Notes under the pieces: generated by a model
Database searches by the model: none
What the model saw: only the letters and a program-made list of their open reading frames with translations
Told to the model about the DNA's origin: nothing
From: Agelas oroides
Taxonomy: Eukaryota > Porifera > Demospongiae > Agelasida > Agelasidae
Reading direction: 5' to 3'
Length of the DNA: 64,000 nucleotides
Assembly: GCA_949130485.1 (NCBI GenBank)
Contig: OX422202.1
Coordinates: 5,697,216-5,761,215 of the forward strand
Position numbers and translations under genes: made by a program
Part shown: positions 1 through 64,000 of the stretch, piece by piece
Numbering within the stretch: the first letter of the stretch is position 1
Layout: every line of letters starts with the position of its first letter

Positions 1-3000
1 CATGGGCAGTAGCAGCCTCACACAGCCTCTTCATCTGCTCATAGTGGTCTTTAATCTCTCTGAGTTCAATTAGTGAGATGTTACGTTTCTGCATGTGATC
101 ACAAACATCCTGAAATATGGACACGGCACAGAGACAAGCTATCTGGCACTCCTGTGGCAGACCTTCCTTCAGCTTGGATTTACTTTCTGAATAAAGGTTT
201 TAAAAGTGAAGCAGTAATGACTATTTTGTTTGTGTTCTAATCTGCGTATATACTTTGTACAAACTATCCAATAAATGAGCTAGTTAGGTTGAATCAAATA
301 AATCTTACCATATAACTTGATGAAGTTTGGCCACAGAGGCCAATGCAACAAGTCATCAAAGGTTAGGTTGAGCTTTCCAATATGAGGATGTAGGTTGGGG
401 TACTTCCTCTTCAACAATTTGCCCAGTAGACTCCCCACATGAGCTGACTTTGTGGCTGCAAGCTTTTCAAAGTCTTGTTCTGCATATTTTGTAGGCTGTG
501 GAAAGGACCATTTTATATTTTTAATTTTCAAATTTTAATCCACAACCTTCACTCTCTACTCCAGGTTGAAAGTGCTAGATGTTAATTCACCTTGGAAAGA
601 ATGTTGTCAACAGCTACAGTGCCAACCTCCATGAGAGCATCAGTTAGAATAGTGTGAAGGTTTTCGTGTTCTTCAAGCAAGCACACAAGATCAAATTTCC
701 ACTTGTCAGGGACCTGTGGTAGTATGTTTAAATATATTGACTAGTAAGAATAACAGTATCTGTGATTCAGTACTGACCTCATTTGTTCTCTTTCGGATGT
801 GAGCTCTGGCAATGTTATACCATTGTTCCGCGACTTGTGGGTCAGGTGGACACTCCAGAGTAAGGAGAGATTGCCATAACTGTGTACGCAGTAGAAGATG
901 ATGTCAATTTAGAATATGTTGTGTTTGTACTGTTGTTATTACCTTGAGCTCCTCCTTTGAAGTTGATTTCCATGATGCTGCTGACAGGCTACCCCCAAAC
1001 AAAGACCCCCCAATCACTGCACGATCCACAATCCACCCTGAGAGAATGCCCTTCAGGAAACTGAAGGCCTGCTCAATAGCTTCATCCTTCTGATACTTCT
1101 CATCACTAGGACAGAAGGCTTTTAGCTGAGCAACAGCAAACAAGATGAGGGATATTGAAGCTTTTAGGACGTCCACACAGTGTGTGGTACGAGTTTTAAG
1201 TTTGTTGGTAAGCCAACTATATAGCATCACTGTTGCATTCACCATGAAGACAAAAGCCTGTGGACTGAAAGTAAACTACCAGGGTCAGCAAAGCCATGCA
1301 TACTAGAAACTTTTGAGTTCCGATAATCACTTACTCTTCCTTTGCACTTTTCATAGTCAATTGCTGGATTTGGGATACCCAGCCAATCCATTCTTTGGCC
1401 TAACCGTGAAACAACAAGCCATTTCTAAAATAATTCCTCTGATCACAAAGTTCTAAAATTTTACATACCTCATTTTTATTGAATATTCCTGCAGCTGCAT
1501 ATTTCACCATGTTTGTCAGCCATACAGTAGACAAAACTGGAGGAATACGTTCAAACAAGGAAGGCAAATCTTTCTTTGGGCAGATGTAGACAAAGACTCG
1601 AACAAGAAGGCGATCAAGAATAAAATGGTCTTTAAATCTGTCAAAGCTTTCCTCAATGAACCTGCAAAGTACACAATATTAAGTTATTCCCAGAATCCAT
1701 AAGCTTCATTTACCTTTGCTAATACCATTTACAAAGTTATCAGTTACATCCATCTGCTAGATAATGTAACCATTACCTGCATCATTTAACTTAACATTAT
1801 TGTAGTGAGAACTCCTAAACGTAAAAATATTTGAGGTACTTCGTGATCATTTCAGTTGCTTGTATATGACACTTGTATATGACACTTGTATAACTCTTAC
1901 TGAACCCAGCAAGAACATCATAATTTACTATTTATTCTTCAAAATTCCATAGTAATCACAATCAACTCTGAACTTCCATCACTCTTCATCAAAATGTGTT
2001 CTTCCCTATAAGTACAGGAGGACACTTGTCTGCTAGTGTATCTACATCCACAGAAGGTTAGGCTTTTGTTTATTATCAAGCAATAATGGCAGTGGACTAA
2101 CCACAACTAAAATGGTTTGCAGTGCATGCAACATCAAGGTCATATGTATCATACTCTATGGCAACTACCATACATACCCTTGCTCAGAATCATACATCCT
2201 GCGTTTGAACTCATCCAAATCAAACTCCCATTCTTGGTTAAAAGAAATCTTTTTTGGATCCATTACTGGCTTTTGATATGGCTCAGAAAAGCCCTTAAGA
2301 AAATGGTAAAGAGGAAGAGCAAGGAGCCACTCCTTGTGAAATTTTCCTTTCCTGGTTTGCTTGCACAACACAGCAACTGAAGTAGCAACTTCACTCCTGT
2401 AGGTAGTTACAAGTGTAGACAGTGAGCTTGGTAAATGAAATCAACACACACGTCTGTATGAATTACCTGTACTTTTTGGGTAAAATCTCACAGAGATACA
2501 CGTAATCTGGGCACTCTTTCTTCTCCAAATTGGGTTTGAGGTACAGCATTTCAACAAGTGGAAGAGCAAACCTTTCAATTTTCAAATTGTGAATGCCAAT
2601 TTTAGGCAGACAATGAGTAACACAGAGTGCTGATGCTAATCTGTTTTCAGTGGCTCCATCCTCTAACGCATCCACAACAGACTCCAGCCATTCCTTCATT
2701 ACCTGAATGTAGTGAATAATTCATATCATGGAGTATTTGCAGTGATTGGGGACATGGGTGCGAAACAAACCTCAGTAAACTTCGAATCCAGTTTCGGTGT
2801 TGATGGTGTAGAATAGCTCTGATTAAATATGATTGGATTGTAGAGACGATAAAAGACATGGCAAATCTCTTCCACTATCATCTGAATATTAGCCTGTTGT
2901 GGGAAGCTACCTGAACATAACATTTGCTTGTATCTGTCAAGGTACACGTGGAGACTGAGCTTTCCCATCTCAAATGGGGAGAGAATAGTGATACCCTCTT

Positions 3001-6000
3001 CTTCTTGTGATTGTGAGTCTGAACCAAATCCAACCCACGCTTTAACTTTCTCCTTTGCTTTTTCGAAGAGAGATTTTGATGTTTTCATGTCCTTGGGGTA
3101 GACTACAGTGTCATACTGATGGTATGTGCCTAGATGCATGTGAAATGAAAACAGGCTGATGAATAAATGCATAATATCAATCATTAGTAACACATACCTT
3201 CACATGATTGTAGGTATTTATCCTGAGCTATAAGCAAACATCTGTTAGGATTCCAGGAATACACATGATAGTATTCATAGCAGTCATCTGGATGCACCAT
3301 CTTGGGTGAATAAATAACAAATTTATAGGGAATTGGATATTTCAGAATTGTTGCATCAATCTGTAAGGTGCAGGTCATCTCACATAAACCGTTGCCAAGA
3401 TCCCTATATAAGGCAATAAATTATGAGTTTATGAGTTTATGGCTTCTGAATCTAATGAAATACATACTGTAACTTAACATATTTCTGTAAATAGAAAACA
3501 GACTTTCATTACATACCTGTAAATGGTCATGTTTCCACAATCATACTCCCAGTTTCCCAAATTCTTGTGTCCAAACCGGATGTGCATACAGGAGGTGGGA
3601 CCCCAGTCCCAAAGTGGCAAATGAACCAGTGCATGGAAAGTAATTTTAATGGACCTCTCAACAGGAGATTGAAATCCTCTAAGCTGCATCTCAGGTCTAC
3701 AAGAGCAGGAAAAATCAATTTACATACAATATATCTTGCGTATGTGCAATCCCTTCGACATTACTACTAACATGAATCGTTGGCTGTGGTCAAAAAGGCA
3801 TCGATGAACACTTGTAGCATCAGGGAGAGTAGATGGTGTGTCCTTGTCTTTTTGCTGCTTCTTCTTATCCTTTTTTTGTTTGGTTCCTGAGAAGAGTTCA
3901 TCCTCCCTTTTAGATTTGTGATACATCGTACCCTCTCCAGTGGGACCAGGCTGTATAATGCAAAAGAAATCTTAGAGTGGTCAAAGATGATAGAACACAT
4001 ATTCCATGTTAAATGTGTTGGCTCTCCGTGAGCTGCTGCTTAAATGTGCATGACCAATTTTGTTTATAGTCTTGTGTCAATAGTTCCATCTGGGTATAAA
4101 GCTGAATATATGAACAAGTGCATAGAGCCCACATATAGACCTTATGCAGTGGGTGTGGCTTCAAGGTTAGCAACCGCTATTTATGTTGCCATGGTAACAC
4201 CAATTTTATATGACAATTCTTATAGTCCAAATGACTCAAATCTCAAATATGAAAGTTATCGGCCTTATGGTTGATTTTTTAAAAATCGTCAAACTTTGGC
4301 TTTTAAGTATTGAGTTCTATGGTGAGTGGCTGCATAAGGTCTATATACGTCCAATCTCTGCCATAATCAAAGTTGTTAAATCTTTTGAAATGAACAGCAC
4401 TGAAGTGCAGAACCCTCGGCGCAAGCTATATGATAAGTGTTTATGCTTGCCATATGTGTTCGGTTCTGTTCTTGCCTGTGCAAAGTCCGCTCACGTGTTT
4501 CAGAAGCTCTCTTACTCGCTTTGCAGACTTTGTCTCTCTCTCAAGTTCCTCACTAATAACTCTTCCTCAGACAGTAGGCCTAAGGCTTTTCTGACCTCTT
4601 CATGTGCACTACGGTATTACACTTGTGGGCATACCTTTCTCAGACACATAGACCTATTGCACTCCATTGCATGCACTACGGTATTACACTGTTGGCATAC
4701 CTTTCAGGCTTTCTGAACCTCTCATAAAAAGACAGTCACAACGCGTGCTCCAAGTCACGTGATCGCACATTACCGCTACGTACGTGTTACGGAGAGGTAT
4801 ACGGAAACATTGCACGTGAAGAAAATGGCTGACTTAGTCGCTGTAAGTTTATAAGTTAACGCTTCTAACTTTTGAACTAAGCAGTTTTAGAGAAAACGGC
4901 TTTTTAATTTTACTGCATTTTCCGCGCTGTAGCCGCTGATACCTCTCGTTGGACACCTAAAAGCGCAAGAAGGCAGAATACAGAAAACGGACAGATACAC
5001 AGACACACAGACACACAGGACAACTACTGTAACCCTCGTCGCGCATGCGCGCCAAGGGTTAACAATACCACGTGCTCTAAGTTACACATTACCGTTACGT
5101 ACGTGTTACGGAGAGGTATACGGAAACATTGCAAGTGAAGCAAAATGGCTGACTTAGTCGCGGTAAGTTTATAACGCTTCTAACTTTTGAACTAAGCAGT
5201 TTTAGAGAAAATGGCTTTTTAGTTTTACTGCATTTTCCACGCTGTAGCCGCTGATACCTCTCGTTGGACGCCTAAAAGCGTGAGAAGGCAGAATAGAGAA
5301 AACGGACACACAGACACACACACAGACACACAGGACAACTACTGTAACCCTCCTCGCGCATGCGCGCCGAGGGTTAATTATGGGGGATAATGAGACCAGA
5401 AATACAATTACTGGTAATAACTGAATTTTTTGCTCACGTTATAAATGTATGGAACCACAGCACTTGTAAAAGTGGGGAGAAGCACCTGGCACACACAGTT
5501 TGCACAAGTACAAAGTCTCCTTGGTAACCTCAGTTGCACTAATAACAGTGTATCTTAGTTTACCTGCTGAAAGATCACAACACAGGGTTTTGCTTCCTAC
5601 AAGGTATATTCAAGAGGTTTTTAAGTCAGAACTGTCATCACTTTGACAGCAAGTGTTTGCATCATCTTGTTTGAGGAGACCTGTGAACTTCAAAGGCAAA
5701 TTGCATCATTTACATGCCATAATGTTTACCTGAAATGGATGAATGCGCAAATCATTTTTGCAAACAAAGTGCTCTCACTTCTTTCCCAAAATTGTTACCA
5801 CAGAGGACATTCAATAGCAGACATCTTTCAGACTGGAGAAATTGACAGACTGACGTTATGTAATATTCTGATGGCCCACAAGAAATTGGGGAGTCTGCAC
5901 AGGTGCAAACAGTCCCTTTCTTGGGAGTCTGGATACAAAGCTAGTAGTGTTCTAACAATTAGCGTAATTGCTCAGCGCAGTGAGGCTTGATATTGGTGAC

Positions 6001-9000
6001 GTAGGGGTATAGGCATAACATATGTAGGAGGCGTGGCGTATATAGGAGGCTCAAGGCTCGGCAGTCGCGTTGCAGTCTCAGCCCCATATGTCAAATGTAT
6101 GTCACGCTTTTGGCCTCCAGGGCCCCCCCGCAAGTACAGGCACACGTGATCTCCATCACTGCTGAATTAGCGGTCGAACTAGCTCCAGTTCAATATGAAG
6201 TTATTAAGCAGCCAAGTGAGTTCAGCATGATCATAGAGAGCACTACTGAACAAACGAGCGAGCCTGGTGTGAGCTTCCAACTCGACTTCCATCTGAACAA
6301 GCGAGCAAATTCAGCATACGCACCCAGCTTGATCTGCACCACTTTCTACACTTTTCTTGCGGGCAGTGTATTGCTGTTTGTTTTCCCTAATTGAACTCCC
6401 TCGCTCGGCAGTTCTGGACTGCATGACTGAAGAAAATCTGAGCACTGGCTTTCCACAAAGGCCTTTCAACAGCTACTGTTTGACAACTGTCTAGCCTCGT
6501 ACCGAGGCCAATGAATAGCCTATGTACGGGGCTAAGGACCATCAATTATATAACTATTTCTACTCGTGCTTATAGCCGCTATTGTAGTCTATCACTTATA
6601 CACTGTTAAATCAGTGTTGTAATAACACTCTACAAAATAAGCTGCAATTTGGGGGGTGTTACTAATGCACCCTATTATATTAACGAAGTGTGAAAGGTGT
6701 TAGGGGTGACAATTACCGTAAACGCTGGTTATTAGGCGCACCTTGCTATTAGGCGCACATTATTTTTAGGCGCATGCTTCCTTCCTGGTACACGGTATCA
6801 TTTATTAAGCGCATGTGCATTAAATAGAGTATACGCCGGCGGCGAGAGATCGAGTGAAAACCATGGCATGAAGAACACGCAGCACACTCGATTGTCATCC
6901 TGAAGTCAAAGAAAGAAGAGCTACACTGCTTTTCCCCGCTTCTGGCTAACAAAGTCACAAGCCACATCCTTCGCGGTTTACTAAAACTTTCTCCCGTACG
7001 ACGCGTAGAGCCCCTCATATTTCCTTGAGTATACAATGGCTGCGAGTCACGGTCTCTTTGAGGAGGATGGAGCCTTCTGATTTTACGTCGATACTTGCCA
7101 GGTGAACACGTCTAACGATCTACTGCGCACTCATGCCCGCCTGTAGGGCGTGCCTTTCATTGCATCCCTTATTTAGCGCATATCCTCTATTAGGCGCATA
7201 TTTGCTTACCACTTACACTTATAAGCGCATGCGCTTATTAACCAGAATCTACGGTAGTGGTTCATTGCACTTTTAATACCCCTCAACACCCTATGATGGG
7301 TGTCAGAGCCTGTTTTGAGGAGCGGCTAGGCTCTGCTTTGTGCGTGAGGCTTTCTGCATTTATGTACCCGTAGGCCCGTAGTCTGGTGGGTTCGAGGGGT
7401 TCGGATGAAGACAGATCGAGTTCTGCAAAGTGCAACACACACTGTCCCAGGCTCTCCCACACGTGCGCAAACCTTTTCACTAACATTTCATCACCAAGAA
7501 GTGAGGCTACACCGTTGACAGCATACATGTATACAGTACAGTCAACAATTATACATATGAATCTCACGAGTCGGGGCAGTCTTGTTCACAATTAACCCCC
7601 TCATTGGTAATAGTAACATAGCAGATAGCAGATGTTGCGATGAGAATGGTGACTTAACCCCCCATTAGCCAACCCACCTACGGGCCTGCCTAGTTATTAG
7701 TTCAAAGCAGCACTAGCTAGTGCACTAGAAGCAGCACTTGATTTTTTATTAGTTCTGCAACAGCTTACTTTTCGTGGCATGCTAGAGGTTGGCTTAGGAT
7801 GAGTGGACAACATTATGAGGACAGTTAATGTGTGGGCTTTACCTAGACTAATGAATAATTGAGGTGTTTGAATACAAAAATACATTTGTTAAAGGGGTGT
7901 TCAAGCTAACAACTGGTTTATCAAGCCTTGGAAGGGTGGAACTAGTGACAGGCCCTCAATCAGAAATTACACACAACATGGATCAGCCCGCCTTTGTTAG
8001 GGGAAGAAAGTCCAGACCATAAAGGGTCTTGCATTAAAAGCATTTACTCAACAGGTTTATGGTGGATTGGACATATACAGTGTATACACTTGTGAATAGA
8101 GTATAGCCTAGAGTGATGGTACAGTCAGAAGGGAAATTTCAATCAAATTCATGAGTAGTTAGCTACTACGTATTCATTAGGCCTTTAATTATAAACAATC
8201 CATATAGGAATGTGGGACTTTTTTTATGACACAAGCACATCAAGCTAACCTTTGTTATGGCTTCAGAAGCACTTTGAGAATTCCATGCCTGCTGACTGAG
8301 CAGTTCAGTGTCATTGGCTGTCTTGGGTAGTGTATTGATAGCCTGATTTTGGGTTGAAGATTGCTCGCTATTACCTTGGCCTTTAGCAACATCTGGTGCT
8401 TGGTCATGATCATCCTCTTTGCGTGTAGGCTTGGATGGATTCTGTATTGGTGATTGTCGTCCTGGCGGGTCTGTTGAGAAATGGTTGTCATCGTTCCCCA
8501 CTTGCAACTTGTCAACTGATGACCCTGATTCTGCTGGGGTCGGAGGAGTAGTGGAAGCGGGTGGAAAAGATTTAGGCTTAGGAGGAACAGGGGGAACTTC
8601 AGGGGGGTGTTGTTGCTGGGGGAAAGGTGCACTGCTGCTAGGGAGCTGTTGTTGCTGGGGGAAAGGTGCACTGCTTCTAGGGAGCTGTTGTTGCTGGGGG
8701 AAAGGTGCACTGCTGCTAGGGAGCTGTTGTTGCTGGGGGAAAGGTGCACTGCTGCTTGGGAGCTGTTGTTGCTGGGGAAGAGTTGCACGACCACTAGGGT
8801 CCTGGGATTGTTGGGGAATAGTTGCACCACCGGTAGGGACCTGGGATTGCTGGGGAATGGTTGCACCACTGGTAGGGACCTGGGATTGCTGGGGAAGAGT
8901 TGCACGACCACTAGGGACCTGGGATTGCTGGGGAATAGTTGCACCACCGGTAGGGACCTGGGATTGCTGGGGAATAGTTGCACCACCGGTAGGGACCTGG

Positions 9001-9827
9001 GATTGCTGGGGAATAGTTGCACCACCGGTAGGGACCTGGGATTGCTGGGGAAGAGTTGCACGACCACTAGGGACCTGGGATTGCTGGGGAATAGTTGCAC
9101 CACCGGTAGGGACCTGGGATTGCTGGGGAATAGTTGCACCACCGGTAGGGACCTGGGATTGCTGGGGAAGAGTTGCACGACCGCTAGGGACCTGGGATTG
9201 CTGGGGAAGAGTTGCACCACCACTAGGGGCCTGGGATTGCTGGGGAAGAGCTGCACCACCGCTAGGGTGAACTAGAGTTGCTCTACCTGTATTTTCTTTT
9301 TGATATTCACTGTCAGCTGTTGCGGCTGTTATACTCTTGGGGTGTTTTGGTGGTGTTCTTGACTCTGGCTGTGGTTGCTCTGCTGGGATGTCATGAGCAT
9401 CAATACTGGAACAAGGTGAACTACCTTGTGATGCGGGTGGATTCTGTCTATTCTTAATAGTGTCCTTGGATTTCTGTTGTGTGTCCCCTTCTTTTCCGAT
9501 ACTCTCAACAGCATTCTTGACTTCAGCTTTGTGTTGTTCCGTTGTCTCAAGGTTGTGTTGCTGAGTTTTCAGTTCATGATTCATTTTGTCATCTGCAGGT
9601 TTTTGACTAGTGTGGCATTTGTGGCAAATCTGGGCAGACGGTGTGAATAGTTTTATCTTGCAAGCAGGATTTACGCAGTATATCTCAGGGTCGGGCAAGT
9701 CCTCTTTCTGAGGTTTTCCACAACGGTTACAAAATCTTGAGTCGATCTCTAATTCCTTGTTACAATGTGGGCATCGCTTTAAAGCCCTATTAGCAGCCAT
9801 CTTGCCACCATCAGAGGATTCAGACAT
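1..9827 (-). CDS. RNF213: RNF213 (mysterin)-like E3 ubiquitin ligase, 5' half, 14 exons
   Basis: Human RNF213 is a giant cytosolic AAA+ ATPase and ubiquitin ligase linked to lipid droplets and defence against intracellular pathogens. Only the N-terminal part (about 1378 codons) lies here; the AAA and RING parts would be beyond base 1. Exons with GT-AG borders, in transcript order: 9827-8250, 3950-3772, 3696-3517, 3403-3198, 3129-2771, 2702-2467, 2396-2178, 1661-1469, 1399-1335, 1264-943, 879-778, 713-591, 495-309, 186-1. Reading phase is kept across every junction. Exon 1 has two zinc ribbons (CPHC..FCNRC, CVNPAC..CHKC), as at the human N terminus. Exons 3-5 carry IPYKFVIY, NRCLLI and YHQYDTVVYPK, close to my memory of the human CBM20-like region. 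An in-frame ATG at 9842 is an alternative start; 9827 was preferred because the next residues lead directly into the zinc ribbon. Exon 10 starts at 1264, not at the nearer AG at 1258, because only 1264 keeps the frame. Confidence 0.82.
4133..4346. mobile_element. Short MITE-like element with exact 17-bp terminal inverted repeats
   Basis: The arm at 4133-4149 (atatagaccttatgcag) is the exact reverse complement of 4330-4346. The 180 bp between them have no recognisable coding content. Size and structure fit a non-autonomous DNA transposon, but no target-site duplication was established. Confidence 0.5.
4742..5060. repeat. Tandem repeat pair, copy 1
   Basis: About 310 bp, nearly identical to 5069-5375. 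It contains an ATG (4825) followed by six codons reading MADLVA and then gtaagt at 4843, a CA-rich stretch, and a 30-bp near-palindrome (5031-5060) centred on gcgcatgcgc. It could be a captured promoter with first exon, or a mobile element end. Confidence 0.8.
5069..5375. repeat. Tandem repeat pair, copy 2
   Basis: Second copy of the 4742-5060 repeat. It keeps the ATG (5145), the same six codons, a gtaagt donor-like site (5163) and the terminal near-palindrome at 5346-5375. Differences are scattered substitutions and small indels, so the duplication is not brand new. Confidence 0.8.
6716..7254. mobile_element. TA-flanked non-autonomous DNA transposon (mariner/pogo-like)
   Basis: The ends are ccgtaaacgctggtta and its imperfect reverse complement taaccagaatctacgg, each flanked by TA (6714-6715 and 7255-7256). 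Just inside both ends the motif ttattaggcgcat is repeated several times, as expected of subterminal transposase-binding sites. TA target duplication is characteristic of the Tc1/mariner/pogo group. A 95-codon minus-strand frame inside (6749-7036) is not recognisable as transposase. Confidence 0.65.
8604..9266 (-). repeat. Coding 39-bp minisatellite, 17 units of 13 residues, in RNF213-like exon 1
   Basis: Seventeen head-to-tail 39-bp units encode a Pro/Gln-rich 13-residue repeat. The first thirteen are variants of P[ST]G[GR]AT[IL]PQQSQV. The last four are P[SR]SSAPFPQQQQL. PTGG and PSGR units alternate in a higher-order pattern (runs of two, three and two PTGG-type units between PSGR units), which suggests multi-unit duplication. 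All units stay in frame and no stop is present. Composition predicts an unstructured linker between the zinc ribbons and the folded part of the protein. Open frames on the other strand and in other phases are by-products of the 39-bp period, which is a multiple of three. Confidence 0.93.
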
Positions 9828-9842
9828 CTTGTTTTCTCGCAA

Positions 9843-10170
9843 CAGCTTAAGAAAATCAATTGGTGACGCCTACAGTTTCCTTGTCGCTTGACAGAGAGTG
9901 ACTCGACTGTCTTGTTTACTGTGTTCACGCGATACGCCGGAGCGAATGACATACTTTAATTACGTAATGATATTTACTAGCCCCGCCCATAATTTCTGAG
10001 CTTGACGTTGACTACTTTGGAATCCAGCCCCCGCGGTGCTACTAAGACTGCAGACTGAGTGGCGCAGCAGAGGGTCGGCCAGGATCGGCCTGGCCAGTGC
10101 AGTCTGCCAGTATACCCGCCCAAAGTTCCAGTCAATTGCGCATAACTTTCGTGGAGGGCATTCATATAGC
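9843..10170. promoter_or_regulatory. Upstream region of the RNF213-like gene (minus strand)
   Basis: This DNA lies directly 5' of the RNF213-like start and must hold its 5' UTR and probably its promoter. No TATA box or other defined element could be assigned. The only support is position. Confidence 0.3.
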
Positions 10171-10172
10171 GT

Positions 10173-10204
<32 letters not shown>

Positions 10205-10454
10205 CGGCGCGCATAGCTCGCGCAGTTGTCTGTGCGTGCGTGTAGCGCACAGTGTCCTAGGGGGCATCCCCCCCCCCCTTCCCCCCTTCCCCCTTCCCCC
10301 CCCTCCCCCCTTCCCCCCTCCCCCCCCTCCCCCCTCCCCCCCCCTCCCCCCTCCCCCCCCTCCCCCCTCCCCCCTCCCCCCTTCCCCCCTCCCCCCTTCC
10401 CCCCTCCCCCCTTCCCCCCTCCCCCCTTCCCCCCTCCCCCCTTCCCCCCTCCCC
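10171..10454. repeat. Poly-G run and long C-rich polypyrimidine tract
   Basis: An uninterrupted G run of about 30 bases (to about 10202) is followed, after about 60 bp, by about 190 bp of C5-8 blocks separated by T or TT (10269-10454). The minus strand of the tract can form many G-quadruplexes. Exact lengths are unreliable in most sequencing data. Proline- or glycine-rich open frames here are artefacts of composition. Confidence 0.9.
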
Positions 10455-10659
10455 ACGAAAATTTAGACCGCATGAGAGCGCTTCTGAGGCCGTCGGAGAC
10501 CGCCATAACCACGCAAAATTTATGGCAACTCATATTTGTTCGTTTCTTTCCTTCGGAATCAGCCTTTGTATTTGAGGCACTGCCACCAAACGTACTCTTG
10601 GGATTGAGTGGTTTATGTTTGCGGGACATGAAGCAGCGACGGGCGTCTGTAATCACTGG

Positions 10660-11125
10660 ACTGGACTGCAAGTTTGCAACAAGGCCGCATGATAATGAGG
10701 GCTACCACAAACTGTGTAGTAGCAATTAATGTGCATGATCATGTACTTAATACTGCAGCAATTAACTACAGTAGCTAGTACTCAGTGGCCACATGAAGAG
10801 CAGTTAACAAAGGAACAAGTACGCTCCATGACAAGTCACAAATTGAACACTGTGTCCAGCAACTACAAGTGTTGGAAGTAAGTTAGCTGATGTTGATTGT
10901 ATCTTGTTTGTCAGCATCCAGTCACATTGTTATGAGAAAGTACTGCAACTTGTACACACTGTCACAACAACAAAAGATCACATTTAGATAATCCATGGAA
11001 AGTCCTAACTAATGGAGCTGTTTTGAAACTAGATGTTTAGATGTTGAGTGGAACTTGTTTTTGCAAACTCACTGAGGAGGCAATCATATGACAGCTGAAA
11101 ACATCAAAGCCCATGTACTGTTAAG
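10660..11125 (+). repeat. Array-type upstream flank, leftmost copy
   Basis: This stretch matches the DNA upstream of array genes B and H (21520-22720 without its inserted element, and 57765-58110). The order of segments is the same: the gcaacaaggccrcatg segment, tttaacaaaggaacaagtac, ctccatgacaagtcaca, ctacaagtgttg, tagctgatgttgat, acaacaaaagatcac and gataatccatgg. It marks the left edge of the duplicated array and suggests that gene A once had a B/H-type 5' flank. Confidence 0.8.
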
Positions 11126-12141
11126 TATTATTCGTGCAATGTTATGTGCATTGTTATTATTTATCAGAGAGTCGGTAGACTCTCTATGTAGGGATGGCGC
11201 CGACGCGCAATATATGCAATACTTAAGCAAAAGCCGTATAACTTCACCACAAACACGCTAAAAGCTTATTTAAGCGCCCAGGCTTCCTCTTTGAGTGCCT
11301 TTGTGATCAGCAAGACTCATATAAGTGGCTAAAAGCCAAGCGGAAGACAGCTAGACGTAAAAGTGTGCTCTAGCAAAAGTGCCATTTTTGTTATTCTTTC
11401 TTTCTTTCTTTCTTTGTTCCGACCATTCCGACCACTTTGTAAATTACGATAACTCGAAAACGGCTCAAGTACTCACCTTGATTTTAGCACGAAACGGATG
11501 CTCATCACAGCGCGCAGCTTCCCAACTACTCAGCGTCTTCATAGCTTCAAATTCACCCTGGTCAACAAAAGCCATTCACAACACTCTGAGGCTGCTGTCC
11601 GTTGCTTAGGACGCCATTTTATAATTTTGTACGCATGCGCACACGAAGTCTCGTTCCCAGACCAAAGACCACGGTCATTGGTCTGGAAGCGAGACTAGTA
11701 CACAGGCGAAATGGCCAGCGGGCAGTACGCATGGCTAGCACGGACTTTTCCCCCCGCGGCATTGGGCAAGGCTTATGAACACCACGTAGGTAAGGCGCTA
11801 CCTACTTGTAGCTACACTAAAAATAGCCTACTCACCGCTTTAGTGAAGCTAGGATGGTCAGTTGTCAGTATGATAGTTTTCTGTGCTGCAGCTGGTCAGT
11901 CGTCATGACAACTGAATCATGAAATTGCCATTTAATTGGTTTCACAAAGTTTGGTAGGGAGAGCGGTTGGCCCTTTATCAGGTTCTGGCTGGCTATATTA
12001 CTCATTATTATTACATGCCTGGAACTACTACTAAACTGTCAACACCGTTTCAAGTTCTGGTGTTGTGGTTACACTTGATATATTCTTCTTAGGCTTAGGT
12101 CTAACTGTAACTGAGATTAACATCAAAAAAGTACAGAAACA
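11126..12141. other. Gene-free stretch with a small hairpin and a microsatellite
   Basis: No gene is recognised. There is a (tttc)n microsatellite at about 11393-11415. A hairpin at about 11648-11695 has arms gtctcgttcccagacca and tggtctggaagcgagac. Short open frames (for example 11379-11609 and 11711-11908) have no features that support coding. Confidence 0.5.
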
Positions 12142-12900
12142 AGACTTAAAAAAAAAACATTAAAAATGTAAAAAGATGTAGGGATGGCATGCCAAAAAGT
12201 ATACAAACAAGGTAGGGATGATAGCATAAAAGCAAAGGTCAACATAAAGGCAATGCCCCATCCCTACATCTTTTTCACACTGCAGTTATGACAGTGTATT
12301 GGAGGTCTCTATAAAATGTACAACAACCTTACTGGCAGTTCTTGAAGGGCATAGCTGTAACCTTGTTCTCAGGCCACTTTCCTCCTCCCACATGGCCTGG
12401 GTTCTGGACTCCAAACCCTTCGAAAGGGCAAGAAGGGTCTGGGGTCCAGATTGCAGTGTAGTCTAGCAGCATGGGATATGTGGTGTATGTGTACCTTGTC
12501 GGAAGCTATGCATGTAGCGACCAGGTAGCTTTTGATGCTGACATGCTATTTGTAGTAACAGTGGAACCCTTGTTGGCATTTAATATTGTATACGGACCGC
12601 TTATACAACCTAGACACCGAGCTGAAGTGAGCTGCAGGACTGCATGGTCATATAGTAAGTGCTGTAGTATTTAAAAACTCAAGTAGTTGGTGCTCATTTA
12701 CAGCATATTAACTCCACAGATGTTGCAGGTTTAGGTTTCAAGTATGCTGTCTAACTGCAGTGTGAAAAAGATGTAGGGATGGGGCATTGCCTTTATGTTG
12801 ACCTTTGCTTTTATGCTATCATCCCTACCTTGTTTGTATACTTTTTGGCATGCCATCCCTACATCTTTTTACATTTTTAATGTTTTTTTTTTTAAGTCTT
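12142..12900. mobile_element. Foldback-type element with about 155-bp inverted arms
   Basis: The arm at 12142-12295 is the near-perfect reverse complement of 12742-12900. The interior of about 445 bp has no recognisable gene. Each arm contains its own smaller inverted repeat built on gatgtagggatgg and ccatccctacatc. This nested structure is typical of foldback or MITE elements. It abuts the gypsy remnant and may have inserted in its 5' LTR. Confidence 0.75.
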
Positions 12901-13099
12901 TGTATATATGCATTGGTGCATGCGCACTGGTCTGTGTGGTTATGTAATGTATGTGCACGTGACTATATGTGTGTGCGAATTGTACAGAGATCTAAAATGG
13001 CTGTCAACTAATGGCTCTGTCGTAATCCGTCCCAATCCGTTGTTATAGCAGACGAAACATAACAATACATGGTGCCAGCGGCGGGATTTGTAAGCCTGA

Positions 13100-13440
13100 A
13101 CCTACTGGGACGTTAAGACCCAAAAAGAACAGCAACCCCTCCTGCGCGGAGAGAAACCTGATATCCCTGTAGGGGCGGTCCACAGAGGAAGGCGAGGTGG
13201 TAAAGTAAACAGGAAGCCCAAAAGTGCACCACGTAGCCAGAACTCTCAACCTACTACCTGCACTAGGTGTGGGAAGACTCCACCTCACGATCGTCATTCC
13301 TGCCCTGCAAGAGACGCCGTCTGCCGCAAGTGTTCTAAGCGCGGACACTTCAAGTTGTCTGTCGTTCAACAGCGAAAGTTGGAGAGGTCCACCAAGACGA
13401 CCCAAATGAATTCCTTGGGGGTGTGGACACATAGGACACT
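13100..13440 (+). pseudogene. Gypsy gag nucleocapsid remnant
   Basis: A basic stretch (RRGGKVNRKPK) is followed by two zinc-knuckle-like motifs, CTRCGK..H....C at about 13260 and CRKCSKRGH at about 13325. Such motifs package element RNA. The second knuckle lacks its last Cys in this frame because of a frameshift near 13355. The continuing frame toward protease meets an in-frame TAG just before 13441. Confidence 0.7.
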
Positions 13441-15030
13441 GTGAGTAACTCGTGGAGATTGTCCCTACTGCTCAATGGCGTATTGACTGAGTTTGACATC
13501 GACACAGGAGCAGAGGTCTCCGTGATATCAGAAACTCAACACCAGAAGATTGGGAGTCCATTTCTTTCTCCACCGGCCAAAGGACCGAGAGGCCCTAGCA
13601 ACTATTCCCTTCCTGTGACCGGATGTTTTACCGGTGCTCTGAAGCGTGGAAGCCAGAAAGTGCAGCAAGACATCTATGTTGTGAAAAACCTTCGTCGGCA
13701 TTTGCTTGGCCGTCCAGCCATCGACGCACTAGGACTAGCAGTGCGGGTTGGAGCCATATTTGATGGAGACACGAGCCCAGTTCAGCTGTTCCCACAGTTG
13801 TTCCAGGGACTTGGCAAGCTTGAAGGAGAGTATGAGATCAAACTCAGACCAGACTCCAAGCCATTCGCTATTTCAGTCCCAAGACGAGTAGCTGTTCCCC
13901 TCATGGGGAAGGTTCGTGCAGAGTTAGAGAGAATGGAGCGACTGGGAGTCATAGCCAAGGTCAAGGTTCCTACGGATTGGTGCGCGGGAATGGTAGTTGT
14001 ACCCAAACCTGATGGCAATGTACGCATCTGTGTGGACCTGATGAAACTCAACGAGAGTGTATGCCGTGAGCGACACCTTCTACCTGCGGTAGAGCAGACC
14101 CTGGCACAGATTGCCGGAGCCCAGGTGTTCACAAAACTGGATGCTAATTCAGGATTTTGGCAGATTCCACTCTCCGCTGACTCGTCGTTCCTGACTCCCT
14201 TTGGGAGATACTGCTTCAATCGTTTGCCCTTCGGGATCACTTCAGCACCCGAGCACTTCCAACGGAGAATGTCTGCCTTACTTGATGGGCTGGAAGGAGT
14301 GGTGTGTATGATAGACGATGTCTTGGTATATGGAATGGATCAGGACGAACACGATGATCGTCTACTCAAAGTTCTACAGCGTTTGGAAGCAGCTGGTCTC
14401 ACGCTTAACAAAGAGAAGTGTAAATTCTCTCAGAAACAGGTCAAATTTCTCGGTCAGATGGTGGACAAGTCAGGAGTCCACCCGGATCCAGCCAAAGTCA
14501 AGGCGATCCAAGAGGTGCCAATACCTAAAAATGTTGGTGATGTCCGCAGGTTCCTCGGCATGGTGAATCATTTGGGTAAATTTTCACCTAATCTCGCGGA
14601 GAAAACCAAACCACTTCGAGAACTCCTCAGAAAATACAATGCGTGGCTGTGGGGCCCACCGCAACGAGAGGCCTTTGAAGAAGTGAAGAAAGCTCTGACC
14701 ACAGCTCCCGTTCTTGCATTGTTCGATCCAACTCGTGAGACAGTTGTCTCAGCTGATGCTTTGTGTTATGGACTTAGAGCAACTCTAATACAGAAGCAGC
14801 CTGATGGAACCATGAAACCCATTGCATACATATCGAGATCATTGACGCCCACAGAACAAAGATACGCACAAATTGAGAAAGAGGCGCTTGCATTCATATG
14901 GGCCTGCGAACGCTTCTCTGACTACCTCATTGGACTCAAATTCACAATAGAAACAGACCACAAGCCTCTTGTCCCTCTCTTTAGCACGAAGAATTTGGAT
15001 GAACTGCCCGTCAGAGTGCAGAGATTCTGA
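13441..15030 (+). pseudogene. pol: Gypsy pol: protease, reverse transcriptase, RNase H
   Basis: The frame has an aspartic protease active site DTGA (13501-13512), reverse transcriptase blocks including RICVDLMKLN and the catalytic MIDDVLVYG (14308 on, a YxDD-type motif with Met first), then RNase H (VVSADALCYG, ETDHKP). It ends at TGA 15028-15030. The same frame continues with the usual VADTLSRAP linker to integrase after the TGA, so the stop is a nonsense mutation. With the breaks on either side this copy cannot make a complete polyprotein. Confidence 0.9.
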
Positions 15031-15522
15031 ATGAGGATGATGAGATTTCAGTTCTCAATATATCATGTTCCAGGGAAGAGTCTCATTGTTGCAGATACGT
15101 TGTCCAGAGCTCCTCTCAGTGGAGTAACAGACTCTGATAGAACTCTCCAAGAGGATGCTGATGCTTTCGTGAACCTGACAATGCAAAGCCTGCCAGCAAC
15201 AAAACACAGGCTGGAGGATATCAGACAACATCAGCAGCAAGATGAAGTATGTCGACTACTTGTCTGTTATTGTCAGTCAGTGTGGCCAAACAAGAAAAAG
15301 TTGCCTGACGTAGTAAGACCCTACTCATCAGTTGCTGCTGAATTGTCAGTACAGAATGGCCTACTACTGAGGGGCTGCCGCATCGTAATTCCGACTGCAA
15401 TGATACAGGACATTCTCGAGAAGTTGCATACTGGCCATCAAGGCATAGTGAAGTACCGGGAGGGAGCCCGCCAGTCTGTATTGGTGGCCTGGTCTTTCTA
15501 CTCAGCTTATGTAGTTGGTTAA
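15031..15522 (+). pseudogene. pol: Gypsy pol: tether and integrase zinc-binding domain
   Basis: In frame with the preceding pol after its nonsense codon. It carries VADTLSRAP and the first part of the integrase HHCC domain (LHTGHQGIVK at about 15423). The frame is lost before the CRECC half of the zinc site, which appears in the next frame from about 15524, so a frameshift lies at about 15495-15520. Confidence 0.82.
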
Positions 15523-16534
15523 GAACTGTCGTGAATGTTGCAGAGAGCAAAAGCAACGGGCAGAACCACTCATCACGTCAGAATTACCCAAACTACCTTT
15601 TCAAAAGGTGGGAACGGATTTGTTCGAATGGGAGAAGCGGAGTTACCTTCTCGTGGTTGATTATTATTCCCGATGTATTGAGATTGCATTACTGAAAAGG
15701 ACAACTGCTACTGAAGTCATTGCACACATGAAAAGTATTTTTGCGAGACATGGGATCCCTAAACTGATTGTATCGGACAATGGACCTCAATACTCGAGTG
15801 AAGAGTTTCCGAAATTTATGAGAGAGTACCAATGTCAACATGTTACCAGCAGTCCTCTGTACCCTCAAAGCAATGGTGAGGCTGAACGTGCAGTAAAAAC
15901 TATTAAAGGTCTGCTGAAGAAGGAGGGTGACCCTTATCTAGCATTGTTGTCGTACAGAGCAACTCCCTTGCAGATAGGATATAGTCCGTCCGAGCTGCTT
16001 ATGGGACGTAAATTGCGGACTACAGTCCCAACCACCAGAGAACAACTCATTCCGAGAGTTCCAGATAGCACACTTATTTGTGGATTGAATGTAATAGCTC
16101 TACAAAGCACATTTCATGTTAAGGGTTACATTAGAAATGTTACTGCATATGGCAATACTGGAAGCATCCTTCTCAGGATTAATTGCAAAGCGGCAATTCA
16201 AGCAACACAAGTTCACTCTACAGGAGGGGATCATTATGGCTTTCGCTTGGAATTTATAGGAGAGACCACCAACTGCAGGTCGCAGGTCATTTTTCACATG
16301 TCACATAGTTACTTTGGCAGGAACAATGTAGGTGCATTAATTAATTTTGTGTTTATAACCTATTTTGTCAGGGTGAAACTAGAAAACATCACTGTGGAAA
16401 ATAACAGGCAAGCATTAGAAGTGTTAGATATGAACCATGGCTCAGTCCTCATAATGGAAAATGTAAATATTAATCACAACACGGGACCACTAGTAATCAT
16501 CTCAGAAAAATCATTTATTGAATTTCATGGGTAA
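15515..16534 (+). pseudogene. Chimeric frame: gypsy integrase core fused to array gene A ectodomain
   Basis: The first 188 codons are a Ty3/gypsy integrase core with the DDE residues in VGTDLFEW, VSDNGPQY and NGEAERAV. From about 16081 the same frame becomes beta-helix ectodomain sequence of array gene A (LNVIALQSTFHVK.., SYFGRN). It ends at TAA 16532-16534, where the close copy D has TAC at the same codon. The join is in frame for about 150 codons. No signal peptide is present, so a surface product is unlikely. It could be a chance fusion or an assembly join. Confidence 0.8.
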
Positions 16535-19312
16535 AACACTTTCACTAAAAATGATTGTACAGATTTAGTATACTCAGCTCTGTATATGTGGAAGTGCAAT
16601 GCGATATTTTATGGCAATACAACATTCCTGCAAAACAAAGGTACGGATGGTGGTGCAGTTTATGCAAAAGATGCTGTGATTAACTTTCAAGGAAGTGTAA
16701 TGTTCCTGGAAAACAAAGGAGGGTATGGTGGTGCACTGATGCTGTATCAGAATGTATCAGTTGTTATTGGACAATTCGCTGAAGTTAGTTTTGTGAGAAA
16801 CCATGCCAAAACATCTGGTGGTGCAGTTTATGCCAGAGATTCTCAGATTGTAATAACTGGACAAAATCTCTCATTTGTGGAAAATGAAGGTTATGATGGT
16901 GGAGCTGTGACCTTGTTTAGTGGCTCTACCCTATACCTAGGGGAAAACAGTAGTATCACATTTGTAAGCAATCATGCTTACCGCTATGGTGGTGCAGTGC
17001 ACTATGTGGATGATTACACTGAAGATTTTGAACCAGCAGCGGAACTAAGTAAGTGCTTTTACGGAATATTCATTAGAAAATCTTCACCCACACCGACAGA
17101 TTTAAATTATATTCTTGAGTACACTTTACATAGCATAGAAATTGAATTTTACAACAATACAGCTGGGTTTGCTGGAAGTGTAATTTTTGGTGGTTGGGTA
17201 GATCTCTGTAAGTTGTACATCAACCACAAAATGACAATTTTTCATGAATATCGTATCATATTCCATCTGACTTTAATTTTTGATAGTTTGTTTCACTTCC
17301 ACCAGTCCACACAACAAGTATCACTCATATCGTCTTATCCAACGCGTGTATGTTTGTGCACTAACATGTCCATCCCTGACTGTAGTATTACTGAGTATAC
17401 TATCACAGCCTATCCTGGAGAGACATTAACAATACCTGCAGTTGCTGTAGGACAGAGGTTTGGAACAGTACCATCTACTGTGCACAGTATCTTTGTAACA
17501 AGAGACAAGGGTAGACTTTCAGTACTACTGCCACCACAGTATACACAGTTAGTGAACGTCAACTGCACTAATCTTATGTACACTATTCTGTCACCACCCA
17601 ATAGCACTGAGGATATGGAATTAACAGTTGAAAAGCATAATGTACCACAAAATGTGGTTATAAAGAATGCACTGAAATACAATTTGCATGTAAACAAAAC
17701 CTCCATCAATTTGCAATTTTCAGAGCTTACTGTACATATTGAAGTACGACTGTGTCCATTGGGATTTGTGTTCAACAACAACTCTCAGACTTGCATTTGC
17801 CATCCAAAACTTCAGCAACATGAAATCAACTGCAGCATTGATACTCAAACAGTCTACAGGAGAAGTCCACTTTGGATAAATGCAACATTTCTCAATGAAA
17901 CTTACACTCAAGTACTTGTTCACAACCACTGCCCATTTGACTACTGCAAGGATGGAAACATTCAACTCAACATGGAGTACCCAGATGAACAGTGTGCTCT
18001 CTCTCGTTCTGGTGTTCTGTGTGGATCATGCCAACAGAATCTCAGCCATGTCTTGGGTACCTCTAACTGCAAAGAATGCAGTTCACACTTTCTCTTGCTT
18101 ATTCCGGTCTTTATTGTTGCAGGAATTGTTTTAGTGGTCTTCCTAATGCTTCTCAATTTGACAGTTTCCGTTGGAACAATCAATGGGCTCATCTTCTATG
18201 CCAATATTGTCAGAGCTAACCAAGCCATTTTCTTCCCTCAAGGTACCAACAATCAATTCCTCAGCATCTTCATAGCATGGCTCAACTTGGACTTGGGAAT
18301 TGAGACTTGCTTCTACAGTGGTCTTGATGCTTATGCTAAGACATGGCTGCAGTTCCTATTCCCAGTGTACATCTGGATCATAGTGGTACTGATCATTGTA
18401 TCAAGCCACTACTCCACAACTGCTGCAAAGCTGAGTGGTAGAAATGCTGTACAAGTGTTGGCTACACTGTTCCTGTTATCGTATGCAAAGCTGCTGCGTA
18501 TTACAATCACTGCTTTCTCTTTCACCCTACTTGAGTATCCAGATGGCTCTGTCAAGAGGATATGGCTTTACGATGGCAATGTAGACTACCTGAAAGGCAA
18601 ACATATTGCACTCTTTGTAGCTGCTCTACTACTGCTTGTGTTCATCTCCCTTCCTTACACAGTGGCACTGTTGTTCATACAATGCTTGCAGTACAGGTCA
18701 AGGTACAGAATACTGGCTTGGGTTAGGAGACTGAAGCCTCTCTTTGATGCCTACACTGGGCCTTACAAGGACAAACATCGCTACTGGCCTGGACTTCTTC
18801 TAGTTGTACGTGTTGTACTCTTCCTCATCTTTTCATTGAATGTGTTTGGAGACCCAGCCGTCAGCCTTCTGACTATCATTGTCACTACCTTCTGCATTTA
18901 TTTTTCCACAATTACCTTTGGTGGCATCTATAAAACGATTGGACTGAACATCATTGAGTATTCGTTCTTTCTCAACCTGGGAATTCTCTCATCAGCCACG
19001 CTATTCACTACACAGACTGACAGAGACCAAGCTGCTGTGGTGTACACATCTGTGGCCATTGCTTTTACCACTTTCATGATCATTACTGTCCACCATATAC
19101 TGGTGAGGGTGACCAAGCAACAGCAGAGACAAATGATTACAGAATGGGCCTTCTCAAAACTGAAAACAATTAAAACCACTGTAAAGGGAAAGAATAACCA
19201 CAATGACCAGAATGACCAGAATAACCAGAATAACCAGAATGACAACATTCAACAAGCAAACTTCAACCGATTTATTGAACTGCGTGAACCGCTATTGGAG
19301 AGTGCTACTTGA
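16081..19312 (+). pseudogene. Array gene A, 5' truncated, one nonsense codon
   Basis: This copy lacks the signal peptide and roughly the first 240-270 codons, replaced by the gypsy remnant. It is closest to copy D. After the TAA at 16532, an open frame of 908 codons (16586-19312) holds the GGAVYA coils, the Cys-rich module (CPFDYC..GVLCGSC..CKECSS, 17930-18090), all membrane segments (from about 18088) and the tail ending ELREPLLESAT. The C-terminal half is intact and nearly identical to the other copies. Translation from an internal Met would give a protein without a signal peptide. It could still act as a donor in gene conversion. Confidence 0.85.
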
Positions 19313-19863
19313 TTGGAAGGACATTAGATTTTCTCTGGTTGGATTTACTTCTGCATAACAGAATATTTGATGTTTGCTGTGTGTTATTCTTTAGAGTCTG
19401 TGAATGATTTGAGATTGTGTGTGTGATACCTGAGCACGATTTTATAGACATGATATATGCATGCTCCACTAGCAATTAACATATTCCATATACACAGCAT
19501 CCACTCATAGTGTACAACTATTTGATGAAACAGGTGCTGTACTAAAAGCAGCATGTGATGTTGACCAGTGTCAACGTGTTTTCAATTGTTATGCAAAGGT
19601 TATCTTACATACACAATTAGGTTATCTAGTCGTTATGGATACAGTGCTGAAACTGATTTTGTTCTTGCAATCACATTGAAGTGAGAAGGCGGTAACTAAA
19701 AAAAAACATCAAAAACTTGATCATCCATGGAAAGCTAGTTCCTTTCTAATGCATGGTGCCATGTTGAAACTAGATGTACAGTAGGTTATGTATGCAGAAA
19801 ATGTCATTGCTTCATCTAACATTGGTACGTACACAACAAAGACAATGACTGTATCCTCTAGAG

Positions 19864-20158
19864 CAGTGTTGTTTTAGTTAACTAAAACCAAAACTAAAAT
19901 GCATTTTAGTAAGGCATAAAACCTTTTAGTAATTAAACTAAAACTAAAATCGATGCTGCCTTAGTCCGTTAATTAAAAACTACAACTAAACTAATTTGAA
20001 ATCACCCAAAAATTGTAGTTAACCAAAACTAAAACTACCGATACTAACCCTTTTCAGATTTAGTAATTAAAACTAAAACTAAACTAACAGTTTGAATCTG
20101 AAGCCTAATTAAACTAAAACTAAACTACTAGTCCGAACATTAAACTGAAACAACACTG
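19864..20158. mobile_element. hAT-type MITE with 8-bp target duplication
   Basis: The ends are cagtgttgttttagtt and aactgaaacaacactg. Both sides carry the 8-bp duplication ctctagag (19856-19863 and 20159-20166). The paralogous spacer after gene G has a single ctctagag (56601-56608) and no insert. The interior is made of repeated aaactaaaact-like units. An 8-bp duplication and CAGTG termini fit the hAT superfamily. Confidence 0.92.
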
Positions 20159-20550
20159 CTCTAGAGAGAGCCCCTGACATAATTTGTTTTACAAAGTAGG
20201 CATCCTATATTGCTCCAGCAAATGAAAACTAGTGACTACTTACTTCACTCAAACTCCATCATTCAAATAGTTTAAGTTGTAGGTACACCCTTGCAGTAGT
20301 CCAGTGTAACAGACACCTTGAATAGAATTAGACTCTCTCAGGCAGCATGGGCATTACAAGAACAACCACTGGATCTCTTCTAGTTTGTCTTTGAGAAATG
20401 AATGGACAGAGTGCTTTTCCACTCCAGTTCTGCAGTGCACATACAACTTTTATGAACAAAAAGAGTTAGCTACTACAACAATACTCCAACTGGGCATTTT
20501 CATCACGTTTAAATAAAATGCAATAACAAAACAACAACAGCATTGAGTTC

Positions 20551-21325
20551 ACATTAACCACAACACTTGAACAATTTTGGATCTAGTCTTTTGAAAAATC
20601 TTCTCAATGTTTGAATTTCATGGAATCAACTTATCAATAAATTCAGCATAATTATTCAGTCCTGCATATTGCAATGTGATATTTATGGTAATACCGCTTT
20701 CCTACAGAACAAAGGAAGGTATGAAGGTGGTGCAATTTGTGCAAAGAATCACAAGATAAGGAAACGCGTTGCTGTTATTGCATGGCTGAAGTTAGTTTTG
20801 TGAGAAACTATGCCCGAGAATCTGGTGGTGCAGTTTATGGTAGAGATCCCAAGTTATCATCGGTACATAAAAAAGCTCTCATTTGTGGAAAATGAAGGTT
20901 ATGATGGTGGACCTGTGACCTTGGATGGTGGTTCTAGTATATACAAACAGAGTATTACATTAGTAAGAAACCGTGCTCACCACTGTGGTGGTGCAATGTA
21001 CTGTCTGGATGACTACCATGAAGGACTATGCAGACTTGAGCAAGTGCTTCACTATACTGACTGACAGAGACCAAACTGCTGTGGTGTGCACATCTTTGAT
21101 AATTGCTTTCACCACTTTCATGATCATTAGATCCTACAATATACTGGTGAGGGTAACTAAGCAACAGCAGAGGCAAGACGTTTACAGAATGAGCCATCTC
21201 AAAATCTAAAAACAGTTAACTCCACAGTGAAGCATTTGTACAGGAAGAAAATATCTCAAATAACTACCTTCAACCAGCAAACTGCAACCCGAATTACGTG
21301 ATCATTGTTGGAGAGTGTTAATTGA
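20551..21325 (+). pseudogene. Array gene relic 1, heavily decayed
   Basis: Beta-helix fragments are visible (ttgcaatgtgatattt segment, LSFVENEGYDGG, GGA coils). They jump directly from the AELSKCF-like coil to the last membrane segment (TDRDQTAVV) and a degraded tail, so the Cys-rich module and most of the membrane part are deleted. Many frameshifts. The same junction occurs in relic 2 (57008-57588). Confidence 0.8.
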
Positions 21326-21584
21326 ATGAGAATACGTCAACTTGCAAATGTAAGCTGTTTTTGTTTTTTTCCTCCTATTTTCAATATTGTGTCTACTTGT
21401 GTATAACAATAGGTTTGACTTTGTAAATGGCTAAGTGCATGATAGTGTGTACTAAACCTGATGGATCTCCCCAATTGAGAAACAAAAACTGGGTCTCCAA
21501 TGTGGCTGCAAGTTTGAGCTGTTGCAACAAGGCCACATGGGAATGAGGGCTACCTTTGCTGCTATTTAACAAAGGAACAAGTAC

Positions 21585-22446
21585 AGGTATCTTCCCACTT
21601 CGTCAATTCCCACTTTGTCAATTCCCACTTCGTCAATTCCCATTTGGTCAACTTCCCACTTCGTCAATTCCCACTTTGTCAATTCCCATTTGGTCAATGT
21701 TGACAAAGTGAGAATTGACAAAGTGGGAATCGACAAAGTGGGAAGTTGACGAAGTGGGAAGATTTACCATTGTATATACTTCTAACCACTGTTATAGATC
21801 AGTGAATTCATGGGACACTTGTTCCAGCTTGAAGCTTTTATCTCAAGTCTTGATTATCAATACCTTTCAGTTGGTAGGGGTATAAAAAGCCATTCGTTAC
21901 AGTAACTGTATCAAGGTTCAGCATTGTATTGAGATGGCCCAAGCAACATTTGTGGAGACTTCAAAAGGACGACGATCAATTGTCCATGAAGGCTACATTT
22001 ACCAGAAGATACGAGAGAATGTTGAGTGGTCTTGGTGGAGATGCAAAGATCGTGCCTGATCTTGCAGCAGTCCAACTTGATGCTGGATCGCAGCCACCCA
22101 GGCGAAGGAGAAAATACATTGCTGTAGACCAGCATTTGAAACTTCTTAACATATGTTGGTGGTGAAAAGACTATTGACCGATACATTGTCGGCGTTGCAT
22201 ATAACTTATCTAGCTTTGTATAATAACTTTTGCCTGTACAGTAGAGATATATAGATATTGATGTGTATTTCTAGTTCATATGGACAGTATCACATTTTTC
22301 AATTAGATGGTAAATCTTCCCACATCGTCAACTTCCCACTTTGTCAATTCCCATTTCGTCAATTCCCACTTTGTCAACATTGACCAAATGGGAATTGACA
22401 AAGTGGGAATTGACAAAGTGGGAAGTTGACCAAATGGGAATAAACC
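21585..22446. mobile_element. Element with palindromic ends carrying a FLYWCH-like fragment
   Basis: Bounded by 7-bp repeats caagtac (21578-21584 and 22447-22453). The paralogous spacer at 57823-57829 has a single uninterrupted caagtac. Each end is a block of ttcccacttygtcaa-type units and their reverse complements, so the ends fold on themselves as well as on each other. The middle holds a short plus-strand FLYWCH-like coding piece, which points to a Mutator-like (MULE) relationship by inference. Confidence 0.8.
21934..22059 (+). pseudogene. FLYWCH-type zinc finger fragment inside the mobile element
   Basis: A 41-codon frame starting MAQATFVETSKG reads RRSIVHEGYIY followed by WSWWRCKDRA and a TGA. 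The spacing of G-Y, W and WWRC matches the first half of a FLYWCH zinc finger. The frame stops where the second Cys and the His pair would follow. FLYWCH domains are frequent in Mutator-like transposases. It is too short to be a functional protein. Confidence 0.6.
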
Positions 22447-22789
22447 CAAGTACACTCCATGACAAGTCACAAAATTGAACAACTACAAGTGTTGAAAGTA
22501 GATTAGCTGATGTTGATTATATCTTGTTTTGTCAGCATGTAGTCACATTGTTATGAGAAAGTACCGCAACTTGTGCACAAAACAACAAAAGATCACAGTT
22601 GGATAATCCGTGGAAAGTCTTTATACTAATGGGCTGTTTTGAAACTAGATGTATAGATGTTGAGTGCAACTTGTTTTTGCAACTTTTAATCACTGAGAAG
22701 GCAATCATGAAAACATCAAGAGCCCACATGTAGATAATCTGTATAAATCTATAGTCCTTACTAATGGGTGTATCCTGTGTTGATGTTTC

Positions 22790-22918
22790 ACTGTTGCTGG
22801 TTGTTAATGTATTTTTGTTTGGTTCAATCACATTGTTGCAAGAAAGACAATAGCATATTGCAACTCATATAGTACAGCTAGGGTAGCCATCCTTGGGTAC
22901 AGCACATAGCTAAGTCCA
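22790..22918 (+). promoter_or_regulatory. Conserved 5' flank of gene B (B/H class)
   Basis: Nearly identical to 58190-58296 upstream of H (tcaatcaca..gttgcaagaaagacaatagcat, tagccatccttgggtacag). Conservation and position just before the start suggest promoter or 5' UTR; no core element is identified. Confidence 0.35.
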
Positions 22919-22987
22919 TTGAAGAGTTCTCACTTAAGACTGTGGCAAACCAGAAAATATCCTAAAACCGAAGCTGCAAAGTATAAC

Positions 22988-25900
22988 ATGACTTCTGAGA
23001 CTTCCTGTGGAATCCTGCTGGTGCTGGGTTTACTGGCTCTTGTTCAACTCCATTTCACAGGATCATCTGGAACTGGTACCAGCACAAGTGAGTTCTCCAT
23101 TCTGCCCAACTCTAACACTCCCTGTCCTATGAGGCCTTGCTACACCCTCTCTCAAGTTATGGACAATCCCTCAAACTACTTCACTTCCAATACAACAGTG
23201 ATGTTTCCTCCAGGGCAGCATGAAGTTAGCACTGAAGGTCAGCTAGTCATTCAGAATGTCAACAACATCTCCCTAGTTGGAGACAGTAATGACAGTACCA
23301 TGATCAAGTGCACAGGACAGTTTGGTCTTGCCTTCATTAACATCACAAACCTGACTCTCTCAAAACTTTACTTTTCAATGTGTGGAGCTCCAATATCTAG
23401 TGCTTTACACTTACCAACAAGCCTCAGTGAAATACTACATTTTCGTACTGCTCCAATATTTTCTATCTACCTAGTGGGTGTCACTATCCTCATTGCCACA
23501 GAGGTTGGCATATTTCACTCCAATGGAATGGGATTGCTGGGTGTTAACATATTTGGAGTGTCTTCTATCCACCAAGCAGTGTTTGTTAATAACACACCAA
23601 ACTGTGCAATTGTGTTTCTGGACAGCTACTCTCCAATGGAGACTCCAGTTCTGTACATCACTGATTCAGTATTTATACTTGGAACAGTGAGTAGTGTTGA
23701 CTACATTTATATTGCAGCTGGATTGAACATAATTTCCATTCAAACCACATATCGTGTTAAAAGTTACATTAGAAATATCACAACATCTGGCAACACTGGA
23801 ATATTATATGGCAATATTCTCCTCAGGATTAACTGCAAAGTGGCAATTCAAGTAACAGAAGTCAACTGTACTGGAGGGTACTATAATGGCTTTTCCTTGG
23901 AATTCATGGGAAATTTCACTAACTGCATCTCACAAGTTGAAGTCACAAGTCATTTCTATATGTCACATAGTTACTTTGGCAGAAACAGTGTTGGTGCATC
24001 AATGTATTTTCATTCTATCATCTATTCTCTCTATGTAAGACTGAAAAATATCACTGTCGAAAATAATAGCCAAGCATTGCTGGTATTCACAAATCCCAGC
24101 TCAGTCCTCATAATGGAAAATGTAAACATTAATCACAACATGGGACCACTAGTAATTGCCTCCTTACAGCAATCTTCAATGGTAGAATTTCATGGGTCCA
24201 ACACCTTTGCTGATAACAATTGTACAGATTCAGCATATCCAGCCTTACATCTGAGCCATTGCAGTGTGACATTTCATGGCAATACTACATTTCTGCAGAA
24301 TAAACATAGGCATCATAATGGTGGTGCAATTTATGCCGATAATGCTGAGATAAACTTCAAAGGAAATGTAGTGTTGATGAAGAATGAAGGAGAGTATGGT
24401 GGTGTACTCCATGCAGAAGGTGCTGATATAATCTTCCAAGGTAGAGTGGAGTTCCTAAAAAACAAAGGTAGATATGGTGGTGCAATATATGCAGAAGATA
24501 CTCAGATAACTTTTCAAGGAAATATGACATTTCTGGAAAATGAAGGAGGGTATGGTGGTGCTTTAGTACTATATCAGAATGTATCAGTTGTTATTGGACA
24601 ATTTGCTGAAGTTAGCTTTGTTAGAAACCGTGCCCAGGAGTCTGGTGGTGCAGTTTATGCTAGAGATTCACAAATTGTGATCACAATTGGACAAAAGTTC
24701 TTATGTGCAGAAAATGAAGGTTATAATGGTGGAGCTATGACCCTGACTGGTGATTCTACCCTATACCTAGAGGCAAACAGCAGTGTTGTGTTTGCAAGCA
24801 ACCATGCCTACCACTATGGTGGTGCAATATACTATGTGGATGATTACACTGAAGATTTTGGATCAGCAGCAGAACTAAGTAAGTGCTTCTACGGAATTAT
24901 TAGCACAGAAATAACATTTAAAATCCCACCTGAATTAAAAGATATTTTTAATTACACAAAAAAGGAACACATATCCATTCAACTTCACAACAATACAGCT
25001 GGGTTTGCTGGAACTGCCATTTATGGTGGTTGGATAGATCTCTGTAAGTTTCATACATTCGTTATGAAATACCAATACTCATTTTTGATACTCAACTATG
25101 AACCTGACATCTCTCAAACATCAATATTTGATAGTTTGTTTCACTTCCACCAGTCCACTCAACAACTATCACTCATATCTTCTAATCCAACACGCGTATG
25201 TTTGTGCACTAACATGTCCATCCCTGACTGCAGTATCACTAAGCACACTGTCACAGCCTATCCTGGAGAGACAATAACAATACCTTCAGTTGCTGTAGGA
25301 CAGAGGTTTGGAACTGTACCATTCATCACAGTGCACAGCAGCTTTGTATCAGGAGGCAGTGGCAGACTTCCAGAACTACAGTATACACAGTTGGTGAATG
25401 TCAACTGCACTAATCTTATGTACACTATTCTTGCATCACCCAATAAAGCTGAATTCATGAAACTAACAGTTGAGAAACATAACATTCCACATGCCAAGGT
25501 GGTAAATGAAGCACTGGAATATAAACGAACCCTCATCAATTTACAATTTTCAGAGCTTACTGTACATATTGAAGTACGAACATGTCCACTGGGATTTGTG
25601 TTCAACAACAGCTCTCTGACTTGCATTTGTCATCCTAAACTTCAGCAACATGAAATTAACTGCAGCATTGATACTCAAACAGTCTACAGGAGAAGTCCAC
25701 TTTGGATAAATGCAACTTTTCTCAATGAAACTTGCATTCTAGTACTTGTTCACAACCACTGCCCATTCGACTACTGCAATGATGGAGACATTCAACTCAA
25801 CATGGAGCATCCAGATGAGCAGTGTGCTCTCTCTCGTTCTGGTGTTCTGTGTGGATCATGCCAACAGAATCTCAGCCATGTCTTGGGGACCTCTAACTGC

Positions 25901-27115
25901 AAAGAATGTAGTTCACACTTTCTCTTGCTTATTCCTATCTTTATTGTTGCAGGAATTGCTTTAGTGGCCTTCCTAATGTTGTTCAATTTGACTGTTTCAG
26001 TGGGGACAATCAGTGGACTCATCTTCTATGCGAATATTGTCAGAGCTAACCAAGCCATTTTCTTCCCCCATGGTACCAACAATAAATTCCTCAGCATCTT
26101 CATAGCATGGCTCAACTTGGACTTGGGGATTGAGACTTGCTTCTACAGTGGTCTTAATGCTTATGCTAAGACATGGCTACAGTTCCTATTCCCAGTGTAC
26201 ATCTGGATTATAGTGGTAGTGATCATTGTATCAAGCCACTACTCCACAACCGCTGCAAAACTTAGTGGCAGAAATGCAGTGCAAGTGTTGGCTACACTGT
26301 TCCTGCTATCGTATGCAAAACTGCTACGCATTACCATCACTGCTTTCTCTTTCACCCTACTTGAGTATCCAGATGGCTCTGTCAAGAGGATATGGCTTTA
26401 CGATGGCAATGTGGAGTACCTGAAGGGCAAACATATTGCACTCTTTGTAGCTGCTCTACTACTGCTTGTGTTCATCTCCCTTCCTTACACAGTGGCACTG
26501 TTGTTCATACAATGCTTGCAGTACAGGTCAAAGTACAGAATACTGGCTTGGGTTAGGAGGCTGAAGCCTCTGTTTGATGCCTACACTGGGCCTTACAAGG
26601 ACAAACATCGCTACTGGCCTGGACTTCTTCTAGTTGTACGTGTTGTACTCTTCCTCGTCTTTTCATTGAATGTGTTTGGAGACCCATCCGTCAGCCTTCT
26701 GACTATCATTGTCACTACCTTTTGCATTTATTTTATCGCAATTACCATTGGAGGTATCTATAGAAAGAGTGTCCTGAACTTTATAGAGTATTCATTCTTT
26801 CTCAACCTGGGAATTCTCTCCTCAGCCACACTATTCACTACACTGACTGACAGAGACCAAACTGCTGTGGTGTACACATCTGTTGCCATTGCTTTTACCA
26901 CTTTCATGGTCATTTCTGCCTACCATATACTGGTGAGGGTGACCAAGGAACATCAGAGACAGAGGTTTATAGAATGGATCACCACAAAACTGAAAGCAAT
27001 TAAATCCACGGTAAAGAATTCATACGGAAAGAACAGCCAGAATGTTCATCTTCAACCAGCAACCCACAATTCTTTCATTGAACTGCGTGAACCACTATTG
27101 GAGAGTAACAAGTAA
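22988..27115 (+). CDS. Array gene B: beta-helix multi-span membrane protein, intact (1375 aa)
   Basis: Likely cell-surface receptor or adhesin; function unknown. The start at 22988 places a signal peptide (ILLVLGLLALVQLHF) at the very N terminus. An in-frame ATG at 22919 adds 23 residues (MKSSHLRLWQT..) also present in H. Residues about 30-700 form a parallel beta-helix with many NxS/T sites. Three consecutive 26-residue coils (24320-24553) precede the GGALVLYQ coil, two more than in C or H. The Cys-rich module (CPFDYC..LCGSC..CKECSS) ends at about residue 975 and is followed by eight or nine hydrophobic segments with NGLIFYANIV, LNLDLGIETCFY and DAYTGPYKDKHRYWPG. A charged tail ends FIELREPLLESNK. 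No intron or break. FxxN and GGA repeats resemble the Pmp repeat (Pfam Chlam_PMP). Confidence 0.9.
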   Translation: MTSETSCGILLVLGLLALVQLHFTGSSGTGTSTSEFSILPNSNTPCPMRPCYTLSQVMDNPSNYFTSNTTVMFPPGQHEVSTEGQLVIQNVNNISLVGDSNDSTMIKCTGQFGLAFINITNLTLSKLYFSMCGAPISSALHLPTSLSEILHFRTAPIFSIYLVGVTILIATEVGIFHSNGMGLLGVNIFGVSSIHQAVFVNNTPNCAIVFLDSYSPMETPVLYITDSVFILGTVSSVDYIYIAAGLNIISIQTTYRVKSYIRNITTSGNTGILYGNILLRINCKVAIQVTEVNCTGGYYNGFSLEFMGNFTNCISQVEVTSHFYMSHSYFGRNSVGASMYFHSIIYSLYVRLKNITVENNSQALLVFTNPSSVLIMENVNINHNMGPLVIASLQQSSMVEFHGSNTFADNNCTDSAYPALHLSHCSVTFHGNTTFLQNKHRHHNGGAIYADNAEINFKGNVVLMKNEGEYGGVLHAEGADIIFQGRVEFLKNKGRYGGAIYAEDTQITFQGNMTFLENEGGYGGALVLYQNVSVVIGQFAEVSFVRNRAQESGGAVYARDSQIVITIGQKFLCAENEGYNGGAMTLTGDSTLYLEANSSVVFASNHAYHYGGAIYYVDDYTEDFGSAAELSKCFYGIISTEITFKIPPELKDIFNYTKKEHISIQLHNNTAGFAGTAIYGGWIDLCKFHTFVMKYQYSFLILNYEPDISQTSIFDSLFHFHQSTQQLSLISSNPTRVCLCTNMSIPDCSITKHTVTAYPGETITIPSVAVGQRFGTVPFITVHSSFVSGGSGRLPELQYTQLVNVNCTNLMYTILASPNKAEFMKLTVEKHNIPHAKVVNEALEYKRTLINLQFSELTVHIEVRTCPLGFVFNNSSLTCICHPKLQQHEINCSIDTQTVYRRSPLWINATFLNETCILVLVHNHCPFDYCNDGDIQLNMEHPDEQCALSRSGVLCGSCQQNLSHVLGTSNCKECSSHFLLLIPIFIVAGIALVAFLMLFNLTVSVGTISGLIFYANIVRANQAIFFPHGTNNKFLSIFIAWLNLDLGIETCFYSGLNAYAKTWLQFLFPVYIWIIVVVIIVSSHYSTTAAKLSGRNAVQVLATLFLLSYAKLLRITITAFSFTLLEYPDGSVKRIWLYDGNVEYLKGKHIALFVAALLLLVFISLPYTVALLFIQCLQYRSKYRILAWVRRLKPLFDAYTGPYKDKHRYWPGLLLVVRVVLFLVFSLNVFGDPSVSLLTIIVTTFCIYFIAITIGGIYRKSVLNFIEYSFFLNLGILSSATLFTTLTDRDQTAVVYTSVAIAFTTFMVISAYHILVRVTKEHQRQRFIEWITTKLKAIKSTVKNSYGKNSQNVHLQPATHNSFIELREPLLESNK
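24320..24553 (+). repeat. Three tandem 78-bp beta-helix coil units in gene B
   Basis: Units at 24320-24397, 24398-24475 and 24476-24553 each encode 26 residues beginning GG[AV][IL]. They are diverged from each other, so the expansion is older than the exact duplication in gene G. Confidence 0.9.
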
Positions 27116-29675
27116 ACAGTTGCTTGCAATGTTAAATGTTACTTTGGTAAACATTTGATACTTCATGAAAAAGTGAGCATGTTTCAAACGTGCTAGGATA
27201 CAACCTTCTGTTGTTGCAAGTTTAGTTGTCTGAGGTGTAATATTAGACTGTCTGGGAATGCATGAGGTACTAGCAAAATATGTCACAAACTTAATGCTTT
27301 TGTGTTCAAAGCTGAAAGTGTTTTTCTCTCCAAATTTAAAATTATCCCATCTAAGTACTCCTTCCATAATTAATATACTGGTGAAATAGTAAGTATGTTG
27401 GCTCTTGCATCAAATGCAATGAAAAATTTCTCCTCCAAAACCCTGCCACTTATATGTGGCCAATTGGGGTTGCTTTTCCCCACTTCACTCCCCACATTAC
27501 CAATAGCCACAGTGTATTCTTGTACTAACACATCTAACTAAATTAGTATAGCTACTCCATGCCAAAAAGAAGAAGTGACACAAAAGTTGCGTTGAACACA
27601 CGTTCAGGTATGGGTGCTGTGTTGAAACTAGGTGAGTTGATATCAAGTGTGACTTTTTTTGTCAACTGTGCACACTGGCTGTTATGAAAATTTGATAATT
27701 TTACAACTTGTATACAGAAAGCATAAAGAGAGCACCTTTAGATAAAGTGTTTATCAATGGGTGCTGTATTGAAACTGATGTTCCACTGTTGCTCACATTG
27801 TTATGGGAAAGGATCGTTACTTGTACTTACACGTCTTACAGCATCCAGAAACAACAAATCATCTTTAAAACAGAGAATGTAGAACTGAAAAAATTCTCAG
27901 TGGTGATCTAATCCATCATCTTCCTTGACTACCTACTATAGCCTAGCGATGTTTATATTGTTGTATCCTCCCAGATCCTGGCCAATAAGAGGGCAGCTGG
28001 GTGCCTTTCCCAACTCCACTTCCTACACTAAACATGTGTAGCTTAGCAATCTTGACTACATAATAAATAAATACCAAGCCAGTTACTATAATAGCATATG
28101 GCCAGTCCTCAGGGTATTTTTATTCAACAAAAATTGCTATTTCACAAGTACAGCTTGTTTATGAAAAAAGAAGAGCATCACAAAATTGAACACACATCTA
28201 GGTAGCTATGGGTGCTGAGTTGATGTGTTGAGTGTCTCTTGTGTTTACACTATTACGAGATGATAATCTTGCAACTTGTATACACAAATTGACAAAACAT
28301 GAAATTTAGATAAAGTTCTTATCAGGGGATGCTGTATTGAAACTAGACGTGTTGATGGTCCACTGTTGCTCACATTGTTATGGGAAAAGTTGCAACTTGT
28401 ACATACAACGTCAGCAGACCACCAGTTAACTTTGAAACGGACACTCTGTTGCATTAATCAGATCAGTGGGGATCCATTCAGCAGTAGCAGCTTCTCAGAC
28501 TCACTCTGATGCTGGTGATAGGTGTATTGGAACTTCAATGATTATTCATCTTTTATTATCTGTAGTCAGCATATTACCTTGTGGTAATGATAAGTTGCAC
28601 AGTGTCAAGTTCACACTGCACATAGCTAATCAGCAGCTGTGTCATATTGGTACACAGGGTAGGTGTTGTATGAACACATCATAGATCTATTCACACTCTC
28701 TAATATAGCAAACTGGATCAATTTGATATCCACAAGCAGAGTTACAAAAGTTACGGAATGTATTTTATTTTCAAGTAACATAAAATGTTAACTACTGTTT
28801 CCTTGGTCAGATGCAACTCAATTACCACCCTTGAATTGGAACCGCACCCTCATTGTAGTCCAGTACTCTCTTTTGTCCCTAAACTAGGTGGGCCTTACAA
28901 GCACAAGCATTCAGCACTGGCTTTGTCTTCGGTGTATGTGTAGGAGGACCAACTTCCAGCTCAATGAGTAAATTGTGGGGGCATTTTTATTACTACCGCA
29001 CTACTCTTTGCATTATTGGTTGGAAGGCTTTTGTACAGAGTATTTGATGTTATAGGCAAGAAAAACTTAAAAATTAAGAACAGGCCAGGACTCAAAGTTT
29101 GGTCTCCTGATAAAATGCTTGAGAGGTTCCCTTACTATTGAACTCGTAAAACTCTGGGATTGGAGCAGAGGATAGATGGGACATAATTCCATTAAGTTTG
29201 GTTTTCAGGCTTTCTTTATCTACACTACTTTTGCGTATATATGAGTCCCAAAATACTTTATGCTGCAACCAGCAAACTGGGTAATAGCAGCTATACTATC
29301 AGTGTTTACAATAACAACAACTGCATGGTTTACTAACTATGTTCTGCTTTAATTTCAATTGCAGTGTTTAATAATAACAGGTTGATATCAAGTTGTACTG
29401 AAACTAATTCACGATATCAGTTGATATCAAGATATTGCACCAGCTATTAATAAAATCCAAACCAGTTTGTGCTACTATTCTCCGATAGTGAGGTGGTCTG
29501 GTCCTAGTAGAGTTGGAGTAGTACTCATCTAATGTACAGTGACTGGAAAAATAAAATAATATAGCCGTAGCTAAGTCTATGACTACAGTCTACAGCTACA
29601 GTCAAGACATTATTTCAAATTAATTTCACATCCTACTCTGAGTCCAGCAACTATATCAAAGCTTCAAACTACAAC
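27116..29675. other. Spacer between array genes B and C
   Basis: No gene recognised. Two diverged direct repeats of about 240 bp lie at 27577-27835 and 28175-28410 (gttgaacacac, tatgggtgctg, ttgctcacattgttatggg). Related sequence recurs at 36230-36440 and 50390-50600 in later spacers. Confidence 0.65.
29500..29675 (+). promoter_or_regulatory. Conserved 5' flank of gene C (C/D/G class)
   Basis: Shares tggtcctagtagagttg, gtacagtgactgg and the tctacagct repeats with the flanks of D and G. It is unlike the B/H flanks. Probable promoter or 5' UTR from position and conservation only. Confidence 0.35.
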
Positions 29676-32600
29676 ATGGCTCTCGAGACTTCCTGTGGAA
29701 TCCTGCTGGTGCTGGGTTTACTGACTCTTGTTCAACTCCATTTCACTGCATCATCTGGAACTAGTACACGTGAGTTCACTGTTCTGCCCAACTCCAACAC
29801 TCTCTGTCCTATGAGACCTTGCTACACTCTCTCTCAAGTTATGGACAATCCCTCAAACTACTTCACCTCCGATACAACAGTGGTGTTTCCTCCAGGGCAT
29901 CATGAAGTTAGCACTGAAGGTCAGCTGGTCATTCAGAATGTCAACAACATCTCCCTAGTTGGAGACAATAATGACAGTACCATGATCAAGTGTGTAGGAG
30001 AGTTTGGCCTTGCCTTCATTAACATCACAAACCTGACTGTCTCAAAACTCTCCTTTTCAATGTGTGGAACTCCAATGTCAAATGCTTCATGGCTAGCAAA
30101 AAGCCTCAATGAAATAATTTACGTTATTGATATCCTTTCTTCTTTTCGTCTTGCTTCATCATTTACTTCAGTCTCCATCTACCTATTGCACACCACCAAC
30201 CTCACTGCCACTAAGTTAAACATATCTCACTCTAAAGGGATGGGATTGCTGGGTGTTAATATATTTGGAGTGTCTTCCATCCAGCAAGCAGTGTTTGTTA
30301 ATAACACACCAAACTGTGCAATTGTATTTCTGGACAGCTACTCTCCAATGGAAACTCCAGTTCTGTACATCACTAACTCATCATTTATGTTTGGAACAGT
30401 AAATTATGCTAACAGTAAATTTGCAGCTGGATTTAGTATAATAGCTATACAAACCACATATCATGTTAACATTTACATCAGAAATGTTACAGCATATGGC
30501 AATACTGGATATGTGTTATACGGCAGTATTCTTCTCTGGATCAACTGCAAAGTGGCAATTCAAGTAACACGAGTCAGCTGTACTGAAGGGAATCCTTATG
30601 GATTAACCTTGAAAGTCGAGGGAGATTCCACTAACTGCTCATCAGAAGTCATTTTCCACATGTCACATAGTTACTTTGGCAGAAATACTGTAGGTGCATC
30701 CCTGTATTTTAATTCCATCCCCTATTCCATCTGTGTGAAACTGGAAAATATCACTGTAGAAAATCATATCAATCGATCATTACAAGTACTCATGAATCCC
30801 AGCTCAGTCCTGGTTATGGAAAACATAAACATTAACCACAACATGGGAGCAGTAGTAATCAGTTCCTTTGGCTCAGAAAAAGCAGTGGTTGAATTTTATG
30901 GATCCAACACTTTTGGTGATAATAATTGTACAGACTCAGCATATTCACCACTGCATCTGATGGAATGTTATGTAGTATTTTATGGCAATACCACGTTCCT
31001 GCGGAACAAAGGTAGGTATGGTGGTGCAGTTTATGCAGAGCATGCTGAGATAAACTTTCAAGAAAATGTCATGTTCCTGGGAAACAGAGGAGAGTATGGT
31101 GGTGCGTTAATGCTATCTGAAGAGGCATCAGTTTTCGTTGGACAATTTTCTGAGGTTAGTTTTGAGAGAAACCATGTCCAAAAATCTGGTGGTGCAGTTT
31201 ATGCTAGAGGTTCCCAAATTTTCATTTTCTTAGGACAGAAACTCTCATTTGTAGAAAACAAAGGATATGATGGTGGAGCTATGACCTTGGCTGGTGACTC
31301 AACCATATACCTACAGGCAAACAGCAGTATCATATTCATAAGAAACCACGCCTACCACTATGGTGGTGCAATATACTATGTGGATGATTACACTGAAGAT
31401 TATAAACCAGCAGAACCAACAAGTGGGTGCTTTTATGGAATTCTCAGTGCAGAGATCCTGGCCAAGTATGCTAGTTTAACATATATTTACAATTACATAA
31501 AAATTGTTAATTTCTCCATTGAATTTTATAACAATACAGCTCAATTTGCTGGTACTGCCATTTATGGTGGTTCAGTTGATTTTTGTAAGTTCCATGTCAA
31601 CTTCAAAGTGATATCAAACTATGATAATCATCTCTATCAGGCATCAATTTTTGACAGTTTGTTTCACTTCCACCCATCCACACAACAACTATCACTCATA
31701 TCTTCTAATCCAACACGTGTATGTTTGTGCACTAACATGTCCATCCCTGACTGCAGTATCACTGAGTACACTGTCACAGCCTATCCTGGAGAGACAATAA
31801 CAATACCTGCAGTTGCTGTAGGACAGAGGTTTGGAACCGTACCATCCACTGTGCACAGTAACTTCGTACATTTATCAGATATACCAACAGACAGTGGCAG
31901 ACTTCCAGAACTACAGTATACACAGCTAGTGAATTTCAACTGCACTAATCTTGCCTACACTATTCTCTTAACACCCAATAGAACTGAAGTTATGAAACTA
32001 AGAGTTGAGAAAAATAACATTCCACAAAACATGGAAATAGATGAAGCAGCACGATCTTTGCAAGTAAACAGAACTCTCATCAACTTGCAATTCTCACAGC
32101 TTACTGTACATATTAAAGTACAACTATGTCCACTGGGATTTGTGTTTGATAACAGCTCTCTGACTTGCATTTGTCATCCTAAATTTCAACAACATGAAAT
32201 CAACTGCAGCATTGATACTCAAACAGTCTACAGGAGACGTCCACTTTGGATAAATGCAACATTTCTCAATGAAACTTACACTCAAGTACTTGTTCACAAC
32301 CACTGCCCATTTGACTACTGCAATGATGGAAACATTCAACTCAACATGGAGCACCCAGATGAACAGTGTGCTCTCTCTCGTTCTGGTGTTCTGTGTGGAT
32401 CATGCCAACAGAATCTCAGCCATGTCTTGGGTACCTCTTACTGCAAAGAATGCAGTTCACACTTTCTCTTGCTTATTCCTGTCTTTATTGCTGCAGGAAT
32501 CGTTTTAGTGGTCTTCCTAATGCTGCTCAATTTGACAGTCTCAGTAGGAACAATCAATGGACTCATCTTCTATGCCAATATTGTCAGAGCTAACCAAGCC

Positions 32601-33668
32601 ATTTTCTTCCCCCATGGTACCAACAATCAATTCTTCAGCATCTTTATAGCATGGCTCAACTTGGACTTGGGGATTGAGACTTGCTTCTACAGTGGCCTTG
32701 ATGCTTATGCTAAGACATGGCTACAGTTCCTATTCCCAGTGTACATCTGGATTATAGTGGTACTGATCATTGTATCAAGCCACTACTCCACAACTGCTGC
32801 AAAGCTTAGTGGTAGAAATGCTGTGCAAGTGTTGGCTACACTGTTCCTGCTATCATATGCAAAACTGCTACGCATTACCATCACTGCTTTCTCTTTCACC
32901 CTACTTGAGTATCCAGATGGCTCTGTCAAGAGGATATGGCTTTACGATGGCAATGTGGACTATCTGAAAGGCAAACATATTGCACTCTTTGTAGCTGCTC
33001 TACTACTGCTTGTGTTCATCTCCCTTCCTTACACAGTGGCACTGTTGTTCATACAATGCTTACAGTACAGGTCAAGGTACAGAATACTGACCTGGGTTAG
33101 GAGATTGAAGCCACTGTTTGATGCCTACACTGGGCCTTACAAGGACAAACATCGTTACTGGCCCGGACTTCTCCTAGTTATACGTGTTGTACTCTTCCTC
33201 GTCTTTTCAGTGAATGTCTTTGGAGACCCAGCCATCAGCCTTCTGACTATCATTGTTACTACCTTCTGCATTTATTTTTCCACAATTACTTTTGGAGGCA
33301 TCTATAAAAACATTGTACTGAACTTTATGGAGTACTCTTTTTTTCTCAACCTGGGAATTCTCTCCTCGGCTACACTATTCACTACACAGACTGACAGAGA
33401 CCAAACTGCTGTGGTGTACACATCTGTGGCCATTGCTTTTGCCACTTTCATGATCATTATTTTCCACCATATACTGGTGAGGGTGACCAAGGAACAGCAG
33501 AGACAGAGGTTTAGAGAATGGGCCATCTCAAAACTGAAAACAATTAAATCTGCAGTAAAGAGAAAGAATAACCACAATAACCAGAATAACCACAATAACT
33601 CCCGTCAACCAGCAAACCACAACCCATGGATTGAACTACGTGAACCACTATTGGAGAGTTCTAATTGA
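29676..33668 (+). CDS. Array gene C: beta-helix multi-span membrane protein, intact (1330 aa)
   Basis: Starts MALETSCG with a hydrophobic signal peptide; no in-frame upstream ATG extension as in B, G and H. A conserved N-terminal block (CPMRPCYTLSQ, VSTEGQLVIQN) leads into a beta-helix with FxxN and GGA[VI]YA coils at residues about 448-566 (one 78-bp unit, 31020-31097) and FAGTAIYGG at about 626. The Cys-rich module lies at about 874-928, membrane segments at about 930-1265, then a 65-residue tail with an Asn/His/Gln repeat (33562-33600) and ELREPLLESSN. The single 4 kb exon contrasts with the intron-rich RNF213-like neighbour. The topology suggests an extracellular N-terminal half and a cytosolic tail if the number of membrane spans is odd. 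Function unknown. Confidence 0.9.
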   Translation: MALETSCGILLVLGLLTLVQLHFTASSGTSTREFTVLPNSNTLCPMRPCYTLSQVMDNPSNYFTSDTTVVFPPGHHEVSTEGQLVIQNVNNISLVGDNNDSTMIKCVGEFGLAFINITNLTVSKLSFSMCGTPMSNASWLAKSLNEIIYVIDILSSFRLASSFTSVSIYLLHTTNLTATKLNISHSKGMGLLGVNIFGVSSIQQAVFVNNTPNCAIVFLDSYSPMETPVLYITNSSFMFGTVNYANSKFAAGFSIIAIQTTYHVNIYIRNVTAYGNTGYVLYGSILLWINCKVAIQVTRVSCTEGNPYGLTLKVEGDSTNCSSEVIFHMSHSYFGRNTVGASLYFNSIPYSICVKLENITVENHINRSLQVLMNPSSVLVMENININHNMGAVVISSFGSEKAVVEFYGSNTFGDNNCTDSAYSPLHLMECYVVFYGNTTFLRNKGRYGGAVYAEHAEINFQENVMFLGNRGEYGGALMLSEEASVFVGQFSEVSFERNHVQKSGGAVYARGSQIFIFLGQKLSFVENKGYDGGAMTLAGDSTIYLQANSSIIFIRNHAYHYGGAIYYVDDYTEDYKPAEPTSGCFYGILSAEILAKYASLTYIYNYIKIVNFSIEFYNNTAQFAGTAIYGGSVDFCKFHVNFKVISNYDNHLYQASIFDSLFHFHPSTQQLSLISSNPTRVCLCTNMSIPDCSITEYTVTAYPGETITIPAVAVGQRFGTVPSTVHSNFVHLSDIPTDSGRLPELQYTQLVNFNCTNLAYTILLTPNRTEVMKLRVEKNNIPQNMEIDEAARSLQVNRTLINLQFSQLTVHIKVQLCPLGFVFDNSSLTCICHPKFQQHEINCSIDTQTVYRRRPLWINATFLNETYTQVLVHNHCPFDYCNDGNIQLNMEHPDEQCALSRSGVLCGSCQQNLSHVLGTSYCKECSSHFLLLIPVFIAAGIVLVVFLMLLNLTVSVGTINGLIFYANIVRANQAIFFPHGTNNQFFSIFIAWLNLDLGIETCFYSGLDAYAKTWLQFLFPVYIWIIVVLIIVSSHYSTTAAKLSGRNAVQVLATLFLLSYAKLLRITITAFSFTLLEYPDGSVKRIWLYDGNVDYLKGKHIALFVAALLLLVFISLPYTVALLFIQCLQYRSRYRILTWVRRLKPLFDAYTGPYKDKHRYWPGLLLVIRVVLFLVFSVNVFGDPAISLLTIIVTTFCIYFSTITFGGIYKNIVLNFMEYSFFLNLGILSSATLFTTQTDRDQTAVVYTSVAIAFATFMIIIFHHILVRVTKEQQRQRFREWAISKLKTIKSAVKRKNNHNNQNNHNNSRQPANHNPWIELREPLLESSN

Positions 33669-34341
33669 TTGGAAGGACATTAACTTGCAAACATAATTGT
33701 TACTCTCTGGATTTCTGTGTGTAGAGTTTGTGAATGATTTGAGATTGTGTGTGTTACACCTGAGCATGTTTGCAAAGGTACTAGACATGATGCATCTTAC
33801 ATACACTAAATACAATCTTTAGGTAATCCTAATCGTTGCAGTGCAGAAACTGTTTTTTATTATTAAATTTATTACATATATATATATATTTGGGGGGGTG
33901 CAATCTGAAGTGAAAGGCTGCAACTTAAAACATCTAGAGAATGAAAACATCATCCTGTGTGGAAACTAGATATGCTGACTTTTACTAGCTATTGTCAATT
34001 GTTTTTGTATCTTTCAATCACATTGTTAAGAGAAAGGAAACAGCAACATTGTAATTGCACACCATTACCTACAGTATCAAAGATCACTTTCAAAGATTGA
34101 AGTATAACATGCTCAGGATTGTCCAGATGATATGTTGTTGAATGGTTCATAATTACTGTACTTCGCTATTTGTGCAGTTTTGATGAATAATGTCAAGTTC
34201 ATACTGTACACAAACAGTTCCTTGCTCTATCCTACATGTGCAATGAACTTTAGCACCTTTCCAGCATTGCAAAAGTGCTACTATAAATCTCCAAAAGTGA
34301 AGTGTTATGGTTCTAGAGAACTTGAGTAGCCATCCGACATA

Positions 34342-35475
34342 GAGTAAGTTAGCAATTATCGGACGACAGCTATATTCGGACACTCAAACGCGGAGGGAAA
34401 ACTGCGTAAACATTCGGCGATACCACAAGACTGTAGCTGAGGTACGTGGTACCTGGTGTACCAAAAATGACGCCCGCGCATTGTTTCCTGTTGGCGCTAG
34501 AAGCGATAAAATGGCCGTCCGAAAAACATCAATATTCGGAAAAGTGTATGTATTTTCAGACACTGTTGTTTGTGCCTTCTCTGAAGCTGCTTTTGGAGAG
34601 ATTTTAGCATCGATACGATGCCCCAAGACCTCCCCAATTCGCAATATATTTTGGTAGCGGTAGCTGCTTTGAACACTCAGGGGCGCAGCTGAGCATGGAC
34701 CAGTCCGATTCGATCAATAATCGGACGGTGAAATTTGTCGTTTCTTACCGTGTTGTCTTCAAACAAGTTGAGGTCTCCACAATATTAGCATCAGTAGAAT
34801 CTAAAGGCTCTTGGCTACATGCTGGTACTTGTCCGGAGTTTGTGCGTTGAGTAGTTCTCGAGATATAAATATATTTCATGTTTCTTTCCACAAAGTACGC
34901 TGGTTGATTTATGTGCAGTATAAATAGGTGAGTTCAAACGATATCGTGCAATATCTCGAGAACTACTCAACGCACAAACACCGGACAAGTACCAGCATGT
35001 AGCCAAGAGCCTTTAGATTCTACTGATGCTAATATTGTGGAGACCTCAACTTGTTTGAAGACAACACGGTAAGAAACGACAAATTTCACCGTCCGATTAT
35101 TGATCGAATCGGACTGGTCCATGCTCAGCTGCGCCCCTGAGTGTTCAAAGCAGCTACCGCTACCAAAATATATTGCGAATTGGGGAGGTCTTGGGGCATC
35201 GTATCGATGCTAATATCTCTCCAAAAGCAGCTTCAGAGAAGGCACAAACAACAGTGTCTGAAAATACATACACTTTTCCGAATATTGATGTTTTTCGGAC
35301 GGCCATTTTATCGCTTCTAGCGCCAACAGGAAACAATGCGCGGGCGTCATTTTTGGTACACCAGGTACCACGTACCTCAGCTACAGTCTTGCGGTATCGC
35401 CGAATGTTTACGCAGTTTTCCCTCCGCGTTTGAGCGTCCGAATATACGTGTCGTCCGATGATTGCTAACTTACTC
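34342..35475. mobile_element. Long palindromic DNA element with about 520-bp arms and TA target site
   Basis: The left arm (34342 to about 34865) and right arm (about 34950 to 35475) are near-identical reverse complements around a spacer of about 85 bp. The ends are gagtaagttagcaa and ttgctaacttactc, flanked by TA (34340-34341 and 35476-35477). The paralogous site at 49261-49268 reads acatacac with a single TA and no insert. This defines a precise insertion. Identical 86-codon frames in each arm (34384-34644 minus, 35173-35433 plus) are unrecognised. Confidence 0.92.
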
Positions 35476-36482
35476 TACACTAACAGTGAATAAACAGCAA
35501 AGTCTGATAAAGAGCTTCCAGTAGATTCGTTGGCAATTTTCTGAGACAAGTACATATGCACTACTGTTTGCAATAACATCAACTGCATGGTTACTAGATA
35601 GTTTCCACTTCAGTTTCATGTTTAGTTTACATAAACTCACATGATGTCATGAGATAGCATTGAAAACAAGTCCACGATACACCCACCATCACCATATGTG
35701 GGATCAAGAGACTAAGAAGATTTCAGACTGTTGCAATGTTTTAATTAATATCAACTACACGATTTACCTTCTTCGGTTGTAAATGATATCGTTTTTAATT
35801 GAGATCATGATGCTGTATTTAAAATACCAGCCATCACACAAGAGATAATCTTAAAAAGGCCCTCAGCCCAAATAGCTATTCTTGTTCTGATTATAGTAGA
35901 ACTTAAATAGACATCTGACGTACACTAACAGTGACGGTGATAGCAAAGTCTGATGAAGAGCTTGCCAAGTTGGTTTGTGGCAAGCATCCTACCCTGAAAC
36001 CACCAACTATATCAAAGCTGCAATGTAGAACATGACTCTCAAGACTTTCTGTATATAGCTTAGCAATCTTGACCCTAGAATAAATTTCTAGAACAAACCT
36101 TGCACTATTGGGATACTATTTACTACATTTACTATAATAGCTAGTCCATATCACCAGTCCCCAGTGTATTCTTGTTCTTCCTCACTGAACTGAAATTGCT
36201 ATTTCACAAGTGTTGCTTCTCCATGAAAAATGAAAAGTGTCACAAAATTGAACACATGTCCAGGTATGGGTGCTGTATTGAAACTAAGTGAGCTGATATT
36301 TGTAAACTGTGCACACTGTTATGAGAAGATGATAATCTTCCAACTTGTATACACAAAACATCAAACAACCACGTGCACCTTTAGATAATTGAAACTAGAT
36401 GTGCCAATGTTCCGCTGTTGCTCAAATTGCAAACAAGGGAGGACTGATGAGTATTGTTGGTTGTGAGAGAATTCATCCCCCC

Positions 36483-37092
36483 CAGTGGCGGATCCAGAGG
36501 GGGTTCCATGGGTTCCATGGAACCCCTCTTTTGAAGGGCTGCCTTCGAAAATACTATGCGCAAACGTACTACGTACACTACGCCCACACTGGAGCTACGC
36601 ACTTCAGCTTCAACAGTAGCAATAACGCACGTGTGACGGTCAACTCCAGTATCAAGAATTCGACGCGCGCATGGCCTACGTGCACGCATGTGGAAACCGT
36701 AGAGACAATGAGCGAAGCGAGCGAGCGAATTAAAGTTTATTCATGCATTGCTCCCTCTGCAACTACTACTAGGGCTGGCGATATGCTATCAGTATGAGAG
36801 CGCTTATTTTCCCTCATCTTACGCGGATAACCAGCTGCTTTGCAGCCTCTGCGGCCCGAAGCTGAGTCACGCCTTTAATTCTGCGGGCTTCAAACACAAA
36901 AACCAGGTTTAGCAGTAGGTCGTCCAACTTTTGCAATTTTACCCCAAGAATACACCAGAAACGATCTCAGAAAGTCAGAAATCAAAAATTTTCCTGGGGG
37001 GGGCATGCCCCCAGACCCCCCTAGCAGGTGCCCTACGCACGCTTTAATCGCATACTGAAACCCTCCTTTTCAAAACTCTACATCCGCCACTG
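36483..37092. mobile_element. hAT-like non-autonomous element, 610 bp
   Basis: The ends are cagtggcggatccagag and the near reverse complement ctctacatccgccactg. They are flanked by runs of C that may be the target duplication. Just inside lies a gggggggcatgccccc palindrome. CAGTGGCGGA termini are common in hAT elements. The matching F-G spacer (about 50630-50660) lacks it, although its sequence at the junction is not a clean empty site. Confidence 0.8.
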
Positions 37093-37326
37093 CCCCCCCC
37101 TCCCTTCTCATAGCCTAGCTTAACATATTGTTACATTAGCCTTGTTCCCAGCTCTCTCCTGCGCCCAACGAAAGGGGAAGAGCCTGGGAACGAGGGTATT
37201 GTTACAACAATCTACTCTGTTGTGTTAATCAAATCACTGGGGATTCATTCATCAGTAGCATCTGCTCAGACTCACTCTGATATTGTGATATTTGATGGTA
37301 GAATTCTCAATGATTGATCATATGAC

Positions 37327-38837
37327 AATGATACCGTCACTGAACCATTCCCTGTAACATCTGGAGTTAAACAAGGATGTCTGCTTTCCCCTACATTATT
37401 CAATCTCTTCATCAATGGTCTAATTGAAGAAATAAAGCAGCTTAACTTAGGAGTAAAATGTGGTAAAATTCTCTTAGCTCTCCTGATGTTTGCTGATGAC
37501 ATTGCTATAATGGCGGAAACAGAGGAAGATCTGCAGTGTATGCTTAGTACACTACACACCTGGTGTGAATCCTGGCGACTTCACATTAACACCAGCAAAA
37601 CAAAAATTGTCCATTTTAGACATAAATCCCAGCCTAGGACCTCGTTCAATTTTAAATGTGGCCCCTCAGAATTAGAAGTTGTGCCTTCATATAAATACCT
37701 TGGTGTTTGGCTTGATGAACACTTAGATTACCAAAACTGTGTTAATGCACTTAGTGAATCTGCCAGAAAAGCTTTGGGCCTTCTTATAGCTAAATCAAAA
37801 CAATTTGGTAATTTTCCCTTTGAAGCATTCAGCTCACTTTATGACTCACTAGTAATACCTAGAATGGACTATGGGGCTGGTGTCTGGGGTTACAGAACCT
37901 TCCCCAAGTTACAAACCATTCAGAACAAGGCAATTAGACATATTTTGGGTGTGGGTAAAAACTGCCCAGTAGATCTACTAGAAGGTGACTCAGGATGGAT
38001 GCCAGTCTGGTGTAGACACCAGTTTGAGATGCTCAAACTCTGGTTCCGTCTTGCTACTATGGACGATAGTCGTCTTACTAAAAAGATTTTTAAATGGTCA
38101 CTAGAACTAGCCAATAAGGGCAAACCTACCTGGTGTTTTCATGCAAATAAATTGCTCACTCAGATCAACCTAGGACACTTAAATCCAAATAATGTAACTA
38201 GCTTGTCTCCTAAGGAATTTCAAACCATAGTCATCACTAAATTAACTGATAAAGCAAACCACAAATGGAGAATGCGAATCTGGGACCATAACACCTACTG
38301 TACAGACTCAGGGGGTAGGCTACATAACTATAGAGTTATAAAACAACAACCTAGGCCAGAGTGCTACATTAGTGGTATTCTGTGCAGGGGTCACCGGTGG
38401 GTCATGGCTGCCCTCCGGGGGGGTTGTCTCCCACTTCACATTGAGACAGGCCGATATAGGACACCAAAAACACCATACCACCTCCGGACCTGCAGATTGT
38501 GTTCATCAGACACTGTTGAAACTGAATTTCATTTTGTTATGTTGTGTCCAGCTTTAGATCATTTACGTTCTACCTTTTTCAGTTGCCTATCCGACTTAGA
38601 TAACTCTTTTACCTCCCTTACCCTTATTGATAAATTTAAGTACATCCTTAGTGCAAATAATCATTGTAGAATAATTGGGAAACATTTGTATAACCTGTAT
38701 AAAACTAGAATCCAGCTTTTAAATCTGTAATATCTGTATACTTAACCATTATTTTGTACCCGTTTGTAGTGACTCATAGGCCTAATCAGGCCGGGCATCT
38801 CGCGTGTCACTCTAATAAAATATTTCATTCATTCATT
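37327..38837 (+). mobile_element. 5'-truncated non-LTR retrotransposon (LINE)
   Basis: Carries the C-terminal part of a reverse transcriptase and ends with aataaaatattt and an (attc)n tail. It is flanked by catatgac at 37319-37326 and 38838-38845, an 8-bp target duplication. The paralogous spacer has one catatgac at 50864-50871. Truncation at the 5' end and a simple-repeat tail are usual for CR1/L2-like LINEs. Confidence 0.92.
37330..38730 (+). pseudogene. LINE reverse transcriptase, C-terminal fragment
   Basis: Open frame of 466 codons without its start. It shows SGVKQGCLLSPTLF, the catalytic FADD (37489-37500), a thumb-like region (YKYLGVWLDE, RMDYGAGVWGY) and a C-terminal Cys/His cluster (CRLCSS..H..LC at about 38490-38560). 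The endonuclease and the first half of the reverse transcriptase are absent, so it cannot transpose by itself. The frame is unbroken, which argues for a recent insertion. Confidence 0.88.
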
Positions 38838-39764
38838 CATATGACTGTTAGATGCAAATTGCTATCTGCAACAAGCATCTTACCTGATGCTGGTAACAAT
38901 GAATGATAACTGTAGTTTTGCATGATGTCCAGTGCACACCGTACATAGCTTGTCACTTAATTCTACATGTCTGCAGCACCTGTGTCTAGTGCAATGAATT
39001 ACTGTTTAGTTATGGCTGTACAACAAGCTAGCAGGTGTTTCTCACATACCGGTATTGGAATGCAAGGTAGATATCATGTACACGTACTAGTTAAATCCAT
39101 CAACATCCTTTATACAGCATCATAATTTGTTTTCTAACAGTGTGGCATACGTTGTTTTTAATTGACATACTTTTAGAATGGCAACTACTGACTACCATTT
39201 ACTTGATCTGATTCAACTCTCTCAAATAGTTACCACCCTTAATTGAAACCACACCCAGTACTCTCTTTGATGCCTACATGTTTTGAATGCCACACTCTGT
39301 GCAGTAGCTATATTGGTTGAAAATTTTTTTTTTGCATTTTTTTTTTCAGAGTAACCGTTCGTACAGAAAGAAAATCAAAACTCATACTTTGATCTCCTGA
39401 TAAAATGTTTGTACTAGCTACTGAGCCACTGAAGCTCCAGGGAATAGATCATACATAATTCAAATAACATGCACTGTTTGATTCTCAGGCTGGATCTCTA
39501 CTCTTGGATATAGTGAGCATCGAAGTATGTTATGCTGCAACCAGCAAACTAGATAATAGCACTATGCTATTCTTGTTCAACTATTTCTAACAGTATATCA
39601 ACTGCATGGTTTACTATAACTATCTTCACAATCACACTGTTTAATTCACATTATAAATTGATATCAAGATGTTGTATTGAAACTACTACACATTACAAGT
39701 TGATATCAAGATATGTTTGTGCCGCTATCAGTCTAATTTCAAACTGTGCAATATTCTGGTCCTA

Positions 39765-39891
39765 GTAGAGTTGAGTAGTCACCTAAATAAGATGTACAGT
39801 GACTGGGAAAATAAACAGCACATAATTATAGTAGTGTCTATAGCTATAAGTCTACAGCTCGAGTCTACAGGTTCCAGTAGTCATTTCTGAT
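39765..39891 (+). promoter_or_regulatory. Conserved 5' flank of gene D (C/D/G class)
   Basis: Very close to 51785-51908 upstream of G (gtacagtgactggg, tctatagct, ctacaggttccagtagtcatttctgat). Probably promoter or 5' UTR; inferred from conservation and position. Confidence 0.35.
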
Positions 39892-42800
39892 TTGTGGCAA
39901 GCATCCTACCCTGAGACCAGCAACTATATCACAGATGCAAAGTACAACATTACTCTCAAGACTTCCTGGGCAATCCTGCTGGTGTTGGGTTTACTGGCTC
40001 TTGTTCAACTTCATTTCACTGAATCATCCAGAACTACTCCCAGCACAAATGAGTTCTCCATTCTACTCAACTCCAATACTACCTGTTCTATGAAGCCTTG
40101 CTACACCCTCTCTCCAGTTATGAACAATCCCTCAAACTACTTCACCTCCAATACAATAGTGGTGTTTCCTCCAGGGCATCATGAAGTTAGCACTGAAGGT
40201 CAGCTGGTCATTCAGAATGTCAACAACATCTCCCTAGTTGGAGACAATAATGACAGTACCATGATCAGGTGTGTAGGAGAGTTTGGCCTTGCCTTCATTA
40301 ACATCACAAACCTGACAGTCTCAAAGTTCTCCTTTTCACTGTGTGGAGCTCCAATGTCAAATGCTTCACTGCTACCAAGAAACCTAAGTAGAATATTTCG
40401 TTTTGGTTCTGCATCATTTTCTCCCACATTTTCCATCTACCTACTGAAAATCACTAACCACCACCAACAATTTAAATATATGTCACTCCATTGGGATGGG
40501 ATTGCTTGGTGCTAACCTATTTGGAGCATCTTCCATCCAGCAAGCAGTGTTTGTTAATAATACACCAAACTGTGCAATTGTATTTCTGGACAGTAACTCT
40601 TCAACAGCAACTCCAGTTCTGCATGTCACTGACTCATCATTTATGTTTGGAAGCTCTGCTATCTATGATACTGCAGCTGGATTGAATGTAATAGCTCTAC
40701 AAAGCACATTTCATGTTAAGAGTTACATTAGAAATGTTACTGCACATGACAATACTGGAAGCATCCTTCTCAGGATTAACAGCAGAGTGGCAGTTCAAGC
40801 AACACAAGTCAACTGTACAGGAGGGCATCGTTATGGGTTTCGCTTGGAATTTATAGGGAAGTCCACTAACTACAGGTCGCAGGTCATTTTTCACATGTCA
40901 CATAGTTACTTTGGCAGGAACAATGTAGGTGCATTAATTGATTTTGTGTTTATAACCTATTTTGTCAGGGTGAAACTAGAAAACATCACTGTGGAAAATA
41001 ACAGGCGAGCATTAGAAGTGTTTGGTATGAACCATGGCTCAGTCCTCATAATGGAAAATGTAAATATTAATCACAACACAGGACCACTAGTAATCATCTC
41101 CTCAGAAAAATCATTTATTGAATTTCATGGGTACAACACTTTCACTAAAAATGATTGTACAGATTTAGTATACTCAGCTCTGCATATGTGGAAATGCAAT
41201 GCGATATTTTATGGCAATACAACATTCCTGCAAAACAAAGGTAGGGATGGTGGTACAATTTATGCAAAAGATTCTGAGATAAACTTTCAAGGGAACGTAT
41301 GGTTCCTGGATAATGAAGGAGGGTATGGTGGTGCACTGATGCAGTATCAGAATGTATCAGTTGTTATTGGACAATTCGCTGAAGTTAGTTTTGTGAGAAA
41401 CTATGCCAAAACATCTGGTGGTGCAGTTTATGCCAGAGATTCCCAAATTATCATAACTGGACAAAAGCTCTCATTTGTGGAAAATGAAGGTTATGATGGT
41501 GGAGCTGTGACCTTGTTTAGTGGCTCTACCCTATACGTAGGGGAAAACGGTAGTATCACATTTGTAAGCAATCATGCTTACCGCTATGGTGGTGCAGTGC
41601 ACTATGTGGATGAGTACACTGAAGATTTTGAACCAGCAGCAGAACTAAGTAAGTGTTTTTACGGAATATTTATTACAAAATCTTCACCAACTCCGACAGA
41701 TTTAAATTACATTCTTGAGTACACATTACATAGCATAGAAATTGAATTTTCCAATAATACAGCTGGGTTTGCTGGAACTGCAATTTTTGGTGGTTGGGTA
41801 GATCTCTGTAAGGTGTACATCAACCACAAAATGACAATGCTTCATGAATATCGTCACATATTCCATCAAACTTTAGCTTTTAATAGTTGGTTTCACCTCC
41901 ACCAGCCCACACAACAACTGTCACTCATATCTTCTAATCCAACACGCATATGTGTGTGCACTACCATGTCCATCCCTGACTGCAGTATCAGTGAGTACAC
42001 TATCACAGCCTATCCTGGAGAGACATTAAAAATACCTGCAGTTGTTGTAGGACAGAGGTTTGGAACTGTACCATCTACCGTGCAAAGTAACTTTGTAACA
42101 AGAGACAAGGGTAGCCTTTCAGTACTACTGCCACCACAGTATACACAGTTAGTGAACGTCAACTGCACTAATCTTATGTACACTATTATGTCATCACCCA
42201 ATAGGACTGAGGATATGGAATTAACAGTTGAAAAGCATAATGTCCCACAAAATGTGGTTATAAAGAATGCACTGAAATACAATTTGCATGTAAACAAAAC
42301 CCTCATCAATTTTCAATTTTCAGAGCTTACTGTACATATTGAAGTACGAACATGTCCTCTGGGATTTGTGTTCAACAACTGCTCTCAGACTTGCGTTTGC
42401 CATCCAAAACTTCAGCAACATGAAATCAACTGCAGCATTGATACTCAAACAGTCTACAGGAGAAGTCCACTTTGGATAAATACAACTTTTCTCAATGAAA
42501 CTTACACTCTAGTACTTGTTCACAACCACTGCCCATTCGACTACTGCAATGATGGAAACATTCAATTCAACATGCAGCACCCAGATGAACAGTGTGCTCT
42601 CTCTCGTTCTGGTGTTCTGTGTGGATCATGTCAACAGAATCTCAGCCATGTCTTGGGAACCTCTAACTGCAAACAATGCAGTTCACACTTTCTCTTGCTT
42701 ATTCCTGTCTTTATTGCTGCAGGAATTGTTTTAGTAGTCTTCCTAATGCTGTTCAATTTGACAGTCTCAGTTGGAACAATCAATGGGCTCATCTTCTATG

Positions 42801-42935
42801 CCAATATTGTCAGAGCTAACCAAGCCATTTTCTTCCCCCATGGTACCAACAATCAATTCCTCAGCATCTTCATAGCATGGCTCAACTTGGACTTGGGGAT
42901 TGAGACTTGCTTCTACAGTGGCCTTGATGCTTATC
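39892..42935 (+). pseudogene. Array gene D, frameshifted and cut at a rearrangement
   Basis: Begins MWQASYPET like G, but the downstream ATG that starts the signal peptide in G and H is ATT here. The first frame (39892-40515) is lost near 40450-40490, where D is 2 bp shorter than G between atcactaac and atggg. The rest reads in the next frame from 40496. The ectodomain, Cys-rich module and first membrane segments then follow, closely matching A, up to LGIETCFYSGLDAY at 42935. There the sequence switches to an inverted fragment, and the last several membrane segments and the tail are missing in this orientation. No functional product is expected. Confidence 0.88.
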
Positions 42936-43488
42936 CGAGAAATAAAGAATGCAGAAGGTAGTAACAATGATAGTTAGAAGGCTGACGGCTGGGTCTCCAA
43001 ACACATTCACTGAAAAGACAAGGAAGAGTACAATGCGCACAACTAAAAAAAGTCCAGGCCAGTAGCGATGTTTGTCCTTGTAAGGCCCAGTGTAGGCATC
43101 AAACAGTGGCTTCAGTCTCCTAACCCAAGCCAGTATCCTGTACCTTGACCTGTAATGCAAGCATTGTATGAACAACAGTGCCACTGTGTAAGGAAGGGAG
43201 ATGAACACAAGCAGTAGTAGAGCAGCTACAAAGAGTGCAATATGTTTGCCTTTCAGATAGTCCACATTGCCATCGTAAAGCCATATCCTCTTGATAGAGC
43301 CATCTGGATACTCAAGTAGGGTGAAAGAGAAAGCAGTGATGGTAATGCGCAGCAGTTTTGCATACGATAACAGGAACAGTGTAGCCAACACTTGTACAGC
43401 ATTTCTACCACTGAGCTTTGCAGCAGTTGTGGAGTAGTGGCTTGATACAATGATCAGTACCACTATGATCCAGATGTACACTGGGAAT
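42936..43488 (-). pseudogene. Inverted membrane-domain fragment between D and E
   Basis: On the minus strand this reads the family membrane segment from the PVYIWIIV segment through the DAYTGPYKDKHRYWPG loop to TTFCILYFS, without stops. This is almost exactly what D lacks after LGLDAY-type sequence, apart from about ten codons. It has no start, signal peptide or tail. It probably arose by inversion with deletion of the end of D and the start of E. Confidence 0.88.
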
Positions 43489-46400
43489 TATGGCTTAGTC
43501 TTAGAATCTAAGCAAAGCTTAAATACCCTTGAAACCACAACAAATTTCAACATTGCAATTGTACACAGTTACTTTGGCAGAAATTCCATTAGTATATCTC
43601 TGAATTGTGATAATTGCAGCTGTATATATGGTGTGAAACTGGAAAACATCACTGTAGAAGAAAGTAGTATATGGCGGCATGCATTACAAGTGTTAATGAA
43701 TCTTAAGTCAGTCCTTATAATGAAAGATGTAAACATTAACAATATGGGAGCAACATATTTAGAAAATACAAAAGTTGAGTTTCGTGGGTCAAACATATTT
43801 ACTAAAAATAATTGTTCACCATATTCAGCCCTGTATCTGAGGAAATGCACTGCGACATTTTGTGGCAATACCACATTCCTACAGAACAGAGGTAGGCAAG
43901 GTGGTGCAGTGTATGCAGAAGATACTGAAATAAACTTTCATGGAAATGTAATGTTTATGGAGAATGAGGGAGTGTTTGGTGGTGCTTTAACACTATTTCA
44001 GAATGTGTCAGTTCTTATTGGACAATTTGCTGAAGTTAGTTTTGTGAGAAATAAAGTCTTTGAATCTGGTGGTGCAGTTTATGCTAGAGGATCCCAAATT
44101 ATGATCAGCATTGGAAAAGTCTCATTTGTGGAAAACAAAGGTTATGATGGTGGAGCAATTATTTTGACTAGTAGCTCTACCATATATTTACAGGTAAACA
44201 GTAGTATCACATTTGTAAGAAACCATGCCTATCACTGTGGTGGTGCAATATACCATGTGGATGATTACATGGAAGATTTTGGGCCAGCAGCTGAACTAAA
44301 TAAATGCTTTTATGGAATTTTTATGATTGAAAACCTTCCAGTTACAGTAACTGACCTTCTCAATTACACGTTTCATCACACAGTCGTTGAATTTTACAAC
44401 AACACAGCGGATTTTGCTGGAACTGCCATTTATGGCGGTTGGGTAGATTTCTGTCAGTTGTATATCAGCAACAAAACAGCAGCATTTCATGACTTTCGCA
44501 TCTATCAGACTTCAGTTTTTAACAGTTTGTTTCATTTCCACCAGCCCACACAACAACTGTCACTCATATCTTCTAATCCAACACGCATATGTGTGTGCAC
44601 TACCATGTCCATCCCTGACTGCAGTATCACTAAGTACACTATCACAGCCTATCCTGGAGAGACATTAACAATACCTGCAGTTGCTGTAGGACAGAGGCTT
44701 GGAACAGTGCCAACCACTGTGTACAGTAGCTTGTTAACAGATCTGCTATCAGGAAGCAATGGCAGACTTTCAGAACTACAATATACACAGTCAATGAATG
44801 CCAACTGCACTGATCTTACTTACACTATTTCTTCAATACCCAATACAATCGAAGTTATTGAGTTAACAATTGAAAAACGTAATACACCAAAAGGCGAGGC
44901 TCTAGTAGAGGCACTGCTTGCACCAAAAGCCTCTTGGCAAGTACAGTACACAGAAAACTATTTATTCCATTTACAGGAGTTACAATTCTCACAGCTTACT
45001 GTACATATTGTAGTACAACCATGTCCACTGGGATTTGCGTTTGACAACAACTCTCAGACTTGCATCTGTCATCCTAAACTTCAGCAACATGAAATCATCT
45101 GCAGCATTGATACTCAAACAGTCTACAGGAGAAGTCCACTTTGGATAAATACAACATTTCTCGATGAAACTTACACTCTAGTACTTGTTCACAATCACTG
45201 CCCTTTTGACTACTGCAATGATGGAAACATTCAACTCAACATGGAACACCCAGATGAACAGTGTGCTCTCTCTCATTCTGGTGTTCTGTGTGGATCATGC
45301 CAACAGAATCTCAGCCATGTCTTGGGCAGCTCTAACTGCAAAGAATGCAGTTCACACTTTCTCTTGCTTATTCCTGTCTTTATTGTTGCAGGAATTGCTT
45401 TAGTGGTCTTCCTAATGCTGCTCAATTTGACAGTCTCAGTTGGAACAATCAATGGGCTCATCTTCTATGCCAATATTGTCAGAGCTAACCAAGCCATTTT
45501 CTTCCCCCATGGTACCAACAACAAATTCCTCAGCATCTTCATAGCATGGCTCAACTTGGACTTGGGGATTGAGACTTGCTTCTACGGTGGTCTTGATGCT
45601 TATGCTAAGACATGGCTACAGTTCCTATTCCCAGTGTACATCTGGATCATAGTGGTAGTGATCATTGTATCAAGCCACTACTCCACAACTGCCGCAAAGC
45701 TTAGTGGCAGAAATGCTGTACAAGTGTTGGCTACACTGTTCCTGCTATCGTATGCAAAACTGCTATGCATTACCATCACTGCCTTCTCTTTCACCCTACT
45801 TGAGTATCCAGATGGCTCTGGTCAAGAGGATATGGCTTTACGATGGCAATGTGGAGTACCTGAAAGGCAAACATATTGCACTCTTTGTAGCTGCTCTACT
45901 ACTGCTTGTGTTCATCTCCCTTCCTTACACAGTGGCACTGTTGTTCATACAATGCTTGCAGTACAGGTCAAGGTACAGAATACTGGCTTGGGTTAGGAGA
46001 CTGAAGCCACTGTTTGATGCCTACACTGGGCCTTACAAGGACAAACATCGTTACTGGCCTGGACTTCTTCTAGTTGTTCGTGTTGTACTCTTCCTCGTCT
46101 TTTCAGTGAATGTGTTTGGAGACCCATCCGTCAGCCTTCTGATTATCATTGTCACTACCTTTTGCATTTATTTTATCACAATTACCATTGGAGGTATCTA
46201 TAGAAAGAGTGTACTGAGCTTTATAGAGTATTCATTCTTCCTCAACCTGGGAATTCTCTCATCAGCTACACTATTCACTACACTGACTGATGGAGACCAA
46301 GCTCCTGTGGTGTACACATCTGTGGGCATTGCTTTTGCCACTTTCATGGTCATTACTTTCTACCATATACTGGTGAGGGTGACCAAGGAACAGCAGAGAC

Positions 46401-46555
46401 AGAGGTTTATACAATGGACCATCTCAAAACTGAAAAGAATTAAATCCACAGTAGAGAGAAAGAAATACCAGAATGACCAGGATAAACACATTCAACCAGC
46501 AAACTTCAACCGATTTATTGAACTGCGTGAACCACTATTGGAGAGTGCTACTTGA
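43489..46555 (+). pseudogene. Array gene E, 5' truncated, one frameshift
   Basis: Begins inside the ectodomain (NYGLVLES.., HSYFGRNS) directly at the rearrangement junction. It has one coil unit, the Cys-rich module (CPFDYC..GVLCGSC..CKECSS) and the membrane part. At about 45820 an extra G in the PDGS codons, compared with all other copies, shifts the frame; the remaining 240 codons continue in the next frame to ELREPLLESAT at 46555. Both halves are otherwise open. Lack of a signal peptide and the frameshift make it a pseudogene. Confidence 0.88.
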
Positions 46556-47617
46556 TTGGAAATAAATTAGGTTAATTGTTATTGTCTGGTTGGATTTACT
46601 TTTGCATAACAGGATATTTGAATTTTTCTGTGTGTTATTCTTTAGAGTCTGTGAATGATTTGAGATTGTGTGTGACACCTGAGCACGTTTCCAAAGGTAC
46701 TATAGACATGATATATGCATGCTCCATCCCACTATAGAAGTGGTGACTGAATCTTCAATGTGGCTGCAAGTTTGAGTTGTCTAAGTTATAGCTAACAGGG
46801 TAGATTGAGAATAAAAGTAAATAAACTTTACACTAGCAACTAATGTGGTCTTCCGCACAAGTCACTGCTATGTAATATTCTATAAAAGTTAGTATACACA
46901 GCATCCACTCATACTGCTTATGAAACAGGTGCTGTACTAAAAGCAGCATGTGATGTTGACCAGTTCCGTGTTTTCAATTGTTATGTAAAGGTAATCATAC
47001 TTTATCTTACATACACAATTAGATTATCTAGTCGTTATGGATGCAGTGCTGAAACTGATTTTTGTTTTTGCAATCACATTGAAGTGAGAAGACTGCAACT
47101 TAAAAACATCAAAAACTAGATAATCCATGGAAAACTAGTTCCTTACTAATGGTGCCGTGTTGAAGCTAGATATACAGCAGGCCAGTTATGTATGCAGAAA
47201 ATGTCATTGCTTCATCTAACATTGGTACGTACACAACAAACACAATGACTATCCTCTAGAGAGAGAGCCCCTGACATTTTACATTTTATTTGTTTTACAA
47301 AGTAGACATCCCCTATTGTTTCAGTGAATGAAAACTAGTGACCACTTATTTCAATCAAACTCTATTTAATTAAATAGTTTAAGTTGTAGGTTCACCCTTG
47401 CATAGAATTAGACTCTCTCAGGCAGTGGGCAGGAATTACAAGAACAACCACTGAATCTCTTTTAGTTTGTCTTTGATAATTGAATGGACAGAGTGGTTTT
47501 CCACTCCACTACAAGTGTTGAAAGTAGATTAGCTGATGTTGATTGTATCTTGTTTTGTCAGCATGCAGTCACATTGTTATGAGAAGGTACTGCAACTTGT
47601 ACACACAACAACAAAAG
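46556..47617. other. Spacer between pseudogenes E and F
   Basis: Matches the first part of the A-B and G-H spacers (gagattgtgtgtgacacc, tccactcata, catctaacattggtacgtac, ctctagagagag). Then it jumps to their distal part (gttgaaagtagattagctgatg) just before fragment F. No gene is seen. Confidence 0.65.
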
Positions 47618-48803
47618 ATCTCAGTCATGTCTTGGGCAGTACTAGCTGCGAAGAATGCAGTTCACACTTTCTCTTGCTTATTCCTGTCTTTATTGCTGCA
47701 GGAATTGTTTTAGTGATCTTCCTAATGCTGTTCAATTTGACAGTCTCAGTAGGAACAATCAATGGGCTCATCTTCTATGCCAATATTGTCCGAGCAAACC
47801 AAGCCATTTTCTTCCCCCGTGGTACGAACAATGAATTCCTCAGCATCTTCATAGTGTGGCTCAACTTGGACTTGGGGATTGAGACTTGCTTCTACGGTGG
47901 TCTTGATGCTTATGCTAAGACAGGGCTACAGTTCCTATTCCCAGTGTACATCTGGATAATAGTGGTAGTGATCATTGTATCAAGCCTCTACTCCACAACT
48001 GCTGCAAAGCTTAGTGGCAGAAATGCTGTACAAGTGTTGGCTACACTGTTCCTGCTATCATATGCAAAACTGCTATGCGTTACCATCACTGCTTTTTCCT
48101 TCACCCTACTTGAGTATCCAGATGGCTCCATCAAGAGGGTATGGCTTTACGATGGCAATGTGGACTACCTGAAAGGCAAACATATTGCACTCTTTGTAGC
48201 TGCTCTACTACTGCTTGTGTTCATCTCCCTTCCTTACACAGTGGCACTGTTGTTCATACAATGCTTGCATGCAGTACAGGTCAAAGTACAGAATACTGGC
48301 CTGGGTCACTACTGGCCTGGACTTCTCCTAGTTGTTTGTGTTGTACTCTTTCTTGTCTTTTCAGTGAATGTGTTTGGAGACCCAGCCATCAGCCTTCTGA
48401 CTAGCATTGTCACAACCTTCTGCATTAATTATTTCACAATTACTGTTGGAGGTGTTTTAGGAGCATTGTATCGGACATGATAGAATATTCATTCTTCCTC
48501 AACTTGGGAATTCTCTCCTCAGCTACGCTGTTCACTACACTGACTGACAGAGACCAAACCACTGTAGTGTACACATCTGTGGCCATTTCTTTAGCTATTT
48601 TCATGATCATTACTGTCCACCATATACTGGTGAGGGTGACCAAGGAACAGAAGAGGCAGAGGTTTTCAGAATGGGCCATCTCAAAACTGAAAACAATTAA
48701 ATCTGCAGTAAAGAGCCAGAATGATCAGAATAACCCCTGTCAACCAGCAAATATCAACCCATTGATTGAACTATGTGAACCACTATTGGAGAGTGGTAAT
48801 TGA
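47618..48803 (+). pseudogene. Array gene F, C-terminal membrane fragment with deletions
   Basis: Family homology starts abruptly in the Cys-rich module (LSHVLGSTSCEECSSHF), joined directly to spacer DNA at acaaaagatctcag. So the ectodomain was removed by one deletion. Within the membrane part a 4-bp duplication (gcttgcatgcag) and loss of the VRRLKPLFDAYTGPY loop leave the frame restored. A further frameshift at about 48475 separates the last membrane segment and tail, which ends LIELCEPLLESGN with Cys instead of Arg. It cannot encode a normal receptor. Confidence 0.87.
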
Positions 48804-51800
48804 TTGGAAGGACATTAACTTGCGAACATAATTCTTATTCCCAGGACCATGCAAACAAAAAAAAATGACCTTTTCTGTCTGTAGTGTCTGTGAATGATTT
48901 GAGATTGTGTGTGACACCTGAGCATGTTTACAAAGGTACTGTAGACATGATATATGCTTCATCCCACTTGAGAAATGGTGACTGAATCTTCAATGTGGCT
49001 GCAAGTTTGAGTTTTCTAACATGAGAGAATGAGAGTAAATAATGAACTCTACACTAGCAACTAATCTGGTTATCCACATAAGTCACTGCTATATGCTATC
49101 ACCATATAAGCTGGTATACATAGTGAGTACCAAAGTAGTTAAACTGCTATCACACAGTAGGTAGTCTTAAACAACCCTAACCCCCTAGTAGCTATTTTGT
49201 GCCACTATAAATCTCCAAATGTGAAGGTTTATGGTTCTAGAGAACTTGAGTAGCCATCCAACATACACTAACAGTGACTGGTAAATAAACAGCAAAGTCT
49301 GATAAAGAGCTTCCAGTAGATTTGTGGCAATATTCTGAGACCAGTAAATATTGAAGCTGCACTTTTGTTTGCAGTAACATCAACTGCATGGTTACTAAAT
49401 AGTTTCCACTTCAGTTTCAATCACATTGTTTAGTTTACATAAACTCACATGATGTCATGAGATAGTATTGAAAACAAGTCCGCCACACACCCATCATCAC
49501 CATATGTGGGATCAAGAGACTACAAGATTTCAGACTGTTGCAATGTTTTAAATAATAATATCAACTACACGATTTACCTTCTTTGGTTGTAAACGATATT
49601 GTTTGCAAGTTGAGATCATGATGCTGTATTGAAATACCGGCCATCAGATAGTAAAAAAAAACAACCCTCAGCCCAAATAGCTATAGTGTTCTGGTTCTGA
49701 AAATACCAGCCATCACACAAGAGATATAGTTAAAAAAAAAAGAAAAAAAAAGAACATCAGCCTGAATAGTTCTGATTTTAGTACAACTTAAATAAGACAT
49801 CCGAAGTACACTAACAGTGACTGTGACAGCACATAGCAATGTCTGATAAAGAGCTTTCCAAGTTGATTTGTGCAAGCATCCTACCCTGAGACCTATCAAA
49901 GCTGTAAAGTAATAACAAAACATTTGACATTTCCTGACTGTGAAGCATGAGAGAGAAAGCATGTGACAGATGAGTCATAAGACACGACCTCCTGTGGTTT
50001 CTAGTTTAGATGTCTGAGTTGTGTAACTTGGCTGCCTCTCTCCACAAAAGTATTAATTCTTGCCTATAATATTGTAAAAAAGTTTCTTATCAAAGCATGT
50101 TGGATTTTGCATCAAAACCTAATTTTGGGAAAATTTCAGTTGCAGACATTCTCTCACATCCTGGCCACTAATTTAGTGGATGCCTTTCCAACTCCACTCC
50201 CTACACTATGTATGTATAGCTTAGCAATCTTGACCCTAAAATAAATTTCTAGACCAAACCCTGCACCAATAGCTATTTACTATAATAGCTAGTTCATATC
50301 ACCAGTCCCCAGTGTATTCTTGTTCCACTACATCTAACTGAAATTGCTATTTCACAAATGTAGCTTCTCCATGAAAGAAGAAAAGTGTCACAAAATTGAA
50401 CACATGTCCGGGTATGGGTGTTGTATTGAAACTAAGTGAGCTGATATTTGTCAACTGTGCACACTGTTATGAGAAGATGATAATCTTACAACTTGCATAC
50501 ACAAAACATCAAACGACCTTTAGATAAAGTTCTTATCAATGAGGGTGTATTGAAACTAGATGTGCCATTGTTCCACTGTTGCTCAAAATGCAGACAAGGG
50601 AGGACTGATGAGTATTCTTGGTTGTGAGAGAATCCATTTGTTTTCCTTGTCTTATAGCCTAGCTTAACATATTGGTACATTAGCCTTGTTCCCAGGCTCT
50701 CCCCTGCGCACAACGAAAGGGGAAGAGCCTGGGAATGAGGGTATTGTTACAACAATCTACTCGGTTGTGGTAATCAAATCACTGGGGATTCATTCATTGG
50801 TAGCATCTGCTCAGACTCACTCAGATATTGTGATATTTGATGGTAGAATTCTCAATGATTGATCATATGACTGTTAGATGCAAATTGCTATCTGCAACTA
50901 GCATCTTACCTGATGCTGGTAAAAATGAATGATAACTGTAGTTTTGCACGATGTCTAGTGCACACCGTACATAGCTTGTCACTTAATTCTACATGTCTGC
51001 AGCACCTGTGTCTAGTGCAATGAATTACCGTTTAGTTATGGCTGTACAACAAGCTAGCAAGTGTTTCTTACATATTGGCATGCAAGGTAGGTGTCATGTA
51101 CACATACTAGTTAATCCATCAACATCCTTTAAACAGCATCATAATTTGTTTTCTATAAGCAAGTTGAAAGAGTGGCATACATTCTGTTGTTAATTGGCAT
51201 ACTTTTAAAATGGCAACTACTGAATATTTTCTTGATCAGATGCAACTCTCTCAAACAGTTACCACCCTTAAATTGAAACCACACCCAGTACTCTCTTTGA
51301 TGCCTACATGCTTTGAATGCCACACTCTGTGCAGTAGCTATATTGGTTGAAATCTTTTTTATTCTTTTTCTTTTTTTTCAGAGTGACTGTTTGTACAGAA
51401 AGAAAATTGAGGCCAAGCCAAACTCAAACTTTAATCTCCTAATGAAATGTTTGTACTACTGAGCCACTGAAGCTCCAGGGAATAGATGGTACATAATCCA
51501 ACTAACATGCACTGTTTAATTTTCAGGCTGGATCTCTACTTTTGTATATAGTGAGTACTGAAGTATTTTATGCTGCAAGCGGCAAATTGGATAATAACTG
51601 CTATGCTATTCTTGTCCTAACAATAATATCAACTGCATGGTTTACTATTACTATCTTCTACAATCGCACTGTTTAATTCACATTATAACTTGATATCAAG
51701 ATGTTGTATTGAAACTACTACACATTACAAATTGATGTCAAGATAATAAGTTAGTGCTGCTATCAGTTTAATTTCAAACTGTGCAATAGTAGAGTTGAGT

Positions 51801-51908
51801 AGTCACCTAAATCAGACATACAGTGACTGGGAAAGTAAACAGCACACAATTGTGTCTATAGCTGTAAGTCTACAGCTCAAGTCTACAGGTTCCAGTAGTC
51901 ATTTCTGA
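48804..51908. other. Spacer between F and G; uninterrupted reference for the C-D spacer
   Basis: Collinear with 33669-39891 but without the palindromic, hAT-like and LINE insertions. It supplies their empty sites at 49264-49265 and 50864-50871. It contains the ttgttcccaggctc hairpin at 50690-50740. No gene is recognised. Confidence 0.75.
51785..51908 (+). promoter_or_regulatory. Conserved 5' flank of gene G (C/D/G class)
   Basis: Close match to the flank of pseudogene D (39765-39891), including tacagtgactggga and caggttccagtagtc. Assignment as promoter or 5' UTR is by inference. Confidence 0.35.
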
Positions 51909-51965
51909 TTGTGGCAAGCATCCTACCCTGAGACCAGAAGCCATATCAAAGCTGCAAAGTATAAC

Positions 51966-54900
51966 ATGACTCTCAAGCCTTCCCTTGGAATCCTGCTGGT
52001 GCTGGGTTTACTGGCTCTTGTTCAACTTCATTTCACTGCATCATCTGGAACTAGTACAAGTGAGTTCTCCATTCTGCCCAACTCCAACACTCCCTGTCCT
52101 ATGAGGCCTTGCTTCACTCTCTCTCAAGTTATGGACAACCCCTCAAACTACTTCACTTCCAATACAACAGTGGTGTTTCCTCCAGGGCATCATGAAGTTA
52201 GCACTGAAGGTCAGCTAGTCATTCAGAATGTCAACAACATCTCCCTAGTTGGAGACAATAATGACAGTACCATGATCAAGTGTGTAGGGCAGTTTGGCCT
52301 TGCCTTCATTAACATCACAAACCTGACTGTCTCAAGGCTCTCCTTTTCAATGTGTGGAGCTGCAATGTTAAATGCTTCACTGCTACCAAGAAAGCTATTT
52401 TTTGAAACAATATTCTATTTTATTAGGTTTACTTTTAGTATTCCATCATTTCCTTCCACATTTTCCATCTACCTGTTCAACATCACTAACCTCACTGCCA
52501 CCAAGTTTGGTATATCTCACTCCAAAGGGATGGGGTTGCTGGGTGGTAACATATTTGGAGTGTCTTCCATCCAGCAAGCAGTGTTTGTTAATAACACGCC
52601 AAATTGTGAAATTGTATTTCTAGATGGCCATTCTCCAGCAGCAAACCCAGTTCTGTATATCACTGACTCATTATTTATGCTTGGAACAATAAGTGGTCTT
52701 AGCTCTGCTAACTATCGCATTGCAGCTGGATTAAACATAATAGCTATACAAACTATGTATCATGTTGAAAGTTACATTAGAAATGTTGTTACTCATGGCA
52801 ATACTGGCAATATACTCCTCAGGCCTGGCTGTGAAGATGAAATTCAAATGATACAAGTCAACTGTACTGAAGGGCATATTTATAGCTTAGCTGTATCCCA
52901 AGGTACTTGCAACTCATACATGAATAACAGGTCAGCCCTCATAATGGAAAATGTGAACATTAATCGCAATGCGGGAACATCCTTCATAAGTCAAGTGACT
53001 GTTAACTTTCATGGGTCTAACACTTTTACTGAAAATGATAGTACAGATTCAGCCCTCAGTCTCAGACATTGCAGTGTGACATTTAATGGCGATACCACAT
53101 TTTTGCAGAACAAAGGTAGGTATGGTGGTGCAGTGTATGCAGAAGATACTGAAATATACTTTCAAGGAAGTGTAGTGTTCCAGGAGAATGAAGGAGAGTA
53201 TGGTGGTGCAGTGTATGCAGAAGATACTGAAATATACTTTCAAGGAAGTGTAGTGTTCCAGGAGAATGAAGGAGAGTATGGTGGTGCATTAATGTTGTAT
53301 CAGAATGTATCAGTTGTTGTTGGACAATTTGCTGAAGTTAGTTTTGTGAGAAACTATGCTCAAGAGTCCGGTGGTGCAGTTTGTGCTAGAAATTCAAAAG
53401 TTATGATCACAAGTGGACAGAATCTCTCATTTGTAGAAAATGAAGGTTATGATGGTGGAGCTATGACCTTGGTTGATGATTCTACTATATTCTTAGAGGC
53501 AAATAGCAGTACCACATTCATAAGAAACCATGCCTACCACTATGGTGGTGCAATATACTATGTGGATGATTACATTGAAAATTTTGAACCAGCAACGAAA
53601 CCAAGTAAGTGCTTTTATGGAATCTTTATTACAAAACTTCCAGCTATTAGGACTACTTTTGAAAATGTTTTGAATCACATAATGAATTATACAGATGTTG
53701 AATTTTACAGCAACACAGCAGATTTTGCTGGAACTGCCATTTATGGTGGTTGGGTAGATTTCTGTAAGTTCTATATCAAATACAAAATGCATATTTTTCA
53801 TCAGCATCATATCTATCAAAATGTAGCTTTTGATAGTCTGTTTCAATTCCACCAACCTACACAACAACTATCACTCATATCCTCTAATCCAACACGCATA
53901 TGTTTGTGCACTAACATGTCCATCCCTGACTGCAATATCACGGAGTACATAATCGTAGCCTATCCTGGAGAGACATTAAAAATACCTGCAGTTGCTGTAG
54001 GACAGAGGTTTGGAACTGTACCAACCACTGTGCATAGTAGCTTTGAATTGAGAAGCAAGAGCAGACTTTCAGCACTACAGTATGCACAGTTAGTGGATGT
54101 TAACTGCACTAACCTTTTGTACACTATTCATTCATCACCCAACAGAACTGAAGCTATGAAATTAGCTGTTAAAAAACACAACATTCCAGAGAAAAAAGCC
54201 CGAAAGGAGGCACTGTATCAGCCAAAAACTGCTCTTGAAATACTAATGACACTGAGCAAGAATTTCGATTCAGTACTGAGAGAATACATGAAACTGCAAT
54301 TTTCAGAGCTTACTGTACATATTGAAGTACGAACATGTCCACTGGGATTTGTGTTCAACAACAAATCTCAGACTTGTATTTGTCATCCTCAACTTCAGCA
54401 ACTTGAAATCCGCTGCAGCATCGGTACTCAAACAGTCTACAGGAGAAGCCCACTTTGGATAAATGCAACATTTCTCAATGAAACTTACACTCAAGTACTT
54501 GTTCACAACCACTGCCCATTCGACTACTGCAATGATGGAAACATTCAACTCAACATGGAGCACCCAGATGAACAGTGTGCTCTCTCTCGTTCTGGTGTTC
54601 TGTGTGGATCATGCCAACAGAATCTCAGCCATGTCTTGGGCAGCTCTAACTGCAAACAATGCAGTTCACACTTTCTCTTGCTTATTCCTGTCTTTATTGT
54701 TGCAGGAATTGCTTTAGTGGTCTTCCTAATGCTGCTCAATTTGACTGTTTCAGTGGGGACAATCAGTGGGCTCATCTTCTATGCCAATATTGTCAGAGCT
54801 AACCAAGCCATTTTCTTCCCTCAAGGTACCAACAATAAATTCCTTAGCATCTTCATAGCATGGCTCAACTTGGACTTGGGGATTGAGACTTGTTTCTACA

Positions 54901-55886
54901 GTGCCCTTGATGCTTATGCTAAGACATGGCTACAGTTCGTATTCCCAGTGTACATCTGGATTATAGTGGTACTGATCATTGTATCAAGCCACTACTCTAC
55001 AACTGCTGCAAAGCTCAGTGGCAGAAATGCTGTACAAGTGTTGGCTACACTGTTTCTGCTATCGTATGCAAAACTGCTACGCATTACCATCACTGCCTTC
55101 TCTTTCACCCTACTTGAGTATCCAGATGGCTCTGTCAAGAGGATATGGCTTTACGATGGCAATGTGGAGTACCTGAAGGGCAAACATATTGCACTCTTTG
55201 TAGCTGCTCTACTACTGCTTGTGTTCATCTCCCTTCCTTACACAGTGGCACTGTTATTCATACAATGCTTACAGTACAGGTCAAGGTACAGAATACTAGC
55301 TTGGGTTAGGAGACTGAAGCCTCTGTTTGATGCCTACACTGGGCCTTACAAGGACAAACATCGCTATTGGCCTGGACTTCTTCTAGTTGTGCGTATTGTA
55401 CTCTTCCTCATCTTTTCAGTGAATGTGTTTGGAGACCCAGCCATCAGCCTTCTGACTATCATTGTTACTACCTTCTGCATTTATTATTTTACAATCACTG
55501 TTGGAGGCGTGTATAAAAAGAATGTACTGAACAACATTGAGTATTCCTTCTTTCTCAACCTGGGAATTCTCTCCTCAGCCACACTATTCACTACACTGAC
55601 TGATAGAGATCAAACCGCTGTGGTGCACACATCTGTGGCCATCGCTTTAGCCACTTTCATGGTGATTACATTCTACCATATACTGGTGAGGGTGACTAAG
55701 GAACAGCAGAGACAGAGGTTTAGAGAATGGGTCATCTCAAAACTCAAAACAATTAAAGCCACTGTAAAGGGAAAGAATAACCAGAATAACCAGAATGACC
55801 AGAATAACCAGAATAACCACATTCGACAAGCAAACTTCAACCAATTTATTGAACTACGCGAACCGCTATTGGAGAGTGCTACTTGA
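51966..55886 (+). CDS. Array gene G: beta-helix multi-span membrane protein, intact (1306 aa)
   Basis: The start at 51966 (MTLKPSLGILLVLG) opens with the signal peptide; an in-frame ATG at 51909 (MWQASYPET..) would add 19 residues. The ectodomain lacks the block with SYFGRN..VKLENITVENN found in B, C and H, an in-frame loss near residue 320. It has two identical 26-residue coils (53124-53279). Unlike C it has a long insert (KKARKEALYQPKTALEIL) before the QFSELTVHIEV strand. The Cys-rich module precedes membrane segments from about residue 902. The tail has a long Asn/Gln repeat coded by aataaccag units and ends ELREPLLESAT. No introns or breaks. Function unknown; the family logic is as for B and C. 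Confidence 0.9.
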   Translation: MTLKPSLGILLVLGLLALVQLHFTASSGTSTSEFSILPNSNTPCPMRPCFTLSQVMDNPSNYFTSNTTVVFPPGHHEVSTEGQLVIQNVNNISLVGDNNDSTMIKCVGQFGLAFINITNLTVSRLSFSMCGAAMLNASLLPRKLFFETIFYFIRFTFSIPSFPSTFSIYLFNITNLTATKFGISHSKGMGLLGGNIFGVSSIQQAVFVNNTPNCEIVFLDGHSPAANPVLYITDSLFMLGTISGLSSANYRIAAGLNIIAIQTMYHVESYIRNVVTHGNTGNILLRPGCEDEIQMIQVNCTEGHIYSLAVSQGTCNSYMNNRSALIMENVNINRNAGTSFISQVTVNFHGSNTFTENDSTDSALSLRHCSVTFNGDTTFLQNKGRYGGAVYAEDTEIYFQGSVVFQENEGEYGGAVYAEDTEIYFQGSVVFQENEGEYGGALMLYQNVSVVVGQFAEVSFVRNYAQESGGAVCARNSKVMITSGQNLSFVENEGYDGGAMTLVDDSTIFLEANSSTTFIRNHAYHYGGAIYYVDDYIENFEPATKPSKCFYGIFITKLPAIRTTFENVLNHIMNYTDVEFYSNTADFAGTAIYGGWVDFCKFYIKYKMHIFHQHHIYQNVAFDSLFQFHQPTQQLSLISSNPTRICLCTNMSIPDCNITEYIIVAYPGETLKIPAVAVGQRFGTVPTTVHSSFELRSKSRLSALQYAQLVDVNCTNLLYTIHSSPNRTEAMKLAVKKHNIPEKKARKEALYQPKTALEILMTLSKNFDSVLREYMKLQFSELTVHIEVRTCPLGFVFNNKSQTCICHPQLQQLEIRCSIGTQTVYRRSPLWINATFLNETYTQVLVHNHCPFDYCNDGNIQLNMEHPDEQCALSRSGVLCGSCQQNLSHVLGSSNCKQCSSHFLLLIPVFIVAGIALVVFLMLLNLTVSVGTISGLIFYANIVRANQAIFFPQGTNNKFLSIFIAWLNLDLGIETCFYSALDAYAKTWLQFVFPVYIWIIVVLIIVSSHYSTTAAKLSGRNAVQVLATLFLLSYAKLLRITITAFSFTLLEYPDGSVKRIWLYDGNVEYLKGKHIALFVAALLLLVFISLPYTVALLFIQCLQYRSRYRILAWVRRLKPLFDAYTGPYKDKHRYWPGLLLVVRIVLFLIFSVNVFGDPAISLLTIIVTTFCIYYFTITVGGVYKKNVLNNIEYSFFLNLGILSSATLFTTLTDRDQTAVVHTSVAIALATFMVITFYHILVRVTKEQQRQRFREWVISKLKTIKATVKGKNNQNNQNDQNNQNNHIRQANFNQFIELREPLLESAT
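53124..53279 (+). repeat. Exact tandem duplication of a 78-bp coil unit in gene G
   Basis: 53124-53201 and 53202-53279 are identical base for base. Each encodes one 26-residue beta-helix turn starting GGAVYAEDTEIYF. The absence of any difference indicates a very recent duplication or homogenisation. Confidence 0.97.
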
Positions 55887-57007
55887 TTGGAAAGACATTA
55901 GATTAATTGTTATTCTCTGGTTGGATTTACTTTTGCATAACAGAATATTTGATTTTTGCTGTGTGTTATTCTTTAGAGTGTGTGAATGCTTTGAGATTGT
56001 GTGTGACACCTGAACATCTTTTCAAAGGTGCTATAGACATGATATATGCATACTTCATTCCACTATAGAAAATTAATGGTGACTGAATCTTCAATGTGGC
56101 TGCAAGTTTGAGTTGTCTAAGTTATAGCTAACATGGTAGATTGAGAATGAAAGTAAATAACAAACTTTACACTAGCAACTAATATGGTCTTCCACACAAG
56201 TCACTGCTATGTAATATTCCATGAAAGTTAGTATACACAGCATCCACTCATAGTGTACAACTATTTTATGAAACAGGTGCTGTACTAAAAGCAGCATGAG
56301 ATGTTGACCAGTGCCAATGTGTTTTCAATTGTTATGCAAACTGGTACTCATACTTTATCTTGCTTACACAATTAGGTTATCTAGTCGTTATGGATGCAGT
56401 GCTGAAAGTGATTTTTTCTTGCAATCACATTGAAGTGAGAAAGTTGCAACTTAAAAAAAAACAACTTGATCATCCATGGAAAGCTAGTTCCTTTCTAATG
56501 GTGCCATGTTGAAACTAGATGTACAGTAGGTTATGTATGCAGAAAATGTCATTGCTTCATCTAACATTGGTACGTACACAACAAACACAATGACTGTATC
56601 CTCTAGAGAGAGCCCCTGACATTATTTGTTTTACAAAGTAGGCATCCTCTATTGCTCCAGCAAATGAAAACTAGTGACCACTTATTGCACTCAAACTCCA
56701 TCTTTCAAATAGTTTTAAGTTGTAGGTACACCCTTGCAGTAGTCCATGCAGTGTAACTGACACCTTGAATAGAATTAGACTCTCTCAGGCAGTGGACATG
56801 GGCATTAGAAGAACAACCACTGAATCTCTTCTAGTTTGTCTTTGATAAATGAATGGACAGAGTGGTTTTCCACTCCAGTTCTGCAGTGCACATACAACTT
56901 TTATGAAAAAATAAGTGGTTAGCTACTACAACAATACTCCAACTGGGCATTTTCATCACCATTATTGCAGTAATTGTACACACTTATAACAAAACAACTG
57001 GGGTCAC

Positions 57008-57588
57008 AGCATTGAGTTCACATTAACCACAACACTGGACCATTGGGGATCTAGTCTTTTGAAAAATCTACAATGGTTGAATTTCATGCATGGAATCAAC
57101 TTATCAATAAATTCAGCATAATTATTCGGTCCTGCATATTGCAATGTGATATTTATGGCAATACCGCTTTCCTACAAAACAAAGGAAGGTATGAAGGTGT
57201 GCGGTTTGTGCAAAGAATCACGAGATAAGCTTTTAAGGAAACGTATTGCTGTTATTGCATGGCTGTAGTTAGTTGAAGACAGACTACACTGACTATGCAG
57301 ACTTGAGCAAGTGCTTTTATGGAATTCACTATACTGACTGACAGAGACCAAACCACTGTGGTGTGCACATCTGTGATGATTGCTTTATACTGGTGAGAGT
57401 AACTAAGCAACAGCAGAGGCAGAGGTTTACAGAATGAGCCATCTCAAAAGCTAAAAACAGTTAACTCCACAGTGAAGCATTTGTATAGTAAAAAAAATAC
57501 TTCAAATGACCAGAATAACTGCCTTCAACCAGCAAACTGCAACCCTTTGATTGAATTATGTGAGCCACTGTTGGAGAGTGGTAATTGA
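57008..57588 (+). pseudogene. Array gene relic 2, heavily decayed
   Basis: Counterpart of relic 1, with the same internal join from the LSKCFYGI coil to the last membrane segment (TDRDQT) and a degraded LIELCEPLLESGN-like end. It is more deleted in the coil region than relic 1. The shared join shows that the relic existed before the block duplication. Confidence 0.8.
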
Positions 57589-58189
57589 ATGAAAGTACAT
57601 CAACTTGCAAATGTAAATAAAATTTGCTTTTGTTGCCTTTTCCTCCTGTTTTCAATATCGTGTCTACTTGTGTGACGTATGAGCACAATTTCTAGGGACT
57701 AAACCTGATAGTTCCCTCATTGAGAAACAAAAACTGGGTTTCCAATGTGGCTGCAAGTTTGAGCTGTTGCAACAAAGCCACATGGGAATGAGGGTTACCG
57801 TTGCTGCTATTTAACAAAGGAACAAGTACACTCCATGACAAGTCACAAAATTGAGCAGAAGTCCAGCAACTACAAGTGTTGAAAGTAGATTAGTTGATGT
57901 TGAATGTGTCAGCATGGAGTCACATTGTTATGAGAAAGTACTGCAACTTGTACACACAACAACGAAAGATCACATTTAGATAATCCATGGAAAGTCCTTA
58001 CTAATGGAGTTGTTTTGAAACTAGATGTATAGATGTTGAGTGCAACTTGTTTTGCAACTTTTAATCGCCGAGAAGGCTATTATGAAAACATCAAGAGCCC
58101 ACATTTAGATAATCTGTATAAATCTATAGTCTTTACTAATGGGTGTATCCTGTGTTGATGTTTCACTGTTGCTGGTTGTTAATGTATTT

Positions 58190-58296
58190 TTGATGGTTCA
58201 ATCACAGTGTTGCAAGAAAGACAATAGCATTATTGCAACTCATATAGTAGAGCTTGGTAGCCATCCTTGGGTACAGCACATAGCTAGCTAAGTCCA
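58190..58296 (+). promoter_or_regulatory. Conserved 5' flank of gene H (B/H class)
   Basis: Near identity to the flank of B (22790-22918), including ccatccttgggtacagcacatagcta. Inferred promoter or 5' UTR. Confidence 0.35.
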
Positions 58297-58365
58297 TTGA
58301 AGAGTTCTCACTTAAGACTGTGGCAAACCAGCAAATACTCCAAAATCAAAGCTACAAAGTACAAC

Positions 58366-61300
58366 ATGACTCTCAGAGGATTCCTGCTGGTGCTGGGTTT
58401 ACTGGCTCTTGTTCAACTTCATTTCACTGCATCATCTGGAACTAGTACACGTGAGTTCTCCATTCTGCCCAATTCCAACACTCCCTGTCCTATGAGACCT
58501 TGCTACACCCTCTCTCAAGTTATGGACAATCCCTCAAACTACTTCACTTCCAATACAACAGTGGTGTTTCCTCCAGGGCATCACGAAGTTAGCACTGAAG
58601 GTCAGCTGGTCATTCAGAATGTCAACAACATCTCCCTAGTTGGAGACAATAATGATAGTACCATGATCAAGTGTATAGGACAGTTTGGCCTTGCCTTCAT
58701 TAACATCACAAACCTGACTGTCTCAAAACTCTCCTTTTCAATGTGTGGAGCTCCAATGGATGCTTCACAGCTAGCAACAAACTTAACACATTCATTTCTT
58801 TTTCTGCAACTTCGCTCTGTAGTATCCATCTTATTGTTGGGCATCACTAAACTCATTGCCACCAATTTAGGAATACATCACTCTAAAGAAATGGGACTGC
58901 TGGCTGTTAACATATTTGGAGTATCTTCCATCCAGCAAGCAGTGTTTGTTAACAACACACCAAACTGTGCAATTGTGTTTCTGGACAGCTACTCTCCAAC
59001 AGCAACTCCAGTTCTGCATATCACTAACTCATCATTTATGTTTGGAACTGTGAGTGGCACTTATTCCGGTTTTGCTGCTGGATTAAGTATTGTAGCTGTA
59101 CAAACCATGTATCATGCTAAATGTTACATTGAAAATGTTACTGCATATGGCAATACAGGAAGCATATATGGAAATATGTATTTCAACATTAACTGCAAAA
59201 TGGTCCTTCAAGTTACACGAGTCAACTCGACTGAAGGGCATCATAATGGCTTAGTCTTGGACTTCAATGGAGATTCCACTAACTGCATTTCGATTGAAGC
59301 AACAAGGCATTTTTACATATCACATAGTTACTTTGGCAGAAACACTGTGGGTGCAACCCTGTACATCAGATACTCTGTCTGGCTGGAACTAAAAAACATT
59401 ACTGTAGAAAATAATAGCAAAATATTCAATGTGTTCATAACATACAATTCAGTCTTCACAATGGAAAACGCAAACTTCACTCACAACATGGGACAATTGC
59501 AGATCAGTTCCTTTGGAAAATCTTCAATAGTTGAATTTTATGGATCCAACACTTTTGCCTATAATAACTGTAAAGAGTCAGCATATCCAGTGCTACATCT
59601 GATGCAAGGAAATGCAACATTTCATGGCAACACAACATTCCTGCAGAACAAAGGTAGGTATGGTGGCGCAATTTGTGCACAGGATGCGGAAGTAAACTTT
59701 CAAGGAAACGTAAAGTTCCTGTATAATGAAGGAGAGTATGGAGGTGCATTACTGCTATATCAGAGTAATGTATCAGTTCTTAATGGACAATTTGCTGAAG
59801 TTAGTTTTGTGAGAAACCATGCCCAGGAATCTGGTGGTGCAGTTTATGCTAGAGATTCACAACTTGTGATCAGTGTTGGAAAAAAGCTCTCATTTGTGGA
59901 AAATGAAGGTTATGATGGTGGAGCTATGACCCTGACTGGTGATTCTACCCTATACCTAGAGGCAAGCAGCAGTGTTGTGTTTGCAAGAAACCATGCTTAC
60001 CACTATGGTGGTGCAATATACTATGTGGATGAGTACACTGAAGATTTTGGACCAGCAACAGAACTAAGTAAGTGCTTTTATGGGATAATTAGCACAGAAG
60101 TTGCATTCATAAACTTTAATGATTTAAGTGATGTTTGTACTTACATAAAAAGGAAACACACATCCATTCAACTTTACAACAATACAGCAGGGTTTGCTGG
60201 AACTTCAATTTATGGTGGTTGGGTAGATTTCTGTATGTTCTGTATCAACTACGAACCTTTTTTAGTAAATCTTATTTATCAGAGTTCATTATTTGATAAT
60301 TTGTTTCATCTTCACCAGTCCACACAACAACTATCACTCATATCTTCTAGTCCAACACGCATATGTTTGTGCACTAACATGTCCATCCCTGACTGCAGTA
60401 TCACTGAGCACACTATCACAGCCTATCCTGGAGAGACATTAACAATACCTGCAGTTGCTGTAGGACAGAGGTTTGGAACTGTACCATCTACTGTGCAGAG
60501 CAGATTTGTACCACGAAGCAAAGGCAGACTTCTGGCACTACAGTATACACAGTTAGTGAATGTTAACTGCACTGATCTTCTGTACACTATTCATTCACTA
60601 CCCAATAGAACTGAAGCTATGGAATTAACAGTTGAGAAACACAATCTCCCACAAAACAGGATTATAAATAAAAGGCTGAAAGATATTAAAGTAAACAAAA
60701 CCATCATTAACTTACAATTTTCAGAGCTTACCATAAACATTAAGGTACAACTATGTCCACTGGGATTTGTGTTCAACAACAACTCTCAGACTTGCATTTG
60801 TCATCCTAAACTCCAACAACATGAAATCAACTGCAGCATTGATACTCAAACAGTCTACAGGAGAAGTCCACTTTGGATAAATGCAACATTTCTCAGTGAA
60901 ACTTACACTCAAGTACTTGTTCACAATCACTGCCCATTCGACTACTGCAATGATGGAAACATTCAACTCAACATACAATACCCAGATGAACAGTGTGCTC
61001 TCTCTCGTTCTGGTGTTCTGTGTGGATCATGCCAACAGAATCTCAGCCATGTCTTGGGGACCTCTAACTGCAAAGATTGCAGTTCACACTTTCTCTTGCT
61101 TATTCCTGTCTTTATTGCTGCAGGAATTGCTTTAGTGGTCTTCCTAATGCTGCTCAATTTGACAGTCTCAGTTGGGACAATCAATGGGCTCATTTTCTAT
61201 GCCAATATTGTCAGAGCTAACCAAGCCCTTTTCTTCCCCCATGGTACCAACAATCAATTCCTCAGCATCTTCATAGCATGGCTGAACTTGGACTTGGGGA

Positions 61301-62280
61301 TTGAAACTTGCTTCTACAGTGACCTTGATGCTTATGTTAAGACATGGCTACAGTTCGTATTCCCAGTGTACATCTGGATTATAGTGGTAGTGATCATTGT
61401 ATCAAGCCACTACTCCACAACTGCTGCAAAGCTTAGTGGTAGAAATGCAGTACAAGTGTTGGCTACACTGTTCCTGCTATCGTATGCAAAACTGCTACGC
61501 ATTACCATCACTGCTTTCTCTTTCACCCTACTGGAGTATCCAGATGGCTCTGTCAAGAGGATATGGCTTTATGATGGCAATATGGACTACCTGAAGGGCA
61601 AACATATTGCACTCTTTGTAGCTGCTCTACTACTGCTTGTGTTCATCTCCCTTCCTTACACAGTGGCACTGTTGTTCATACAATGCTTGCAGTACAGGTC
61701 AAGGTACAGGATACTGGCCTGGGTTGGGAGACTGAAGCCTCTGTTTGATGCCTACACTGGGCCTTACAAGGACAAACATCGTTACTGGCCTGGACTTCTT
61801 CTAGTTGTACGTGTTGTACTCTTCCTTGTCTTTTCGGTGAACGTGTTCGGAGACCCAGCCATTAGCCTCCTGACTATCATTGTTAGTAACTTCTGCATTC
61901 TTTTTTTCTCGATTAATTTTGGAGGCATCTATAAAAACTGTGTCCTGAACTTTATAGAGTATTCCTTCTTTCTTAATCTGGGAATTCTCTCCTCAGCTAC
62001 ACTATTTACTACACTGACTGACAGAGACCAAGCTGCTGTGGTGCACACATCTGTGGCCATTGCTTTTGCCACTTTCATGATCATTACTTTCTACCATATA
62101 CTGGTGAGGGTGACCAAGGAACAGCAGAGACAGAGGTTTACAGGGTGGACTATCTCAAAACTGAAAACAACAAATATCACAATAAAAAATAACCCAAATA
62201 AGCAGAATGACTATCTTAAACCAGCTAACCACAACCCTTTGATTGAACTACGTGAGCCACTATTGGAGAGTGCCAATTAA
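58366..62280 (+). CDS. Array gene H: beta-helix multi-span membrane protein, intact (1304 aa)
   Basis: The start at 58366 (MTLRGFLLVLGLLALVQLHF) gives a signal peptide; the upstream in-frame ATG at 58297 adds a 23-residue MKSSHLRLWQT.. peptide shared with B. The ectodomain has one coil unit, then GGALLLYQ, LSFVENEGYDGG and GGAIYYVDEYTEDF. It differs strongly from the other copies at residues about 130-160 and 320-370. The Cys-rich module has CKDCSS where others have CKECSS. Membrane segments begin at about residue 908; WVGRLKP replaces WVRRLKP. The tail is shorter in Asn/Gln and ends LIELREPLLESAN. Single exon, no breaks. Related copies lie upstream, and the next copy to the right faces it. 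Confidence 0.9.
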   Translation: MTLRGFLLVLGLLALVQLHFTASSGTSTREFSILPNSNTPCPMRPCYTLSQVMDNPSNYFTSNTTVVFPPGHHEVSTEGQLVIQNVNNISLVGDNNDSTMIKCIGQFGLAFINITNLTVSKLSFSMCGAPMDASQLATNLTHSFLFLQLRSVVSILLLGITKLIATNLGIHHSKEMGLLAVNIFGVSSIQQAVFVNNTPNCAIVFLDSYSPTATPVLHITNSSFMFGTVSGTYSGFAAGLSIVAVQTMYHAKCYIENVTAYGNTGSIYGNMYFNINCKMVLQVTRVNSTEGHHNGLVLDFNGDSTNCISIEATRHFYISHSYFGRNTVGATLYIRYSVWLELKNITVENNSKIFNVFITYNSVFTMENANFTHNMGQLQISSFGKSSIVEFYGSNTFAYNNCKESAYPVLHLMQGNATFHGNTTFLQNKGRYGGAICAQDAEVNFQGNVKFLYNEGEYGGALLLYQSNVSVLNGQFAEVSFVRNHAQESGGAVYARDSQLVISVGKKLSFVENEGYDGGAMTLTGDSTLYLEASSSVVFARNHAYHYGGAIYYVDEYTEDFGPATELSKCFYGIISTEVAFINFNDLSDVCTYIKRKHTSIQLYNNTAGFAGTSIYGGWVDFCMFCINYEPFLVNLIYQSSLFDNLFHLHQSTQQLSLISSSPTRICLCTNMSIPDCSITEHTITAYPGETLTIPAVAVGQRFGTVPSTVQSRFVPRSKGRLLALQYTQLVNVNCTDLLYTIHSLPNRTEAMELTVEKHNLPQNRIINKRLKDIKVNKTIINLQFSELTINIKVQLCPLGFVFNNNSQTCICHPKLQQHEINCSIDTQTVYRRSPLWINATFLSETYTQVLVHNHCPFDYCNDGNIQLNIQYPDEQCALSRSGVLCGSCQQNLSHVLGTSNCKDCSSHFLLLIPVFIAAGIALVVFLMLLNLTVSVGTINGLIFYANIVRANQALFFPHGTNNQFLSIFIAWLNLDLGIETCFYSDLDAYVKTWLQFVFPVYIWIIVVVIIVSSHYSTTAAKLSGRNAVQVLATLFLLSYAKLLRITITAFSFTLLEYPDGSVKRIWLYDGNMDYLKGKHIALFVAALLLLVFISLPYTVALLFIQCLQYRSRYRILAWVGRLKPLFDAYTGPYKDKHRYWPGLLLVVRVVLFLVFSVNVFGDPAISLLTIIVSNFCILFFSINFGGIYKNCVLNFIEYSFFLNLGILSSATLFTTLTDRDQAAVVHTSVAIAFATFMIITFYHILVRVTKEQQRQRFTGWTISKLKTTNITIKNNPNKQNDYLKPANHNPLIELREPLLESAN

Positions 62281-63957
62281 CTTGAAGTTGTAGATATAAT
62301 GGTGTATTGCAAAATTTTGTTTTCTTTTGTGTTAACAAATTAATTAAAATTTTCCCCTTGATCCCAATGACATACATGTAGTTACTCTGCATGGCTACCT
62401 GCAGATGGGGGGAAAGAAGTTCAGCCATCGTTGGACATGAATAACCAACCATTTTCATGTTGAAAGTAGCCTGTCAGAATATCCAGTGCATAGCACTGGT
62501 TTGTAGCTAATCTATTATACAGAAGTCTGTACCAATATCCATGGTTGTTAACTGCTTAGAAATAATCATCAAAATATGTAGGTATCCAGTTTCACTACAT
62601 CAAAGGACATTGGCAGATCTTACTAGAATCTGTTCATGGAACACCTAGAGCCTGTGCCAATGTGTAAAGAACACTTCCCTAATCATTAGCCATTCATTGC
62701 ACAGGACAGTTGGGCAAATTTTGTGGAGTAAGCGACTGGGTATGTACAGTGTGGAATTGACATCATGTAAACTACGCAAATTTTAATAGTAAACTGCACC
62801 TAAGAGAGGATCCTGAATGATTAGGAGTACTAAGATCAACTATCTCTAGCATCAAGCCAAATTGGTGAGTGGGAGTAGATGCTGTTGCTGGATGGATCTA
62901 GTTAAAAAAACACACAGTAAACTGATCTAACAACCAAACCTATAATAAAGATGTTGGCATCAAATGTTGTCAAGCTAGGGTCTAAGTCACAGTGCAGTAG
63001 TCAAGAAGGCAATGTCTTTGTAATTCTACATACCACACGGAGTCAGTTCTCCGGCTTGTCTAGAAGGCTTTTTCAAACACAAGTATCTCTCATGCTAAGC
63101 TGTGTGAGAACTGTCTGAATTCTCTCATAAAGGGAAAAAATCTGTAGTAGGATTGAGTAATTGAAAGTTACCTTCAACACTAGCACATCTAGCTTCAACA
63201 CAGCACCAGGACTTCCATAGGTGATCTATATAAATGTATTATTTATACTTTGTGTATACAATTTGCAGTATGCCTCCCCATACCAATGTGATTGAAACAT
63301 GTTATACCTGACATAAAATACAGCACCTGTTCCTGGACTTACCAAGATATGTTTAATGTTGAGAGTTGTCATAATACTTACTGCGTTGTAAACTAGCTAA
63401 ACTGCTGCCATGTTCAGAGAATTCAAACCAAATCTTCTCTCCCTTGAATACTCTGGCAGAGAGTCCCTATGTTACAAGCAATTCTCAGTCTGTGCTGCTT
63501 GAAGGTGAACCTAGTATCCAGTATGAGGCTATTCTTGCTGTGGCATTTGTGGCCCAAGAAGATGAAGAGAAGTGGATACCATTTGCAGATGGGAGTGAAG
63601 ATGAGTATGATATACTAAATATCTAAGTGGATGTAAAAAGAGTACTAGAGTATAGTGAATGTGTGTAATATCACAGTGATAATGTAAGTGGGTGACTAAT
63701 GTACACTCATTCCTAGGTTAATTTGACATAGCTAATATCGCTCAGACAACTCCAACTTGGAGCCACATTGGAGGTCCAGTGATCTTTTCACTAGGGAACG
63801 ATGAGAGGATTCATCAGGTCCAGTATCTACAAAATGTGTTCACATATGATTATATCACACACACACTCTTGTGTATTTACAAAGTCAAATGTGTTTACAA
63901 ACAGACACAAAGTTGAAATAGGGCAAATTTTGTTTATGTTTGCAAGTTGATGTACTT
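62281..63957. other. Spacer between gene H and the oppositely oriented next copy
   Basis: Mostly unlike the other spacers. One possible small exon is listed separately. Near the right end, gcaagttgatgtac (63941-63954) is the reverse complement of the 3' flank of relic 2, as expected downstream of a minus-strand copy. Confidence 0.5.
63464..63626 (+). CDS. Possible terminal exon of an unrecognised gene
   Basis: After an acceptor-like ctctggcag the frame reads ESPYVTSNSQSVLLEGE and ends in a strongly acidic tail (QEDEEKW..GSEDEYDILNI) before TAA. The composition looks like real protein, but no family is recognised and no partner exon was found. It could also start at an in-frame ATG at 63444. 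Treat as a weak prediction. Confidence 0.25.
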
Positions 63958-64000
63958 TTATTCAATAAATTTAGCACTCTCCAACAATGGCTCACGTAGT
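63958..64000 (-). CDS. 3' end of a further array gene, opposite strand (partial)
   Basis: The minus strand reads LREPLLESAKFIE and a TAA at 63960-63958. This is the family's conserved C-terminal peptide with three extra residues before the stop. The gene continues beyond the window, so its integrity is unknown. It converges on gene H, unlike all other full copies here. Confidence 0.82.
   Translation of the reverse strand, partial: LREPLLESAKFIE

Follow-up and report, generated by a model that had tools for sequence, protein, structure and literature searches.

The window, a stretch of 64,000 nucleotides of contig OX422202.1 of the sponge Agelas oroides, carries four intact genes of one family (1304 to 1375 aa), all with coding parts free of introns, together with four damaged copies, two relics and the 3' end of an intact copy in convergent orientation (Table 1). 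The open frames and a search for copies bear out the four intact genes, four damaged copies and two relics counted in the original prediction. Its single convergent copy is also confirmed by a stop codon inside the window and a frame that stays open beyond the edge, to about position 67839 in window numbering. Intact, damaged and relic copies thus exist side by side, a pattern of birth and death. That prediction did not include an inverted membrane-domain fragment, which we also found. The sequences upstream of eight intact copies look similar chiefly over the final 100 bases, with a mean identity of 0.66 in gapped alignments.

Table 1. Family members and remnants in the window, with the parts of intact gene 1 and a duplication in intact gene 3 (window numbering)
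Feature	Position	Strand	Remarks
Damaged copy	16081..19309	+	Lacks 5' end at gypsy-type pol junction; one in-frame stop
Relic of family copy	20666..21291	+	
Intact gene 1	22988..27115	+	Open frame 22910-27115, ATG 22988; 1375 aa from one coding exon
Gene 1, leader and N-terminal cap	22988..23311	+	aa 1-108; "constant" end, pooled dS 0.12-0.13 within C20 cluster
Gene 1, variable beta-helix	23312..25237	+	aa 109-750; pooled dS 0.27-0.84; contains Chlam_PMP coils
Gene 1, juxtamembrane module	25241..25399	+	aa 752-804, ...YPGET...VAVGQRFGTVP...; less variable, dS 0.19
Gene 1, Cys-rich module	25583..25915	+	CPLGF...CSS; resembles DUF7630 weakly, under cut-off
Gene 1, polytopic membrane domain	25916..26941	+	Hydropathy gives seven clear peaks, loop charges favour nine spans
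Gene 1, C-terminal motif ELREPLLES	27080..27106	+	
Intact gene 2	29676..33668	+	Open frame 29583-33668, ATG 29676; 1330 aa
Damaged copy	39949..42940	+	Frameshift; stops within membrane domain
Inverted membrane-domain fragment	42936..43488	-	Between two damaged copies
Damaged copy	43438..46555	+	5' truncated, frameshifted
Damaged fragment	47596..48800	+	Membrane half, frameshifted
Intact gene 3	51966..55886	+	Open frame 51909-55886, ATG 51966; 1306 aa
Gene 3, perfect 78-bp tandem duplication	53120..53288	+	26 aa = one coil; 2.2 copies at 100%, in frame
Relic of family copy	57016..57585	+	
Intact gene 4	58366..62280	+	Open frame 58288-62280, ATG 58366; 1304 aa
Convergent intact copy, 3' end	63958..64000	-	Last codons and stop; open frame C20:5761176-5765057

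Each intact protein begins with a hydrophobic leader and a beta-helix ectodomain of Pmp repeats; a Cys-rich module then leads into a polytopic membrane domain, and a conserved motif closes the C-terminus. A hydrophobic run in the leader is consistent with the signal peptide that had been predicted. The predicted FxxN/GGA beta-helix is recognized by profiles, with the NCBIfam model TIGR01376 above its cut-off in all four intact proteins (E 7.4e-20 to 4.4e-8) and the Pfam model Chlam_PMP (PF02415) in three of them (E 3.6e-15, 9.5e-11 and 1.3e-12) and slightly under its cut-off in the remaining one (E 1.3e-3). These matches are far above chance level. A structure model of the ectodomain, usable in its middle part only (mean pLDDT 47.5), displays regular coils at ectodomain residues 303-575 (block pLDDT 55-90); with this model, Foldseek returned 67 matches, none at E<=0.001 (best 0.32), and the titles listed are largely those of beta-helix proteins. 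The ectodomain had been expected to vary in coil number, and the in-frame duplication in intact gene 3 agrees with this, since it reads as a recent change of coil number. Ectodomains of the four intact genes carry 21-23 N-glycosylation sequons each. Among three complete distant members, Pfam finds no repeat in two (L034 and L036), and there the beta-helix is our reading of the sequence. For the Cys-rich module, 16 of 17 members match DUF7630 (PF24633) weakly (best E 0.036, under the curated cut-off of 27 bits), and we treat this weak resemblance as a lead, not as membership.

The C-terminal half is hydrophobic, and hydropathy along the aligned family members shows seven clear peaks and two weaker stretches. 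Eight or nine spans had been predicted, of which nine is favoured by loop charges because it places on the inside both the tail and the loop with the highest positive charge (313-345), but only seven peaks are clear; we therefore read the domain as having nine spans, with seven as the alternative. The membrane halves of 17 members gave no Pfam match above cut-off, the four proteins scanned gave no NCBIfam match besides the repeat, and no PDB profile matched the membrane half. A 7tm model is absent from the Pfam matches of 10 full-length proteins and of the 17 membrane halves (the sets overlap), and PF06011, which we take to represent the fungal-type TRP/Flc proteins, is not among the matches of these 17 halves at E<=5. 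AlphaFold2 models of the membrane half from five window sequences had a mean pLDDT of 35.7, too low to serve as a structure, and the putative role of this domain as an output module is based on its conservation.

The predicted ELREPLLES tail is present in intact gene 1, and across the family a RE[PS][LV]L motif stands at the C-terminus in 24 of the 25 members examined. A leucine motif conserved to this degree, in an animal that like other sponges feeds on bacteria, would suit receptors for the capture of particles or bacteria, whose sticky beta-helices would bind food bacteria or symbionts that are then internalized, as proposed for trichomonad Pmp proteins. We regard this as a serious but unlikely explanation, because the conserved motif differs from the canonical acidic dileucine signal [DE]xxxL[LI], present in the last 60 residues of 1 of 25 tails, and because a polytopic domain exceeds the needs of an endocytic receptor.

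The original prediction described a tandem array, and such an array is indeed present in the window, but it is a sample of a much larger family and not the system itself. Counting fragments, we find no fewer than 264 places, spread over 25 of the 141 contigs of the genome, and this is a lower bound, as all 150 scored candidates in each of three short-query searches were matches below 1e-42 (PF02415, with 1 match, was too short as a genome-wide query for counting the family). Frames of at least 1000 aa are kept at 106 of the 150 places scored in one search. Wnt genes at three places and one weak fragment, against a signal in 0 of 14 control genomes, support an animal as the host. Two subfamilies exist, near saturation at silent sites between them, and the family is therefore old. 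This age argues against the host having recently gained a bacterial or viral Pmp-like gene that then amplified, a scenario to which the typically chlamydial character of Pmp repeats would lend itself. No autotransporter model was matched in Pfam or NCBIfam scans of four proteins, and searches for relatives of the membrane half, each starting from two short peptide patterns, gave 6 stretches in IMG/VR viral contigs and 40 in GTDB species genomes, none of which was confirmed, so that we consider recent acquisition highly improbable. Similar uncharacterized proteins are presumably present in other sponge genomes and perhaps in those of cnidarians.

Amino acid identity to the first copy is 87-88% in the membrane half among five window copies, and the ectodomain shows 66-70% identity among four. 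Median dS is 0.16 for the membrane half versus 0.47 for the helix, with the membrane half lower in 44 of 45 pairs; the original prediction had overlooked this low silent divergence. Its description of the membrane half as nearly invariant agrees with the protein identities, but the likeness extends to silent sites and is thus partly homogenization, not constraint alone. Within the C20 cluster, pooled dS is low in the N-terminal cap and high in the helix (Table 1), returns to 0.10-0.19 over aa 906-1217 and reaches 0.44 in the tail, so that divergence along the gene follows a constant-variable-constant pattern.

The low dS leads us to reject simple purifying selection as the only explanation for the likeness of the membrane halves. 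Strong constraint on silent sites is disfavoured, because between subfamilies these sites are near saturation in the membrane domain (median dS 1.90, compared with 2.18 in the helix); in 82 of 110 comparisons between subfamilies the membrane domain nonetheless has the lower dS, and some silent-site constraint may contribute. GC at four-fold sites is 41.6% in the membrane core versus 28.2% in the ectodomain and is higher in the core in 21 of 21 members; the two subfamilies show this contrast alike, and it may stem from something else. One mosaic pair is identical over alignment columns 480-879, falls to 77-87% identity over columns 880-999 and then returns to 92-97%. A Sawyer-type permutation test, in which gaps led us to drop two members from the ectodomain set and one from the membrane set, detected shared tracts with global significance in 3 of 36 ectodomain pairs and, for the membrane half, in 1 of 45; with so few membrane tracts, the case for homogenization of the membrane half comes mainly from dS. 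Low dS, raised four-fold GC and mosaics suggest that gene conversion probably keeps both ends of the gene alike while the helix diverges, and apparently does so even across contigs.

A raised ectodomain dN/dS had been anticipated, and the pairwise ectodomain medians of 0.44-0.60 do exceed those of the Cys/TM core (0.24 and 0.17). A site class above 1 has its best support in the N-terminal helix; no ectodomain domain, however, averages above 1, although single pairs reach 1.18. The sole median above 1 belongs to the 43-codon leader (1.53, from nine pairs with the C11 member and few silent changes). We fitted site models with our own unbenchmarked code. One tree per region gave significant support for M8 over M8a in every region, and these runs are superseded by those with local trees, in which 2dlnL fell from 107.9 to 61.9 in the N-terminal helix (90-codon version only, one truncated member dropped; 16% of sites at omega 2.6), from 34.3 to 10.3-15.0 in the PMP part, from 42.7 to 6.8 in the linker and from 13.7 to 6.8-7.1 in the membrane half, which retains a weak signal too. 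Since local trees lower the support, part of it comes from recombination, which may still inflate what is left; with this caveat, the models favour diversifying sites, chiefly in the N-terminal helix.

The same loss of support, an average dN/dS of only 0.3-0.7 in the helix parts and the many damaged copies would be compatible with adhesion or housekeeping proteins under relaxed constraint, whose ectodomains change mostly by neutral drift and recombination, the selection signal being an artefact of the latter. We find this rather unlikely, because the signal in the N-terminal helix is still large with local trees, long frames are kept at most scored places, and silent sites are alike in both flanks but not in the helix.

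We propose that these genes belong to a very large family of animal surface receptors, each encoded by a single exon, in which a variable helix would serve recognition and conversion would maintain constant ends, and we judge this explanation as a whole to be just on the probable side of even. The leader would direct the N-terminal beta-helix to the cell exterior, where a Cys-rich stalk would connect it to the conserved polytopic membrane domain (nine spans in our reading), and a short cytosolic tail would terminate in the RE[PS][LV]L motif. Both gene ends are alike at silent sites, which gene conversion would explain, while the helix diverges, wins and loses entire 26-aa coils and has sites of excess amino acid change. 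The helix may present a recognition surface for many external ligands, whether microbial, food-particle or conspecific, with the membrane domain and tail as a putative shared output or sorting module, and variety would come from the number of paralogues sharing one output, much as with odorant receptors or clustered protocadherins. From these patterns we infer that recognition, putatively of microbes or self, is the likeliest role.

A code for self and non-self, used in allorecognition or cell identity, would involve homophilic or pairwise contacts of beta-helices between neighbouring cells, each cell bearing a subset. Tandem arrays with alike ends would fit such a code, as would the similarity to the protocadherin clusters, with part of the molecule homogenized by conversion and N-terminal ectodomains diversified, as reported in PMC1852091. 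The members, however, are dispersed over 25 contigs and do not form one locus, and we think this code distinctly unlikely.

A recognition repertoire of the kind we propose would bear on how an early-branching animal distinguishes bacteria, food, symbionts and self. The constant-variable-constant pattern predicts a recognizing part and a responding part, and the question can thus be tested by domain swaps. If true, an animal without neurons or adaptive immunity would possess a large germline-encoded repertoire, possibly an identity or microbe code. The predicted joining of a constant membrane module to a variable beta-helix in an animal tandem array is supported. The membrane domain on which this family of at least 264 places in one animal genome is built resembles no Pfam model or PDB profile searched, and we found no description of a family joining a beta-helix to a polytopic membrane domain in the literature searched. 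More tentatively, and as a possibility we would place short of probable, these hundreds of intronless genes, with a shared polytopic output module, concerted ends and a diversifying helix, may constitute an undescribed class of animal receptors forming a large germline recognition repertoire.

The FxxN/GGA repeats of chlamydial Pmp proteins are reported to form beta-helix coils (PMC11166332, PMC10715098). The sponge family is like these proteins (PF02415/TIGR01376) in its repeats, its many genes and its variability, and differs in having a Cys-rich module, a helical polytopic membrane domain and a tail, with no match to an autotransporter barrel, and in its animal host. The trichomonad Pmp family, as presented in the accessible text of PMC6701047, is closer in being eukaryotic and expanded, with Pmp repeats outside, a membrane anchor and tail motifs, but that text describes a transmembrane domain and not a conserved polytopic one, and the signals sought in trichomonad tails include [DE]xxxL[LI], which 24 of our 25 tails lack. 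In sponges, SRCR and NLR proteins have been studied as immune receptor repertoires, SRCR being reported as massively expanded (PMC10855680, PMC12909245). Those repertoires are built from other domains, and no SRCR or NLR model is among the Pfam matches of 10 full-length members of the present family. Clustered protocadherins have cadherin repeats, a single span and, in some clusters, shared constant exons. Their clusters, as reported in PMC1852091, show gene conversion that homogenizes part of the molecule, raised GC3 and diversified N-terminal ectodomains; the sponge genes are likewise tandem paralogues with a homogenized part, raised GC and, probably, diversified N-terminal ectodomains. A homogenized constant part is seen here in the low dS at both ends and the raised four-fold GC, with significant membrane tracts in the single pair given above. 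Unlike the clustered protocadherins, the sponge genes have one coding exon each and are spread over 25 contigs. They would exemplify single-exon receptor genes in which gene conversion maintains the likeness of the constant parts.

We confirm the predicted gene content of the window by stop-to-stop frames and tblastn. Besides the four intact genes in the table, tblastn with family proteins finds four damaged copies and two relics, and a single convergent copy ends at the final bases of the window, its frame remaining open beyond it. Intact, damaged and relic copies are mixed on both strands of the contig from 5.618 to 5.765 Mb (190 kb examined).

Features located in the window (positions in nt)
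Feature	Position	Strand	Remarks
Intact gene	22910-27115	+	stop-to-stop open frame, ATG 22988
Intact gene	29583-33668	+	stop-to-stop open frame, ATG 29676
Intact gene	51909-55886	+	stop-to-stop open frame, ATG 51966
Intact gene	58288-62280	+	stop-to-stop open frame, ATG 58366
Inverted membrane-domain fragment	42936-43488	-	about 94-96% identity to most aligned copies; a damaged copy on either side; perhaps left by a local inversion or by template switching
Open frame	8166-9869	-	zinc ribbon PF13240
39-bp repeat	8613-9267		16.8 copies; encodes the Pro/Gln/Thr-rich stretch of frame 8166-9869
G run and C-rich repeat	10173-10454		30 G, then a 15-bp repeat, 12.6 copies
Gypsy-type pol remnant	13100-16080		RVT_1, RNase H; frame 13435-15030; adjoins damaged copy at 16081
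15-bp repeat arrays	21592-22441		mirrored (TTCCCACTTCGTCAA and near-complement); upstream of first intact gene
Inverted arms	34340-35477		two of 527 bp, 98.7% identity; perhaps a recent fold-back element
Reverse transcriptase open frame	37318-38730		RVT_1; LINE-like by sequence reading; between receptor copies

The expected beta-helix repeats are present as Chlam_PMP or POMP matches in all four intact proteins, with PF02415 below cut-off in the fourth. In a structural model of the ectodomain, residues 303-575 form regular beta coils at moderate to good confidence (block pLDDT 55-90), and the rest is modelled poorly; Foldseek returned no significant match for this model, and the weak matches listed are mostly beta-helix proteins by title. 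Coil number varies as proposed, a perfect in-frame duplication of 78 bp (53120-53288) having added one coil to an intact gene. The Cys-rich module bears a sub-threshold resemblance to DUF7630 in 16 of 17 members. For a second subfamily, PF02415 scores above cut-off in two of the three members scanned and below it in the other. Of four distant members, the three with complete sequence all share the overall plan as read from their sequences, with the repeat detected by Pfam in one.

Scans of the membrane domain of 17 members (E ≤ 5) gave no Pfam match above cut-off; no NCBIfam model matched it (four proteins), nor did any PDB sequence in a profile search (E ≤ 10). Eight or nine spans had been proposed; hydropathy gives seven clear peaks, and nine spans are reached only when two weaker hydrophobic stretches are counted in. 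With nine spans, the positively charged loop 313-345 (mean 7.6 K+R versus 1.9 D+E) and tail (10.6 versus 4.4) would lie inside the cell and the ectodomain outside. The conserved tail is borne out by the C-terminal motif RE[PS][LV]L in 24 of the 25 proteins examined, the sole exception being a copy that loses its frame upstream of the tail; a canonical [DE]xxxL[LI] signal occurs in one of the 25.

The host assembly comprises 141 contigs (259.3 Mb). Wnt genes at three places and one further weak fragment, with no match in any of 14 control genomes, mark the host as an animal, probably a sponge. Searches of the assembly reveal a much larger family. One member retrieved at least 33 scored candidates, the 512-aa membrane half of another subfamily 84 of 84, and a third full-length member at least 32, most of them absent from the earlier lists; for each of three conserved pieces of 118-120 aa, the best 150 places were all matches at E < 1e-42. 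The union of the membrane-half, third-member and two short-piece searches comprises at least 236 places on 25 contigs, some third-member positions being rounded, and the remaining short piece adds 28, giving at least 264 places, fragments and damaged copies included. This is a lower bound, because the first search, with its 33 candidates, was not merged and the searches list best matches only. Open frames of at least 1000 aa occur at 106 of the best 150 places in one short-piece search. Members of the second subfamily also stand in tandem on contig C1 at 30.69-30.70 Mb (positions 8112-9632 and 3480-5012 of stretch L028).

The proposal of variable recognition receptors is supported in part, and is widened from one array to a large family whose ends are alike and whose beta-helix diversifies. 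The members probably form a repertoire of surface receptors in which the variable beta-helix would bind outside the cell, and the stalk, polytopic domain and short conserved tail motif would serve one shared output or sorting step; what we infer here is the binding, the output and the kind of ligand. The ligands could be external (microbes, food particles) or the repertoire could serve self-recognition, each a narrower form of this reading, and we slightly prefer the former because sponges are bacterial feeders and the members lie scattered. Papers on sponge or Amphimedon Pmp or beta-helix proteins, PF02415, DUF7630 and single-exon tandem families contain, as far as searched, no account of this family, a weak negative since most subscription papers lay outside the search.

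Pairwise dN/dS has medians of 0.44-0.60 for the parts of the ectodomain, 0.24 for the Cys module and 0.17 for the membrane core, and of 0.36 for the last spans and 0.48 for the tail. The ectodomain thus exceeds the Cys module and membrane core as anticipated, but its medians stay below 1 except in the short leader (1.53, nine pairs involving the member from contig C11); single pairs exceed 1. When M8 was compared with M8a using our own unbenchmarked code and one tree per region (11 members), every region was significant, the membrane half included (2ΔlnL 107.9 for the N-terminal helix, 34.3 for the PMP part, 42.7 for the linker and 13.7 for the membrane half). With local trees the values fall to 61.9 (90-codon windows, 10 members), 10.3-15.0, 6.8 and 6.8-7.1, respectively, and the one-tree result was therefore inflated by recombination. 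Support holds up best in the N-terminal helix (omega 2.6 for 16% of sites; 24 sites), and the remaining regions are weak. Hydrophobicity is somewhat lower at these 24 sites than at the other variable ones (0.38 versus 0.48).

The likeness of the membrane half among copies extends to silent sites, dS among the four window genes being 0.11-0.22 there, compared with 0.32-0.91 for the parts of the helix and 0.22-0.42 for the linker. Pooled over 45 pairs from 10 members of the cluster, silent divergence is 0.13 and 0.12 at aa 1-108, 0.27-0.84 at 109-751, 0.19 at 752-804, 0.64 at 805-853, 0.26 at 854-905 and 0.10-0.19 at 906-1217, followed by 0.28, 0.18 and 0.44 up to the tail. The membrane domain has lower dS than the helix in 44 of these 45 pairs, in all 10 pairs with the C11 member and, within the second subfamily, in 19 of 21 pairs from one contig and 20 of 24 pairs across contigs. 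Between subfamilies both regions approach saturation (median dS 2.18 helix, 1.90 membrane), so silent sites of the membrane domain are not under strong constraint as such, although its dS is still lower in 82 of 110 pairs.

Both the anatomy and this divergence pattern are computed, and we take gene conversion as their best reading. The one exceptional pair in the cluster is a mosaic, identical at alignment columns 480-879, 77-87% identical at 880-999 and 92-97% beyond. In a Sawyer-type permutation test, tracts reached global significance in 3 of 36 ectodomain pairs and just 1 of 45 membrane pairs, and the case for homogenisation of the membrane half therefore rests mainly on dS. GC content at four-fold sites is 41.6% in the membrane core versus 28.2% in the ectodomain, and is higher in the membrane core in all 21 members; this may have causes other than gene conversion, of which raised GC3 was taken as a mark in a study of fugu protocadherins (PMC1852091).
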